Source of the DNA: Symbiodinium sp. CCMP2592
Taxonomy: Eukaryota; Sar; Dinophyceae; Suessiales; Symbiodiniaceae
Assembly: GCA_905221615.1 (NCBI GenBank)
Contig: CAJNDT010003223.1
Coordinates: forward strand, 620,001-684,000
DNA: 64,000 bases
Direction: 5' to 3'
Shown here: one piece after another, positions 1 to 64,000 of the stretch
Layout of the letters: each line of letters begins with the position of its first letter
Position numbering within the stretch: the first letter of the stretch is position 1
Position numbers and translations under genes: made by a program
The notes under the pieces: model-generated
Told to the model about the DNA's origin: nothing
Seen by the model: the letters and a program-made list of their open reading frames with translations, nothing else
The model's database searches: none

Positions 1-1013
1 AAATTTGGGGGTACCTTGTTTTGGGGTCCTTATCATAAGGATCCCACTATTTCGGGTACTATATGAGGGTCCCCTATTTTCAGAAACTCCCAAATAGGTG
101 TTCAGATAAAGACCCGACAGCAAGGACGATGTCCCTCGCGCTGGCTTGATCAGATCGACCAGAGGCACATTCGGTGCAGGAGTTGAACTCAGGGACGGGT
201 AAAGTGATTGTCTTGAATATCCAATGTCACTTTCCATCTACACCCGAACCATTCACCCTTCGCATGCCTACACCAGTTTGCCGCCGAAAGATCCGGCGAC
301 TTCAGCACAGGGACGTATAAGAATGCGCTTCGAAGGCTAAACCTGTCAACTAGATGCAACTGCTCTTTAAGCATGCCATTTACATCCATTTACAACCCTG
401 CCAAAGGCATATAGTACCCAGTGGACCAGACATGTCGAAAAGGATGTTTGGAGGGTTGAGGGTCGAGAGAAGCATCATCGCAGTTCTTTGAAGCCGCCAG
501 AAGACTAACAACCACGAGCATGACACCAACATCGACAAAAAATAACATGAAACATGGGAGAACTTAGAGTTTCATGGGTAGTTATAAGTAGGGTTATAAG
601 TAGGATAACTATAATTATAACTCCTATTAGGGGGCTTATAACCCCGCTTATATCTCCCCATGAACCTCCAGGAACTCCCTCCACCGGAACGATGGAAGCA
701 CGTGTTAGAATCCCACATTGCCAAGCTGCGCCGCACCCAAAAACCCGTAACGTAGCCATGTCGACAGACTTTGCCATACTCCACTCTACACCCTGAACCA
801 GCCCATACCCATAAATCCTGGGCCCTAAGCGAGGCTCTAACACCCCAAAAGCAACCCAGAATCCTAAAGCGAAGCCCTCCAACCTTAAACCCTAAACCAC
901 AGACCCTAAAACCTAAATTTTAAACCCCAAACCCCAAACACTAAACCCCAAACTCCAAAACCCTAAGCCCCAAATCCCAAACCCCAAGCCCTCAACCCCA
1001 AACCCCAAACCCT

Positions 1014-1126
1014 ACTTGGAGGTTCATGGGTAGTTATAAGTGGGGGTATAAGCCCCCGAATAGGAGTAATAATGATAGTTATCCTACTTGTAACCCTACT
1101 TATAGCTACCCATGAACCTCCAAGTA
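1014..1126. repeat. Palindromic repeat family P1 (MITE/introner-like), copy at 1.0 kb
   Basis: About 113 bp. The outer arms are inverted repeats: the left arm begins ACTTGGAGGTTCATGGGTAG and the right arm ends with its reverse complement. Further near-complete copies in this window: 562-672, 2774-2889, 6139-6249, 17219-17329, 17939-18052, 18376-18487, 22993-23106, 48684-48796 and 59913-60024. Half copies lie near 1195-1219, 18280-18310, 23180-23203 and 48590-48615. No coding capacity, so a non-autonomous inverted-repeat element is the simplest reading. Confidence 0.85.
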
Positions 1127-1769
1127 AACCCCAAACCCCAAACTCTTATAGAATTCCTACAGATCCCTTTAAAGGGACCCTTAAAGGAACCCTCATAGCT
1201 ACCCATGAGCCTCCAAGTAAACCCCAAGCCACCCCAAACCCAAGAGGCCGAAGCGATGCAGAACCCCGGGTTGCCTTTCAGCCCCTGGCTGAATTTTATA
1301 TTAAGGATCCTAAAAGGTAACCCCCAAAAAGGAACTACAATGGAGACTATAGGTAGTGAGGTTTAAGCAGTGTTTTGTAGGGCTTTTGCAGGGCTTAAGG
1401 TTTAGGGTTTCGGGTTTTGGGCAAAAAACTGCATGTGCTTTGTAGGGTTCTTGTAGGGTTTAGGGTGTTTAGGGTTTATATACGGTTATTAGGTTTAGGG
1501 TTCAGTGTTTAGGGTTTTTGTTTTTTTTTTGGCAGGGCCCAGGGTTTTGAGGGCTTTAGGGTTCAGGGTTTAGGGTTTAGCTTTCTTTTGTAGGGTTCTT
1601 GTAGGGCTGAATATCGTGGTTTTTCTGAAAAGCTTAGTAGCGTTTTCTTTTCTCAAAACTGGGACCGTGGTTTGGGGCCTTCCTTGTTAGAATAGGGTTT
1701 TGGGGTCTTAGTATGCTGCATTTTTTTGCAGAGCCCTTTACGGTCTTCCATGGGGTTTAGCTGCATAAG

Positions 1770-1778
<9 letters not shown>

Positions 1779-1823
<45 letters not shown>

Positions 1824-1825
1824 CG

Positions 1826-1866
<41 letters not shown>
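1779..1866. repeat. AT microsatellite
   Basis: Nearly pure TA dinucleotides with a few TATG interruptions. Confidence 0.9.
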
Positions 1867-1870
<4 letters not shown>

Positions 1871-3107
1871 AAATACATATATGTCTGCGCGAACACTGCC
1901 ATAGGTAATTAAGTGAGTAGCTGGGTGGGCAGGTACGTAAGTATAAGTACGGAAGTCAGAAAGCAAGAAAACAGGGAAATAAGCACGTAAGGAGGCTAGC
2001 AAGCAATCAAGAAAGCAATCAAGTAAGTAGACAGTGAAGTTTCCGATGTAAACATAGTTATACATATTACACAAACACCGGGTAAACACTTCTGTGTATG
2101 TGCACGTGACACTTTCATGCATACATATCCCCCAAGTCCTCAACCGTTGTCAACCGTTAACCTTAAACCCTAGACGCTAGTAGAAGCCCTTACAGCACCC
2201 TGTATTGCTGCCCGTATAGCGTCCGTTTATGTAGCTCTTGCAGCAACCCTTGCAGTGTCCGCATCCCAGGGGCCATTGCAGCAACCCTTAAAAGGAACCC
2301 CTAGAGTCCCCCAGCCTCTAAAAAATCCTAAGCCCTGGCCGATATCGGCCGTGCGCTTGCTTCGGACGGTAGGGGCAGACGCAAAATGGTGCAGAAAAAA
2401 AGAACCCTAAGCCCTGAGGCTCTAAACCCCAAACCCTAAACCCTACAACCCTAAAGCCGCAAACCCTAAACCATTATAGCAAACTGAGACACGAAGGCTT
2501 AAATCCCAAGGTTCTCAGACCGATGGACGTTGGGGGACCGGCCCGGAGCAAGCTTGGGAGGCCCAGGCCACGTCGGAGTTTGTCTTTTTGTGGGGGTGTG
2601 CTTTAGGGTTTACGGTTTTAGGGTTTAGGGTTCAGGGGTTTAGGGGTTTAGGGGTTTAGGGTTTTGGGTTTGCGGTTTGCGAGAGCTTTTGGTTGTCAGG
2701 GGCCTCTTCCGCTTCACGTGCTTCCCCCGGTGGGGAGTCTCGACCACCCGAAGGCCTTGTCGGGAAGGACGTTAAGGTCCATGGGTAGTTATCCGTGAGG
2801 GTTATAAGTCCCTAATATGGGTTATACTTATAGTTACCATACTTATAACCCACACTTGAAACTTATACGTACCCATTATCCTCCAAGTAGATTCAACAGA
2901 ATGTCGCTCCTCTTCTTTATGTCCTTGGTGTTCGCTCAGTCTCATCAGTCGTCGGTCATATGCCGTAGCACGAGCAGCATGAGTATTGCCAGTGTTGCTA
3001 CTCTTGCTGTTGCCATTGCTTCTTCTTGTTCTCTTATTGGTTCTTATTCTTGTTGTTGTCGTTTTTTCCTTGTTACGACGATGACACGACTACGAATGCA
3101 GCTGTTG

Positions 3108-3110
<3 letters not shown>

Positions 3111-3162
<52 letters not shown>
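3111..3162. repeat. CTG trinucleotide microsatellite
   Basis: About 17 uninterrupted CTG units, flanked on the right by degenerate GCN/ACG codon-like triplets up to about 3205. All three frames stay open only because of the triplet period. Confidence 0.9.
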
Positions 3163-3360
3163 GGTTGCGGCTACGGCTACGACGGCGACGACGACGACTA
3201 CCACTGCAAATGGCGATGGTGCTAGACTCCGGCTGCTAGTTTGACGGGTGTTCGTGCGGCGACGACTAGCATGTCGAGCTTGTGTCAGACAGTCTGTCGA
3301 ACATAAAGTTGCAGAGTCGTACAAGCCCTCTTTTGGTGCTCGCGGCTGCGCTTTCTGCAG

Positions 3361-3545
3361 GCCACTGCGAGTCTTGGCTCCGGTGGAAGGCGTGCATGCC
3401 GTTTTCTATGGCAGGGACGATCGTTTGCAGCTTTTGAGTGGGAGGCCCGGCCCCTCTGAGAACCTCCTGGAGCAGTTCCACATTGGTGCCACGTTGACCG
3501 GGTCGGCGCAGGCCCCCACCCAAGCCGAAGCCCGCATTGTCTCAC
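3361..3545 (+). CDS. Candidate exon, product unknown
   Basis: A splice-acceptor-like CTGCAG ends at 3360. The following + frame reads VLAPVEGVHAVFYGRD and continues with balanced residue usage and GC-rich third positions for about 60 codons, unlike the repeat-derived frames around it. No family was recognised and the 3' boundary was not found. Two overlapping minus-strand frames are probably shadows. Unconfirmed; transcript data are needed. Confidence 0.35.
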
Positions 3546-4559
3546 GGCTTCGGCGCCCCCCTTTGCCAGGCAGACTACCGCTCAACCATGGAGCAATTTG
3601 GAAACTGGCCCGGGGCTTCTTCATCGGAATCTGTTGTCAAGCCCTAAACCCCTAAACCCCCAAACCCCAAAGCCTAAACCCTGAACCTTCTTCCGTCATC
3701 GGAATGACCCGTCGATCGCCCACTTGCATTGTGAGCTCTGTTGATGATATAAATCCTGCATTACCTTAAGGACCCTAAACTATGGGATTTATGGTATATT
3801 GCTTATTACGGGTAATTCAGGATTTATATCATCAACCGGCTCCAGCGATTGCGAAGCTTCGCTGAGGGAGACTCCCATGCACGTGCCCCAATCCTTCCCA
3901 CTTCAGGCCAGGAGCCCAGTTAGGGTTTAGGGTTTAGGGTTTAGGGTTTAGGGTCTAGGGCCTCAAAAGGTGGGCTGAAGGTAGGTAGGATTAAGGATGC
4001 CTTATGTAAGGACTCTTATTTGGGAGTATCCCACCTACCTTCGTCCCACCTTTTTCAGGCCTCCGAGTATCGTAGCGAGGCAGCTGTTGAGGTACTGTTA
4101 TACAATACTATACAACAAGTATTATTGTCAGATGATTCTTCATTCTTATCAGTATTAGTGTGTTAATTATTCACATTGTTGCTATTGTCATGAATATTAA
4201 GGTTATTATTGTTGTTGGTGTTAGCATTGTTGGTATTCTAGCTCTTGTTATTAGATTTGGTTTTTGTTGCTTCCTGCTTCCTTTTCGAGGTTGGAGCCGC
4301 GCCGGCAGGGGCCTCTTCTGTGTCGCGCCCGCTGCTTCTTTTGATCTGCGTTTGCACCGCAGCCGGCGACAGTTACAGGATGGGGTTAAAGCCCTAAACT
4401 CTAAGCAGTAAAGGTGATTTCGGCTGCACCAAACGGGTAGAAAAGGGCCCTCAAAAAAAACTTAAACCTTCGGGTTGAGGGCTTAGGGTTGCGCAGGAAC
4501 TTGGAGATCTTTGGGCTTCGATGTTGCCTTAGCTTTTCCCAGGTGCCCAACTGCCCTCC

Positions 4560-4958
4560 TCCTGCAGAGAGTGTCATGTGGATAGACAAGAGGCCTCGAC
4601 GGTGTTGGGTGCTTTTTAGAATTCGTTGGTGCTTCGTGATATCCGTGAGAGCGTGTTCCTGTGCGGTGATGCCACCCTGGCAGGCAGAACCCACACCCTG
4701 CTGACGTACAGGCGGGATTTGCCAGAGCATGCCGCGATTGACGTCGTGAGCCTGGAAACCCGTACCGGGAGGCAGAACATCAACGAATATTTGGAGAAAT
4801 GGCCTGGGCCTGAGCTTGCTGTCAGCATTGGGAAATGCGAGAGAAGCTTGAATGTCATGTGGCCCAGACCGCTTCCGACGCTTGTGCAGCACGAGATTTC
4901 CCGGCTCGAGCGCGCCCACCCACGGCGAGTGAAAGATTCTACAACAGCCTTGAACAAG
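4560..4958 (+). CDS. Candidate exon(s), product unknown
   Basis: The + frame from about 4626 to 4958 reads with normal amino-acid composition (for example RDIRESVFLCGDATLAGRTH, then HEISRLERAHPRRVKDSTTA) and runs into CCCTAAA repeat at its 3' end, where translation becomes repeat-derived. This looks like coding sequence truncated by an intron. The first in-frame codon is TTG, so the piece is probably an internal exon. No domain was recognised. Confidence 0.35.
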
Positions 4959-4959
4959 T

Positions 4960-6028
4960 ACCTAAACCCTAAACCCTAAACCGTCCACTATAACCCAGCA
5001 AGGATCCTCTTCTGAAGTAAAGGGCCCATGTTACCCAGCGATGAGTCCGGCGCTGGCCGGGACAAAGAATGCCTCAGGCCCGGACGGACTCATCGGACTT
5101 ATCTGTCCAAGAGTGGTTGGACACATTATAGTGAATTATAGTGTACTGACAGAATACAACATACTTTATAACACATCGTTGCGGCTTTTACTGTCAGGAA
5201 GCGAGCCAGGTTGGCCGGCCCCGGCGGCGTGCCTCGGGACGGTGTGGAAGTAGAAGTCGTGCCATCTGCTTCTCGCTTCTCGCTTCCGGACTGAGGAGTC
5301 GGCGTCGGCTTCCGACTACCCTGTCGAAGAGGCCTGCCGAATCCTAAACTTGCAGCCTTACAGTACACCCTACACCCTAAGCCCGAAGCCTTGAACCCTC
5401 TAAGCCGTATAGACCCTAGAGCCTAAACCCCAAACTCTAAACTTTCTTTAAGCCCTATGTAAGGCCCCTGCGGTGTTTCGGGACCCGCGGCTTGGCTGCC
5501 CGGTTGGCGCCGTGGTCTGCGAGGTGGCGGAGCTCGGTGTTGTCTGGGGTCCCGTCCCTTGGAGCTTTCAGACATATGATATATTGCGTCGTGCAAGCAA
5601 CTCCAACTTCCCTTATCACAGTACGCGCAAAGACATTTACGTACATACACACACACACACATCATACATACATACATCCATCCATGCATGTATGTATGTA
5701 TGTATGTACGTATAACTGTATGCATTTATAAGTAATGTACACTATGCAACAAGATACAGATGCTGAAAGGCGGGTTTGACCCACGTAGGTGGCCCGGCTG
5801 CAAAGCGTCTTCGCGGCCCTGCGCGGCTTGGGCTGGGCGCGGCCGAAGGCCCACCGAGACCTACCCTGAACCCTAAAGCCTAAAGCCTAAATCCTAAATA
5901 AGTTCTAAATCCCTAGACCTAAAATTAGTTCTAAACCCTACTAATTCCTGAATACATGCTAAAGCCTAAACCCTAAATAAAATGCTGACCTCAAATCTTA
6001 AATAAATCCAAAACTCCACAAACTTGAG
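4960..6028. other. Host non-coding stretch
   Basis: CCCTAAA-type degenerate repeats, a CA run and a GTAT-type microsatellite (about 5646-5710), and GC-rich patches near 5460-5560 and 5800-5860 that could hide short exons but show no recognisable family. Confidence 0.5.
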
Positions 6029-6097
6029 GCCGTGCGGGACTATGAGGGGCGCAAGGCTGTCCACTTGACCATCGAAGGCCTGCTTCCGGCGGAATGA
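6029..6097 (+). CDS. Candidate terminal exon, product unknown
   Basis: Follows an AG (CTTGAG) and reads AVRDYEGRKAVHLTIEGLLP before a TGA at 6095-6097. It is GC-rich and flanked by CCCTAAA repeat upstream and a P1 palindromic element shortly downstream. Too short to assign a family; listed because the codon pattern differs sharply from its surroundings. Confidence 0.3.
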   Translation, partial: AVRDYEGRKAVHLTIEGLLPAE

Positions 6098-6442
6098 CGG
6101 TACGGACAGGGACCTCTAAACGTTAAACCCTAAACCATACTTGGAGGTTCATGGGTAGTTATAAGTCAGGTTACAAGTAGGGTAACTATACTTATAACCC
6201 ATAGTAGGGTACTTATAACCACTTATAGCTACCCATGCGCCTCCAAGTATACCCCGAACCCTATTTTAAGCAGGACAAGTAAGGCCCCTACATTGGGTAC
6301 ATTTGGGACTTCGGAGAACTCAGGAACCCCTAAACCACAACCTCCAAGTGGACCCTGAAACGTTTGACTTGGGTCAGGTGCTGCCTCCCTCTCTGCAGGG
6401 GAGGCCCGGGGATGCTTGTTTACCGAGGAGAGAGAGTTTCAA

Positions 6443-6591
6443 GAGACTTCAATATCCCTTAATGAAGAAATATGCCTTAAATCACATTAGGATCTCAATA
6501 TCCCTGAAATGAAGATCCATGCCTTAAATCATATTAGGATCCCTACTCTCATTTAAGGTACACTCCTTAATCAAGGGATATTGGAGTCTCT
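6443..6591. repeat. Palindromic repeat family P3 (MITE/introner-like), copy at 6.4 kb
   Basis: Ends are AGACTTCAATATCCCTTAA and the inverse GGGATATTGGAGTCTCT. The family consensus is an inverted repeat starting GAGACTCCAATATCCCTTAA. Other copies: 12559-12647, 14578-14685, about 18060-18128 (partial), 19304-19400, 22877-22966, 26803-26885, about 50401-50560, 50820-50975, 55330-55507, and the ends of a larger element at 61913-62693. Confidence 0.85.
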
Positions 6592-6690
6592 GAGTTCCAA
6601 AAGAGCTTCGGAGCTCGACGACAGAAGTTCAGCTCATAGAGCTCTTCTGTTAGGCATTCGCAGGACAGCCTACGGGTACTTGGAGGGTCG

Positions 6691-6813
6691 GGGGACTTAG
6701 TAACTGGTTATTTTAGGGACTTATAAGTACCATAACCCCAAGTAGGGTCCCCTTTAGGGTACTTATAAGTCTACTTACTACCTACTTACTAAGTCCCCTA
6801 AAGACCCTCCAAG
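6691..6813. repeat. Palindromic repeat family P2 copy
   Basis: Arms contain GGGGACTTAGTAA and its inverse TTACTAAGTCCCC. Related copies occur at about 6926-7000, 7560-7665, 13574-13698 and 56092-56170. No coding capacity. Confidence 0.75.
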
Positions 6814-6999
6814 TACGGGTACAGTATGTCGCATTTTAAAGGCTCTGAGGAGACGCCACGATGCTGTAAATACTTTGACGACCCGGGAGATGCGCCAACC
6901 ATTGTAGGATAGTAAAGGGAAGGGCAGGGGACTTAGTAAGTAGGTTATAGGTAGGGTTATAATTGGGGTAACTCCATTTAGGGTACTTAGGGGCCTTAA

Positions 7000-7100
7000 A
7001 GGGAACTCCAGAAAGTTGGAATATGGTTTCAGGATAGCATACCCTATAATTTACCATAAAGGGTTTAGGATAATCATATTCCAACTTTCTGGCTTTTACT
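7000..7100. repeat. Palindromic repeat with CCAGAAAGTTGGAATATG ends, copy 1 of 2
   Basis: An inverted repeat with arms CCAGAAAGTTGGAATATG and CATATTCCAACTTTCTGG. A near-identical copy lies 45 kb away at about 52343-52440, on the other side of the viral element. Copy 1 is nested in a P2-type element. Confidence 0.8.
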
Positions 7101-7890
7101 TTACGGGGCCACGTGAGGTCGTGCTCTATACGATGCCTTGTCACAGCCTAGCAGGATTTTGATACCATCGCAGGCATTCTGCACCCTCCAACATGGGCGT
7201 GGGCAAGTCCAGTGAGGTGTCCCGTAAGATCCCGAAGTGGTATAGCGGTCGGGAGAATTAGTCAAGTTTCCCTTTACACTCATATGGGAGTTTTCGAAGA
7301 TGAGGGGTACCTTATTTGGGGGTCCTTATTATAAGGATCCTTCTAGGGTGCTTACATCAAGGTCCCCTATTTTCGGAGACTCCCATATCCTACCCAAGAG
7401 TTCAAGCCGACTCGATGAGGTGGCGGCTTGAACAATTAGAATTAGGGCTCTTTTTAGAGGGGTTCTATAGGGGTTACTATAAGGGATCTATCACAAGGGT
7501 GCTATAAAGCCCCAAACGCCCTGCGCCCCAAGCCCCGGAGGACTGAAGCGCCAAACCCTACTTAAAGAATCATGGGACTTAGTAACTAGGGTTATAGCTA
7601 TACTTATAACCCCAATTAAGGTACTTATAACCTTACTTACTAAGTCCCATGATCCTCCATGTAAACCCCAAACCAACTCTCTGCTGCATCTTGCGAAGCG
7701 GAGAAAGAGCCACTGCACCCTTAAAACAAAAAACCTACTCTCTCAACCTCTCAACCTCTCAACTTAAATCCTATATCCGCTCTCTATTGCTCTCTCAACT
7801 CCTAAACCTTGAATCTACCCTCGCATTAGACCCTACACACCCAACCCCAAAACTTAGATCCCTTCGCGCCGAGCTCCTGGCTGTGGACAG

Positions 7891-7953
7891 GGACCCGAGG
7901 AGCTCAAGAAGCTTTTGAAGGAGGGCTCTGCAGAGTTCGCGGAAGGCCCGAAG
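7891..7953 (+). CDS. Candidate coiled-coil exon
   Basis: After GGACAG, the + frame reads GPEELKKLLKEGSAEFAEGP. The sequence is charged and heptad-like, GC-rich, and embedded in low-complexity host DNA. The immediately preceding stretch (about 7855-7888) also reads like coiled coil (SLRAELLAVD) in a different frame. Splice sites not proven. Confidence 0.35.
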
Positions 7954-8641
7954 TGCACCGAAGGGTTTAGGTTTCAGGGCTTTGGGGTTTATGGTGTTAG
8001 GGTGTAGGGTTTTAGGGCTTTTGGGCTTTTGGAACTCACAGAAAAAGGTTTCGGGAGACGTTATACCACTGTAAGTATATTGGGGCTACAATACAAGGGA
8101 TATCATGAAGCACCCTACGGGCTTGAATCCCCAATAACTTGATCCTGAAACTGAAACCTACAACATGCATTGGTTTCGGATTCGGGCTGGGCTACAGGGA
8201 TTCGGGATTGAGGCCTTGGGCCAGGGTTTCGGAGGCAAAGATTCTGTTTCAGGGCGTCTGGGGGTCCGATTCATAGGATCTGGTTCTCATCCCTGAACGC
8301 CCAAAACCTAAACCCTTAAATCCTAAACCCCCAACCCCAAGACCCTAAATCCTAAGCCACTCACCCTCAACCCTAAACCCCTATGTAAAACAAAAAAACC
8401 CTAAACCCAGTCAGCTTGGCTAGCACTGGCTGGAGCCCACAGAGTCCCCGAGTATAAGACCCAAAATCAAAGAACGTCTCGCCGAAAGCGCCACGGTATC
8501 TCTCAGATCTCCTAGGGTCCTTGCTGCGATGAGTTTCCTTACATCACCTAAACCCCAAACCCAAACCCTCAACCCCAAACTAAACCCTAAACCGTAAATC
8601 CTAAAACCCTGAACCCTAAATCCTTCAGGGGAGCCTCCGAG

Positions 8642-8674
8642 GCAGCCAAGAAGACGAGAAAGAGTCCTTACCGT
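8642..8674 (+). CDS. Candidate basic exon
   Basis: After CCGAG, a short Lys/Arg-rich frame (AAKKTRKSPYR). Weak on its own; kept because the next candidate at 8811 has similar composition and strand. Confidence 0.2.
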
Positions 8675-8810
8675 GAAACAAACCTCATAGGAGGCCAAAA
8701 GCGATTTTAGCCTATGGGGGTTTAGTAGGGATTAGGGTTCCCATAGTAGGGTTCATATTAAGGGGTCCCTGTCCCAAAAAGCTTAATCCCCCCTTTTGGC
8801 CTCCCATCAG

Positions 8811-8849
8811 CAACAAGATCTTGCCTCCAAGAAGAAAGCCGCTTCTCAG
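8811..8849 (+). CDS. Candidate short exon (Lys/Ala-rich)
   Basis: Acceptor CATCAG, then QQDLASKKKAASQ, then a GC donor (CAG|GCCTCC). The AG...|GC exon architecture is the same as in the proven methyltransferase gene downstream. Function unknown. Confidence 0.35.
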
Positions 8850-8929
8850 GCCTCCGCCTCGGCAAGCAACCGTACATGGGCCCTGCGGCCCAGGCTCCTG
8901 TGAAGGCACCTCTGCTGTGTCTATTTATT

Positions 8930-9079
8930 TACTCAATTACCTACTTACTGACTTACCTACTTACTTACTCGCTCACTTACTTACTCACTTACTTATTTTC
9001 CTACCTACTTACTTACTTACTTAATTTCCTACCTACCTGCCTACTTACTTACTTACTTGCTTACTTACTTACTTGCTTA
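8930..9079. repeat. CTTA/TTAC tetranucleotide microsatellite
   Basis: Long imperfect TTAC/CTTA array. It translates to repetitive LTYLL-type peptides, which is an artefact of the period. Confidence 0.9.
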
Positions 9080-9109
9080 CAGCTTACATATACATATTCG
9101 CAGGTCATG

Positions 9110-9495
9110 CTTTTACATACATATATACACATGTGTATATATGCATCCGTACCTGTATCTGTCTGTGTATGTGTATTGGATATGCATCTGTGTCTGTATG
9201 TGTACGTGCATGTGTACGTGGATGTTTACATGTATGTGTATGGGTGCATGTCTATGTGTATGTGTACGTATATGTGGATGTATACGTATATGTAATTGAA
9301 TATGAATATGTGTATGTTTATGTGTATGCATATCTACATTTAACTGTATGTGTGTATGTATATGTACATGGCACGTGTGCTTGTATGTGTATGCATGTGT
9401 ATGTATGTGTATACATGCATATACATATGTATTTATGTACGTACGTATGTATGTATGTATGTATGTATGTATGTACATATATATATATATATGTA
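9110..9495. repeat. GTAT-rich microsatellite block
   Basis: Imperfect TATG/GTAT/ACAT units ending in a perfect GTAT run and an AT run. It gives false long frames of Val/Tyr/Cys/Met on both strands. Confidence 0.9.
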
Positions 9496-9961
9496 TTATC
9501 TGTATTCTGCACCAGAGAAGTTCAAATAGTTATCAACTATGTTCTTGAGGGCTCCTATCAAACTTATTCTAGAGTATACACCCCCAACGCTCTCCCAATT
9601 GCAAGGCATCGGCATGATAGTATGAGGCTTAAGGACGCAGGTGTCTTGAGGTTCGGGGTTTAGGGAGATTGGGGGTTTTAGGGAGATTGGGGGTTTTAGG
9701 GAGATTGGGGGTTGGGGTTTAAGGATTTGGGGTTTCGGTTTTTGGTTGAAGGACTCGTAGAATCGTGGGCGGAGGTGTTTGTTTCAGGCTCAGGACTTAG
9801 AGTGAGGGTCTTCATGTTTGAGGCTTATCTTTGTAGCAGAGTATTCCTACGTATTCCCAAAGGTGAACCTTTCGTTTTTGTAGTATGCTCAAGCAGTTTA
9901 TCGAGTTGACCGAACTCAAACCGCTCTGGTGCCTGTGCTGTGGATGTGTAAGAGGCTGTAG

Positions 9962-10003
9962 CGGCGAGCTTCACCTTCATCGAGCTCTTTGCTGGCGTTG
10001 GAG
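9962..10003 (+). CDS. Methyltransferase exon 1 (motif I, SAM binding)
   Basis: Reads ASFTFIELFAGVGG with the FxGxGG S-adenosylmethionine loop. The acceptor is taken as CTGTAG at 9959-9961; an alternative AG lies 9 nt upstream. It ends in phase 1 at GGAG before a GC donor (10004-10005). Confidence 0.85.
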
Positions 10004-13000
10004 GCTTGTCTCGGTCTTTGCAGGGTTTTCGGCTTCCGAAGCTCGGAATGCCGCGGAGGAAGAGCCACCCAACACCCAGCTTCCTGAATCTAGCCACTTT
10101 CAGCATCAAACCCATACAGCAGAAACCCCGAAATCCTAAACTCCAAGAACTCCAAGACCCACATTCTGCAACAGCGAGATTCAAAACTCAAAAGTGGTCT
10201 TGGGGTCGGTGGCCTGAGCATAGGGTTTTGGGGAACAATGTGCCATCATTAAATCAGGAAAAAGTACTGTAGTACTGCTTGTTCGGACTGAAACTCCAGA
10301 ACTTACAGAGTTCTGAGCTTCAAAAGCACCTACATTTTTTTGCTGCTGCTGATAACGATGGCGGTGACTGCGGTTTAAGGTTCAGGGTTTGGGCGGTGGT
10401 GATGATGATGATGACGATGTTGATGGTGCTGGATCTGGTTTACTGCTCGCACCAGAAATTGAGATCAGAAGCACCAAGAAGGACGGTAATAGGAGCCATG
10501 TCAATCATGCTGAATAGGCAAAGAGTGCCCAGAGGAATTGAGATCACAAAAGTCGGAAGAGTTCTACTAGATACAAAGACGGCATGGCGACTTGGAGAAC
10601 TACTGTTACTGCTACTGCTTTTTTTGCTAGTGCCTCCACGCTGACAGCTGTTAACCCGGCTCCCAATGCTAGAAACAGTGCGGTTGTTATTTGTGTTACT
10701 AGTAGCATCTCCATTTCGGCTTGCTCTTATTTCCACTGGTACTGTTATTGGTATTGCTTCTACGGTTACTATTTGTTTCCCGTGTTTCTGCCGTTTTGCT
10801 GCTTTCCGACGCCTTTCTTCCCAGTCCGTTAGGTTTCCGGCACGGGTTGGAACCCCTGGGTGGCCAATGTGTCTTTGCATCAGAAATCGACATCTTGGCT
10901 GCATTAATGAAAGGCAAGCTGAGTCTCGAAATCCTCCCTAAACAGGCTCCGCTGTGTGAAAGGAACACAGGTAGGCCGCTCAGGGATAGTGATTGTGTTC
11001 ATTGCTTCTCCATAGACTTCCGCCAGCGCCAGCCAAAGCCACCTTCAGCTCTGCTCTAATGGGGCCAAGCCCTCGCCCTCAACTTGGACCAAGCCAGCAG
11101 CCGCGAATGCCAGTTTCCTCACAGCCTCACCAACCGAAGGAAGACCCGTGCTAGGCAACGGGCACCCTGGCAAGCTGATCTAAATGGAGAGACTCCAAGA
11201 AGCCCCAGCACATGCTCCACCCAGCCATAGCCTGAAGTGGGCGTGGCTCCCTTTGACGCAGTTCAAGTTCAAGCTGGTGTCTTTCGTCTGGAAGCGATGA
11301 TAGGCAACCCGTCACCAACCGGGTAATGCAAGATGAACACAACGCTTCGGAAGATGTCAGGAAGAAATGAGGGGTTTCTTGCCTTTCAAGCTCCGCCTCC
11401 CACGAACGGCTACCCCGGCGATGCCTGCGGCAAGTCTATTGACATCTGCTTTGAGGATGTTGTGCAGGCCCAGCCCCACCTCAGTTCCAGGCCCACCCCC
11501 ACAGCTCCAGCCAGCGCAGGCGTCGCACGGAATTCAGTCTATCCCCCATAGCTCTGGCAATCAAGCCCAGCTACAGAACTAAAACATGGGGTTTTGCTGT
11601 GACATTACCTGAAGGACCAAATGACCCTTAAAAGTAGGTGCCTTATGCCCATGTACTATGATTCCCTATATGGTATGTGAACCTTAAAACCCTTTTAGGG
11701 TTCATTTCGTCCTTAAGGTAGGGTTTCGGCGAAGGGTTGCTAGCTTTCTGGCGGGTTCTGCGTTTGAATGCGGGGTGCGTGGCCTCGGCAGGTGGGTTCT
11801 TTCTGGGGATTTTTCGTTCGTGCTAGGGGGGTAGTTGCCAAAATAAGGGTCCTTTTTTGGGTACCCTAAATATTAGGTGCCGTATTATAATAAGGACCCA
11901 AAAAGTGGCAGTGTGAAATTTTTGGTTTTTGGGACGGGTTCCTGATCGCCCTGATCATGTCGAGGCCCCATTCGCTGAGCAGATCCCCATTGCCCATCGA
12001 GTTCAGGGTTAACTCTAAACCCTAAACCCTAAACCGTGCTCATTGTGCCCGGAAAGTTCCAGTTCTCAGGATGTGGATTGCCAAGAAGCCTATGCAGCAA
12101 ATTTCGGGTCAAATGAGCTTTTCGGCGACATCACAATGATACCTTCTGAGGCGGGTGGGCTTCGATACGGACTTCAAATTCCAACCTACAAGTACGTGTG
12201 TTCTGTTGCGCAAATGTGGGATCTGTATGTGCGATAGATCCGGAATCAAAACGATAAAAGCTGTTGTATGCTTCTGTCATGCGCAGGACATGCCCAGGCA
12301 TGACCTTCTGACAGCAGGCGGGGTGCTTGCGCAACGCAACCTCTGACTGCTGGTGAGTACATGTTTGTTCGTCAAGCAAGACTATTTGCCCACATACCTT
12401 GGAAGAAGCACGCTAATCGCAGGTTTCCCTTGTCAGCCATTCAGCCGTCGCGGCGAGCGGCGTGGATTCGAAGATGCACGTGGAGAGCTTTTTTTCGAGT
12501 TCCTTGACCAGACCGGACTAAACCCGACAGTCGCATGCAAGGCATAGCATAGCTGACCAGTTGATGAAGGAATATACCTTAAATCATCTCAAGAAATCTT
12601 GTTAGAGTTTAATAGGTATATTCCTTAAATGAGGGATTTTGGAAGGTCTGTGTGCATAATTGCTTCTCAACCCCCCAGCCCTGAGACCCCAAAGCCTTAA
12701 AGCCCTGAGCCCCAAAGCTGCAAAGCTCTAAAGCCACGCAAAGACCCCTGGAGCCCCATGGAGCCCCGAGCCCCCTCTAAAGCCCCGTGAACCCCCCTGA
12801 AGCTCAGGTAGACCCTGAAGCCCTAAAGCCGTAAACCGTAAAGCCCTGAACCCTAAATCCCTAAACGCTAAACCCTAAACCCCTAACCCTAAACCCTAAA
12901 TCCCTAAACCCCAAAATCCCCGTGAGGATCGTGCGTGTCCTGGATGCGTGTCGACCCAGGGCTTTCTTGCTGGAAAACGTGTGGAACATGCAGACGCCCG

Positions 13001-16000
13001 GTGGCATGCAGAATTGAACATAATGTAGGGGCCTTAATAATTAGAATAGGGGTTTGGGGCCCATTATACCATACTTATAATAAGGAACCACCAAAATAGT
13101 ATTTGTGAGTTGTTGAGGCCCTTAAATTAGCAGCTAAGGTCTTAAACTCCTTACTTTCAACCCCAAACCTAAAGCCCCGTGAATGACTTCACACCCCCAA
13201 GCACAAGGCCAAGAAGCCGAGGCCCTTGTCACTTCATAGACCTGACCTTGTGCGCATATTTTCAAAGTTTTCAATATGTGTCTATATGGACGGTTTAGGG
13301 TTTAGGGTTTAGGGCCGACCGGCTGCCAGAAGGGCCATCCCTAACCACAACAGGTTCTGTGTTGCTGTGCGTTGTCGCGGTACACCGGGCCCTCCTAAGC
13401 GCTTGCCTGCCCAGCTACCTACCTTCCTTAAAGCCCGTAGAACATGCTCGCACCGCCCTTCTCCCAGCCCTTGTGAGCCATGTCAAGCTTTGCAAAGCTC
13501 CTTGCAGAACCCTTGCAAGAACCCTTCTCAAACTTCTGAATTCTAAAGCCCTAAGAAGACCCTAAACCCTAAATCCTACTTGGAGGATCATGGGACTTAG
13601 TAAGTCAGGTTATAAGTACCTTAATTGGGGTTATAAGTATTTATAAGTATAGTTGCCTTACTTATAAACCTAGTTACTAAGTCCCATGATCCTTTAAGTA
13701 GAGCCCTTATAAGACCGTACGCCCTGAAGCCCGACAGAGCCGACGACGAGGTTCCTCGACGGTGGGCACTGGGATGCAGATCCAACGAAGTGCCGCAATG
13801 GTGCGCCCCCCCCCCCCACACACACACACACACACACGCACATACATGTGTTTCGGGGGTTCAGATTTCAGTTGATAACAACAATAGCCAAAAAATAACA
13901 AGAATCATGACGATAATAGTAGCGATAGTCATAATATGAGTAATAGGATCCTTAGGGGTTCTGAATAGAAGAATTCCAGAGTTATTCATGCACCTCTTGT
14001 AGGGTTTCTAGAGGCTCATTGCAGGGTGTTTAGGCCCTAGGGCTTCTCTACGGCCCATACTTAGAGGCTTAGGGCTTTATTCCGACACTGTAAGGATCCG
14101 GGACATAGCCCTAAACCCTAAACCCCCCGCATCAAAAAGGATTTCACAAAAAACCCTAAGCCCTAAATCCCTAAATCCCTAAACCCTAAACCCTAATCCC
14201 TAAACCCTAAACGATAAACCCCTAAACCCCAAACCCTAAACCCCTAAACACTACAAACCCTAAAACCCAAAACCCTAAGTGTTGCCACTCCATGACAGTT
14301 CCCGAAAGCAAGGGGCCCGACGATGGAACTCCCGAGAGGAGGATCCTCATTGGAGGCTCCATGATCCCTTAATTAAGGAATACCTGGTTCTAAGACATTT
14401 ACAGGTGGGTAGTTATAAGGTGGGCAGTTTCCCATAAGCCTCCCATACCACTCCTATAAGGTAAAGGGGGTCTTATGGGAGTACTATGGAAGAGGAACTA
14501 CCTACCTGTAAGGGGCTTCTATACCTAGGGCTAGGGTTCCTCTAAAGGATCTATAGGGTATAGGGTTTAGGGTTTAGGGGAGTCTAATATCCCTTAACTA
14601 TGGAATATACCTCAAATCACGTTAGGGATCCTGCTGTAAGTTAAGGTATATTCCTTAGTTAAGGGATATTGAGTTGGAGTCTCTGGGTCGCTAGAAGGAC
14701 CCTTAGAAGCGTTTATTTGAGACTAGCTCAGAACCTCCTTGATGGCTTGTCCGACTTGCCAGGCGAGGTGTATACCCGGGTTATCCGATGCTTGGAGGAA
14801 GTCGGCTACACGGCCGGAGCCTTGGGAATTTCGGGCTTCGGGTTGATTGATTCTATTTACAAGCCGGTTTTAGTTTGGGTTTACTGTTAGGGGTTTGGGA
14901 CAGTTTAGGGTCCAGGGTTTTAGGATGTCGGGCAGGTGTTTTTTTCCTGCATGTCGGAAATCACGCTTACCTTGTGCAACCGTTCTTCCTTTGTCCTCCA
15001 TGCTGCCGCAGCTGGTTCTTGTATCATCGCGATTTTCAGGACTTTGCAAAGTCAGAAAACTTCAGAAACCCCAACTCGAAGACGTTCAACAGCCGACCCC
15101 CGACAAGCTGGAGGGTTTAGGTTTTGTAGGGTTTATGCAGCCCAGGAAAGCTTTAGGCCCTTTAGGCCTTGCCACACCCAAGGTCCAGACGGCACAGCTG
15201 AATTCCGAGGGCTGGGTACCGCAGAAACGCGCCCGTCTTTACTTCGTGGGGATCAGGCGCACACACGCAGGTTGCACGTTCACCTCTGAAGCCCAGGGCT
15301 AGTAGTACGATGACCAGAATCGTGCCTGCGTTAGGTGTCATCAAAGAATACCGTCACCCTTGCTGAACGTCACTATCGGATTCGACTTACCGAAAACGGT
15401 TGTGTTGGTCCTTTCCTGGTTTGGCCAATGACACTACGGTTCTTCTTATTTTATTCTGAGTGTTAGTCTTAGTGCCACGATTGTTGTCGTTGTCAGTGTT
15501 ACTGTTATGTGCCTGCTTGCTACTATTTCTATTTTGCTGCTGCAGTACCCACCACCGTGTGCTGTCGTTACTATCTTCATTAGTTGCCAGATAATCATGA
15601 GCATTGTCATTGTCATTCTTATCATAGTTCTTGTAGTTACTATTCTCGTTAGCACTCTTCTTATTATTAACAGTCTTTTCTTACTCAGCATAGTTGATTG
15701 TTAGTATTTGCTATGTACTATACCATCATGATGCCTACTTTTGGTACCAATGATTATGATTATGATTACGGTAACTTTTTAGTCGTAGACAGTCGCTGTT
15801 ATTTAGTATGTATAAAAGTCATGATTGTGATGACGAAGATGAAGATGAATACGAAGAAGAAGGTGATGATGATTATGGTAAGCCTCCTTATTTTTTTAGG
15901 AGTATTACATTAAGTTTATCGCGATTATTGTTCGTTTTGTATTACTATTACTCTTGCTATTCCTCTTGTTACGATTATCAGAGCTATTGGTATTGCTTTG

Positions 16001-19000
16001 TTTGTTTTTGTTCGTTATGAGTTTTCAATTACGAACCAGTTCATCATGACTAGTACTCTTGTTGTTGTTTTTGTTACTGGTGCAACTATTCTTTGTGTTC
16101 TGTTTCTAGTATGAACAGTCTGTATTCTATTATGATAACGATCTTTGCCATCTTTTTTTATAAATCCCAGTCTCCGCACTTTCGCCAATCCCCGGTTGCC
16201 ACCAGGAGCGACGAGAGGGACGCCTTTGCCCGTTTCTGCTGGCCGACTGGCCCTTGGGAGCGCAAGCTACAGGACGTCTTGGGGATGCTGGGTTCCTGTT
16301 AAGGGATTCAATTTGCGTTACCATAATTTAGGGTTCCTTTCACGGAGGGTTCTTGTTAAGGGGTTTAATTCAAGTTCCCATTATAAAGAGACCACATGAA
16401 TTACTTTAGAACCCTATTATGGCAACTCAGATCAAACTTCTAAACGAGACCCCGGGATGACTTGGGGATCGGCCCTATTTGGGCTGCAGGGTTTAGGCCA
16501 GGGCTGGATTTGAAATTTTGCAGTTTGGGCTGCACCTAAACCCTAAACCCTAAACCCCACACCTACAACAAGAAGCCGAAGCACTTTCAAGAAAATCTAG
16601 AAGGTTCTAAAGGTGATTTTTCGAAGGGTTCCAGGCGGCAAGGCCGGCTCTCAAGCCGCCATTTGTCAGCATGCGACCTAAGCCCTCAACCCAAACACGT
16701 GAACCCCAAAGCCCCAGGACTGACCTCCTCCAAGTCCTAAACCCGGAACCCAAGACCCCAAGCAATCAAAGCCAGATAAAACCCCGGCTCGGCCTCTAAC
16801 CCCAAACATTCCTAAACCCCCCCCCAAAACCACCAAAACCCCAAACCCCGCAACCCCAAACTTGAGCCTTAAGCCCCAATCCTAAACCCTGAATCCTGAA
16901 CCCTAAACCCTAAGCCCCAAACAAACTTTCCACAGGACGTGCTGGAGCCCGAGGGAAGCCCGGAGGTGATCCGAAGCGAGCTCACTGAGTCCCAGTGGAC
17001 GGCGACTTGACTTGGGCCTTAGATATGCGGGGTTACAGGGTCTCGGTCTAGGGATTACAGGGTTTCGGGTTTGGGTCTAGGATTACAGGGTTTCGGGTTT
17101 CGGGTTTAGGATTTGTGATTAACATGTTTCGGGTTGTTAAAGGGTTTGAGGGTGGAACGGTCTAGAGTTTAGGACAGTGTCCAGGGTGCGGAATGGAAGG
17201 TTGGGGTTTAGAGTGGCACTTGGAGGTTCATGGGTAGTTATGAGTGGCTTCATAAGTCCCCTAATATGGGCTACAAGTATAGTTACCCTACTTATAACCC
17301 TACTTATAACTACCCATGAACCTCCAAGCAGTGCTGAAGACCTTCGAGGCTTAGTGCCAAGGGTCAGGCAGGAGAGGCAGGCGCTGTGGGAAGTCTCCAC
17401 AGTTGTCAGGTCATGCGGTTTAGGGTTTAAGGTTTATATAGGGGCCTGTATAATTAGACTAAGGTTTTGGGGCATACTATACGCTAAAAGAAAAGGAATC
17501 CCCCCAAAACAGTACTGATAATTATGTAGGCCCCTATACTATAGTACCCTTATAGATCCCTTATAGTCCCGTTTGAAGGAACCTTGGGACCTCTACTAAG
17601 CCCCCTATATTAACCTTCTTGAGGCCCCTACACTACAGTACCCTTATGGATCCCTTATAGTAGCCCCTACAGACCCCTTTTAAGGAAAACCCCAAAAGTA
17701 TAGGTAATTATTAAGGTCCCTATACTAAAGTACCCTAGTAGCCCTGTAAAGGACCCTTTAAAGGAACTTTCTTAAGGCCCCTATCTTATGCTCGGCTCGG
17801 GGGCTTCTATCGCAGGCTGGGCTCTGACTGAAGGAAGTTTCTGCCCAGAGCCTTCTTACAGGGATTCTATGAGGGTTCCTTTAAGGGTCCCTTTAAAGGG
17901 ATCTAGAGGGAGTCTATAAGGGTTTGGGGTTTAGGGCCTACTTGGAGGCTCATGGCTAGCTATAAGTAGGGTCATAAGTCCCCTGATATGGGTTAAAAGT
18001 ATAGTTACCCTACTTACAACCCTACTTATAACTACTCGTGAACGTCCAAGTAGGGAGTGTACTTTACATTATGGTAGGATCCCTAATATGATATAAGGTT
18101 TACTCTTCAATTAAGGGGTATTAGACTCCCTTAACCCTATAGATCCCTGAAAGGACCCCTAGCCCTAGGTATTCCTTCATTAAGGGCTCTTGGAGTCTTT
18201 GGATATTCGAACTTGAGCTCTTCAAGAGGCCGTCCTCACTCGGGCTTGCTGTTCAGGGCTTCAGAGGTTCCTTATTATAAGTTGGAGGTTCATGGGTAGT
18301 TTTAAGTAGGGCTCCTTTAAGGGTCCCTTTAAAGGGATCTATAGGGATTCTATAAGGGTATAGGGTCTAGGGCCTACTTGGAGGTTCATGGGTAGTTATG
18401 AGCAGGGTTATAAGTAGGCTAGCTATACTTATAACCCATATTAGGGGACTTATAGCCCCACTTAGAGCTACCCATGAGCCTCCAAGCATACCCCGAACCC
18501 TATTCTAAGCAGGACAAGTTAAGTAAGGCCCCTACATTGGGTACACTTGGGATTTCGGAGAACTCAGAAACCCTTAAACCTTAAACCCAGAAACCCGAGG
18601 CAGTGCAGAAGAGCTCCACTTGGGCGCGTGGTGGCGACAGCCTGCGCTTCGCAAAGCTCGATGGTGCGGTGGGAACTCTGACAGTCGCTTCGAAGAAGAG
18701 TTTGGCTTCTTTGGTCTTGAGAGAACTCTGCGAAGTATATATCTACATATATATATATATACACATATTCCTATATATCTACATATATACATATATACAT
18801 ACACGCATTTCTGTTTGTCTGCTTTTCTGGACAGGCTTTGGGGAGGGAAGAGGTGGTTCAAAACTGCTTTCAACAGTTGTGGTCAGGGCTCAATTGCTGT
18901 CTTCGAGTTGAGGATTCCTCTTGGCCAGGTTCATTCTGGAGTCCTTCATCACAACCCCTCAAGCCCGAACCCCTAACCCCTTAACCCTGGCTGGTGGGCC

Positions 19001-20324
19001 TTTGTCTGGCAGACTGGATTGCGGGGTAAAGAAGGGGCTCAAAAAAAACCCTAAACCCTAACCCCTAAATCCTAAGCCCTAACCTGTTGGGAAGACGCCA
19101 AAGCGCGCTGACTCGCGCGCATGGCTCTAGCAAAAAAAAAGCCCTAACCTGCAACCAGGCCCCTAAACATTAAACCCCCAAGGCTCTTAGCCACATCCAG
19201 GCCAGCTACAAGTCTTCCTATGCCTGCACTGCCGAGCTCCTGGCCCCGGTGGATGCGAAACTCTCCCGGCCGCGCTTCTTCACCAGGCCGGAGGGGAACC
19301 CATAGACTCCCCTAGCCCTTAATAAAGGAATATACCTTGAAAGAAAGTAGGATCCCTAATATGATTTAAGGAATGTTCCTTCATTAAGGGGTACTGGAGT
19401 TTTCGGGCGCCGGAGTGGAAAGCCACTTTGGGGTTGAGGGTGTTAGGATATTAGGGTCTGGGGTGTTGGGGTGCTTCAGGGTAGTAGAGTGCTTTGGGGT
19501 GGTAGGGCATCAGGGCATTAGGGTGTTAGGGCGCTTTAGGGTGTTAGGGTGCTGTAGGGTATTAGGGTACCAGGGTGCTAGGGTTTAGGGTTACAGGGTC
19601 TAGGCTTGAGCGCCTAGTGTTTTAGGGGACTTCAAGGAGGGACCCTTAATGGGGACCCCTACCCTATAATGGGCTATATAATGAGTATATAATAGCTATA
19701 TTAAGGGTATATTACCTAGGGGTCCTTATTAAGGGTCCCTCCTTTTACCCTTGGAGGACTGCTTTACAAGGACATGCAGGGTGCATTTAATTTGCTGCTC
19801 GAAAGGTTTCTGTCAGCATGCAGCTGAGGGTGAGGGTACGGAAGAATGATGGTACCAATAGTCTAAGATCATGTAGTGGTACTGCTGGTAGTAATGGAAA
19901 TACCTGTCAGTATAACGATACTGTAGTTGTCATACTAGTAGTAATACTGATAACCGAGACAATAGTACCAGTAGCAAGCACAGTACCCACAGCAATGATA
20001 GAAATCATGACAAAATGGGAATCACATATCAACGGCAGTCATGGAGGGTGTATGGAGGCTTGGGTTCGGATTGACAGAGCGAGGATTGGGGCACCATAAG
20101 CGCGAGAGCTTGGCAGGCGAGAGTTCGCGCGCTTGATGGGCTTTCCGGAGCACCATGTCTTTGCCAACCCGCATAGTGCCTTGCTTGCAAATTCGCCGGT
20201 CCTGTGACGCTGGAAAGCTGGCTCCTTAGCACTGGCCATCCGATTGCGAGGTGAAAACCGAGCATACCACCAACTTGGAAATGCGGTCTGCCCGCCGGTC
20301 ATCACTGCGATCGCACGACTCTAG
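9962..20324 (+). CDS. C5-cytosine DNA methyltransferase, 14-exon gene
   Basis: The product transfers a methyl group from S-adenosylmethionine to C5 of cytosine in nuclear DNA. Joining 14 exons gives about 303 residues with the family motifs in order: I (FAGVGG), II (ASEID), III (FGDIT), IV (GFPCQPFS, catalytic Cys), VI (ENV), VIII (VPQKRAR), a target-recognition region, IX (REFARLMGFP) and X (QLGNAV), then TAG. All 13 junctions are phase-consistent. Donors are 8 GC, 3 GT and 2 GA; acceptors are all AG. Introns carry CCCTAAA tracts and palindromic repeats. The start codon and any N-terminal exons lie upstream of 9962 and were not found. The joined catalytic domain is about the size of a minimal bacterial-type enzyme. 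The class (DNMT1, 3, 5, or a form captured by a retroelement) cannot be decided. Joining was by eye, without transcripts. Confidence 0.9.
10833..10888 (+). CDS. Methyltransferase exon 2 (motif II)
   Basis: Starts after GTTAG and completes the Gly split with exon 1. Reads FRHGLEPLGGQCVFASEI, the usual region between motif I and the acidic residue that contacts the SAM ribose. Ends before a GA donor (GACATC). The next exon starts GATGTG, so intron start and exon start resemble each other. Confidence 0.85.
12070..12150 (+). CDS. Methyltransferase exon 3 (motif III)
   Basis: Acceptor TTCTCAG. Reads DVDCQEAYAANFG and FGDIT, then IPSE. Phase 0 at both ends; GC donor at 12151. The frame stays open upstream of the acceptor but that part is intron. 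Confidence 0.88.
12287..12317 (+). CDS. Methyltransferase exon 4 (31 nt)
   Basis: Reads DMPRHDLLTA plus the first base of the Gly codon of motif IV. Acceptor GCGCAG, GC donor. Too short to be seen by frame length alone. Confidence 0.85.
12423..12498 (+). CDS. Methyltransferase exon 5 (motif IV, catalytic Cys)
   Basis: Reads GFPCQPFSRRGERRGFEDAR and then GELFFE. Contains the catalytic PCQ. Acceptor ATCGCAG, GT donor at 12499, leaving phase 2. Confidence 0.92.
12927..13003 (+). CDS. Methyltransferase exon 6 (motif VI)
   Basis: Reads IVRVLDACRPRAFLLENVWN, with the ENV of motif VI, then QTPG. Acceptor GTGAG after a CCCTAAA-rich intron; GC donor at 13004. Confidence 0.9.
13807..13838. repeat. 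Poly-C followed by CA microsatellite
   Basis: C run of about 11 followed by about ten AC units, inside the intron between methyltransferase exons 6 and 7. Confidence 0.85.
14763..14812 (+). CDS. Methyltransferase exon 7
   Basis: Reads GEVYTRVIRCLEEVGYT, the helix between motifs VI and VIII. Acceptor TGCCAG, GC donor (GCCGGA). Confidence 0.82.
15183..15256 (+). CDS. Methyltransferase exon 8 (motif VIII)
   Basis: Reads VQTAQLNSEGWVPQKRARLY then FVGIR; VPQKRAR is motif VIII. Acceptor CCCAAG, GC donor, phase 2. Confidence 0.9.
16206..16272 (+). CDS. Methyltransferase exon 9
   Basis: Reads SDERDAFARFCWPTGPWERK then LQ. Acceptor CACCAG. The GA donor follows CTACAG (GACGTC), and exon 10 begins GACGTG after CACAG: a 9-bp direct repeat (ACAGGACGT) across the intron. 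Confidence 0.82.
16288..16395. repeat. Palindromic repeat family P6 (TTCTTGTTAAGGGATT ends), copy 1
   Basis: Contains TCCTGTTAAGGGATTCAATT at its left end. A larger related copy at about 20404-20585 shows the inverse TTCCTTAACAAGAACCC at its right end. Both lie in or near the methyltransferase gene. Confidence 0.65.
16936..17001 (+). CDS. Methyltransferase exon 10
   Basis: Reads DVLEPEGSPEVIRSELTESQ then WT, the target-recognition side of the enzyme. Acceptor CCACAG. The GC donor after ACG is the only in-phase choice found. Confidence 0.78.
18609..18683 (+). CDS. Methyltransferase exon 11
   Basis: Reads KSSTWARGGDSLRFAKLDGA then VGTLT, with the LDG...TLT pattern common before motif IX. Acceptor GTGCAG, GT donor. 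Confidence 0.78.
19201..19286 (+). CDS. Methyltransferase exon 12
   Basis: Reads ASYKSSYACTAELLAPVDAK then LSRPRFFTR. Acceptor CATCCAG. The GC donor after ACCAG splits the Arg that opens motif IX. Confidence 0.8.
20117..20175 (+). CDS. Methyltransferase exon 13 (motif IX)
   Basis: Reads REFARLMGFPEHHVFANPH. Acceptor TTGGCAG; GT donor in CATA|GTGCC. Reading through the donor reaches TGA within 15 codons, which supports splicing here. Confidence 0.85.
20251..20324 (+). CDS. Methyltransferase exon 14 (motif X and stop)
   Basis: Reads ENRAYHQLGNAVCPPVITAI then ARL and TAG. Motif X (GNAV) closes the SAM site. Acceptor GCGAG; an upstream AG at 20228-20229 is an alternative. Confidence 0.87.
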
Positions 20325-22251
20325 ATGGCATAACGTCTTTGGAAACCCTTTAACCCTAAGCATGGTGTCCATTGCGACACGCAGCGACATGTTCAGTTCT
20401 GAGATTGGCTGGGTTCTTGTTAAGGGATTCAGTTTAAGTCAGCATAATAGGGATCGATAGTAAATAATATTGTTTCCTAATTATAGTAACTTAAATTAAG
20501 TTCCTTAACAAGAACCCCCATAGAACCCTTACAGGAACCCTAGATTACGGTAACTTAGATTAGGTTCCTTAACAAGAGCCCAGTTGAAACTCTCAGCACG
20601 GCTGTAGAGTGCTTTAAACCCTAAACCTTAAACCCTAAAGCCTAAACCCCCAAACCCTACTCAGCACGGCTCCAAGGTGGTTTGCTGCAGGCGCTGGGTG
20701 TGTGCCACTCCTTGCCTGACTCTGCGGTCGAGCAAAACAGTCCGGCTTCACTGCCTCGCCCGGGTTTCCATGCCATTCCTTATTACATTACATTATATTA
20801 TACTATGTTATATTGTATTACATGATATTGCAAGGTTCTTTTGTTGTTATAGCATACTATATTATGTTATATTGCATTATGTAACATTACGTTATACTTT
20901 ACTATATTATATCTCAGTCGAAAGAGTTTGGCTGCCGAGGCACAAAATTTGAAGCAGCAGGGCTTCCACGACGCTCCGGCTCGGTTCAGACTGCGAGCGG
21001 AAGAGGGGGACTCAGAGGACTTTAAGGGGCCTTAATAATTGGAGCAGGGTTCCTTTAAAGGGGGTCTGTAAGGGCTACTTTAGGGGCTATTATAAGGATG
21101 TAGTCTGCCCGACTTTTCATCTGAGCTGGTTTCGAGGGGTTTAGGGTCTAGGGGTTCAGGGGTTTAGGGGTTTAGGGGTTTCAGGGGTTTAGGGGTTTAG
21201 GGGTTTTAGGGGTTTAGGGGTTTTAGGGGTTTAGGGGTTCAAAGTTTGGGGGTTTAGGGTTTGGGTCACTCAGGACTCAGCCTGGATTGTAAATCCCCAC
21301 TTGCAGTGCAAAATCCTTCTGATTCGAAGTCTTGGCCTGCCAGGGCGAGTACTACCAGCAAGTGGTGACCGAGATTGCTGCGTGACAGCATGGGAGTCTC
21401 ATGTTTCGAAGATTCGGTAGAAAGCTGAATTGTAGCGCTCGGAGGCAAAGCAACTGCCTGGAGTGGATGCGTCGCTGGAGCGTGGATACACAGGTGCGCT
21501 GCTGCGATGTCCATGTTTCCGACGAACTGTTGACGGAACCCCGATAAGAACCGTAAGCCCTGCATAATTAGCCAGGACCCATGCTGCCGCCGGTGGCCCC
21601 GCCACCTGTGGTCCCGCCCGTGGTGCCGCCGGTCGCCGCATCTCCAGTAGCCCCGCTGGCCCCACCGAAGAATCTCGACGGCGTGGCTCCAGGCGGCCGC
21701 AGTCGCCCCGAAGCCCTGAAACCCTTCAAAGCATTCGGAAGGCCAGAAACCCTTGTTTATAAGCCTCTGCGGCTCCTGAACCCGGATACGGCCCAAAGCC
21801 ATAAACCCTGGCCTGTAAACCTTGATGGCCCTGAATCGAAAGCCCTTGAAACCCCAAGTTCGAGACTGATGCCACGTTTAAATGCCCTCATATCTTAGGG
21901 GTACTTACAAAGAAGTTTTAGTTTTTGGTTATTATAATCCCTAAGAAACAGCCAAAATTATAATTTTTGCTAGGGTTCTAAGTTCAGTATAGATAAGCTG
22001 TGGACCACTGTTTAAGGAGCTCTTAAAGGCATTCCTCAAAGGAGCCCGAAACCGAACTGCCAGGATCCTCCAGGAGCCGCGAATGGTCACCGAGGGATCC
22101 GCGGGCCGCCGTGACCTCAGAGTTTACTTCGAGGTTCAGGGTCCCTTTAATGGGATCTACAGTAACCCTAAACCCTAAACCCTAAACGATCTACGGGGAT
22201 TCTATAAGGGTTTAGGACTGGGGTTCAAGTGTGATCTTGTGCAGCTCCCAG
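20325..22251. other. Host intergenic or intronic stretch
   Basis: Holds the P6 copy (to 20585), AT-rich TATTA tracts (20775-20920), an AGGGGTTT tandem (about 21130-21260), a Pro/Val low-complexity frame (21581-21680) and element P5 (about 21901-21990, second copy at 56335-56424). Near 21345 the frame GEYYQQVVTEIAA follows GCCAG and ends at TGA, a weak exon candidate. No product assigned. Confidence 0.5.
21901..21990. repeat. Dispersed repeat P5, copy 1 of 2
   Basis: Contains TTTTTGGTTATTATAATCCC and GCTAGGGTTCTAAGTTCAGT. The second copy is at about 56335-56424 with a few substitutions. Confidence 0.8.
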
Positions 22252-22293
22252 GAAGAGCGGATGGAGGAGCTGCACCGCTACATCCGCAACCAG
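22252..22293 (+). CDS. Candidate coiled-coil exon (42 nt)
   Basis: Acceptor CTCCCAG, then EERMEELHRYIRNQ, then GC donor (CAG|GCGACA), phase 0. Same exon style and charged helix composition as the coiled-coil exons at 25.3-26.8 kb and 51-55 kb. Confidence 0.45.
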
Positions 22294-23853
22294 GCGACAG
22301 AGGGCCCTGACATAGTTTAGGGTCTTGGGTTTAGGTTGTAGGGTGTAGGGTTTAGGGTTAGAGCAGCAGATAATCTTCAACCGTTCTGGGGTACTGTAAT
22401 TCTTATATTGGACCAAGATTAACCTTTAGTGCCCCTAGAATACTGGACAAGTGACACAGTGCCTACATGTTGAGAGCGCTAATTGGAGAACCCTGCTAGA
22501 ACCCTTTACGAAACCTAAGCATTACACTCCTCAAGAACTGCATTGTAGAACCATGCATTCCATTCATCCATTCATGAGAAGAAAGTTCAGGCACCCTAAA
22601 TCCCTAAGCTTCCAAACTCTAAAGTCATAACATCAAACCCTAAAGCACCCCGTCATAAAGCCCTGAAAGAATCCTGAAAGAAGCCTCATGAAGAACTCTC
22701 TTTGCTTAAGGAATCCAGAAAGACACCCGTAAAGAACCCTTAAAGAAGCCCCTTATTATAGAGGCCTTCCTTTTCTCCTACTATCAACACCCATTCTTAT
22801 TATCAGAAACATTGCTATCATCGTTATCAGTAGCATTGCTATAACTAAGATCATTAGCATTTCTATGGCTCCCAAACCCCGTAATTGAGTAATATACGTT
22901 AAGTCGTATTAGGGTACCCAGCATCATTTAAGGGATAGTCCGGAAAAAAGCTTGGGAGTCTCTTTGAATGTTGGTGTTCGAACTGGGATGACTACTTGGA
23001 GGTTCCTGGATAGTTATAAGTGGGGTTATAAGTCCCCTAATATGGCTTGTAAGTATAGTTACCCTACTTATAACCCTACTTAAAACTACCCATGAACCTC
23101 CAAGTAGGCCCTAAACCCTATACCCTTATAGAATCCCTATAGATCCATTTAAAGGGACCCTTAAAGGAGCCCTACTTAAAACTACCCATGAACCTCCAAG
23201 TATTGTCATCCCACCCGAACCCTTCAGGCGAACGACTTCGCGGAGGGGAAGGCAGAATGGAGTCGGCAGTTGGCAGAGGCCGCGCCGTTTTAATTTCAAT
23301 TTTTTTTGGGGAGGTGGGTCTAGGGTTTAGGGTTCAGGGATTCGAGTTTAAGGGAGGAGGGAGGGGGGTTTGCCGTGGGGGGTTTTAGGGTTTCAAGGTT
23401 TTTGGGTTCAGGGCCAGTTTGGGTTTTCTGTTTTACGGTTTGTGGTTCTGGGGTTCTTGGGTTCAGGGGTTCAGGGTCAACTGCAACGTTTCCGGTGTGC
23501 AGGGGCCATAGGATTAGTTTAGGAACCTTGACAAGCAGAAATCGTGAGTTTTGCAGTGTTTCTGCGGGCGTGTTATGGGCTCCCTGAAGCTTCCATCTCA
23601 GCTCGATGCTGGGGCATCGAGTGCAAACTTGAGGGCCTGAGGGTTGATGGGCTGAGAGGTTTGGGGTGCAGCACGGTCTAGGGTTCAGGACGGTATAGGG
23701 GTTTAGGATAGACGCTTCTTTCTCTAGGTCCATGCAACATCGCCGGCTTCGGTTCCAAGTTGTTGCGTAGACTCAGAGCTCGCGCAACCACAAGCCTGCA
23801 GCTAGGGTATGTGATACGCTATCGGACCAGCACGCGGTTGGGCCGATGTATCG
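22294..23853. other. Host non-coding stretch
   Basis: TTTAGGG-type tracts, P3 (22877-22966) and P1 (22993-23106) palindromes, and a long GGGTTTAGGG-like region (23290-23700) whose frames are repeat-derived. No gene supported. Confidence 0.5.
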
Positions 23854-23922
23854 TTGATTCTCAGCCCATCATTGCACACATGGGTGGCTAGGATACCAGG
23901 TGTTGTTGGCATATCAAGGCGC

Positions 23923-24450
23923 ATGGTTCAAGCTGCCATGTTGGCTGCCGATGCTGCCGCCCTCCTGCCAAAGGCACAGGCCTTCATGACCCAAATGCAG
24001 GCAGAAAATGTGGAGCTGAAGAAAGAGATAAAGCGCTTCAAGACCTTGAACGCCGTGTTGCAGCAGGCCATCGAGAGCCAGCTGCAAGGTTTTCCGGGTC
24101 TCCAGTTTTCCGGTGGCGCAGCTGCGCCGACAACACGGCTGGCTCAGGCCTGTGGGGCTCTCAAAACGAGAGCCCAAGAGCTGGAGGCTGAGATTGCGAA
24201 GAAGCGCGAGCAGAAGCTGCAGATGCAGAGCGAGTTGGAGAGGAAGAAGGCCAAGCTGCAAGCTGCCATGTCAACCACACCTGCCAAGTCGAACAGCAGT
24301 CCACCCCAGCTGACGCCGGCATCTGGGACCGGCACTGTCCCGAGCAACATTAGTCATCTCAGTCGCAGAGAAGCAGCGCTTCTTCTGCAGCAGGATGCCT
24401 TCCGGAAGAGATTCCTGTTGAGACGCGACTTCAAAGGGCCCAGTGCCTGA
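23923..24450 (+). CDS. Coiled-coil protein, terminal coding exon
   Basis: The longest credible host frame in the window. From ATG at 23923 it reads MVQAAMLAADAAALLPKAQA, then heptad-like helices (AENVELKKEIKRFKTL; ELEAEIAKKREQKLQMQSEL; ERKKAKLQAAMS), a Ser/Thr/Pro linker, and a C-terminal basic helix ending RRDFKGPSA before TGA. Third positions are GC-rich, as in the methyltransferase exons. The frame is open upstream to 23854, so this may be the last exon of a longer gene instead of a single-exon gene. No family recognised; a structural or scaffold role is only a guess. Confidence 0.65.
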   Translation: MVQAAMLAADAAALLPKAQAFMTQMQAENVELKKEIKRFKTLNAVLQQAIESQLQGFPGLQFSGGAAAPTTRLAQACGALKTRAQELEAEIAKKREQKLQMQSELERKKAKLQAAMSTTPAKSNSSPPQLTPASGTGTVPSNISHLSRREAALLLQQDAFRKRFLLRRDFKGPSA

Positions 24451-25286
24451 TTTGTTGTCGGACTGCCCAGCTGGTTCACGGACGTCAGACTTGCCATTGG
24501 CTTTCTGAAAACAGTGGTTTTGCATTCGCTTTTCGATTAAAGTTGAACGGGGTTCAGGGTTTAGGGAGTAAGGTAGCTCTAGGCTTTAGGGTGGTGGCAA
24601 TCACAGCTAGCTGATAGGAGTGGTTCTCAAGATTACAGTCGCTTTCTGGACCCTGGCTTTAGCGGCGCTGGATGGCTGGGAGAACCCCACAGGAGCACTA
24701 ATCTAGAGAATCGCTGAAACATAGTCATAACAAAAAAAGCGTGAAATAAGGATCGCACGAAAACGATTTTAGCAGAGGGAGTCCAAAGATTAATCGCAGC
24801 AGCGATGGCGTCACCGTGGTAGCCGTGGTATGCAGCAGCAGTGCATTACTTGTCGGCGTGTGGGCGGTCATTTCAGTTGTAGCAGTCGCGGTCGTCGATG
24901 CCGACATCGTTATCATATGGGTGGTTATCAAAATTAGGGTCCCTTTTGGGGTCCCTATTATAGTGCGGCACCTATTTTTTAAGGGTATCCCAAAAGGAAC
25001 CATAATTTTGACAACTACCCATATGTTATCATATTTAAAGTAATCGTAGTCGTGGTAGTGGAAGACAATATCAGCAGGCAGCGGTCAGCTTGTCGCTGCT
25101 GTAACGGCTATTGCCACGTGTCTTTGCTTCTTGTGTAGCTCCTGCTGTTGCTGTTGTCTCTGTTTTCTTTTCTGGCTATTGTTCATTGCGTACTGCGGAG
25201 GGGACCTAGCACTTGAGTACTAAACAAGGATCACACGAAGGTTGGCATGAGGACTTGGGTTTTACATGACTCGCTCGATGGGGCAG
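24451..25286. other. Host non-coding stretch
   Basis: Contains an inverted-repeat element at about 24915-25030 (ATATGGGTGGTTATCAAAAT to its imperfect inverse) related to the GGTCCC-type P4 family. No gene supported. Confidence 0.5.
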
Positions 25287-25319
25287 GTCCGCAGCGAAAG
25301 CCTTCGCGAAGTCGAGAAG
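25287..25319 (+). CDS. Coiled-coil gene exon a (33 nt)
   Basis: Acceptor GGGCAG, then VRSESLREVEK, then a GT donor whose first bases (GTTCGC) resemble the start of the next exon (GTTCGG). Phase 0. Probably joins 25603 and 26730. Confidence 0.5.
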
Positions 25320-25602
25320 GTTCGCATGCAAAGCACTGGGTACCAATGCAGGGACATACTCTCATGCTGCGCTGCCATCCATAGTGACGAGATGACACTC
25401 TGGTTCTCCTCAGCAGTTTCGTCTGATGAGCTAGCTGTCCAATTAGAAGTCTCAGCCGGTGCTTAGCGCAGAGGCGTGCGCAGGATCTCTTTTCGAATCA
25501 AGAGCAACACCAGTCACCAGTCTTCTTGCTTGACTCGTGGCTAGGAGGCAGCAGAAGTTACATCAGATTCTCAGCCCTTGAGCAACCTGAACTCCTTCTC
25601 AG

Positions 25603-25683
25603 GTTCGGCGAGAGAAAGCTGAGCTAGAATGCCAGGCGGCGTTGCAAGCCCAAGACCATTCCCTTGTAGCCAGGGATCGTCAG
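25603..25683 (+). CDS. Coiled-coil gene exon b
   Basis: Acceptor TCTCAG, then VRREKAELECQAALQAQDHS and LVARDRQ, then GC donor (CAG|GCGACC). Phase 0 at both ends. Strong heptad-like charge pattern. Confidence 0.55.
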
Positions 25684-26729
25684 GCGACCTTACCTCTTGG
25701 TCCGGTCCGTCTTTTTCTATCTGTTGGTCCGTCTGTACGTATGTGCTACACATAGAGGAAGTGTATATGCATATTCAGCACCTGTTTCCTTGCTTGTTGT
25801 ATGATACCTTTGTGGTGGTCTGTTTATTTCTAGAGCTCCAAGCCTGAAAACAGACCGAATCCGCAATCATGATGACCTTGTGGCAGACATGGGTCATGCT
25901 TTTTGCGTTTTTTTGTCATGTCGTGAGGTGCGCACATTCTAGAAGGGCTGTCTTTTCTTGTCCAAGGTTGGGGGTGTGTGCCTGTCTGTGCATACATGCA
26001 TACATATATATATATATATGTGTGTGTGTAAAGGTAAATGTATACATACCGTAGGTCGGTCCCATCGGTTTCATACATCAGCAGCATGTTGTCATGTCAG
26101 GGTCAAACCTGGGACATACAGATGTAGACGTATCTGCAACTATGTCTACATACATACATACATACATACGTACTTACATGCATACATACGTATTTCTCGT
26201 GGGGATGCAGATGAGGCCAGCCTGCTTCTGCCCTACATCTCTGCACGCTCTTGAGCTCCAGCACTCATACCCATCGTATTTCGGATCATCGCTGCTCTAC
26301 CCACTTACTCACCCTGCCTGCAGCCCAGTGGCAACCCTAATATAGGGGCTTCATAATTAGAATAAGAGGGGTTTTAGGGTATATTAATTATACTATAAAG
26401 ATAATAACGAACCCCAAAACCCTATAAGGCCCTTACATGAACACCCTGGATCCCAAAACCAAAGCACCCAGAAACACAGCCTTGATCCTCTAAGCGATCT
26501 GAAACCCACCAAACCCCAAACCTCTAAGTCCTAAAACCCTAAACCTCTAAACCCCACCCTAAACGCTAAACGTCTAAACCCTAAACTCGAAACCCCTAAC
26601 CCCTAAACCGCTGAACCCCTAACCCCTAAACCCCTGAACCCCTAACCCCTAAACCACTGAACCCCTAAACCCCTAAACTCCTAAACTCCTAAACCCCTAA
26701 ACCCTTAACTCCCTAAGCGCTTGCCACAG

Positions 26730-26789
26730 GCCCGTCGGGAACTGGCCCGGCTCAAGCATCGGATCAAGGACCTTGGAGGCGGCGAAGAG
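26730..26789 (+). CDS. Coiled-coil gene exon c
   Basis: Acceptor CCACAG, then ARRELARLKHRIKDLGGGEE, then GC donor (GAGAAG-type GAAGAG|GCAGGG). Phase 0. A P3 palindromic element follows immediately, flanked by a 12-bp direct repeat that spans the exon end. The viral element is inserted 250 bp downstream, so if exons at 51122 onward belong to the same gene, the virus lies in its intron. Confidence 0.55.
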
Positions 26790-26897
26790 GCAGGGCGGTA
26801 CCCAGAGACTCCAATATCCCTTAATTAAGGAATATACCTTCAATTCTTGTAGGATCTCTAATATGATTTAAGGAATATTCCTTAAGAAGAGGCAGGG
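26784..26897. mobile_element. P3 palindromic element with 12-bp target duplication (introner-like)
   Basis: The direct repeat GAAGAGGCAGGG occurs at 26784-26795 and 26886-26897, flanking an inverted repeat that starts GAGACTCCAATATCCC (26803). The duplicated sequence carries both a GC donor (26790) and an AG acceptor (26890-26891), so the element could be spliced out exactly as a 102-nt intron. Confidence 0.7.
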
Positions 26898-27035
26898 GGG
26901 ATTTAGGGTTTCAGGGTTTAGGAGGGTTTGGGGTTTGAGGGTTTCAGGGTTTAGGAGGGTTTGGGGTCTAGGAGGGTTTCAGGGTTTAGGAGGGTTTGGG
27001 GTTTGAGGGTTTCAGGGATTAGGAGGGTTTGGGGT
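26895..27035. repeat. G-rich minisatellite at the viral insertion site
   Basis: Tandem variants of AGGAGGGTTTGGGGT and GAGGGTTTCAGGGTTT. The sequence GGGGTCTAGGAGGG within this array equals the empty site predicted by removing the viral element and one CTAGG copy. Confidence 0.8.
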
Positions 27036-27040
27036 CTAGG
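27036..27040. repeat. Target-site duplication, left (CTAGG)
   Basis: CTAGG directly precedes the left terminal inverted repeat. The matching copy follows the right repeat at 48554-48558. Confidence 0.85.
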
Positions 27041-27342
27041 AGCTAGGCAAGGTCACAAGTAAGTTCGCTGTTCCGATTTGCCCAAATTCACATAAATCCA
27101 TTTACCACTTCGCCCCCTTAAACATTCACCACTTTACCACGAAATATTCATTTACCACCTCGCCACCTCACACAATAACCACTTTACCACAAATTACCTA
27201 TTTACCACCTAGCCACCTTAAACAATCCCCCTATACCATAACTACCAAAGAACTCTCCTATTAATAAATTATGAACGGCATAGGTTGCCCTTTATAATTT
27301 GATGTATCAAATTATGAACCTACTTATGTGGTGCTGTTAGAA
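27041..27342. repeat. Left terminal inverted repeat
   Basis: 302 bp, matching the reverse complement of 48253-48553 except for one extra G (CCAAAGAACT versus CCAAAAACT). Internal structure: a 50-bp period with TTTACCAC at 27101, 27151 and 27201, and a 22-bp hairpin (10-bp arms ATAATTTGAT/ATCAAATTAT) at 27294-27315. Likely ends for integrase recognition and protein-primed replication (inference from the family). Confidence 0.95.
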
Positions 27343-27393
27343 TATTAATAATAATAATAATAATTATTATTATTCTAAACAAATATGTGCTGT

Positions 27394-28005
27394 TTATTCA
27401 AAAACCGGTTTAAGATACTTACATATTTCCTTATTGTCAAAATATTCTTGGTTATAACAACAAGCCGTTTTATTTGTAAAATATATTTCTAAGATGGTTC
27501 TAAGGAGGCTTTTGTAAGTGGAATATTGACGAACCCCGTGATGGTGAAATTCTTCATCTTCATCATACCAAAAGCGTTTAATGACATCAACACCATAATT
27601 AAGAAACCAATATGCTTTGTATGCTTCAATAGTTTTTATATGCCTTGACTCATTAATAAACTTTATCATTAATTTTTTGCAACTATTACTGTATTGCATG
27701 TGTGTGGATTCATTGATAATGTCTTTAAAATATTGTTTCTTTTGTTTGAGATTTGTTAGTCTTGTGTATTTAGAGTCAAAATGATGTAAAATGCAATGTA
27801 ATTGTTTCTTCCCAGTGCTATAATTCTTGAATTCTTCTTTACTGTATTTGTTTTCTAATTCAAGCATTTGTTCGCATTTGCAACAACATTCAAAGGATGT
27901 GATTATATTAATGATTTTTTCATTAAATACTTTGTTCAATGCGATTAAATTTCTTTGCTGAAAACATTCGCACTTATCACATTTAAAGTTAAAGTTAAAG
28001 GCCAT
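27394..28005 (-). CDS. Cys-rich putative zinc-binding protein, PLV unknown
   Basis: 203 residues. The N-terminus carries Cys 9, 12 and 14, then Cys 40, 41, 42 and 44, a spacing suggestive of a zinc ribbon; the rest is basic and helical with no recognised domain. It is the first gene inside the left repeat and points toward it. Its upstream region (28006-28071) contains the TTAAAGAC motif within a 55-bp sequence that is repeated upstream of the 101-residue gene at 28511, so both are probably expressed together, by inference early. Start chosen at the ATG nearest this element (MAFNFNFKC). Confidence 0.75.
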   Translation of the reverse strand: MAFNFNFKCDKCECFQQRNLIALNKVFNEKIINIITSFECCCKCEQMLELENKYSKEEFKNYSTGKKQLHCILHHFDSKYTRLTNLKQKKQYFKDIINESTHMQYSNSCKKLMIKFINESRHIKTIEAYKAYWFLNYGVDVIKRFWYDEDEEFHHHGVRQYSTYKSLLRTILEIYFTNKTACCYNQEYFDNKEICKYLKPVFE

Positions 28006-28016
28006 AATCTTCCTAC

Positions 28017-28071
28017 TATACTAAGGCGTTTTGTCTTTAAAACGTTTCTGTCCAAACGGCTTTATCAGGAC
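28017..28071 (-). promoter_or_regulatory. Repeated upstream element, copy 1 (TTAAAGAC class)
   Basis: On the + strand it reads TATACTAAGGCGTTTTGTCT followed by TTAA and, further on, GTCCAAAC and CAGGAC. It is shared with 28827-28880. On the minus strand TTAAAGAC ends 27 nt before the ATG of the 203-residue gene. Confidence 0.7.
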
Positions 28072-28152
28072 AGTATGAACTTACTTGTGGGGTGCTTGTA
28101 TGAAATATAATGAAAATAATGTTTCAAAATATTATTTATATGATATAGTAAT

Positions 28153-28446
28153 ATGCCAGAAGTTATACTTAAAAAATCATCTAAACCAGAAAAGAAATAT
28201 GACGCAGTCATTGATGGTAAAAAAACTGTTTCCTTTGGCGCTACGGGTTATAGTGATTTTACAAAACATAAGGATGAAGAACGAAAACAAAGATACATAG
28301 CACGACACGGTGCTACACAATCTTGGAAGGACATAGAAAAACCGCAGACGTGGGCACGGTATATTTTATGGGAAAAGAAAACAATACCAGAAGCGGTTAG
28401 AAATATGGAAAATAAATTTAACATAGACATAAAACTTAAAAAATAA
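28153..28446 (+). CDS. Small conserved NCLDV/PLV protein (DUF5754-like)
   Basis: 97 residues. The segment KYDAVIDGKKTVSFG followed by GYSDFTKHKDEERKQRYIAR matches, from memory, a small protein family of phycodnaviruses and other giant viruses (Pfam DUF5754); the C-terminal half has the usual Trp-rich WARYILW segment. Function unknown. It stands alone on the + strand, divergent from the 203-residue gene. No TCTA or TTAAAGAC motif lies directly upstream, so its expression class is unclear. The presence of this family links the element to large DNA viruses of algae. Confidence 0.8.
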   Translation: MPEVILKKSSKPEKKYDAVIDGKKTVSFGATGYSDFTKHKDEERKQRYIARHGATQSWKDIEKPQTWARYILWEKKTIPEAVRNMENKFNIDIKLKK

Positions 28447-28510
28447 AATAATTATTATTAATATTAATAATAATAATTATCGTGTTTTCATTTATGCTTT
28501 ATATTATCTA

Positions 28511-28816
28511 CTATTTTTGTATCTTTTTCAGTTTCTTGTATTCCTTCATTCTTCTTTTATTTTCATCAATCTGGTCTCTAATGGTTTGTATTTCATTCTT
28601 AATTAATTGCAGTCTTTTGTCATAATGGTATCGTGTTATATTTTCACTTACTGCTTCTTCTGTAAAATGCTTACGGTCTTCATCATCTCTTGCTTTATCC
28701 GTCATCTGTGATTTGAATTCTGTTAAACGCTTAATTCTATTCAACAACTCATCATTTGTTTCTTCAATTTCATCAATCATAAACTCAACAATTTCAAGTT
28801 GAACTTTGTTGCTCAT
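28511..28816 (-). CDS. Coiled-coil hypothetical protein
   Basis: 101 residues, almost entirely charged helix (for example EIEETNDELLNRIKRLTEFK and IRDQIDENKRRMKEYKKL). No membrane segment or cysteine motif. The upstream repeat 28827-28880 carries the TTAAAGAC motif 26 nt before the ATG, as in the 203-residue gene. Function unknown. Confidence 0.75.
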   Translation of the reverse strand: MSNKVQLEIVEFMIDEIEETNDELLNRIKRLTEFKSQMTDKARDDEDRKHFTEEAVSENITRYHYDKRLQLIKNEIQTIRDQIDENKRRMKEYKKLKKIQK

Positions 28817-28826
28817 TCTCTCTTAT

Positions 28827-28880
28827 TATACTAAGGCGTTTTGTCTTTAAGCCTTTTTGTCCAAACAGGTTTCTCAGGAC
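28827..28880 (-). promoter_or_regulatory. Repeated upstream element, copy 2 (TTAAAGAC class)
   Basis: Shares TATACTAAGGCGTTTTGTCT, then TTAA, GTCCAAAC and CAGGAC with copy 1 at 28017-28071, with small differences between. The motif is at 28843-28850 on the complementary strand. Confidence 0.7.
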
Positions 28881-29146
28881 TTATTCATATCGGTCTCCTA
28901 CCTTTTTAATGCCATAATATTCCAATGTGGTCTGCTTCGGCTGTAATATCTCTGCATTATTCAATTTATTTAAATATGTATTCTTCCTGTTGTCATATGA
29001 AGCATCTTTATCAATAGGTGTTCTAACAATAGGTTTTGTCTTTCTTCAATTGCTTTTAACCTTTCATCAATGGTATTCAACCTTTCCAAGATTTTTTGAA
29101 ACTTTGATGGTTTATGTTCCTCTTCAAAATCCATCTCCTGTATCAT
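28881..29146 (-). pseudogene. Small PLV gene with one-base frameshift
   Basis: From ATG at 29146 the frame reads MIQEMDFEEEHKPSKFQKIL and continues as helix to residue 37, then drifts to a stop at 28970-28972. The +1-shifted frame continues coherently (IVRTPIDKDASYDN, ending YYGIKKVGDRYE at 28881). The two meet at an A4 run (TTTT at 29034-29037 on +); a fifth A would unite them into about 88 residues. This is either decay or a homopolymer error. Function unknown. Confidence 0.6.
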
Positions 29147-29403
29147 ATACCTTAAAATAGGAAATTTTAAATTAAAATTTTTATAATAAAATTTTTCATA
29201 ATAAAATTATTATGAAAACTTTCAAACTAATTAAGCACCTGCTTATGAAGTGCTATTGAATGTATCTCATTACTTCCCTTTCATAAGAACATCCAATATG
29301 AAACACTGCATAGGGACGTCTGGGGGTTTTCTTTTCCTTCTTCCAAAAGTAAAACTGGCACACTTGCCCTGTCAGTTTTAAATAATTCCATTTCTCTAAA
29401 ACT

Positions 29404-29787
29404 TTAATCCACTTTAATTTTAGACTTATTTATATCTTTTATATCTTTTTTCATTAAATCAATATCTGTTTCAATTTTCTCTACTCTTTCTTCTAACTCT
29501 TCTGGCGTAATCTGAGATTTACCCCACCCTGTATCGCATATTTCAACACTTCCTGTTTGTAACTCATTATCTGCTTTGAAAATATCATCGGGCGAGGTAT
29601 GCCTACCAGCACCAAATTTAGTATTTCTTTTATCAACAACTGTATTCGTTGTTATTACGTTATTATCTTTAACAGTTGTAGTCTCCTTGTGATAAAACTG
29701 TCTTTTACAACGACAGGGGATACAAGATATACCACGAGCATTAATGCGAAACCCTTTATCATTACTTTCTTCTGAAATGTCGCTCAT
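29404..29787 (-). CDS. Hypothetical PLV protein with Cys pair
   Basis: 127 residues. An N-terminal CIPCRC cluster follows a short acidic start, the middle is Thr/Asn-rich, and the C-terminus is a charged helix (ELEERVEKIETDIDLMKKDI). No family recognised. A TCTA sits 10 nt before the ATG (29798-29801), the closest spacing of the late-type motif, so a virion or late role is plausible. The motif overlaps the 3' end of the neighbouring 50-residue gene. Confidence 0.7.
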   Translation of the reverse strand: MSDISEESNDKGFRINARGISCIPCRCKRQFYHKETTTVKDNNVITTNTVVDKRNTKFGAGRHTSPDDIFKADNELQTGSVEICDTGWGKSQITPEELEERVEKIETDIDLMKKDIKDINKSKIKVD

Positions 29788-29792
29788 TTATA

Positions 29793-29945
29793 TTATTTAG
29801 ATTTTTTAACATTTTTAAAATAATAACAAACTGCCTTCAAAAACTCTAACAAACTATAACAACACATTCTATATCTGGGTGTCTTTATTATATCTATTTT
29901 CTTTATCTCATCTATAACCTCTAAATACTCATCATACTCGCCCAT
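29793..29945 (-). CDS. Small 50-residue hypothetical protein
   Basis: ATG at 29945 opens MGEYDEYLEVIDEIKKIDII, followed by RYRMCCYSLLEFLKAVCYYF and a basic tail. It fills the gap between the packaging ATPase (divergent) and the 127-residue gene with almost no spacer, which supports it as real despite its length. The hydrophobic, Cys-containing C-terminal half could be a short amphipathic or membrane-associated helix. Function unknown. Confidence 0.55.
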   Translation of the reverse strand: MGEYDEYLEVIDEIKKIDIIKTPRYRMCCYSLLEFLKAVCYYFKNVKKSK

Positions 29946-29983
29946 ATATTATTAATTATAAATTGTTCTATGTATTAATAATA

Positions 29984-30775
29984 ATGATTACACCGATAGT
30001 TAAACCTATTAATGTTAAAGAATATGACTTCAAACAGTCTAAATACGATGTAGCGCCGAGGTTGCCGTTTAGTCAAATAATAGTTGGCCCTTCTGGAAGT
30101 GGCAAAGGTATCTTATTACAGTCTATGATATTAGACATTTACAGAGATGTGTTTGAAAGAATATACATATGGTCGCCAAGTATTTCAGTTGATAGTACTT
30201 GGTTGCCAGTAAAACGATACATTCAAGATAATTTAAAGGTTGATTTAGAAAAGGAAAAATGTATGTTTGATGAATATATCCCCGAAGAATTAGAAGCGGT
30301 GATAAAAAGACAGCATAAAGTCATAGAATATCAGAAGAAGAACGACCACAAAAAACTATTTTCAATCTTAGTCATTGTTGATGATTTTGCAGACAGTAAG
30401 GCTTTTTCAAGAAACTCACCTTTGCTAAATCAGTTGTATGTTCGCGGGAGACACAACAGTATCAACATCATAACAAGCACACAAAAATTTAACGCATTAA
30501 GTCCCATCATTCGTGTTAATAGTCGTCAGTTGTTCTTTTTTAGGTTAAGAAACTACAAAGAAATTGAAACAATGGTTGAAGAGTTGAGCGCCGTCTTAAT
30601 CAAAAAATCAACCGTAGCTGACCCTAGACACCTCGCAGAAGCAAAGAAGTTATTATTAGAAGTGTATAACATAGCAACAGAAGAACCTTACTCATTTCTG
30701 TTTATAAATCTAATGAATCCTGATGTAAATGATATGTTTTATAAACGATTTGATGCTAAATTAGTGATTGATTAA
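29984..30775 (+). CDS. DNA-packaging ATPase (A32/FtsK-HerA type)
   Basis: 263 residues. It should pump the viral genome into the capsid by ATP hydrolysis. Walker A is GPSGSGKG at about residues 35-42 and Walker B LVIVDDF at about 129-135; a following RGRHNSINIITSTQKF segment fits the sensor region of A32-like ATPases. Length is normal for PLVs and virophages. The ATG at 29984 is preferred over an in-frame TTG at 29963, and a TCTA motif lies 13 nt upstream (29967-29970). It is one of the hallmark genes that identify the element. Confidence 0.93.
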   Translation: MITPIVKPINVKEYDFKQSKYDVAPRLPFSQIIVGPSGSGKGILLQSMILDIYRDVFERIYIWSPSISVDSTWLPVKRYIQDNLKVDLEKEKCMFDEYIPEELEAVIKRQHKVIEYQKKNDHKKLFSILVIVDDFADSKAFSRNSPLLNQLYVRGRHNSINIITSTQKFNALSPIIRVNSRQLFFFRLRNYKEIETMVEELSAVLIKKSTVADPRHLAEAKKLLLEVYNIATEEPYSFLFINLMNPDVNDMFYKRFDAKLVID

Positions 30776-30803
30776 TAATATTATGAATAAATAGTATTAT
30801 TAA

Positions 30804-31016
30804 TTAAAATAAACTGTAATTACAAATTTGAACAGGTAAGCGATACATTATCTTATCACTCTTTTTTTCTTTTATTTCTTTCATTTCATTTATCATTTCT
30901 TTTAACACTTTGATTTGTAGTTTATCAATATTACTCAAATCTAAATCATTTTCATTAATATTGTTTATTTGATTAATACAATCATTCTCATTATCTTTTG
31001 AAATTCTACTTCCCAT
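30804..31016 (-). CDS. Small protein with N-myristoylation-like start
   Basis: 70 residues starting MGSRIS, which fits the Gly2/Ser6 rule for N-myristoylation, then an Asn/Asp-rich linker and a charged helix (LKEMINEMKEIKEKKSDK). A lipid-anchored small protein could act at a membrane during entry or assembly; that is inference only. No TCTA motif was found in its short upstream region. It lies just downstream of the fibre gene on the same strand. Confidence 0.6.
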   Translation of the reverse strand: MGSRISKDNENDCINQINNINENDLDLSNIDKLQIKVLKEMINEMKEIKEKKSDKIMYRLPVQICNYSLF

Positions 31017-31035
31017 ACTATATTATAACTTATAT

Positions 31036-33577
31036 TTAATTACTATCGCTTTTATGTCCTTTACCTTTACCCTTCAACTTCCTCACTTCTTTCTTTAAAT
31101 CATCTATTTCATTAAACGCAGATTGTAAAGCAGACCACAAAATAGGAACACACATACTGTAATCAAATTTTAAATAGCCATCTCTTCCCTCTTTAACAAC
31201 ATTTCCCCATTCTGGTGGCATCTTATCGGTTAAAAAATCATTGGCAACCATACCCACGCAAGGCCTGTCGCCGTATTTTTCTTTATCAATGAATTTGTAT
31301 GTTTTTGGTTTGATATACTTTACCATCTCAACGGCTTTCTTTGAATTGATTTCTTTTATACCCTCTTTCAATCTTTTATCAGAACTGGGTGCTATACCAC
31401 CCGTATAACTAATATCACCGATAACATCAATACCACCATCATTAACAGTTAATACATTTTCCTATTTCAATTATTGTATCTCCGTTTGTGTCTGGGTTTC
31501 TAAAAAATATTTGGTCTATTGGCCCCGCTAATTGAGTATGTGTGATACTTGCTTTTTCAAAGAAATTGACAGAACTACCTAATACTCTAAATTCTGGTGT
31601 TCCTGTTGCTCCAATATCTACATCAAAATCTCCCTCTGATGTTAATTTGCCTATTGTATTAACTGTATCATTAAAAACTGTTGCTTTATTTAATGTTATA
31701 CCATTAGTATCGTTTAAATTTATAAAAATATCTGATGATGTCGGGTCAATGCTTCTATTGCTTTGAATACAAAAATTTTGTTCTATGGTAGCAATATGAT
31801 TTAATGAAAAATTTGCGTTTGACTGTTGATATATTCTTCCTCTGCTACTAATTAATATATTATTTTGAAATGTATTATCAGTTCCATTAAATACACAATT
31901 ACCCCCAAAATTAGCACTGCCACCTCCCGCAACATTTAGTCGTGTTGCTCCTCCTGCTATTGCTCCAATTCCTAAATTATTACAATATACTGCTCCTCCT
32001 GCTGTTGCTGTATTCAATAATAATAATGATTGACTATCGTTGCTTGTATTGTAAGCATTAATATTAAATGAATGCATTCTTATATATCCTTGTGCGTTTT
32101 TAACTTGTAAAACTGGCGATGCATCTGTTGTATTTTTGAATACTTCAATACCATTATTATTTGTTGCTGTTATTGTATCTCCGTTCATTGTAATATTATT
32201 ATCTACTTCTAAACTATCAACTTTTGTAGCACCTCCTACACTTAAAACATATCCGCTTTCATTTGCTTTACCTATTCCTACTTCTGCACTTGTTAAACTT
32301 CCTAACCTCATTCTGTTGGAATTATTAACTGCTGAATTATCATTCAAAATCATTATATTACCATCTTCTGTATTGGCATTAGTGCATTTTAGATTATTAT
32401 TAACATATATCCGTTGTGCTGTCCCGTCTCTAATTCTTAATGTTGGGTCTGAATTATTTGATATTCTCCATAATGAAATCCCGTTTGTAGATATTGGTAA
32501 TAATATTGTGTCATTATTAAATGATACAGCACCATTAATAAATAATTGTTTGAAAAATGTTGTTCCGTTTGTTGTGTTATTACATTCTATATAAGTGTTT
32601 GTATCAGTGTCGTCATTAGTTCCGTTAATTAATCTTATAGCACTTGCTGTTTCATTTATAGACAAATCTAATGAAATATTAGATTTTGTAGCATTTGTGT
32701 ATCTTTCAATACTTGTATTACTATCTACTAATTCAATAGGATTACTAACACCACCACCGCCACTTACTCCTGCTATTAATCCATCAACCTCGCCTTTATT
32801 ATAATAATTAGTTGCTAATTGACTATTAGTTTGGTAGTTTGTCGTTAGTGTTGCTGTTGTTGCGTATGGTGCTAATGCTGTATTATCAATCCAGTTATTG
32901 GCATCAATCTGTGCCTTTGTGTAATAATCTGTATCCAGTTGTGTATTATTTTTATAATTTGTTGTTAGGGTTGCTGTTGTTGCGTATGGTGCTAATGCTG
33001 TTGCATCAATCCAGTTATTAGCGTCAATTTCGCTTTTATTGTAATATGATGTTCCTATTTGTGTAGATGTTAAATAATCATTTGTTAATGTAGAAGTTAA
33101 AGCATAAGGTGCTAATGCTGTATTATCAATCCAGTTATTAGCGTCAATTTCGGTTTTATTGTAATAATTTGTTCCTAATTGCGTGTTAGTTTGATAGTTA
33201 TTAGTTAAATTAGTATTAATGGAATTTATAGCATTAAAATTAGTAAGTGCTTTTCCATCAACAACGGCAACAGCATTATCAACTTCTGTTTTATTGTAAA
33301 AATTAACATTTAGTTGTGCTGTTGTTTGAAAATTATTAGCAAGATTATTATTAATATCAGTATTTACTAAATTCTGCCCATCATTAACTGCTATGATTGG
33401 ATTTACTGCATCATCTAGTTGTTGCTGTGTTATTCCACCTCCTCCATTACCTACATTAATATTTGATATTTCATTATCAACATAATTTATTGTGGCGTAT
33501 AAAGAACTTATATCAGTTCCATTAACAACAATATTATTTGCTGATACTGTGTTAGTGTTATTCAAAGTTAGTGTCAT
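31036..33577 (-). pseudogene. Long fibre protein with C-terminal S74 chaperone domain, frameshifted
   Basis: The first frame (31442-33577, 711 residues) has tail-fibre-like YYNKTEID / DANNWIDNTALAPYA repeats of about 40 residues (120-bp DNA period near 32880-33170), then Asn/Thr-rich beta-repeat sequence. It ends abruptly at TAA. The next frame continues without a start as SDKRLKEGIKEINSKKAVEM and so on to 31036, a peptidase S74 (intramolecular chaperone) domain that normally trims itself off trimeric fibres. One surplus A in an A4 run (TTTT at 31457-31460 on +) separates the frames; without it the protein would be about 846 residues. A TCTA lies 12 nt before the ATG (33590-33593). The likely role is host attachment. 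Confidence 0.85.
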
Positions 33578-33616
33578 TATAATGATAATTAGATAAATTA
33601 TTATTAGAATGTTTAA

Positions 33617-35038
33617 TTAATCGAACACTTTCAAACCTAAATCCTTAATTTCAATCACCTGTTCTGAAAGCATCGTGATGAACATCTCATCTGGCATATC
33701 ATCAACTGGAACACTTGCTCCTGCTGGTTTAACTCTAATTAACATTTGCTGACCAGCGCGAGTATTAATTCCTGTATAGCTACTATCTGGCACTTTTTCA
33801 AAAGAAAAGCCAAAAATAAATTGTCTATCACGATATTGCTTAAAATCAATTGAAATACTGTGTTGATGAAATACCGGAAGGTTTAAAGCTTTTCGTAAAT
33901 GATAGAAGCACTGAGTTAGTGAATTACAAGGATATTCTGGATACAATTTAGAACCCAATTGAATTTGAAACTCTAAGTCTTTATTAACATCATAAATACC
34001 TTGTGCTGCACTGTCGTGAGATTGATGAGGATGATAAAACCGACAGAAACGCTTATTTGCATATTCATATCCTAAACTTGGGTCATCTGTTCTATAAAAG
34101 GTGATAAAAGAAGCAACTAATTTAGAAACGGAACGAACAACTGGAACATTAATATCGGTATAACCTGCTACTGATTGTGATTGAGTAATATATGTTGTAT
34201 AGGTAATTGGTAATCCCTTACCTTCTAATAAATGTTTGACATATTCGTTGTTTAAATTATTATCAAGCGTACAAATATCACAAGATACAAAGGCGTTATT
34301 AAGTTCAAACAGTGTTGAAGTGTTTGAAACATTACCACCAGGTAGTGCCACATCAGTTGTAAAACGGTCTCCTATTGCGTTTGCCTCAGTGTTGTCATCA
34401 GGATTGATAATACAATCAGTATCACTATTTACAAGTTCAAGTTCAATAGTCAAATTACCCATATATTTTAATGGCAAATATTTGAATTGAGAGAATAAAC
34501 CACATAGTGGTTTAAATCCTACTGTCATTTGATTTTTAAAACCAGGGCAGTTTGTGCCATTTACTTCATAAGTTAAAACAGCACCCGCATTATTAATTAA
34601 TGTTTTAACTTCATCGTCATACCTATAACCGAAACCTTCATTTGCTTAGTCTTTTCGCGCTCCCTGAGACATTAACTTAGAAAACATCTGATGAACACGA
34701 TTGTAATTGTCAAAATCTTCAACAACCTGATTACCAGCGATAATTCGCATTCGTCTAAAAAATGAATAAGGAGGTGCTAATGGTCGTAATTTTCGGTTAA
34801 GGTCTTGGTCTAAATTTTGAACTGTAAAGAAGACACGCACACTTTGAGGGTCTAACCATCCGTTGTCTTCGGTGTTTAATGAAAATTTTAATACACGGTT
34901 CTCTGATGTAGGCTTATACACATTTGAACCTGACGGGTAAAATCTTACGCTTCTTCTATCAGTAATATAACTTGCTCCTTTGTTTAATTTGAATGAGAGA
35001 TTATCAACGAGAATATCTTCCGGGCTGAACGATTCCAT
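33617..35038 (-). pseudogene. MCP: Major capsid protein (double jelly roll), interrupted by one in-frame TAA
   Basis: The N-terminal part (34646-35038, 130 residues, starting MESFSPEDILVDNLSFKLNK) and the C-terminal part (33617 to 34645) are in the same frame, separated only by TAA at 34646-34648 just after SQGARKD. Between the stop and the next Met the frame is open and protein-like. The full span is 474 codons, normal for a PLV capsid protein. FFRRMRIIAGNQVVEDFDNY in the first half and GFSFEKVPDSSYTGIN in the second fit capsid jelly-roll strands. A TCTA lies 18 nt before the ATG. Order relative to lipase-like and minor capsid genes supports the call. A substitution-type stop is less easily explained by homopolymer error than the frameshifts; readthrough is possible but unsupported. 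Confidence 0.85.
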
Positions 35039-35092
35039 AATTATATATAACTAACATAGATAATTTAATTAAATATAATTATTAAATTATAT

Positions 35093-35284
35093 TTAATCAA
35101 ATAGTTTAAAATTATATGAATTTTCTTTAATATTTTTCTTTTTGTTCTTAACATCTTTTACTATGTCATTTCCCTCATTATCTTCTACTAATTTCCTTAT
35201 TTCTTCATAACTGTTCTGCTTAAACTTTTTATCTGGTTTTGGTTTCTCTAACTTTTCATAACTACTAGACTTATAAGAAAACAT
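35093..35284 (-). CDS. Small basic hypothetical protein in the capsid module
   Basis: 63 residues, Lys-rich (KLEKPKPDKKFKQNSYEEIR and DVKNKKKNIKENSYNF), no domain recognised. A clear TCTAATAATATT late-type motif lies 13 nt before the ATG (35298-35301). It sits between capsid and lipase-like genes, so a minor virion or assembly role is plausible. Confidence 0.65.
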   Translation of the reverse strand: MFSYKSSSYEKLEKPKPDKKFKQNSYEEIRKLVEDNEGNDIVKDVKNKKKNIKENSYNFKLFD

Positions 35285-35305
35285 ATATTAATATTATTAG
35301 ATTAT

Positions 35306-35947
35306 TTAATCAAACTGTTGCATAAATTCCTCTTGTGTTATAGGTATATTTCCTTCTTTATTATGGACATTGCCTATGTCTTGATACGAATGATTTTGTA
35401 AAGGGTTTAAAGTACCCCTGTTTAATGTTAAACTGCCTTTATCGAAAGCGCTAACAGGGTCTCCGGCTTTTCTTATTCGTAAATTAGTTCCTGTATCTTC
35501 TGGTTGTTGTCCTGATATAAAAGGAGAACCATAACTGCGACTACGAAAAATATTACCATAATCATTATTAATTTGTTGTCCCACCGCTGAACCTAAACTA
35601 TGTGAAATAATATCCGTAATACCGTAATGGTTTTTACCGTCAATTTCAATAGCATCGTCTTGAATGAATTTATCAACATCTTTGTATCTTTTTGTGTTTC
35701 GTGTCTGATAGAGTGGTAATTTAAGGTCGTCCCAAAAATCAATGGGGTCTTTTGTTCCTGCTATATACAACTGACTACCATTTCTATAAATCCTGTCTGG
35801 GCTTTCATAGGCGCGACGGAGGCCTTGCGTATCTGTTAGAAAAGACCAATTACCTGCTAATTCTTCTCTAACTTCATTTTGTATTTTACTTCTTGTGTCA
35901 GGTAGTTCATACATTTGTCCTTCATTTTTTCTTTTGTTTCTATGCAT
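35306..35947 (-). CDS. Lipase-like alpha/beta hydrolase (class 3 lipase type)
   Basis: 213 residues. The region IAGTKDPIDFWDDL (62-75) resembles the FRGT...DW..DL segment of class 3 lipases. SHSLG holds the nucleophile Ser117 in the GxSxG-type elbow (first Gly replaced by Ser), SYGSPFISG matches the family GSPRVG strand, and Asp163 (AGDPVSAF) and His186 (NPLQNHSYQDIG) complete a triad in the right order. It lies inside the capsid gene block, so it may be a virion enzyme that opens host membranes during entry. No TCTA lies at the usual distance. Assignment is by motif reading only. Confidence 0.68.
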   Translation of the reverse strand: MHRNKRKNEGQMYELPDTRSKIQNEVREELAGNWSFLTDTQGLRRAYESPDRIYRNGSQLYIAGTKDPIDFWDDLKLPLYQTRNTKRYKDVDKFIQDDAIEIDGKNHYGITDIISHSLGSAVGQQINNDYGNIFRSRSYGSPFISGQQPEDTGTNLRIRKAGDPVSAFDKGSLTLNRGTLNPLQNHSYQDIGNVHNKEGNIPITQEEFMQQFD

Positions 35948-35988
35948 GAAAAAGAACTTATAAATTAATTTATCTAATTAATATTATA

Positions 35989-36834
35989 ATGCTCAAATTT
36001 AAGAAAATATATATTGATAGTAGTTATAAAGTCAGTGGCACTTCATCCAATTTTACTATTGATTTGCCTGAAACAGTGCAGTTAGAAGAAAATACAAAAT
36101 GTATAATACACGAGGTAAGTATCCCCCATTCGTGGTTTTCTATTCAACAAGGGTTTAATGATAACCTTTACTTCTTTCAATTAGACCCTAACGGTGTTAA
36201 TCCTGACATAATTGATTATCGCATCTTTTCTATTGATGAGGGTAATTATTCGGGCGCTGAACTTGCTGACCGGATACAATTTTGGTTAAATGATTATTTT
36301 GATACAAGAAATCCTGATGTTGTTAGGACGGATACTTATACAGTTTCATATAATGCTAAAACTAATAAAATAACCATAGCAGTTAATTATGCTAATCTTA
36401 TCTTTAATGTTTTTACAGAAGCAGAGGTAATAGCAAACCAAAACGAATTCACAGGCATTGATGTTAGTAATTTACATTCAATCAATAAAGTTTTGAATAT
36501 AGTGGATACATCACCTACTCACGGTATTGCCTTACCTTTCGTGTCAGGCTTTGTTGATTTGATACCGGTTAAAAATCTTTACTTACACTGTAATGAAATA
36601 AGCAACTACAACCAATTAACCGTAGCAGGTAATTCATCAATAATAAAGAAAATAAATGTATCAGTCCCCTGTTTAGGAATTATACAAGACAACCAAATAA
36701 ACGATTTTGATAATGTAGATTGTAGCGGAAAAATTCTACGAAGGTTGAACTTTCGTTTTAGTGATGAATTCAATAAGACGGTCAATTTCAATAATGTTGA
36801 ATGCTCTTTCAGTTTAACTTTTTTCAGGGATTAA
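35989..36834 (+). CDS. mCP: Minor capsid protein (penton, single jelly roll)
   Basis: 281 residues. Reads KKIYIDSSYKVSGTSSNFTI then a signature segment CIIHEVSIPHSWFSIQQGFN typical of PLV/virophage minor capsid proteins, and a beta-rich remainder ending FNNVECSFSLTFFRD. It forms the capsid vertices with the major capsid protein. It is divergent from the lipase-like gene across a 41-bp spacer. TCTA at 35973-35976, 12 nt before the ATG. Hallmark gene; length normal. Confidence 0.88.
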   Translation: MLKFKKIYIDSSYKVSGTSSNFTIDLPETVQLEENTKCIIHEVSIPHSWFSIQQGFNDNLYFFQLDPNGVNPDIIDYRIFSIDEGNYSGAELADRIQFWLNDYFDTRNPDVVRTDTYTVSYNAKTNKITIAVNYANLIFNVFTEAEVIANQNEFTGIDVSNLHSINKVLNIVDTSPTHGIALPFVSGFVDLIPVKNLYLHCNEISNYNQLTVAGNSSIIKKINVSVPCLGIIQDNQINDFDNVDCSGKILRRLNFRFSDEFNKTVNFNNVECSFSLTFFRD

Positions 36835-36871
36835 TAAATATCTAATTAGAAAATTATAGACTATATTAATA

Positions 36872-37582
36872 ATGAGCAGTGAAGCAGTTGAGGAGGTTAA
36901 GAATGAAGAAGTTGCTGAAATAGATACTAATGAAGTAATTGAAGACGCCTCGCCAGAGGCTCGCGAGCTTCGCGACACCAACGAAGAACAACCCACAGAA
37001 CAAACCAAACAAGAAGAGACAATAACAACCCCCGTTGAAGAAATCAAAGAAGAGACACAACCAACAGAAAAAACAAAACCGAAAGCACCGCCAAAGAAAT
37101 TAGCGAGAACAGTTAAAGTTGTTGAGTTAGCAGAGTGTGAGCATTGCTTGAAGAAAATGTTGCCTAAATCATTAAAGAACACGCACCCTCATTACTGTAA
37201 GGGACAACCAACCGAAACATTACCAGTAAATAAGCAGAAGGCAAGTTATGGGTCAAAGGTTGAACAAAAACTAAGAAAAGAAATTGAAGAAGAGATGAAG
37301 AAGAAATATGAGAACAAAGAAAACTATAAAAACGCTCAAAATGTAAAGAATGAAGTTGTGCAATATTCTGAGCCTATTGAAGGCGCGAATGCTCGCGAGG
37401 CTGTGCCAAGTGTGCCAAGTGTGCCAAGTGTGCCAAGTGTGCCAAGCGTGCCAAGTGTTCCAAGTGTTCCAAAGCAATTAACAGCAAGAGAATTATTAGA
37501 GGCATCTTATAATGAAATAAGAAAAGCAAAGCGTGAAGCACACATTGAAAAAATAAACAGTTTTAAATCAAAGATGTTTTAA
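36872..37582 (+). CDS. Acidic protein with C2HC-type finger and SVP repeats
   Basis: 236 residues. The N-terminal 75 residues are Glu/Thr/Pro-rich and probably disordered. A compact C-x2-C-x12-H-x3-C motif lies at Cys89, Cys92, His105, Cys109. A Lys/Glu coiled coil follows, then about seven tandem Ser-Val-Pro units encoded by a GTGCCAAGT array (37403-37470) that is prone to length change, and a basic C-terminus. TCTA lies 27 nt upstream (36841-36844). A DNA- or capsid-binding structural role is a guess. Confidence 0.7.
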   Translation: MSSEAVEEVKNEEVAEIDTNEVIEDASPEARELRDTNEEQPTEQTKQEETITTPVEEIKEETQPTEKTKPKAPPKKLARTVKVVELAECEHCLKKMLPKSLKNTHPHYCKGQPTETLPVNKQKASYGSKVEQKLRKEIEEEMKKKYENKENYKNAQNVKNEVVQYSEPIEGANAREAVPSVPSVPSVPSVPSVPSVPSVPKQLTARELLEASYNEIRKAKREAHIEKINSFKSKMF

Positions 37583-37597
37583 TATAAATATACTTAT

Positions 37598-37960
37598 ATG
37601 AAGAATAATATTGAAAGGGCAGAAATAGTAAGAAATGAGTTATTAAAGATGAAAACATTTGACACAGATGAGAAATGTAGCATAATTCAAAATTACGTTA
37701 TTCATTATTTAATAAATGTGAAGGGTTATAATTATAATGATGAACTTATAAAACAATTAATCGTGTTGCAAGCGTGTATTAGCACGGAAAGACCTGTTCC
37801 AAAACAACTAGAACCACTATTCGAACTGAAAGAGCATTTAAACAATAATCGGTATAAATTCCTTGATGAAGAAACTGTAAAAGTGTTTCTTGATGACATT
37901 GAAAAATATGTTGTTGATTTTCCAGAAGATATTGTTGAGACTATGAAGTCCAATAAGTAA
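37598..37960 (+). CDS. Hypothetical PLV protein
   Basis: 120 residues, soluble and helical (KNNIERAEIVRNELLKMKTF; ETVKVFLDDIEKYVVDFPED), no cysteine motif or membrane segment, no family recognised. It is packed 15 nt behind the C2HC protein and lacks its own TCTA, so it may be co-transcribed with its upstream neighbour. Confidence 0.7.
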   Translation: MKNNIERAEIVRNELLKMKTFDTDEKCSIIQNYVIHYLINVKGYNYNDELIKQLIVLQACISTERPVPKQLEPLFELKEHLNNNRYKFLDEETVKVFLDDIEKYVVDFPEDIVETMKSNK

Positions 37961-37997
37961 TTATTAATATTATTTTAATCTAAATAATATTAATAGT

Positions 37998-38318
37998 ATG
38001 AGTATGTTTAAAAGCAAACCAGAGTTCAAAAGAATGCCACAGGTTCAACAATACTATGACATAGAGGATACTTTCGGTGTTGCCTCGCGAAGGAAACAAA
38101 TGGAAGAGATGAAAATGAGAATTGAAGACGCAGAGAATAGAGCAAAAAACATTAGGTTGAGGAATGATTGGGTGCAACATCAAAAGAAATCACTATATCA
38201 AGGTCAGTTAGATGATATTAATAGGCAGTTAGAGCGACCTATGATGCCAGTTAGGACGAAAGAGGAACTGTTTAAGAAACAACAAGAACTGAAAAATATA
38301 ATGGCAATTTTAGTTTGA
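37998..38318 (+). CDS. Coiled-coil hypothetical protein
   Basis: 106 residues, mostly charged helix (RRKQMEEMKMRIEDAENRAK; KKQQELKNIMAILV). TCTA at 37979-37982, 15 nt before the ATG, places it in the late-type set. Possible scaffold or minor virion protein; no family recognised. Confidence 0.7.
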   Translation: MSMFKSKPEFKRMPQVQQYYDIEDTFGVASRRKQMEEMKMRIEDAENRAKNIRLRNDWVQHQKKSLYQGQLDDINRQLERPMMPVRTKEELFKKQQELKNIMAILV

Positions 38319-38363
38319 TTTTAATTTAAATTAAAAAATTAAAATCTAACTTATTTTTATAAT

Positions 38364-39071
38364 ATGATTAAAACATTGAAAGCAGAGTTAAATTTGAGAC
38401 CAACTTATGATGAAATGATAGGAATGATACAGGAAGCCGATAAAGAAAACCGACCGCCCATTGAAAAAATAATTGATAGAAGAGCAACATTATTTCGTAA
38501 TAACCAGTTCGGCAGTCAGTTTGATAATATTGATTTTCTGGGGTTGAAGAAGCAAGAAGAAGACAGGGCAAAAGAAGCAGTGAGACAGGCACAATTAAGA
38601 CAAGCAGGAACAATGGCAGGAGCATCAACAGCGTCATCATCAATTCCAGCCACAGGTTTTATAACACCTTCGGCAGTTTATGATGTAGATGACGCGGATG
38701 AAATGACCAGCAAGGAAGCACTGAGAATTAGGACAGAAATGGAAAGATATTTACAAAGACAACGAGAAGCACAACAAGCAACATTAACAGAAATGATGGA
38801 GAATTTAGATGATGTTCATAGACAGTCTTTACCTGCTGGTGTTGAATTTCACAGAATGCATAGTGAAGATGAAGTGCCAGAAGATGCGAGACCTATGAGT
38901 CAAGTCATCCCGCAAGACCAACCAAGTTCGTCATCAAGTGGAATAGTCCCTTCGCAACCAACATCATCCAGCACAGCAAAAGACATTCTTGTAAGTGGAG
39001 CAAAAGCGGGTGTAGAAACATTAGCAAAAGCAGGAGCAACGGCATTAGCAAAATCATTTTTACCAGTATAA
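38364..39071 (+). CDS. Hypothetical late-type protein with Ala/Lys-rich C-terminal helix
   Basis: 235 residues. The N-terminus is helical (EMIGMIQEADKENRPPIEKI), the middle Ser/Thr/Pro-rich (ASTASSSIPATGFITPSA), then a coiled coil and a second Ser-rich linker, ending in an amphipathic or weakly hydrophobic helix (KAGVETLAKAGATALAKSFL). Such a tail is reminiscent of membrane-active virion peptides, but no homologue is recalled. TCTA at 38345-38348, 15 nt before the ATG. Confidence 0.68.
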   Translation: MIKTLKAELNLRPTYDEMIGMIQEADKENRPPIEKIIDRRATLFRNNQFGSQFDNIDFLGLKKQEEDRAKEAVRQAQLRQAGTMAGASTASSSIPATGFITPSAVYDVDDADEMTSKEALRIRTEMERYLQRQREAQQATLTEMMENLDDVHRQSLPAGVEFHRMHSEDEVPEDARPMSQVIPQDQPSSSSSGIVPSQPTSSSTAKDILVSGAKAGVETLAKAGATALAKSFLPV

Positions 39072-39090
39072 AAATCTAAGTATTTAATAT

Positions 39091-39788
39091 ATGTTAAGAT
39101 TACGCCCCACTTTTGAACAAATTGAAAAGGAAGCAAGAACACACAGATTAAAATATTACCAGAAAAGCAAAAAAGAACACAGCAAGGGATATTATTAGAA
39201 GATGTTGATTTTAATGAGTTTGATTTACGCAAATATGATATAAGAAACCCTAACAAAGCAACACAAACGGATATGTTTAACGTGCCGAGTAATTATTCAA
39301 GTGCTTCATCAAATAGAAGTGTTAAAACAGGAATAGAAGGCAATGAAGATAAACCACACGATAGGCAAGTGTCTGTTTCAACAGGGGAGAGTATGGATGA
39401 TGTAAGATACAGAACCAGAATGTCAATAGCAGACGATTTAGCAACAATGGCAAGAGTAGGAGGAAACATAATGTATTATACAGGACAGGGAATAGGACAA
39501 GGTATAGGTATGGCAATTGATGCTTATAATTGGTGGAATGAAGAAGATGGTGATGACGCAGTAGCCTCATCAGGGCAAAGCCGTGATGACCCTGAGCCAC
39601 CCATTAATGAAGCAGTATTTACACGAACACAAGGGTTAATGAGGAGAGGGGCAAGTCGGAGTCGCTCACAATCACCAGAACAAGAAGAAGAGGAACAGGC
39701 AAGTGGAAGTAATCAACCAATGAGATTATTAAGAAGAGGCGCAAGTCGCTCACGCAGTAGCACTCCTCCAAAGAAAAGTAAAAAATAA
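39091..39788 (+). pseudogene. SR-rich virion-type protein, frameshifted
   Basis: ATG at 39091 opens MLRLRPTFEQIEKEARTHRL and runs to a stop in YYQKSKKEHSKGYY. The shifted frame carries on coherently (GILLEDVDFNEFDLRKYD) into the 171-residue frame with ATG at 39273, a Gly-rich hydrophobic segment (GGNIMYYTGQGIGQGIGMAI) and two RRGASRSRS boxes plus a basic KKSKK tail. An A4 run at 39150-39153 that would need one more A separates the frames; the restored length would be about 232 residues. TCTA at 39075-39078, 12 nt before the upstream ATG, supports that ATG as the true start. Basic SR tails suggest nucleic-acid binding (inference). Confidence 0.65.
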
Positions 39789-39820
39789 TTCATTATTTAT
39801 TTAAGTAATGAAGTATTTGT

Positions 39821-40069
39821 TCATTTCTTAATCGGCACTTCGGCATTTACATACATAGGCTGTTGTTTGTTTTCGGCGGATTTCCCTGTCTTGGTATAGT
39901 ATCGGTTCTTTTCACGCTGTCGCCTTTTCTCCATATAATCGGGTTCGTTTCGCTTCCTCATTTCGTAAAATAGTTTATTGTACAGCGACAATTGTTCCCT
40001 CACCTGTTCAAAGGTAAGGGTGTTCAACAGTTCATCAATAACGTCGTTGGAAATTTTTGCACTTGACAT
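39821..40069 (-). CDS. Small basic helical protein, early-type promoter
   Basis: 82 residues: MSSAKISNDVIDELLNTLTF followed by a basic helix (MRKRNEPDYMEKRRQREKNR) and a short tail. It is divergent from the polymerase-helicase gene. TTAAAGAC on the minus strand (40098-40105 on +) ends 28 nt before the ATG, the same spacing as at the 203- and 101-residue genes. Possible DNA-binding accessory or terminal-protein candidate; unproven. Confidence 0.7.
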   Translation of the reverse strand: MSSAKISNDVIDELLNTLTFEQVREQLSLYNKLFYEMRKRNEPDYMEKRRQREKNRYYTKTGKSAENKQQPMYVNAEVPIKK

Positions 40070-40097
40070 TTCTTATGTTAAATATATACGGAAATAT

Positions 40098-40147
40098 GTC
40101 TTTAAGTCATTTTTTAAAGCGATGTATGGACAAACTCTTTTAAAGAC
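40098..40147. promoter_or_regulatory. Divergent early-type promoter pair (inverted TTAAAGAC)
   Basis: GTCTTTAA at 40098-40105 (serving the minus-strand 82-residue gene) and TTAAAGAC at 40140-40147 (serving the + strand polymerase-helicase) form an inverted pair in one intergenic region. The + motif lies 33 nt before the ATG at 40181. Confidence 0.65.
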
Positions 40148-40180
40148 TTGAAAACTTATAATTATAATATCAGTAAATTT

Positions 40181-43100
40181 ATGACCAAAAAACTTATCAA
40201 GAATTATGTAAAGAATCTACACAGCCTTAGAGACGCCCAACGTGGCAAAGTATCCAGCCAAACACTTACCAAAATCAATAACGTCGTAGATTTATATGAA
40301 GACCGTAAAATATCACAATTTACTACCGCTTTGAACCTGATTAATGGTATGACAATGGGAAACGAGAAATCAAAACAGAAAGGGTTAAAACAATATGAGA
40401 AGGCAGTTGCCAAATACGAAACCGCAACGCCCATAACCGAGCGAATGAAGAATACACCCGCCAAAGCACGGGAAGTTAAAAAAGAAAAGGAAGCAGAAAG
40501 GGGGAAACAGCAAGTGCTACGAAGGATTAGGCAGAAAATGGCGGTAAGGAAGATTTCAAACAAAGCCTCGGAAAAAGTGTTTGGCAATAGAAAGCAGTAT
40601 ATGGTTTCGTATATGCTTTTTACAGAAGAGCCGAGAAGCAAAAGACCATCATTTAGAATAAACGGCATACCTTACTACCCACTTCTTACCAACCCAGCCG
40701 TCAGAACCGCAAGTATCAAATCAAATGCTAGTGTAGAGCAGGTCGTTAAAAGAAAAATCACGAAAAGAGATGACAGAGCCTTGTTTAAGCGACTTATGAT
40801 GTCAATGAAGACCGACAAGTCGTTTGAAGAAATGATGCTAAGCGAGTTCGGCGACTATACTGATGCCATCAGGATAGAGAAAGTAGAAGAGGTAGATGAA
40901 AAGGACAGTGATAAAACCCCCACGACCAGAAACCTACGAAATGCGCAGAACATCAGCATCTACAACAGGTATGTAGAAACCGAGATAAACACAGACTATA
41001 TGACAGTCAAGGAGGCAATCGCAAAAGACAACTACCGCGAAAATGAATGCTGGATAAATGCACTTACCGACCACTACGAGGAAACACTTATGAGACAAAG
41101 GAGGGGCTCGTTAGCAAAACCCGCATTGACAAGAGAACGGGTGTTGGAAATGTTAAAAATGACCGAGGAGGAGTTTGTAGAAAAAGGGGTGAGTATAATG
41201 CAAATGGAGCATATATTTAAGGAATACAACATACCTGCCAGAATATTTGATTTTAATTGTAATTTAATTTATAAGCACGACCCCACCAAAAGCCTCAACA
41301 ATGTCCGAACCTTTAACGGGTTAGTGAAGGGCAACCACATTTATGTCATCAACAACGACCTTAAAAGTTTAAAAAAAGAAGATATGCACAAAACTCACGA
41401 TATGCAAGTTAAGGTCAGTGATAACTACCACATAGACGACCGAAAAGAATACGTAAAATGCAAGATGATAGATAATATCAATGACCTACTTAAACTCACA
41501 GATGAAGACGCGAATGCTCGCGTGCTACGCGAAGATTATACCTTAATCCACAGAGACAACGACTTACCAAAACTGCTACACGACTTCAAGCAGTCGGGAT
41601 ACGAACCCTTCGTGAAATACCAAGCAGGGACTATATCGGAACTCAAAGTGAGGTGGAGATACAAAAAATTAAACAAAACCATAAACTACACAATAAAATC
41701 GCAAAATATGAATAGCAACAGGATTGATGAGGATGTTGTGGTATCAAGCGAGAGGGTGCATAACAGAACCAGTAAGGCAATGTTCGCAATGAACAAGAAG
41801 ATATTTAACGAAGCGCATAAATCGCATTATAACGAGGTTGATGTGCAGGTGCTGGACGAGTGCAGAACGGTTGTGCCGACGGGGTTGTTAAACGAGGCTC
41901 GTGGCGAGCAACTAACCGAAATAGATTTAAACAAAGCATTTACAAAAGCATTTACCAGCATAAATAAAATACCGGTGTTTAGGCAGTTTGATATATGGAA
42001 GCCTTATAAAAACGAAGACATAAACACACTGCCATCACTAACCCTGTTTATGGTGGAGAACACAGGTTCAAATATGTATTTTAATAAGAAGCACAACCTC
42101 ATTTACGGCAAGTATCTTAGGAAAATAATGGCACGAGGCATTAAACCAAAAATATTATATTTCAAACAGCCGTCGCATATACACAAGGTAGATTACAAGA
42201 AAATCGTTGATGAACTGTGGGCAACTAACATAAGCAAGGACGAGCACCAAAACAAACAAATAAAAAAGTTAATTGCCAATATAAACTTCGGATTGTTAGA
42301 GAAGTCGCGCAACAAGGCGCAAAGGAGCAGGATGTTTGAAACACTGGACGAGGCAATGTATTATCAAAAACTGTATGGGGGGCGAGTGTATGCCATAGAC
42401 GAGGCACAGGACGATTATACATACACGCCCTTAACTGATGAAATTAAAGGCAGTATAACAGAGTGGGATTTTGAAGATGACTTCTTTATGACTGGCGACG
42501 GTTTTTTGGAACGGTTCGCTGTGGTAGATGGTCAGATACATATACAGGAGGATTGCACGAAATACGTTTCAAAATATTATATCTTAAATGTGTCAGACGA
42601 GAGGACTTTAAGCAATGGCTTTCGGTATATTAAGGAAGTGCTTCTACAAGACCATAATTATAGAATGTTTGAAGCACACAGTCTTTTAAATGCTAATGGC
42701 GTGGAGGTGTATAGTGTAAAAGCCGATGCTATGACCATTAAAACCTCGGACTTGAACAAGGCAAAAGAGATACTAAAATTTGGCACTGTAATCGGCGAAT
42801 GGAGAGCCGAAGTGGGCAAGGTAATCAGGTTGCCAGAGGAGAACCGAAAAATAATGTTTAATCAACTGATTAATATACCGAAACAGGTAAATGAAAAAGT
42901 ACGTATAAAGGATGAATGGAACACGGAAACCATTATCAAGCAAATAAAGGAAGAAGCAGGGGGCAAATGCTTAATTAAAGGGAAGGTGGGTGGCACAGGT
43001 AAGAGTTATATAGGCGAGTATTTTAAGAAATTAGGTTATAATGCATTGTTCGTTGTAGGCACTAATCAACTGTCGCAAGAAAAGGAGTGTGAAGCAATAA

Positions 43101-44239
43101 CATTAAACAAGTTTTTTAGTGTCCCTATGGAGAAAGGCGAAGAACTGCCAATATTTGACCACTCGCCTTTTAATGTAATCGTGTTTGATGAGGTGTATAT
43201 GGCATCTATGTATATGCTAAATAAGATTAGACTGTTTGTAAAGAACAACCCCGATAAGATTATCATAGCCACTGGTGATACCAAGCAACTCCCGCCGATA
43301 GAGGATATGACCAACTGCCAGAACAAAGAGGCATATGGCAATCACTGTTTAGATGTCATCTTCACACACCACATCTTTTTGGAAATATCCAAAAGGGCAA
43401 AGGACGAAGACAACAGGAGAACAGTAAATGAGATGTATAATGATTTTTGGGTTCATCGGTTGGGACTGAAAGAGTTGATAAAGAAATACTTTAAGATGAC
43501 CAACGATGTAATGGCATCCACATACAACATAGCATACACCAACAAGAGGTGCGCGGATGTTTCAAACACGGTTCGGCAGAGACTCGGTAAAACAACTGAT
43601 TATGAAATAGGTGAGGTATTAGTATGCAGGTTGTATAAGAAAATAGGCAGTAAAAAGATAAATGTGAATTTTAGGTACAAAATCAAAGGCGTTGATAAAG
43701 GCAACTATCTACTGGAAAACATAAAGAGTTTAGAACAATGCACGGTAGATAGAGAAACCATAGAGAAGCATTTTAGATACAATTACTGTATCACCTGTCA
43801 TTCAGCACAGGGTGCTACAATCAAAGATACAATAACAATACACGAGTGGCAGTCGCCATTAGTTAGTAGAGAATGGCTTTGGACAGCGATTACACGCTGT
43901 GATGATTTTAACAAAGTGTTGTTGTTCGAGAGCAGTGCCTTTGAAAAGGAAATGGACAAGAAACTGATAATGGATTATTTTGAAAACAAGGTGGAAGGAT
44001 ATAAGCAACAGGACAGGAAAGCAAACAGGGAAATAAACGATGATATGTATATTAATGAGATGTGGTGTTTAAAACGAATGAAGGGTAATTGTCAAAAATG
44101 CGGTGTGAAATTTGAATTAGGCATTAAAAAGGGCAAATTATGTTCTAACTTTACTGCCCAGCGTGTTGATAATGAGTTATGCCACAGTGTGGATAATTGT
44201 GTTGCTTGGTGTCGGTATTGTAATTGTAGTGCTCATTAA
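40181..44239 (+). CDS. Polymerase-helicase fusion with C-terminal HNH-like zinc domain
   Basis: 1352 residues from the first ATG (an in-frame TTG at 40148 would add 11). The N-terminal domain has an ECWINALTDHYEE segment (about residue 287) of unknown role. A family-B, protein-primed-type palm follows: motif A EIDLNKAF (Asp about 582), motif B KKLIANINFGLLEK (about 694-707), motif C KADAM (about 848). The C-terminal half is an SF1B, Pif1/RecD-like helicase: Walker A GKVGGTGKS (about 934), FDEVY (about 1003), GDTKQLPP (about 1032), CHSAQG (about 1205), TAITRC (about 1234). The last 50 residues have CxxC pairs and AQRVDNELCHSVDN, like an HNH/treble-clef domain. It replicates the viral genome. 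The fusion resembles the large TVpol-type proteins of PLVs, as recalled. Confidence 0.88.
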   Translation: MTKKLIKNYVKNLHSLRDAQRGKVSSQTLTKINNVVDLYEDRKISQFTTALNLINGMTMGNEKSKQKGLKQYEKAVAKYETATPITERMKNTPAKAREVKKEKEAERGKQQVLRRIRQKMAVRKISNKASEKVFGNRKQYMVSYMLFTEEPRSKRPSFRINGIPYYPLLTNPAVRTASIKSNASVEQVVKRKITKRDDRALFKRLMMSMKTDKSFEEMMLSEFGDYTDAIRIEKVEEVDEKDSDKTPTTRNLRNAQNISIYNRYVETEINTDYMTVKEAIAKDNYRENECWINALTDHYEETLMRQRRGSLAKPALTRERVLEMLKMTEEEFVEKGVSIMQMEHIFKEYNIPARIFDFNCNLIYKHDPTKSLNNVRTFNGLVKGNHIYVINNDLKSLKKEDMHKTHDMQVKVSDNYHIDDRKEYVKCKMIDNINDLLKLTDEDANARVLREDYTLIHRDNDLPKLLHDFKQSGYEPFVKYQAGTISELKVRWRYKKLNKTINYTIKSQNMNSNRIDEDVVVSSERVHNRTSKAMFAMNKKIFNEAHKSHYNEVDVQVLDECRTVVPTGLLNEARGEQLTEIDLNKAFTKAFTSINKIPVFRQFDIWKPYKNEDINTLPSLTLFMVENTGSNMYFNKKHNLIYGKYLRKIMARGIKPKILYFKQPSHIHKVDYKKIVDELWATNISKDEHQNKQIKKLIANINFGLLEKSRNKAQRSRMFETLDEAMYYQKLYGGRVYAIDEAQDDYTYTPLTDEIKGSITEWDFEDDFFMTGDGFLERFAVVDGQIHIQEDCTKYVSKYYILNVSDERTLSNGFRYIKEVLLQDHNYRMFEAHSLLNANGVEVYSVKADAMTIKTSDLNKAKEILKFGTVIGEWRAEVGKVIRLPEENRKIMFNQLINIPKQVNEKVRIKDEWNTETIIKQIKEEAGGKCLIKGKVGGTGKSYIGEYFKKLGYNALFVVGTNQLSQEKECEAITLNKFFSVPMEKGEELPIFDHSPFNVIVFDEVYMASMYMLNKIRLFVKNNPDKIIIATGDTKQLPPIEDMTNCQNKEAYGNHCLDVIFTHHIFLEISKRAKDEDNRRTVNEMYNDFWVHRLGLKELIKKYFKMTNDVMASTYNIAYTNKRCADVSNTVRQRLGKTTDYEIGEVLVCRLYKKIGSKKINVNFRYKIKGVDKGNYLLENIKSLEQCTVDRETIEKHFRYNYCITCHSAQGATIKDTITIHEWQSPLVSREWLWTAITRCDDFNKVLLFESSAFEKEMDKKLIMDYFENKVEGYKQQDRKANREINDDMYINEMWCLKRMKGNCQKCGVKFELGIKKGKLCSNFTAQRVDNELCHSVDNCVAWCRYCNCSAH

Positions 44240-44262
44240 ACTAATATATAATATATATTATA

Positions 44263-45183
44263 ATGAGTTCTGATAAGCAAAAAATTATTTCAGATATTTA
44301 TTTTGACCGCTCCGGTTTCGGGAGTAGGGCTACTACACTTAAAGACAGTAAAAAGAAAGACGCCAGTATTACAAAGGATGATGTTGAGGAATTCTTCAAG
44401 AAAAACGTTGAAGAGAAGCGAAAACCCAGAGGAGAGAATTCATTTGTAGCACCTCACGCACATTGGGAGTATCAAGTGGATTTATTCTTTATAAGTAGTA
44501 AAGACTTAGAAAATCAAAAATTTAGAATAGGATTAGTATTAATTGATATTTTTAGTAAATATGCTACTGTCATACCTATTAAAAGTAAAGAACCGCCTGA
44601 TGTATTAGCGGGAATAATGGAAGGACTACAAAAAATGGGTGATAAACCTAAACTTTTTTATTCAGATGAGGAGGGTAGTTTATATAGTAAAACAATTATA
44701 GAGTATTTAGAGAAAGAGAACATAGAAATACATAGAACGAGAGGACACCCAGCCTTTGCCGAGCGTTTCATCAGAACATACAAAGATATGTTATTCAAAC
44801 GGATTGAAGCGAGTGAAAAGAAAGGTAAGCAAAATTTACAGTGGATAGATTATAATTTAGAGATATTATTAACATATAATAATAAAATGGTAAGTTCAGT
44901 AACGGGATTTACGCCGATTGAGGCGCGCAAACCTAAAAATGAATTCGCCGTTAAATTACATATTAGTTTAAATGCTAAACGAACACGTATGTATCCGGAT
45001 TTAAATGTTAATGATGAGGTTAAGGTTATGCGTAAAAAAGGCATTAGCGAAAAGGAACATTCAAGTCATTGGTTGAAAAATAAACAAACAATCACTAAAT
45101 TAGAGAAAAAATTAGGTCAAAAATATTATTATTTAGATAATGATACAAGAGGTTATTTAAGGCATGAGTTGTTAAAGGTGTAA
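44263..45183 (+). CDS. DDE integrase (retroviral type, rve)
   Basis: 306 residues. It inserts the element into host DNA by strand transfer and leaves short duplications, in agreement with the 5-bp CTAGG at the ends. The catalytic triad is Asp73 (YQVDLFF), Asp135 (YSDEEGS) and Glu167 (PAFAERF), with 31 residues between the second Asp and Glu instead of the usual 35. The C-terminal part (from about 240) is basic and beta-rich, fitting an SH3-like DNA-binding end; no chromodomain seen. It starts 23 nt after the polymerase-helicase stop, with neither promoter motif directly upstream, so it may be read from the same transcript. All catalytic residues are present, so the enzyme may be functional. 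Confidence 0.92.
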   Translation: MSSDKQKIISDIYFDRSGFGSRATTLKDSKKKDASITKDDVEEFFKKNVEEKRKPRGENSFVAPHAHWEYQVDLFFISSKDLENQKFRIGLVLIDIFSKYATVIPIKSKEPPDVLAGIMEGLQKMGDKPKLFYSDEEGSLYSKTIIEYLEKENIEIHRTRGHPAFAERFIRTYKDMLFKRIEASEKKGKQNLQWIDYNLEILLTYNNKMVSSVTGFTPIEARKPKNEFAVKLHISLNAKRTRMYPDLNVNDEVKVMRKKGISEKEHSSHWLKNKQTITKLEKKLGQKYYYLDNDTRGYLRHELLKV

Positions 45184-45799
45184 AAATGATAGATATAATA
45201 TACAAATATATTATATTTATTATGTGTTTGAGCCGTTTGAGCCGAAATTTCTTTCTTCTCTCCTCTCATCTTTCTTTATTAGGGGTTAAGCCGTGCATAG
45301 GGGTTTAGGGTGCGCAACAATCTGAGGCCATCGCAGTGCTTGGACTGTTAAACAGTCATGTTCCCCCTTTGTCCGCTCCCAGTTCTGAGAGGGTTGTTTG
45401 CAACAACCGCAACCCTAACCCGAAACTAAAACCTAAACTAAAAACCCTAACCCGAAACTAAAACCTAAAAACCCAGCGGGGCGCACCGGTGCCACGAACT
45501 GGAACTGCAAAGTGTCGTTGGAGAACAGGAGCACCTGCCACGGAGTTAAGTCGCGTTTTTTGGGGGGTTTAGGGGGTAGGGGTGCAAAACGGAAGCGCGC
45601 ACACACTGCACTGGCAAAACTGTCTCAAATCTGCTGGCGCATCGCACTACTGCCTTTCCCCCCTCACCCCTCGTGCTGTTGTCCCGCTCTGCTGGCGGTT
45701 TTCAACAAAAAGCGCTGTCGCCACAGCCTCATACTGTTGCGCGAAAGTGCCCGAAACAGCCCCTACGTGTTGCCCTTTATTTGAATACAACAAGTGCCC

Positions 45800-45865
45800 G
45801 AGACAGTGGCGACATGTTGCGCGAGACAGTGGCCACAGGTTGCGCGAGACAGTGGCCACAGGTTG
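45800..45865. repeat. Three tandem 23-bp units in the cargo
   Basis: GAGACAGTGGCCACAGGTTG-type units start at 45800, 45823 and 45846 (the last is partial), just downstream of the cargo gene's stop codon. Confidence 0.85.
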
Positions 45866-45878
45866 CGAGAACCTTTGC

Positions 45879-47978
45879 TTACAAATCGGCATCCGTTCTG
45901 GACGCCCGCGCCTCAATCATATCAACCAGAGCGCTTGAAACCTCGTTCCAAGAAACGCCCTTCTGCTCAGCACTGCCAAACTGCGTCAAGAACATAAGAT
46001 GGAGCATATCTTTCAAAGCAACCTCGGCAACTTGGCAAGATTTGATGCCGCCGTGAAGGTTGTTGAACTTGTCCTTGAAAATCGCCTTTGCCATAGTAGA
46101 AACCTTCAAATCAAGATTGTGAGTGTGCGAAGCCCCCGACAAAACCTTCAAGGTGCTGGTAGGGATGCCCTCAAAGACCTTGGTAATGATGCTGTTAGGC
46201 GCGGTGTCCATCTGAACCTTCAAGGTGGAAATCATTGTCATCGCATCAGTGCTTGCCGGCGTCGGCGTTGTCTGGACGGTAATGTAGGCAACATTGACAG
46301 CGTCGGTCAAAGCCCGCATCTTGTCCTCAATGCTCATCTTTGCACGTGGCTCACTGCTCATTCCACGCTTGCCACCGCCAGCGAGCAAGGGCACAATCTG
46401 GAAGGTCTGGTCACTGTAAGCCTCCAAACTGTCATAGCCCTGCAACACAGAAGCAGTCCCAGCGAACTTCACCTGAAAGAGCGTGGCATCCAACCCAAAC
46501 TCCGTCAAGGCCTCAAACAGGTTCTCGCCAGTAGCCCCGACCACGTAGTGAAAGACCAACTTGACCGAGCCTTGCTCGGTCTGCACCTCCATTTCCATAG
46601 GCTTTGTGATGTCGCCCTTGGTGTTGATGTCAATGGTGTTGCCGGTCTCCTTCTCGCACAAGGCATTCAACATATCCGACTGCTTCTTTCGCATCTGGGT
46701 TTCATCCTCGGTGTCAGTGTCCATCTCAATGCCGTTCTCGTTGTCGCTGTCCGTCTCAATGCCGTTCTCATAGACGTAGTAGTCGTATGTCTCGCGAGGC
46801 ATAATGAGTAAGCCATAGCCACTTTCAGCGCCACCATCAATGTCGTCTGACTCAAACTTGCTGAAAACAGACTTCAACCGCAAAGTCCAACCGATAATCT
46901 TGTTCTCAATGTCGCACCCGATAATCACAGGGTCTGTGAAAGGGATGTGGCGCGTCGCCTGATACTTGGTGAGGATGCTCTCTGCCGTGTCATCGCTGAA
47001 AATGGGAAGGGTTTCCTGTCCGTCCTCTGTCAGCAAGAAGACCGTGTAGGGTTTGCCTTGCTGGTCACCTTCCAACTTCTCAATGCAATCGGCGATTGCC
47101 TTTCTCATCTTCACGGCAGTGTTTTCAGCCTCGGTGAAGTCTGGGAGAAGTTCGCGCAGGACTTCAAGTGAGCAAGAGCCGATGTTGTCAAGGAGGAACT
47201 GCATACCGCGGTGGGGCACGGGTAGGCAGTCGGTGAGTGCCTGCATCAGCAGTTCCTGCTTCATGGCCTCCGCTTCTGAGGCAGTAGGGCTGTCATTGCC
47301 GGTCTCCTCCTTCTCGCACACGGCATTCAACATATCCGACTGCTCCTTGATGGTGTCGCAAAGCACGCGTGACGACTGTGTTGCGTCCGACACGCTGTTC
47401 TGCTCGCCGTCGTCCTCGGCATCATTGCGGTTCAAGAGCACAACATTCTCGGTGGTGAGAATGTCCTTGTCGGCGATGTAGCAACCCTCAGCAGTGCTGA
47501 CGTGAAGAAGACCCTGCAAGTAGAAGACACGAAAACCAGTAGTGATGGTGGGGGCGCCATACTTGTTCATCAGCAAAATGGTTCGTTTGCCATCTCCTCC
47601 GATGTCCTCACGAATGGATTTGGTTGCCGTTTCAAGCGGTGCCATCATCTTATCCATCGCATCAGACACCACGCGACGGGTAGAAAACATCTTCTTGACC
47701 TCGGTTGTTGTGGTCAGGATGTTTTCCCAATGCTCGGTAATGTAGGCAACCATTTCGTCCTTGGTCATCTTCCAGCGTTGCTTGTCCTTACTGTTATCCT
47801 TCATCACGCCATCCTCCCTGTAAATGAGGCTCACGAGGCACGATTTGGACAATTTGGGCAAGTGGGTTGCAAGGTCGGGCTTGGTAAGGGGGATAAGTTC
47901 CTCCGTGTCAATGATATGCCCTGTCTCCACCCAACAGGGCACCAAGTCATCACCGCGCTTCACAAACACCACTGCCAT
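45879..47978 (-). CDS. Cargo gene: large protein with ubiquitin-like segment
   Basis: 699 residues from the first ATG (47976-47978). The frame is open back to a GTG at 48110, so the true 5' end, or an upstream exon, is uncertain. It uses GC-rich codons unlike every other gene of the element. The segment VQTEQGSVKLVFHYVVG...FQVKFAG...LQGYDSLEAYSDQTF QIVPLLAGGGKRG (DNA about 46355-46600) reads like a ubiquitin fold, from FAG to a terminal GGG followed by Lys. Two copies of a KQSDMLNAxCEKE-TGN motif (DNA near 46650-46690 and 47300-47350) reveal an internal duplication. Acidic Asp/Glu linkers separate the parts. No promoter motif of either viral class is present. Likely acquired from the host; function unknown. 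Confidence 0.65.
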   Translation of the reverse strand: MAVVFVKRGDDLVPCWVETGHIIDTEELIPLTKPDLATHLPKLSKSCLVSLIYREDGVMKDNSKDKQRWKMTKDEMVAYITEHWENILTTTTEVKKMFSTRRVVSDAMDKMMAPLETATKSIREDIGGDGKRTILLMNKYGAPTITTGFRVFYLQGLLHVSTAEGCYIADKDILTTENVVLLNRNDAEDDGEQNSVSDATQSSRVLCDTIKEQSDMLNAVCEKEETGNDSPTASEAEAMKQELLMQALTDCLPVPHRGMQFLLDNIGSCSLEVLRELLPDFTEAENTAVKMRKAIADCIEKLEGDQQGKPYTVFLLTEDGQETLPIFSDDTAESILTKYQATRHIPFTDPVIIGCDIENKIIGWTLRLKSVFSKFESDDIDGGAESGYGLLIMPRETYDYYVYENGIETDSDNENGIEMDTDTEDETQMRKKQSDMLNALCEKETGNTIDINTKGDITKPMEMEVQTEQGSVKLVFHYVVGATGENLFEALTEFGLDATLFQVKFAGTASVLQGYDSLEAYSDQTFQIVPLLAGGGKRGMSSEPRAKMSIEDKMRALTDAVNVAYITVQTTPTPASTDAMTMISTLKVQMDTAPNSIITKVFEGIPTSTLKVLSGASHTHNLDLKVSTMAKAIFKDKFNNLHGGIKSCQVAEVALKDMLHLMFLTQFGSAEQKGVSWNEVSSALVDMIEARASRTDADL

Positions 47979-48252
47979 AGCACGGTGCTGGAAAGAAGGA
48001 AGACACTTGAAATAGGGATGTTCTTTGAGAGGCAGTATCTCAAAGGTGGCAGGTGCGTTGAATGCTTCAAGACTTGCTATGCGCCCACTCTCCTGACGAG
48101 AAGCACCCACACAGGCACTTCAAAAGAAAAACGCGCAAGGCGCACCGTCTCGTAGAAGAAGGGCTCGGTGTAGCGATTGCCACCAAGATGCGAGGTAATT
48201 AGGTTTAGGGGTTTTCTACCTACCGGCCACAGCATTGCTCTGGGGGGATGTT

Positions 48253-48553
48253 TTCTAACAGCACCACATAAGTAGGTTCATAATTTGATACATCAAATTA
48301 TAAAGGGCAACCTATGCCGTTCATAATTTATTAATAGGAGAGTTTTTGGTAGTTATGGTATAGGGGGATTGTTTAAGGTGGCTAGGTGGTAAATAGGTAA
48401 TTTGTGGTAAAGTGGTTATTGTGTGAGGTGGCGAGGTGGTAAATGAATATTTCGTGGTAAAGTGGTGAATGTTTAAGGGGGCGAAGTGGTAAATGGATTT
48501 ATGTGAATTTGGGCAAATCGGAACAGCGAACTTACTTGTGACCTTGCCTAGCT
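48253..48553. repeat. Right terminal inverted repeat
   Basis: 301 bp, the inverse of 27041-27342 with a one-base deletion as the only difference seen. Ends in CCTTGCCTAGCT, directly followed by the CTAGG duplication. Confidence 0.95.
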
Positions 48554-48558
48554 CTAGG
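48554..48558. repeat. Target-site duplication, right (CTAGG)
   Basis: Matches 27036-27040. The following AGGGTTTGGG continues the G-rich minisatellite seen left of the element. Confidence 0.85.
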
Positions 48559-51121
48559 AGGGTTTGGGATTTTAGGGTTTTAGGGTTTACTTGGAGGTTC
48601 ATGGGTAGTTATCAGTAGGGCTCCTTTAAGGGTCCCTTTAAAGGGATCTATAGGGATTCTGTAAGGGTATAGGGTTTAGGGCCTGCTTGGAGGTTCATGG
48701 GTAGTTTTAAGTAGGGTTATAAGTAGGATAGCTATAGTTATAGCTCCTCTTCGGGGACTTATAACACCACTTATAACTACCCATGAACCTCCAAGGAGGG
48801 GTTTGGAAGTTCAGGGGTTTAGGAGCCAGGAGTTTAGGAGTTTAGGGGTGTAGGGGTTTTGGGTCTAGGGTTGAGGGAGTAGCGATGTTAGGGTGGTAGG
48901 ATCTCAAATGCGGTTTAGGGATTAGGGACTGAAAGGGTTTCGACAGAGGCCTGGGATATATCTTTTCGTTATTTTTTTTTGGTTTGTTCTTGTTTGTTTA
49001 GTTTTCCTTTGATGTCAATGCATGCATTGTGTATGCAATAGTATAAGCCCCAGGCGGGAGCTTTTGTATATATCGCGTATCATTGAAAGTCGTAGCACTG
49101 TCATTGCTGGTGGCTGGCATCAACACTTGCTGTTGTTCTTGCGTCTTGCAGGCTATGCTACGGAGTTCTACTGACACTGCAGAAATGAAATCCAAGCAAG
49201 CTGTAGCGGCCGTTCACGATCTGGGAATAAGGGCTGACCTAGTATGGCAGCCTGAATATGAAAGATTAGTCCATAAGGGACCTGATTTAACAAATGCCAG
49301 CAGCAAAACCCAGTTGTAATTCTTGAGGCCCCCTTTGCAAGATCTAGGAGAAAGCTTCGGTTTCACACGACATTGCAGGCGCCACGCAACTGAAGCCAGG
49401 CTTTACCCTACACCTCAAGCCCTAAACCCTAAGCCTCAAGGCTTTGAGCCCTTAGCACTGAACCCGAAACCTAGAAGTGTGGGCATCCTAGCAATACCCT
49501 TGCCGTACCCTTTACAGGAAGCCTTTTGCGGTTTAGGGTTTAGGGTTTAGGGTTTAGGGTTACCCCTACCCCTTAACCCGCCACGCCCCAAGACCCGGAA
49601 GCCTGATCTCCCTTGTAGCACCGTACCCTCACAAGTATCTTCTAGGACCCAGAGTAGGCCCTTATTCCCTTTTTTAGGGTTCAGGTTCCCCTATATAAGC
49701 CCCTTTAAACCAAAAAGGGCACCCTTTTCATTCCTAGGTTACTCTTAGGTCTAGTCTTTGAAGGACCCCCAAAGCCTAAACCCAAATCGCAGCCTTATTA
49801 TCCTGGCACACACTTAGTAACCCTTATTATGGTAGCCCGGAACAGCCGCCTTTATCGAAGCCTTTTGCAATAATCCCTATAGAAACCCGTGCAGAAACCT
49901 CTATGGACTTTTAAGACGGAATAGCACGTATTATGACACCCTGATACCCTAAAGACACCCTAGACCCTCAGCCCCTAAACCTTAAACACTCAGACATAAG
50001 GCCTCAACCCTAAATCCTAAACCCTACACCCTAAGCCCTAAACCCTGAGCCCTAATCCCTCGGAAAAGAGGGTTAACAAAAGAAATCCCTTAACCCTAAG
50101 CTTTATTCCGAAAGTAGTGAGTTCCTTGGCCTTCCATCGTCTCTTTGAGTGCCGAGCCAGGGCTTTTCTCTCAGAGCTCTGCCCAGCGACCCTTCTGAGT
50201 CCGGCCCTCGGTTCCTGCAAGCTTTTGGGAGCTCATGAAGCGGGTTGTTCCAGGGGATTTTGGTGGGTTTTTTCCAGGGTTTATGGATATTCGGTGGATC
50301 TGAACATAGGGTTTGCAAAAGGGCTCTCGGTGGCGCTTTATTGAGTTCTAGAAGTGTCGGGGGCCTATTTTGGCCCGAGCTAGAAGCCTCGGCTCTCCCA
50401 GAGACTCCAATATCCCTTAATTTTGGGATACCTGGGTTCCTTTAAGGGATCTAGAACGGTTTAGGGTTTAGGGGCTGAATTAAGGAATACCTGGGTTCCT
50501 TTAAGGATCCGAATATGATTCAAGGCATATTCCTCAATTGAAGGATATTGGAGTGTCTGGGTTCTCGGTTCTCTGAGGCAGCTGGCCCCATGGACCAAAA
50601 CCCTAAACCCCTAAACCCTAAACCCCGAACCCCTGATCCCCTAAACCCCTAAACCCTAAACCCCTAAACAGCTAAACCCTATATAAACCCCTAAGCCCCG
50701 AAACCCCGAAACCCTAAACCCTGAACCCTAAAACGTACTTCTCTGAGGCAGCTGGCCCCATGGGCTGCCATGGTTGGCTTCGTCGCGGGCTTTGCCTCCC
50801 TGCATCTTCGCATGAACCCAGAGACTCCAATACCCCGTAATTAAGGAATACCTAGGGCTAGCGTTCCTTTAAGGGATCTATAGGGTTTAGGGTTTAGGGG
50901 AGTCTAACATCCCTTTAATTAAGGAACATACCGTAAATCATGTTGTGGTTCCTTCATTAAGGGGTATTGGAGTCGCGGGGAAGTGCCACAGCGTGAGTCT
51001 GAACAACTAACGAAAGTATCCCTTGGAAATCCCTACCTACAAGAATGAAGATATCCCCTGAAAGTCCCTACCAGTAGAATAGTGTACTATAGCATACTCC
51101 AAATGCAAAATTCCGACCAAG
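48559..51121. other. Host non-coding stretch right of the virus
   Basis: P1 (48684-48796 and a half copy at 48590), TTTAGGG tracts, P3 copies (about 50401-50560 and 50820-50975), and a CCCTAAA-rich insert flanked by 25-bp direct repeats (50569-50773). A + frame at 49083-49319 reads MKVVALSLLVAGINTCCCSC with a hydrophobic start like a signal peptide, but no homology is recognised and it is not called as a gene. Confidence 0.5.
50569..50773. repeat. CCCTAAA-rich insertion flanked by 25-bp direct repeats
   Basis: The flank begins TTCTCTGAGGCAGCTGGCCC and occurs at 50569-50593 and 50749-50773. The 155 bp between is almost pure degenerate CCCTAAA. This looks like an insertion of telomere-like sequence that duplicated its target. 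Confidence 0.75.
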
Positions 51122-51163
51122 GAAGAGCACCAGCAAGTGCAGAAGAGGTGTGCTGCCGCAGAG
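51122..51163 (+). CDS. Coiled-coil gene exon d (right of virus)
   Basis: After ACCAAG, reads EEHQQVQKRCAAAE, then GC donor (GAG|GCCGGG). Phase 0, the same as exon c at 26730, so the two could be joined across the viral insertion. Confidence 0.45.
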
Positions 51164-51237
51164 GCCGGGGCAGTCTCCCTCTCAACTGAGAAATCCGACC
51201 TGAACCCTAAGCCCTAAACCCTCATCCCTGCACGCAG

Positions 51238-51270
51238 GACCGGATCCAGGAGCTTGAGCAGTACATCAAG
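51238..51270 (+). CDS. Coiled-coil gene exon e (33 nt)
   Basis: After CACGCAG, reads DRIQELEQYIK, then GC donor (AAG|GCTCGT). The intron from exon d is only 74 nt. Phase 0. Confidence 0.5.
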
Positions 51271-52232
51271 GCTCGTCTGCACATGGCTCGTTCTCTAAAC
51301 TGGGGTCCCTTTCTTGGCCGCAAAAACTAGTACGGCACCCGGATAAAAAGGGAGCCCAAAAGGGACCTAATTTTGAAAAGGGACCCCACAAAAAAACCGC
51401 AATACATTCACTGGGCGTCGAAGTCACTGGGACTCTTGACATGCGAGCTGCGGAAGGCCAGCCGACAAGAGAGTGAGCCGGGAGCCCAGGATCTCAAGCC
51501 GAAAAAGCACGGAAAACCCTTGAATCCCTTGAAATCCTAAGCTCGAAGCTACTAAATCCTTTATCCTACGCCCTAGACTCCTAAATTTTTCATCCCAGGC
51601 CCTAACCTAAACCCTAAACCCTAAACCCTAAACCCTAAATCCTAAATCCTAAACCCTAAACCACAGCCACAATCTGCATCTGAAGTGTTGCGGTCGTCCT
51701 TAGGTCCATGGAATCCTCCTCCAAGGAAGAGGCCCGATTCCGAGCTTGGGGCAAGTTGACAGCGGCCACAGCGAGTGCATCGAGGTCAGAAAATACTAAA
51801 ATTATGCCTGACGGTTCTTGGTCCATCTTGGTGATAGCTCTAGTATAATATAGCCCCATTGTGGCTGTGATTATTGTGACTTGTTCATCGTACGGTAGTG
51901 ATAGCATACTAGCATCAGCAATGAAAGCAGCAGCAACAATGCTTGCAAGAAGTGTTGTCATAACGTACGTCCAAGCACAGCAGCTTCAGAGAAGCATACA
52001 ATGCTGGACTTGTGCATGCTGTGTCACCAAGCCCCCAAACACCAAACCCTAAACTTGGCCCGACACCCTAGACCTAAGAACCTTAAGAACACTAAACCCC
52101 AAACCCTGAACCCTAAACCCTAAACCCTAAACCTAAGAACCTTAACCCTAAACCCTAAAAAAACCCTAAACCCCTAAACCCTAAACCCTAAGTCCTGAAT
52201 CCTAAACCCTAAACCTAAGCCCTAAACCTAAG

Positions 52233-52283
52233 GTGCCGAAGCTTCGGCAGACAGTGCACATGCTTCAGCAAGAGCTGCAGCAG
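52233..52283 (+). CDS. Coiled-coil gene exon f
   Basis: After CCTAAG, reads VPKLRQTVHMLQQELQQ, then GC donor (CAG|GCCAGG). Phase 0. Classic heptad pattern. Confidence 0.5.
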
Positions 52284-52342
52284 GCCAGGGATAGAACAGC
52301 CCGGTCCCGCCCAGTCGAGCCGGTGAATTTGGGGGGTTTAAA

Positions 52343-52440
52343 GGGAACTCCAGAAAGTTGGAATATGGTTTCAGGGTAGGATACCCTATGATTTACCATA
52401 AAGGGTTTAGGATAATCATATTCCAACTTTCTGGCTTTTA
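52343..52440. repeat. Palindromic repeat with CCAGAAAGTTGGAATATG ends, copy 2 of 2
   Basis: Near-identical to 7000-7100; differs by a few bases in the loop. Confidence 0.8.
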
Positions 52441-52639
52441 CTATAAGGGTTTAGGGGCTTAGGAAAAAGTGTCAGCGCGGAGGGTGGCCTCAGAACCACC
52501 CAGTCGTTCAATTCACAGAGACCGGAGCCACCTGAATGCTGGAAGGAAGACAGAGTAGACTTGTTCCACAGCCCTGTCGTCATGAAAGGTCTTACGAGTA
52601 GCGTCAACGTTATTCCTGCTCTCGCTGCAAGAGGGGGTT

Positions 52640-52662
52640 AGTCCGTCCGTCCGTCCGTCCGT
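52640..52662. repeat. CCGT tetranucleotide run
   Basis: Five to six GTCC/CCGT units. Confidence 0.85.
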
Positions 52663-52825
52663 GAGTCAGCCACTTATGCGCTGTCAGTGTTATATGTCTG
52701 TAATATTCTGTATGCACACATATGTATACACACATATGTTATATGTTATATGTAGTCATGGGTGCATGCATCTGCAGTGTATGGCTGTATACACAGGGAG
52801 CAAGAGAAGCAAAACGAGAACGAGC

Positions 52826-52854
52826 AAGAGAGAGAGAGAGAGAGAGATAGAGAG

Positions 52855-52885
<31 letters not shown>

Positions 52886-52900
52886 TAGAGAGATAGAGAG

Positions 52901-52981
<81 letters not shown>
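52826..52981. repeat. GA microsatellite
   Basis: Long GA run with GATA and GCGA interruptions. It yields false poly-Ser/Leu and Arg/Glu frames. Confidence 0.95.
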
Positions 52982-54937
52982 GAGACCTTCACGGTTCCAG
53001 GAGCCCAAACATGTTTTTACCTTTGCACAGACACGCGGCCACGTGGAAGGCCTTTCCAAGGATTCCGCGAGTGGTTAGTGACAGTTAGTGTGAGACAAGG
53101 GAGTTGAGGCATGCCAAACTCTAAACCCTAAACCCGAAACGCTAAGCCCCAAGACCAAACATGGGAGAGTTTACTACGGTTGTTATTAGTATATCACTAT
53201 AGTATTGTTATCAATGTTGATACGATTATTAACATGAGTCTTGTTATCATGAAGCAGTTGGCAGGCAGCGGTGGAGCTGCAAGCACTGCGCGTGCACCAC
53301 CAACAGAAGGCTACTTGATGCTGCTGTGTCCGGGTTTCAGGAAGCCTGCCGTTCATGTAGGTCACTGAGCCCTGAACCCGGAATCCTACCCTACACCCCA
53401 AACCCTAGACCCAAAATCCTAAACCTTAAACCCTAAAAACCCCTAAACCCAAAAGCCCTAAACCCTAAACTCTGAACCCTATCCCCTAGCTCTGAACTTG
53501 GTAAACCCTGAACCCTGAAGCCTGAACCCTTCTTTAAACCCGAAACACCTATGTAGACCTGAAACCACAAGCCCTAAGATAGGGGCCTTACATATACTAC
53601 TTTGGGGTTCCTTATTAAAGTTGTAGAATAATATACCCAAAGCACTGTTCGAATTATCAAGGCCCCCATATAGATCCCCTCTTATATATCCCTTAAGAAC
53701 CCTTTTAAAAGGAACCCTATTCTATTTAATACGGCCCCTAAGTACTCGGCGAAGGCTCTGTAGGTCTCGCTTTGAGAAGCTCTGTCTGCAGGTCTCCTTC
53801 TGGGAGCAGGGTGCTCGGCGGCTCTTGGCCGGGATCTCAATGACCAAAGCCAAGGCGAACTTAGGGTTCGGGGTTTAGGGTTTGGAGTTTGGGGTCTGGA
53901 GTTCGGGTTTAGGGTTTTGGGGTTTCGGTTTTGGGGTTTAGGGCTTTGGGGCTGGGGTTTCAGGTTTGGGGGTTCGAAGTTGCGGATTTCGGGTCGTGTT
54001 TAAGGGAACTTAAACCAGCCCTTGACCCTTGACACCGAAATTGAAGCCTCATACCCCCTAAACTGGCCCAAGACTCTAAACTTCCTGGCGCGTTTTGCCC
54101 TCTCGTGACCTTCGGGCCATGTAGAACAGGAGTTCCAAAAAAAAAGAGATTCCCTAAACCGTAAGCCCTAAACCCTAAACCCTTAAGAATCACATGTCTC
54201 CGGATGAGACCCCCTCTGAGGGCTTTGCCGACCAGTTCTTCAGCCTGAATGGACGTGCACCCTTCGGCGGGGGGCCTGGAAGGGCGTCTCGTGTGGGGGT
54301 TGAGGGTTGGCGAATAATACAGTTTAGTGTTAATACAGTTATATAGGGTGAATACATTTAGTGTTAATACAGCAATAAAGTTTAGTGTTCTGGATTTGCG
54401 TGCTTTGCTGGCTGTTGTTCCGAGGCTCGGGCAATGAGGCAACCTCGGGACAGGCAGCGCGGTTGTGGCCTGCAGAGTGGGAATCTGCACATGCCTCTTC
54501 AGTGTCATGCCTTAGAAGCTGCCCCACCCTGTAATAGTGGTATAGTAGGAATATACTAGGGCCCTACTATAATCCAATATAATCCTTGTAGTCACAATTA
54601 CAGGGTGGGGGCAGCTTGTAAGTCATGCCTGCGGCAGACCCGATTTGAGAAGACCGCGACGAAAGTTTTGGTCACCATGCCTTCTACAGACCAGGCCGGT
54701 GGAGGGACACATAATGAGCAACCACATTATTTTATAGCATAATGCATTACGCTATGTTTTGGGATATTGGGAAATTGCACTATACCATATTGAATACTAC
54801 TGATATTGTATTGTATTCTGTTATAATACTTTGTATTACATGATGTTATATTATGTCATATCAGACTAACTATATGAACGTATACTATATTGCATTACAG
54901 CAACCCATATTTCATTATACTACACAGGTCTTTCAAG
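52982..54937. other. Host non-coding stretch
   Basis: CCCTAAA tracts, a GGGGCCTTA...-type palindrome (about 53580-53690), G-rich TTTGGGG repeats (53860-53990), AT-rich TATTA tracts (54720-54880). A minus-strand frame at 53960-54508 crosses several repeats and is not supported. Confidence 0.5.
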
Positions 54938-55063
54938 GTTCTGGAGAAGCTGAATGCAATTTTTTTCGACAAGCTGCATTCTTGTCAGATAATCAACCCT
55001 CAGGACGGCAACGATGTTGCAGCCCTCCAGCGCATGCTGAAGGATGAGTTGGGAATGTGGGAG
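54938..55063 (+). CDS. Coiled-coil gene exon g (candidate)
   Basis: After TTCAAG, reads VLEKLNAIFFDKLHSCQIIN and then DGNDVAALQRMLKDELGMWE. The 3' end is not fixed; a GA donor (GAG|GAAATC) is possible. Followed by CCCTAAA repeat. Confidence 0.45.
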
Positions 55064-55237
55064 GAAATCAAATCTTGTCCTACCGAACCTAAACCCTAAA
55101 CCCTACAACCCTAAGCCCTGAACCCTAAAACCCTAAACTCTAAACCCTAAGACAACAAAACCCTAAACCCCTAAAGCCACCAACACCCTGAACCCTACAT
55201 AAAGACCCCCGAAAACCCCTAAACCCTGTTCTCGCAG

Positions 55238-55285
55238 GACGTCCTGAAGAACCCCCCCAAAGAGGCTGCAAAGAAAGCGGCCAAG
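55238..55285 (+). CDS. Exon h (Lys/Ala-rich)
   Basis: Acceptor CTCGCAG, then DVLKNPPKEAAKKAAK, then GC donor (AAG|GCTGGC). Phase 0. Confidence 0.45.
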
Positions 55286-55609
55286 GCTGGCTTGCTTTGC
55301 TTCTTTGCAGGTTTCCCCACTTGGTGTCCAGAGACTCCAAGTTCCCTTCTGTAAGGAATACCTGGGGTTCCTTTATATAAGGGATCCATAAGGGATCTAT
55401 AGGGTGGGGGTTTCTTATATCCCTTAATTAAGGAACTTGCCATAAAGACCTAGTAAGATCTCTAATAGGATTTACGGTATATTCCTTAATGAAGGGATAT
55501 TAGAGTCTCCTAAACCCTAAACCCCAAAAAAAACCCTGAAAGGAACCCTTAAAGGAACCCTTATACATCCCTTTACAGGGATCCTAGGAGTCTCTGCGCA
55601 TTCCAACAG

Positions 55610-55663
55610 GAGAAGACAGGCAGCGAAGGCGAAGGCGAACCCGAGGAAGCGGGCAACGCGGAG
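55610..55663 (+). CDS. Exon i (acidic, Gly/Glu-rich)
   Basis: Acceptor CCAACAG, then EKTGSEGEGEPEEAGNAE, then a possible GT donor (GAG|GTGCAG). Phase 0. Confidence 0.42.
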
Positions 55664-57398
55664 GTGCAGATACTTCGCACGCCCGATACAGGGTTTAGGG
55701 TTTAGGGCTTAGGGTTTAGGGTTTAGGTTTAGGGTTTAGGGTATTTTGATTTTCGGCCAAACCCTTATTCTGTGATGCTTGCAGGGGATCTTCACCAGAG
55801 ATTTCTTGAAAACATCATCAGAGCCCGACCCTAAGCCCCAAGCCCGAAACCCCAAGCCCTAAACCTAAACCTTAAGCCCTGAGCCCTAAACCCCTAAATC
55901 CGAAACCCCAAGCCCGAAACCCTAAGCCCTAAACCCTGAAGCCTAAGCCCTGAACCCTAAACCCTTAAATCCGAAGCCCCAAGCCTTCCATCATCAGAGC
56001 CACGCCCCGAAGGACCCGGCCCCTCGCGACGAAGAAGTTCACAGCCTGCAACCCAGGTCGCAGACATGCAGAGAGGTCTGAATCCCAATTTGGAAGGTCG
56101 GGGGACTTAGTAAGTAGGTAGTAAGTAGACTTATAAGTACCCTAAAAGGGACCCGAATTCGTGTTATGGTACTTAAGTACGGCCCCCATACAGTAAGAGT
56201 CTACTATTAATAGTCCTACTATATCTATATTATGAATATTATTCAACTATTACTGAGTGGGGGTAGTACCTAGCAGAGAGGTCTGAATCCCAAGGCTCCA
56301 TGTAATGTAGGGGCCTTAGGAACTTAGGGGTGCTTAGAAATATTTTCTAATTTTTGGTTATTATAATCCCTAAGAGACACCTAAAATTATGATTTTTGCT
56401 AGGGTTCTAAGTTCAGTATAGATGCAGAGAGGTTTGAATCCCATGGCTCCACGTAATGTAGGGGCCTTAAGAACTAGATATAGGGTTTCTGTCAGGCTTC
56501 CTTTTAAACGGGGTCCTTTAAAGGGGCATCTATATAGGGGCCTTAATAATTACAATAGGGTTTTGCGGCCCACTATACTGGAAATATAATAAGGGTATAT
56601 ATCTACATGTATATATATATATATATACATATAGATATTTTTTATGTATATTGAAAAATTGTAGTATGCGGTTGAAGAAGCGCAAGTTCGCGAGATTCTG
56701 CCGAGGCTATGGCGGCGCCAGCTGCAAGGTTGGGATGTCCATGAGTCCGGGCTTAGGATTGAGGGGTTTAGGGGTCTAGGGTTCAGGGTTTGAGGGGTTG
56801 AGGGGTTTAGGGGTTTAGGGTTTTAGGGGTTTAGGGGTTTAGGATTCGGGGGTTTGGGAGTTTAGGGGTTCATTTGGTGGTAGGTTAAGGCGTATTTAGG
56901 GTTTTGGGAATCAGGGGGGTTCAAGGATTTAGGGTTACGGGTTCCTGGTCCTAAAGCCCCAAAAGATTGGGATCCCTTTGAAGAGCCCTAGTAAAGACGC
57001 CGATTTCTTGATCAGGTTCCTACCCTAAACCCTAAACCTTTCACCCTAAACCTAAACCCAAGCCTAAACCCTAAACCCTAAATTCTAAACCCGAAAAGCT
57101 TCGCCGCAACGCTGCCAGGTGATCCGGCCCCCGAACGGAAAGCAAGGCTGCCTGCTCCAAGGGGCCGCTACGGAATGCGGGGGTTTAGTCTATCATAGTA
57201 TATTATTGTTAATGATAGTTTTTTACGGTATAATCTTAGTAATCTACAGTTCATGACCGTCTGTCATAGTATATATTATAGTACATCATAACTGAGGTTT
57301 AGGAATGCGGTGAGCTGCCCGGTTCATGTTGAGTACCGCTGTTTTCGGCTTCAAGGAGCCCAGCCCAACGATCCGAGCTTCTTAAGGGCATTCCTCCC
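55664..57398. other. Host non-coding stretch with nested insertions
   Basis: CCCTAAA tracts (55690-55740, 55830-55980), three copies of GCAGAGAGGTCTGAATCCC (56068, 56273, 56424) separated by a P2-type fragment and element P5 (56335-56424), an AT run (56590-56650) and a TTTAGGGG tandem (56760-56870). The motif copies may be remnants of one exon split by insertions. Confidence 0.5.
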
Positions 57399-58321
57399 AT
57401 GGGTCGGTACCGATGGCGTTTGCCGGCCTCCGGCGCCCGTGAGGCCTCGCAGAACGCGCGGCAAAGCTCGGAAGTGAAGCTCCGCTTTCCGGAGGATATC
57501 GATGCCTGCTTTCGTGGAGGTGCACCCGCACCACCGAAGAGAGCGCCGCTCTTCCCAGATGACATCGACGCGCTCTTCCGACGCTCGGGCGATGCCACGC
57601 CTGCGCCCATCCAGGCAGTCGAGCCGGCAAAGCCGGCGGAGGCAAAACCTTCGGAGGCCGAGCCGGCGTCAGAGGCCCAGGCCACGCAAGAGCCAGCCAC
57701 CCCGACTCGCTCTCGACCAGTGTCCTGGTTGGACGGAGGGACGCCGAGTCCTCAGCAAAGCCGTGGCCGCAGAGTGAAGCCACGGAGGGACATCACCTCC
57801 GAAGGAAGCAGCGTTTCCGAAAATAGGGGACCCTAATATAGTACCCTAAATAGTAGGATCCTTATTATAAGGACCCCCGAATAAGGTACCCCTCGTTTTC
57901 GGAAACTCCCACATCAATCCCGGAGGAAGCAGCGGATCACTTGGCAGGGCGGGTTCCTCAGAAATGTGCGGCAAGGAAGGAATCCAGAAGGCCGGGCGGG
58001 TTTGGGGTTTAGGGTTTGGGGCCGCATTCGATCTTGAGAGAAGACTCCAAACGCAAGCCTGACCTTGTATGTCACGGAGGGACAAGGTTAGAGACCGAGA
58101 GAGAGGGCCTCCTTCCAGGACCCTAAACCCCAAACCCAAAACCCTAAACCCTACACCCTATACCCTAAACCCTAAACCCTAAACCCCAAACCCTAAACCC
58201 TAAACCCTACACCCTGTCTTCTTCCCTGAAGGTGCTTTGGAAGACGGCGGCCATCTCATCGTCGCTCTGCGAAGCTCTGGAGGCTCCCCTTCGTTATCTT
58301 GGCACCAAGCTGCGCCCATGA
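57399..58321 (+). CDS. Three-exon host gene with duplicated FPxDIDAxF motif
   Basis: Exons 57399-57804, 57926-57990 and 58232-58321 join in phase (1, then 0) to about 186 residues ending TGA. Exon 1 has two copies of a short motif (RFPEDIDACFRGG and LFPDDIDALFRRSG), then an Ala/Pro/Glu linker and basic Ser/Arg stretch; exon 3 reads VLWKTAAISSSLCEALEAPL. Intron 1 begins GA and is a palindromic element with an 11-bp target duplication; intron 2 begins GC. The first in-frame ATG is used, but the frame is open upstream to 57333, so a 5' exon may exist. Minus-strand frames here are shadows. Function unknown; the repeated motif could be a docking peptide. Confidence 0.6.
57803..57934. mobile_element. 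Introner: P4 palindromic element as an intron, 11-bp target duplication
   Basis: AGGAAGCAGCG at 57803-57813 is repeated at 57924-57934. Between them lies an inverted repeat with arms TTTCCGAAAATAGGGGA and its imperfect inverse. Using GA (57805) as donor and AG (57924-57925) as acceptor removes a 121-nt intron and restores one copy of the duplicated coding sequence in frame. Confidence 0.8.
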
Positions 58322-59355
58322 AACCCCCAAATCCCCAACCCTGACACCCTAACCTCCTAAACCGTAATCACCTAAACCCTAAACCCCTAAACTCCTAAAC
58401 CCCTAAACCCTAAACTCCTAAACCCTGAACCCTAAACCCCAGTGACAACGGCTGCAGGCTCAAGAAAGTCGTGACTCCAAGGGGATCGCCCAAGAGCCCT
58501 CGCAGTCCACAGGGTGCACCTCGGACCGTAGCTCTTGGAACAGCACCTGCATAATACATAGTAACATCGTACTTGTATAGGGTAGTATATTATAGTATTA
58601 AAGTATATGGTATAGTATAGTATAGTGTCGTATAGTATAGCATAATATAGTTTCGTATATGGCAGACTATATCGTACAGCGCAGAGTATGCGGTTCTTCA
58701 ATCGCATATCTCAGATTCCGGCCCTGCTGCCAAGGCAGAGCGCCGGAGAGACCGCAGTGGCTGTGGCAGTCATAGAAATGTTGTCCATGTGACAGATCTG
58801 ATCGCCGACTTGAGATGTCAGGGCCGCTGTGGCCACAAGTGCCAGCATTAGGAAGCTGCAGTTTCGGCAACCTTGGCCATGCCATGACCCTAAACCCTAA
58901 ACCCTAAACCCTTAACCCTAAACCCTTAACCCTAAGCAGGCCCCTTGCAGCCTTCTGGGGTCGGTTGAGGGCCGCACCGCGCAGGGGGAGGTCGTGCTGC
59001 TAGGCTTCAGAATTCGTTGTCAGTCGGCAGTGTTGCAGACCGGGGGACTCAATGGCAACAAAAAGACTGCTGCAGATGCGTCCGCACTCATGTGAGTCGC
59101 TGAGCTACCGTGCACAATTGGAGCTATTAGGGTCGACCTAGAACAGAATGTGTACATCGCTTGTCTTGGTCCTCTGTTGGTGATTGGCCGGGCTTGATTC
59201 CGGCGCTAGGCCTCGCTCATTTGCTCGAGTTGGCTGCCATCTTGGCATGTGCAGGCGATTCTGCTTCAGACGAGGCTTCGCCGCTTCCCCTTGCATGTTA
59301 CTGTTGCATACAAGCTAAGCCCCAAAAGCTGGTAATCACGTCATTCCCATATCAG
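58322..59355. other. Host intergenic stretch
   Basis: CCCTAAA repeats, an AT-rich TATAGTA tract (58560-58670), and GC-rich unique sequence at 58680-58880 and 58930-59340 with no recognised gene. Confidence 0.45.
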
Positions 59356-59445
59356 GTGCCGGAACTTGCAGAGACGGCGAAGATCGCCCACTTCGTCGCG
59401 CAGTTTGCCGTGGATCTGAAGCACCTGCTCACGGCTAGCAACCAG
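59356..59445 (+). CDS. Candidate exon, helical
   Basis: Acceptor ATATCAG, then VPELAETAKIAHFVAQFAVD and LKHLLTASNQ, then GC donor (CAG|GCGCTG). Helical and coding-like; no family recognised. A CTA microsatellite follows. Confidence 0.45.
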
Positions 59446-59574
59446 GCGCTGCACGGGTCCACGACAGAAGGAGCGATATTGCCCCGTATCCCTTGTGCTG
59501 CTGCTCCTCCTGCTCCTCGTACTCTTGCTGCTGCTGCTGCTGCCGTTGCTCCTCTCCTACTAAACAACAACATC

Positions 59575-59587
59575 AATTACTACTACT

Positions 59588-59624
<37 letters not shown>

Positions 59625-59690
59625 CCACTACTCCTACTCCTACTCCTACTCCTACTACTACGACGACTACTACTATCATCAGCATCACCA
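59575..59690. repeat. TAC/CTA trinucleotide microsatellite
   Basis: TAC units with GAC and TCC variants. Frames across it give poly-Tyr, poly-Leu or poly-Ser. Confidence 0.9.
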
Positions 59691-61832
59691 CTACCGTGGC
59701 TCCGGCAGGTTTTGGCGCCACCACAGGCTAGCCTGCCGGTGGCGTCGGCACTTGCAGGACCAAAATCTCTGAATGCTGTTGGGCGCTGTTGATTAGGTGA
59801 TAGTGCATAATATTGATAATGTCGACGTGGCTGCGAATGACTCAATGACATCGGCCATGCTTATCATGATGTTGATGGCGAAAACGGACATGATGATGAG
59901 GATGTGCTTGGTTACTTGGAGGTTCATGGGTAGTTATCAGTGGGTTATAAGTCCCCTAATTTGGGTCATAAGTATACTTACCCTCCTTAAAACCCTGCTT
60001 ATAACTACCGATGAACCTGCAAGTATGTTGCTGGTGACCAGGCTCTTGCTTGCGCTCGCCAGCGATGTTCGTTGTGAATCAGGTCCTCGGGGACCCAGGC
60101 AGTAAGATGGAATTGGCGACGATGCTGATGTTTCTGACCAGAAGGATGGCGACTGAATCACGATTCTGGGGACGTGTCCTGCATGACGATGGTGCTGACA
60201 GTTGCGATCATGCCGGTGTCGGCAGTGTCGGCAATGACCGTGACCACCTCAACGGTGGAGCTGTGGAGGTGGACGAGCTGTAATGAGGGTTGCTGCGACA
60301 AATAGCGGTGATGATATGTGATGGTGATGATAATGACGACGATAGTGATGATGAGATGGTACCGCTTATGATTTCCGCTGATTCACATTGCTTGAGGGAT
60401 GGGCATGATGGAGTGCCACATAAAGATGTTACGAAACGTTCGCGCAACGAGCAAGAAGATATGCACAACGAGAGCAGCAAGGCACTTGTAACAAGAGTAG
60501 TGGCAAAATGGGCGTTTACAGTAGCAACATGCGGAACTATCAGAAATAACAGCATAGTGCACTGTTTCGGCAGGAATTACCGAGCAAGGCGGAGGCACGA
60601 CAAGTTGGTCGTACTTTTTGCCGTTGGTCCTGCTGACTGCTGATATTCGCAGTGTTGCCTGCTGGGGTTGGCTAAACAAGGAGAACTTCCGAGAAATGGC
60701 ACGACAATTCGGCACGGAGTGTGCAGTGACCTCTTTTAAGATTCGGAACCGACGTGGCCCTCCAAGGACAATGCACAAGCACAGGCAGTACGGCACGTAA
60801 TACAACTACTGCAGTGCCAGACATCACAAGAAGCATTATCAAGGACGACAGGAACAACAAGAGCGCTCATCCGCGGTTGCAGTTCCACTTCCAGGTGTTC
60901 ATCGCAATCCGAGTTCCACCCTTCCGGGTTTCCAGCAGCCTCGCATGGGACCCTGAATCGGCTAGTAACCGCACGATATGTCCCTTAACTTCAAACCTAT
61001 CCTCAGCCCTAGACCCATCCTACAACCAAAGCCCTCTACAGTTAGCATTCATTGTACTCCTTAACAGTACTCTTAGTCTTGATACCCCTCGTGGTCACTT
61101 CATTCCTTGGGCCAGAAAGGCCCCCGTGGATAAACTCCTCATAAAACTCTGTAAAACCTTGTCAGCATTGTAGAAGATCCTTATCAACATGGTGTATCAT
61201 TCATCAAACTTGTAAAAAACTCGATAACGCTCGTAAGAGACCCTTACAAAAAATCCAAACACCCCAAAGAAGCCCTGTAAGCCAGTGCCCTGAAAGGCAG
61301 TGCCGAGAATCCTCCTGGTCCCAGCCCAAACGAATGGTGCAGCCGTTTCTTGAATATTAGGTTTAGGGTTTAGGGCTTAGGGGGGTTAGGGTTTAGGGAG
61401 TTTCTCAGAAAATAGGGCTTGGGGGGTTAGGGTTTAGGGAAACTGGGCTTTGGGCATCAATTTAATGTGGAAAGAAGCCTTAGCTGCATGGCTTCGGCTG
61501 AAGCCCGGGGTGTTTTCTTGAGCTGGGAGGCAGAACTATCTTACCGAGATCACGTGGGCTAAGCTAATTACGTGTACTGTTCTTCTTGTTGCATTTGTTT
61601 CCACTATGGGTTCCCTTGCTGCTCCCATGATTTCCGATGCGTGGTTCCTGGTCTGAATGCTCAGCAATTCAGCTTCTCCTTCGCTGCCGCGGGCTAGGGT
61701 GTCCGAGTTTGCAAGTTGCCTCGCAAAGTTGTGGAAAGCTCTTCTCCGACATGGTGCCGCCCTTATGCCAGCTTGTGATGCGCGTGTCGCACTGCTTTGC
61801 TGCGATGCTAAAACCCTAAATCCTAAGCGTAG
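59691..61832. other. Host non-coding stretch
   Basis: One P1 element (59913-60024), GAT/ATG-rich low-complexity DNA (60180-60360), unique sequence at 60360-61330 without recognisable product, and TTTAGGG-like tracts (61360-61440). Confidence 0.45.
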
Positions 61833-62803
61833 CGTGGTGGTTAGCACAGAGGCCGCTGCAGATGCCCAGATGGTTGGCAAGGCTGGCTTCTGGTTCAGCC
61901 TCTTACTTCCTTCCCAGAGACTCCAATATCCCTTAATTAAGGAATATACCTTAAATTATAGTAGGGATCCCTAATATAATTTAGGGTATATTCCTTAATT
62001 AAGGCGCGCGCGCCTAAAAAAAACTACCCTGAAGACAAGACCTACAGAGGAGCGGCCGAGGGAAGTGTACAAAAGTGTGGCAGGCGCAGCAAAATCGCAC
62101 GTTTTGACCTTCCCCAGCGGTAATGTGGCAGAAGCAAAAACGGGACACGATTTCGTGTCCAGTTTTCTGGGCGCCCTAGGCGACCATCAGTGCTATCATC
62201 ATCGATGTCAACATCGCTATCATCCTCACAGCCACCATCGATATCGCCATCATCTTCATCATTCTCATCATCATCGTTATCATCATCGTCATCAACGTGT
62301 TGAGCAGTGGGCTTTTTGTGTGCTGGGAAAAGCCGGCCTGAATTTATTCTCCGGACCTGGGCTGCAAAGCTAGTCTTACGGCAGAAGGCGAAAACACTGG
62401 TGGGGCCGATGACTTTGAAGGTCGCGGCAAGTTTGTTGAGGTTTGTGGGTGGAAAAGGTATGGGGCAAAAGGTCTTTGCACAGTCACCTTTGCCAGATCG
62501 CTAGGTCATCATCATTGCTACCACGATTGTTATCATCATCGTCATCATCATCGTTATCATCATCGCCATCGCCATCGATATCATCGTGACCATCGTAATT
62601 TTCATCATCATCGTTGTCTTCCTCGTCGTCAACATTTCGAGCGGTAGTTTTTTTTATTCGCGCAAGCCTTCATTAAGGGATATTGGAGTCTCTGGCTTCT
62701 GGTTCAGCCTCTTACTTCCTTTATACCCCCTTGCTATGCGAACACTTGGTTACTTTCGCATACACCCGCGCTTTTTCCTTCACATTCTCAATATGGCAAC
62801 TTA
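61833..62803 (+). CDS. Membrane-protein-like coding piece split by a 781-bp element
   Basis: Left part (about 61833-61912) reads VVSTEAAADAQMVGKAGFWF SLLLP; right part (62694-62803) repeats GFWFSLLLP and continues LYPLAMRTLGYFRIHPRFFL to TAG. The repeated nine residues come from a 28-bp direct repeat that flanks an inverted-repeat element. Without the element the frame joins directly, giving a hydrophobic segment typical of a membrane anchor. How the insert is spliced is not resolved. Family unknown. Confidence 0.4.
61885..62721. mobile_element. 781-bp P3-ended element with 28-bp direct repeats
   Basis: The flank beginning GGCTTCTGGTTCAGCCTCTT is at 61885-61912 and 62694-62721. The insert (61913-62693) begins near AGAGACTCCAATATCCCTTA and ends with the inverse TAAGGGATATTGGAGTCTCT. 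Inside are a complete P3-like palindrome (61917-62005), a GC run and CAT/ATC low-complexity DNA. A long, non-autonomous relative of the P3 family. Confidence 0.75.
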
Positions 62804-62872
62804 GAGTTGCTTCCTTGAACCTAAACTTGCCCTAAATCCTAAACCCGAAACCCTAAGCCCAGAACCCTGCAG

Positions 62873-62935
62873 GTGCTCCTGGACGAGGATGTCTTTGGCA
62901 GATTCCTCGGCCGAGTAACCTTTTCGGCAATCGAA
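62873..62935 (+). CDS. Candidate exon
   Basis: Acceptor CCTGCAG, then VLLDEDVFGRFLGRVTFSAI. The 3' end is uncertain. Possibly an early exon of the coiled-coil gene that follows. Confidence 0.4.
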
Positions 62936-63113
62936 GGGGGAGCCATGAGTGCACTGAGGAAACGATGCTGCCACTGAAAGTGCCCGAACCATGCTGGTGT
63001 CAGCTCTTCCTCATGCAGAGGGAGGCCATCCGTATCAGCAGGCCCCTTGCGCCACAATGGGCGTGCCTATTCTTCTCACTTCTACATTGCTAGCACATGA
63101 ATGCTCTGTGCAG

Positions 63114-63194
63114 GAAGTCCTGAAGCAGTGCCAGCGAATTTTGTCGGACAGCAAAACCCTCGCCGACAAGGAAAGCGATCGACTTGGAGAGGAG
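63114..63194 (+). CDS. C-terminal-window coiled-coil gene, exon 1
   Basis: Acceptor GTGCAG, then EVLKQCQRILSDSKTLADKE and SDRLGEE, then GC donor (GAG|GCCGCA). Phase 0. Confidence 0.55.
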
Positions 63195-63476
63195 GCCGCA
63201 TTGTTCAGAAGAAGGGTCCTTAAAGGGTTCATAAGGGATCTATAGTAGGGTTCTATAATATGGGGCCCTTCATAATTAGAATAGGGTTGAATTGAAAGGG
63301 TTCCGTTAAGGGCTACTATAAGGGATCTATACTACTGTAATCTAGGGCCCTTAGTACTTAGAATAACAATACTAAGAATCATTGAATAACAATCATAATG
63401 ATAATAATGATGGTAATAATACTTGGAATAGGATCTTTACGACTTCGATGGTCTGAAGACCGCTTGTGGATTGAAG

Positions 63477-63545
63477 GCAGCTGCCGCAGCTGCCCGCATC
63501 TCGGAAGCTGAGCAGACCCTCATGAATGCAAGCATCGCCACGCAG
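63477..63545 (+). CDS. C-terminal-window coiled-coil gene, exon 2
   Basis: Acceptor TTGAAG, then AAAAARISEAEQTLMNASIA and TQQ, then GC donor (CAG|GCCGAG). Phase 0 at both ends. Confidence 0.55.
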
Positions 63546-63560
63546 CAGGCCGAGGGTATG

Positions 63561-63633
63561 CATACATATATATATATATATTTATATATATTGGACAAAC
63601 TTATAGAAAGCCTCTCTCTCTCTCTCTATATAC

Positions 63634-63691
<58 letters not shown>

Positions 63692-63707
63692 CAAACTTAT
63701 AGAAAGC

Positions 63708-63739
<32 letters not shown>

Positions 63740-63741
63740 TT
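63561..63741. repeat. AT/CT microsatellite with a duplicated unit
   Basis: Two copies of TTGGACAAACTTATAGAAAG followed by CT and AT runs (about 63590 and 63687), a tandem duplication of about 97 bp inside the intron. Confidence 0.85.
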
Positions 63742-63793
63742 GAAGCCGTTCTGGGCATTGGGAGAAGAACCCTTGTCAGCATGAGCTTTGCAG

Positions 63794-63847
63794 GCGAAGG
63801 AGGCTGTGACCTCAGCCACAGCGGTGCTCGAAGAGCAGGAGAAAGAG
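63794..63847 (+). CDS. C-terminal-window coiled-coil gene, exon 3
   Basis: Acceptor TTTGCAG, then AKEAVTSATAVLEEQEKE, then GT donor (GAG|GTTTCC). The intron before it starts GCCGAGG and the exon starts GCGAAGG, the same intron-start/exon-start similarity as elsewhere. The gene continues beyond the window. Confidence 0.55.
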
Positions 63848-64000
63848 GTTTCCTTGTCAGCAAGAAGCTTTGCATTTTCATCTTGCTGCTGCCACTGCAG
63901 CTGCTGCTGACACTTCTCCTGCTGCTCCTGCGACTGTTACTATTATTACCATTGCTTCTTTGGATTTCGTGACGAAAGCATCGCAGCCGACGACGACATC

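Follow-up and report, generated by a model that had tools for sequence, protein, structure and literature searches.

A Polinton-like virus in a Symbiodinium genome with a likely exchangeable slot for a predicted ubiquitin-like, apparently C-terminally swapped cargo protein

We analysed a 64,000-nucleotide stretch (the window) of the 1.1-Gb genome of Symbiodinium sp. CCMP2592, in which an integrated element of 21.5 kb occupies positions 27041 to 48553. The element is bounded by terminal inverted repeats of 302 bp on the left (27041-27342) and 301 bp on the right (48253-48553). Alignment of the two repeats to each other showed 301 matches, no mismatch and one 1-base gap, and a 5-bp target duplication, CTAGG, is present at positions 27036-27040 and 48554-48558. 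Both features had been described in a first-pass annotation of this DNA and were confirmed here. Its further claim of a recent integration is plausible, as the arms differ by one gap, although they may also be homogenised during virus replication. The GC content is 0.48-0.49 in the flanks, 0.34 (0.336) from 27041 to 45225 and 0.53 (0.526) from 45226 to 48252. The window also has TTTAGGG-type repeats, which are consistent with a dinoflagellate host.

The left part of the element contains a 203-aa ORF of no assigned function (27394-28005, minus strand; no Pfam match above the cut-off), a gene for a 97-aa protein with a DUF5754 domain (28153-28446, plus strand; PF19058, E 5.1e-20) and the gene of an A32-type genome-packaging ATPase (29984-30775, plus strand; PF04665, E 1.6e-10, above the cut-off). 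An S74 chaperone domain (31036-31461, minus strand; PF13884, E 1.1e-8; phage tail-fibre families) lies in a different frame from that of a 711-aa fibre-like protein (31442-33577, minus strand) with 120-bp repeats at 32795-33208, the fibre-like reading frame being broken by a frameshift near 31442-31461. The 711-aa protein is probably a receptor-binding fibre. The middle of the element holds a 213-aa ORF of no assigned function (35306-35947, minus strand; no Pfam or PHROG match) and, from the ORF list, a 281-aa ORF (35989-36834, plus strand) and five small ORFs of no assigned function (36872-39788, plus strand). Its position alone marks the 281-aa ORF, which has no Pfam match above the cut-off and no PHROG match, as a candidate minor capsid protein. 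Neither a minor capsid protein nor a maturation protease was recovered within the element by Pfam or PHROG; both are usual in Polinton-like viruses (PLVs) and not universal.

The major capsid protein gene is split by an in-frame TAA (34646-34648) into an N-terminal piece (34646-35038, minus strand) and a C-terminal piece (33617-34645, minus strand; homologues at 94% identity and less), and the gene as assembled would not yield a full-length capsid protein. A double-jelly-roll fold was predicted for P0002, an intact homologue. Sequence search of the PDB gave one match for the capsid piece (E 0.47) and none for the capsid alignment, and IMG/VR scans with the single piece and with the alignment revealed no relative. 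Within the genome, 118 capsid matches were scored from 457 first-look candidates, and the matched stretch was free of stops in 107 of them. The median capsid dN/dS was 0.055 (395 usable of 435 pairs, from 30 copies). Most of the scored capsid relatives thus have open frames and are under strong purifying selection, from which it is likely that this PLV family makes, or recently made, particles. The first-pass annotation had suggested a search for further copies in the assembly, which the 118 matches now provide, and had held that few such proviruses were described in this host lineage; the latter is wrong, because of these 118 matches and because thousands have been reported in one dinoflagellate.

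A 1352-aa protein (40181-44239, plus strand) combines a vOTU domain, a polymerase palm, an SF1 helicase and a Cys-rich end. The C-terminal helicase matched PF01443 with 27.9 bits (cut-off 21) and has Walker A and B and motifs III and VI. Alignment of 35 proteins showed that the vOTU catalytic residues C290 and H386, and residues D582, K696, N700, G704 and D849 of polymerase motifs A, B and C, are kept in all 35, both domains being assigned by motif and not by fold; the position of the first Asp of motif C is a Lys or an Arg. This combination of the vOTU Cys and His, palm motifs lacking the first motif C Asp and an SF1 helicase is that of the Tlr1-like pPolB-S1H proteins. Two of the polymerase relatives carry a Symbiodinium kawagutii label (Skav), which also fits a dinoflagellate host. 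An IMG/VR scan with the single polymerase protein found no relative, while a scan with the alignment found one distant contig, 33% identical; in the PDB, the alignment gave weak sequence matches to the RecD and TraI helicases (best E 0.019). The adjacent gene (44263-45183, plus strand) encodes a probable rve-type integrase, as indicated by the 5-bp duplications and by a match to PF00665 (E 2.5e-4) that, at 21.7 bits, is below the Pfam cut-off of 32.6. Sequence search of the PDB with the integrase returned no match.

The element therefore has the features by which PLVs are recognised, namely a size of 21.5 kb (within 15-40 kb) between terminal inverted repeats of 302 and 301 bp, a short (5-bp) target duplication, an A32-like packaging ATPase (PF04665) and a capsid protein with a predicted double-jelly-roll fold. 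Together with the polymerase-helicase motifs and the integrase, these bear out the earlier proposal of a full-length integrated PLV. The ATPase, capsid and polymerase-helicase of the gene set then proposed were recovered, and the integrase was recovered at the sub-threshold level given above. The capsid TAA, the break of the fibre-like frame and the 3-kb segment described below were absent from that annotation.

The GC-rich segment of about 3 kb between the integrase gene and the right repeat (45226-48252) differs in its contents between copies and is likely to be an exchangeable cargo slot. It encodes a 699-aa cargo protein (45879-47978, minus strand), in which residues 452-536 (46371-46625, minus strand) are predicted to form a ubiquitin-like domain with Gly-Gly-Gly at its end, detected by profile search with one weak control. 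Seven other copies encode integrase-adjacent proteins with this predicted domain, and a Gly-Gly is found at the domain end in 8/8 cargo proteins of this type.

The slot genes could also be PLV cargo in which the domain before the glycines is not ubiquitin-like, the junction being a Gly-rich hinge between conserved and variable domains as in fibres or adhesins. We consider this reading possible but rather unlikely; weak controls speak for it. The profile of six segments of the window's type scored 24.8 against ubiquitin/NEDD8, higher than each of 200 control profiles in which the columns were permuted and the tail was kept, although the largest control, at 24.7, was just below it. Scores against ubiquitin were 8.7 for the window segment alone and 17.3 for C1396, C39 and C2280 alone, and C1396 by itself gave an E value of 0.24. 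The profile without these three segments matched PDB ubiquitin at E 0.94, its top match (1e-5) being an unrelated designed protein. No Pfam ubiquitin family was matched above the cut-off by the cargo, and the structure model of the cargo was too poor (mean pLDDT 42) for a fold search to be made. The ten-segment profile, in contrast, argues against a hinge. It found ubiquitin in the PDB, with E values from 7.5e-5 to 1e-3 for single-domain chains, and 60/60 of the matches listed were ubiquitin, ubiquitin fusions or engineered ubiquitin variants; the alignment covered nearly the whole length of ubiquitin and placed the cargo Gly-Gly on its last two residues. The C1396 and C2280 cargo proteins, moreover, end four residues past the Gly-Gly, and ubiquitin-like precursors likewise stop a few residues past it. 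A ubiquitin-related sequence profile is thus supported for the group of segments and weak for the window's own.

Comparison of the cargo proteins of the window and of C5007 showed 94% identity before the junction and 22% after it, in the C-terminal module (45879-46370, minus strand). The DNA of the window and of one relative was identical at 25-30 of 30 positions (83-100%) in each step of the 240 bases that lead to the Gly codons, and at 7-12 of 30 positions (23-40%) directly past them. Because identity falls right past the Gly codons, the C-terminal part was apparently swapped at the Gly-Gly junction. C5007 and P0122 are still 92% identical after the junction. The dN/dS of the cargo was 0.65-0.96, values that weak constraint also fits.

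We then considered whether the element could be an ordinary PLV in which the 3-kb segment derives from the host, either as plain DNA or as a nested transposon, its ORF being unrelated to the virus. The base composition of the slot, third-codon GC included, is indeed host-like, TTTAGGG-like strings around 45300 look like repeats of the host, and the slot contents differ widely among copies. This origin is nevertheless improbable. Related cargo is found in the same place and orientation in 8/8 cases, the gene reading inward from the right repeat and convergent with the integrase gene in each of the eight cargo genes of Gly-Gly type. The cargo lies within both ends of the element in the window, C913 and C1857, each with its own target duplication, and in C2535 and C5007 it precedes the right repeat. 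Besides itself, the 699-aa protein has five matches in the genome, four of which adjoin PLV integrases, the fifth being on C335. C913 aligns with the window on either side of the cargo ORF and holds a different ORF between; a nested transposon was rejected on account of these common flanks. A spliced-leader relic, as expected of a retrocopied host gene, was also rejected, as the window, searched with three mismatches allowed, gave no match, and 77 loci gave no exact one.

Cargo of Gly-Gly type was present in 2/20 slots fetched by position, the rest holding other ORFs or none. A second slot family, with two to three membrane-like stretches and 18-27% identity to its first member, was observed in five of these 20 slots; it is weak, since shuffled sequences also yield 0.4 to 1.5 such stretches. 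Stretches taken at guessed positions in three copies showed no DNA match other than a diverged integrase, owing to the different layout of those copies; one of them, C1396, has a cargo gene.

In all four copies of which both ends were read, the window included, the AG..CT termini are flanked by a 5-bp duplication (CCCAC in C1857, TGTAG in C913 and CTATA in C3546). Comparison of the left ends of four copies revealed a repeat pair in C1857 (83%, 265 columns) and C3546 (99%, 195 columns), a match of only 63 bp in C291 and no repeat pair in C1946. The first-pass annotation had proposed to look for empty sites, and an uninterrupted target is present next to the element: the 23-base string obtained by joining the flanks at one CTAGG has one exact match in the window, at 26957-26979 (plus strand) in the neighbouring host repeat, and 0/100 shuffles contained any. 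An assembly chimera, to which the stop in one gene and the frameshift in another might be ascribed, is very improbable given these duplications and this predicted uninterrupted target, and because a second contig, C913, shows this arrangement again, bounded by a target duplication of its own.

The reading that we favour, and regard as probable, is that of a PLV with a 5-bp duplication, a stop-cut capsid gene and a likely exchangeable slot holding a predicted ubiquitin-like, apparently C-terminally swapped cargo, the cargo being best explained as a modular, fast-changing predicted ubiquitin fusion. In the working that we propose, an rve-type integrase would insert the linear genome and leave the 5-bp duplication seen at the ends, the Tlr1-like protein that joins a vOTU protease, a polymerase palm and an SF1 helicase would copy the element, as its motifs suggest, and the capsid protein and A32 ATPase would package its genome. 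The N-terminal and ubiquitin-like parts of the cargo are common to copies, and the C-terminal modules would be exchanged at the Gly-Gly junction. For the processing and the role of the cargo, we infer that a deubiquitinase, either one of the host or the vOTU domain of the element itself, could cleave behind the Gly-Gly. This would set free a ubiquitin-like modifier and a C-terminal module, which would putatively target the ubiquitin system, be it that of the host or that of a competing virus. More tentatively, the slot of host-like composition beside one end may be a dedicated effector slot, in which a ubiquitin-like-Gly-Gly carrier with interchangeable effectors, cut after Gly-Gly possibly by the virus's own polymerase-fused vOTU, would form a modular effector or anti-defence system. 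Were this vOTU to cut the carrier, a single virus would supply a ubiquitin-like substrate together with the protease that acts on it.

Comparison with known systems was based on the available text of the sources. Tlr1 of Tetrahymena and the Tlr1-like pPolB-S1H proteins likewise have a vOTU, a palm without the first motif C Asp and an SF1 helicase in one protein, and Tlr1 also has an rve integrase; its capsid lineage may differ, and that text mentions no ubiquitin-like cargo for them (PMC11071308). Among dinoflagellates, 2,535 capsid genes are described for Polarella glacialis, together with a 'Dino group' of capsids (PMC10120064), and 28 elements for Oxyrrhis, a polinton of S. kawagutii also being shown (PMC12721341). 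The Dino group and the S. kawagutii polinton are, like ours, multi-copy, low in GC, about 21 kb long and capsid-bearing, whereas no cargo slot is mentioned for dinoflagellate PLVs in the text available (PMC10120064, PMC12721341). As far as described there, the P. glacialis polinton has a separate pPolB, and our element a fusion. OmPLV of Oxyrrhis marina shares a helicase-polymerase fusion, an A32 ATPase, low GC and gene decay but differs, according to the same partial source, in its helicase-first order, its tyrosine recombinase, the absence of a target duplication and the lack of a detected vOTU (PMC12721341). Genes aimed at the ubiquitin system are also known from PLVs with E3 ubiquitin ligases, which as far as described encode a ligase rather than a ubiquitin-like modifier or fusion as predicted here (PMC7805220). 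In ubiquitin-ribosomal protein fusions and viral ubiquitin in the PDB, as in the predicted domain of the cargo, the Gly-Gly is followed by a second protein or a short extension, whereas the cargo segments are highly diverged from ubiquitin and have interchangeable C-terminal parts. A ubiquitin-like fusion cargo in a PLV was not found in a limited search of partly available literature (polinton or PLV with ubiquitin; dinoflagellate virus or transposon).

The motifs kept in the 35 polymerase relatives fit the view that the helicase-fused 'unknown domain' of protist PLVs, as it appears in the available text of PMC10120064, is a polymerase. Endogenous PLVs are known by the thousands. A slot in a fixed place that takes up different cargo, with a recurrent predicted ubiquitin-like fusion in which the C-terminal part changes at the Gly-Gly junction, suggests in testable form a way for PLVs to act on ubiquitin systems, whether of the host or of giant viruses; such effectors could be sought in the interval that separates the integrase from the right repeat.

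Re-examination of the sequence agreed with the first-pass annotation on the inverted repeats of the element (27041-27342 and 48253-48553) and on its CTAGG duplication. Alignment of the two repeat arms gave 301 matches, no mismatches and one 1-base gap. The insertion site is a telomere-like host repeat, in which the 23 bases at 26957-26979, identical to the flanks joined at one CTAGG, stand uninterrupted. The copies on contigs C1857, C913 and C3546, both ends of which were read, each showed a different 5-bp duplication (CCCAC, TGTAG and CTATA, respectively) and the same AG..CT termini, so that this signature was found in all four copies with both ends read. Integration would be carried out by the encoded enzyme; the match of the window integrase to rve was under the Pfam cut-off.

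The search for other copies in the same assembly (1.098 Gb, 5383 contigs), which had been proposed as a check, found many, with 118 scored capsid matches (of 457 first-look candidates; 72-100% identical) and 129 scored integrase matches (of 804 candidates). The matched stretch was stop-free in 107 of the 118 capsid matches, in a list that favours good matches and in which the window's own capsid was counted as open solely because its stop falls just beyond the query. The median capsid dN/dS was 0.055 among 30 copies (395 usable of 435 pairs). Since most of the scored capsids have open frames and show constraint, the window copy, whose capsid gene is interrupted by an in-frame TAA, is a damaged representative of a large family. 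A large family agrees with two surveys (PMC10120064, PMC12721341) and, with them, contradicts the earlier view of a lineage with few described proviruses. On single contigs, equal-score pairs with a spacing of about 17-28 kb were seen for the integrases of C5211 and C167, the capsids of C5211 and C4884 and the repeat ends of C2258; these may be tandem copies or assembly duplicates.

The window ATPase was clearly of the A32 type. The window capsid piece had no match in Pfam or PHROG and the capsid alignment had none in the PDB by sequence, so the fold was used as a test. The model of an intact capsid homologue (P0002) was moderate, with a mean pLDDT of 54.8 and better values at residues 21-110 and parts of 160-260. 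Its best fold matches were double-jelly-roll capsid or scaffold proteins, from PBCV-1, Faustovirus, vaccinia (D13), Sputnik, mavirus, PRD1 and adenovirus. In a viral fold library the TM-scores were low (about 0.2-0.3), and the best matches were capsids of giant viruses and virophages, together with a Tetraselmis virus S1 protein. Packaging would take place in other copies. The 711-aa protein adjoining the capsid gene undergoes a frame change, beyond which an S74 chaperone domain follows, and the two parts are probably a receptor-binding fibre. This tail-fibre-like gene in a PLV (31036-33577, minus strand) has 120-bp repeats followed by the phage-type S74 domain.

The 1352-aa protein was aligned with 34 database proteins selected from 120 listed. 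The vOTU cysteine and histidine, the polymerase motif residues and the SF1 helicase residues were kept in 35 of 35 proteins, with a lysine or an arginine in place of the first aspartate of polymerase motif C. The window protein has the vOTU-palm-S1H order of Tlr1-like proteins, as described in PMC11071308. Replication may be protein-primed. Among the small genes, a DUF5754 protein (PF19058, E 5.1e-20) adjoins the left repeat at 28153-28446 (plus strand), and a nine-base tandem repeat at 37402-37472 encodes Val-Pro-Ser units within a small ORF.

The slot between the integrase and the right repeat (45226-48252) had a GC content of 0.526 versus 0.336 at 27041-45225, and the third-codon GC of its 699-aa cargo ORF (45879-47978, minus strand) was 0.69, whereas that of six viral genes was 0.14-0.46. 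Comparison with the C913 copy showed that the DNA was alignable on both sides of the 699-aa ORF, while the interval in C913 held a different 539-aa ORF and a GIY-YIG endonuclease gene adjoining it (L009:3054-3611; PF01541, E 1.4e-6); no GIY-YIG gene was seen in the window's slot. A 491-aa relative was found in the C5007 slot, and others adjoin the integrases of C2280, C39 and C1396. Cargo was enclosed by both ends with duplications in the window, C913 and C1857, and was followed by the right repeat in C2535 and C5007, while in C1396, C2280 and C39 it was placed from the integrase neighbourhood only. The cargo gene was convergent with the integrase gene in all eight. Searched against the whole genome, the 699-aa protein had six matches (its own gene, two to separate parts of the C5007 cargo, and one each on C39, C2280 and C335), and the C1857 cargo had eight including itself, one of them on C768, a contig that also carries a scored capsid match.

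We then examined 20 further stretches downstream of integrases, namely 12 of the 13 best further integrases (C3413, with stops, was omitted) and eight chosen lower in the list. An ORF of the Gly-Gly kind was present in two (C2535, 538 aa, close to that of C913; C1857, 606 aa), a weakly similar membrane-protein-like ORF in five, and other ORFs or none in 13, among which C1557 was plainly of different layout; these frequencies are rough, since the stretches were not sampled at random and the remaining cargo examples had come to light via similarity or repeats. The five membrane-like ORFs (L055, L059, L060, L061 and L065; 160-230 aa, two or three membrane-like stretches, a TKxD motif in three) are possibly a second, weakly supported cargo family. 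The slot ORF of the C555 copy (L064:1491-2288) had no Pfam match above the cut-off and contains a string resembling a nucleotide-binding P-loop.

A Gly-Gly(-Gly) junction was present in all eight cargo proteins. Six had a further in-frame part after it, while in C1396 and C2280 a stop lies four residues past Gly-Gly, with a separate ORF downstream. A ten-segment profile of the pre-glycine part, with six segments taken from copies and four from database proteins (one of the four mixes P0123 and P0124 in its transcription), matched ubiquitin, at 2e-41 for tandem chains and 7.5e-5 to 1e-3 for single domains, with the glycines in register. In a control with six segments, without C1396, C39 and C2280, ubiquitin was found at E 0.94 only, after unrelated proteins. 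Profile-profile comparison of the same six segments with ubiquitin and NEDD8 gave a score of 24.8 (probability 37%), which was not reached by any of 200 profiles whose columns were permuted while the tail was kept (best 24.7); scores were low for the window segment (46371-46625, minus strand) alone and for C1396, C39 and C2280 alone. The structure model of the window cargo was poor and decided no fold. A ubiquitin-like domain in the window cargo is likely, with its odds slightly reduced by the mixed segment and the weak controls.

In an ungapped comparison of the window and C5007 DNA in 30-base steps, identity was 25-30 of 30 bases across the 240 bases that finish with the glycine codons and fell to 7-12 of 30 in each step past them. 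Protein identity was 94% before this sharp break versus 22% after it, and C5007 was 92% identical to a EukProt protein (P0122) past the junction. Ubiquitin fusions are cut at the position where the break falls. The cargo may have been exchanged, and its product may be processed at Gly-Gly. Cargo dN/dS was 0.65 for C913 and C2535 (538 codons) and 0.96 for the window and C5007 (first 224 codons), compared with 0.12 for the integrases of the window and C913. Such rapid change with open frames could mark a gene engaged in conflict or reflect weak constraint.

It is suggestive that a single element encodes a vOTU motif set together with a predicted ubiquitin-like-Gly-Gly fusion, and the cargo might act on ubiquitin pathways. 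The vOTU, however, is thought to cleave its own polyprotein (PMC11071308). Predicted E3 ligases have been described in other PLVs (PMC7805220), so that an involvement with the ubiquitin system would not be out of character for this group.
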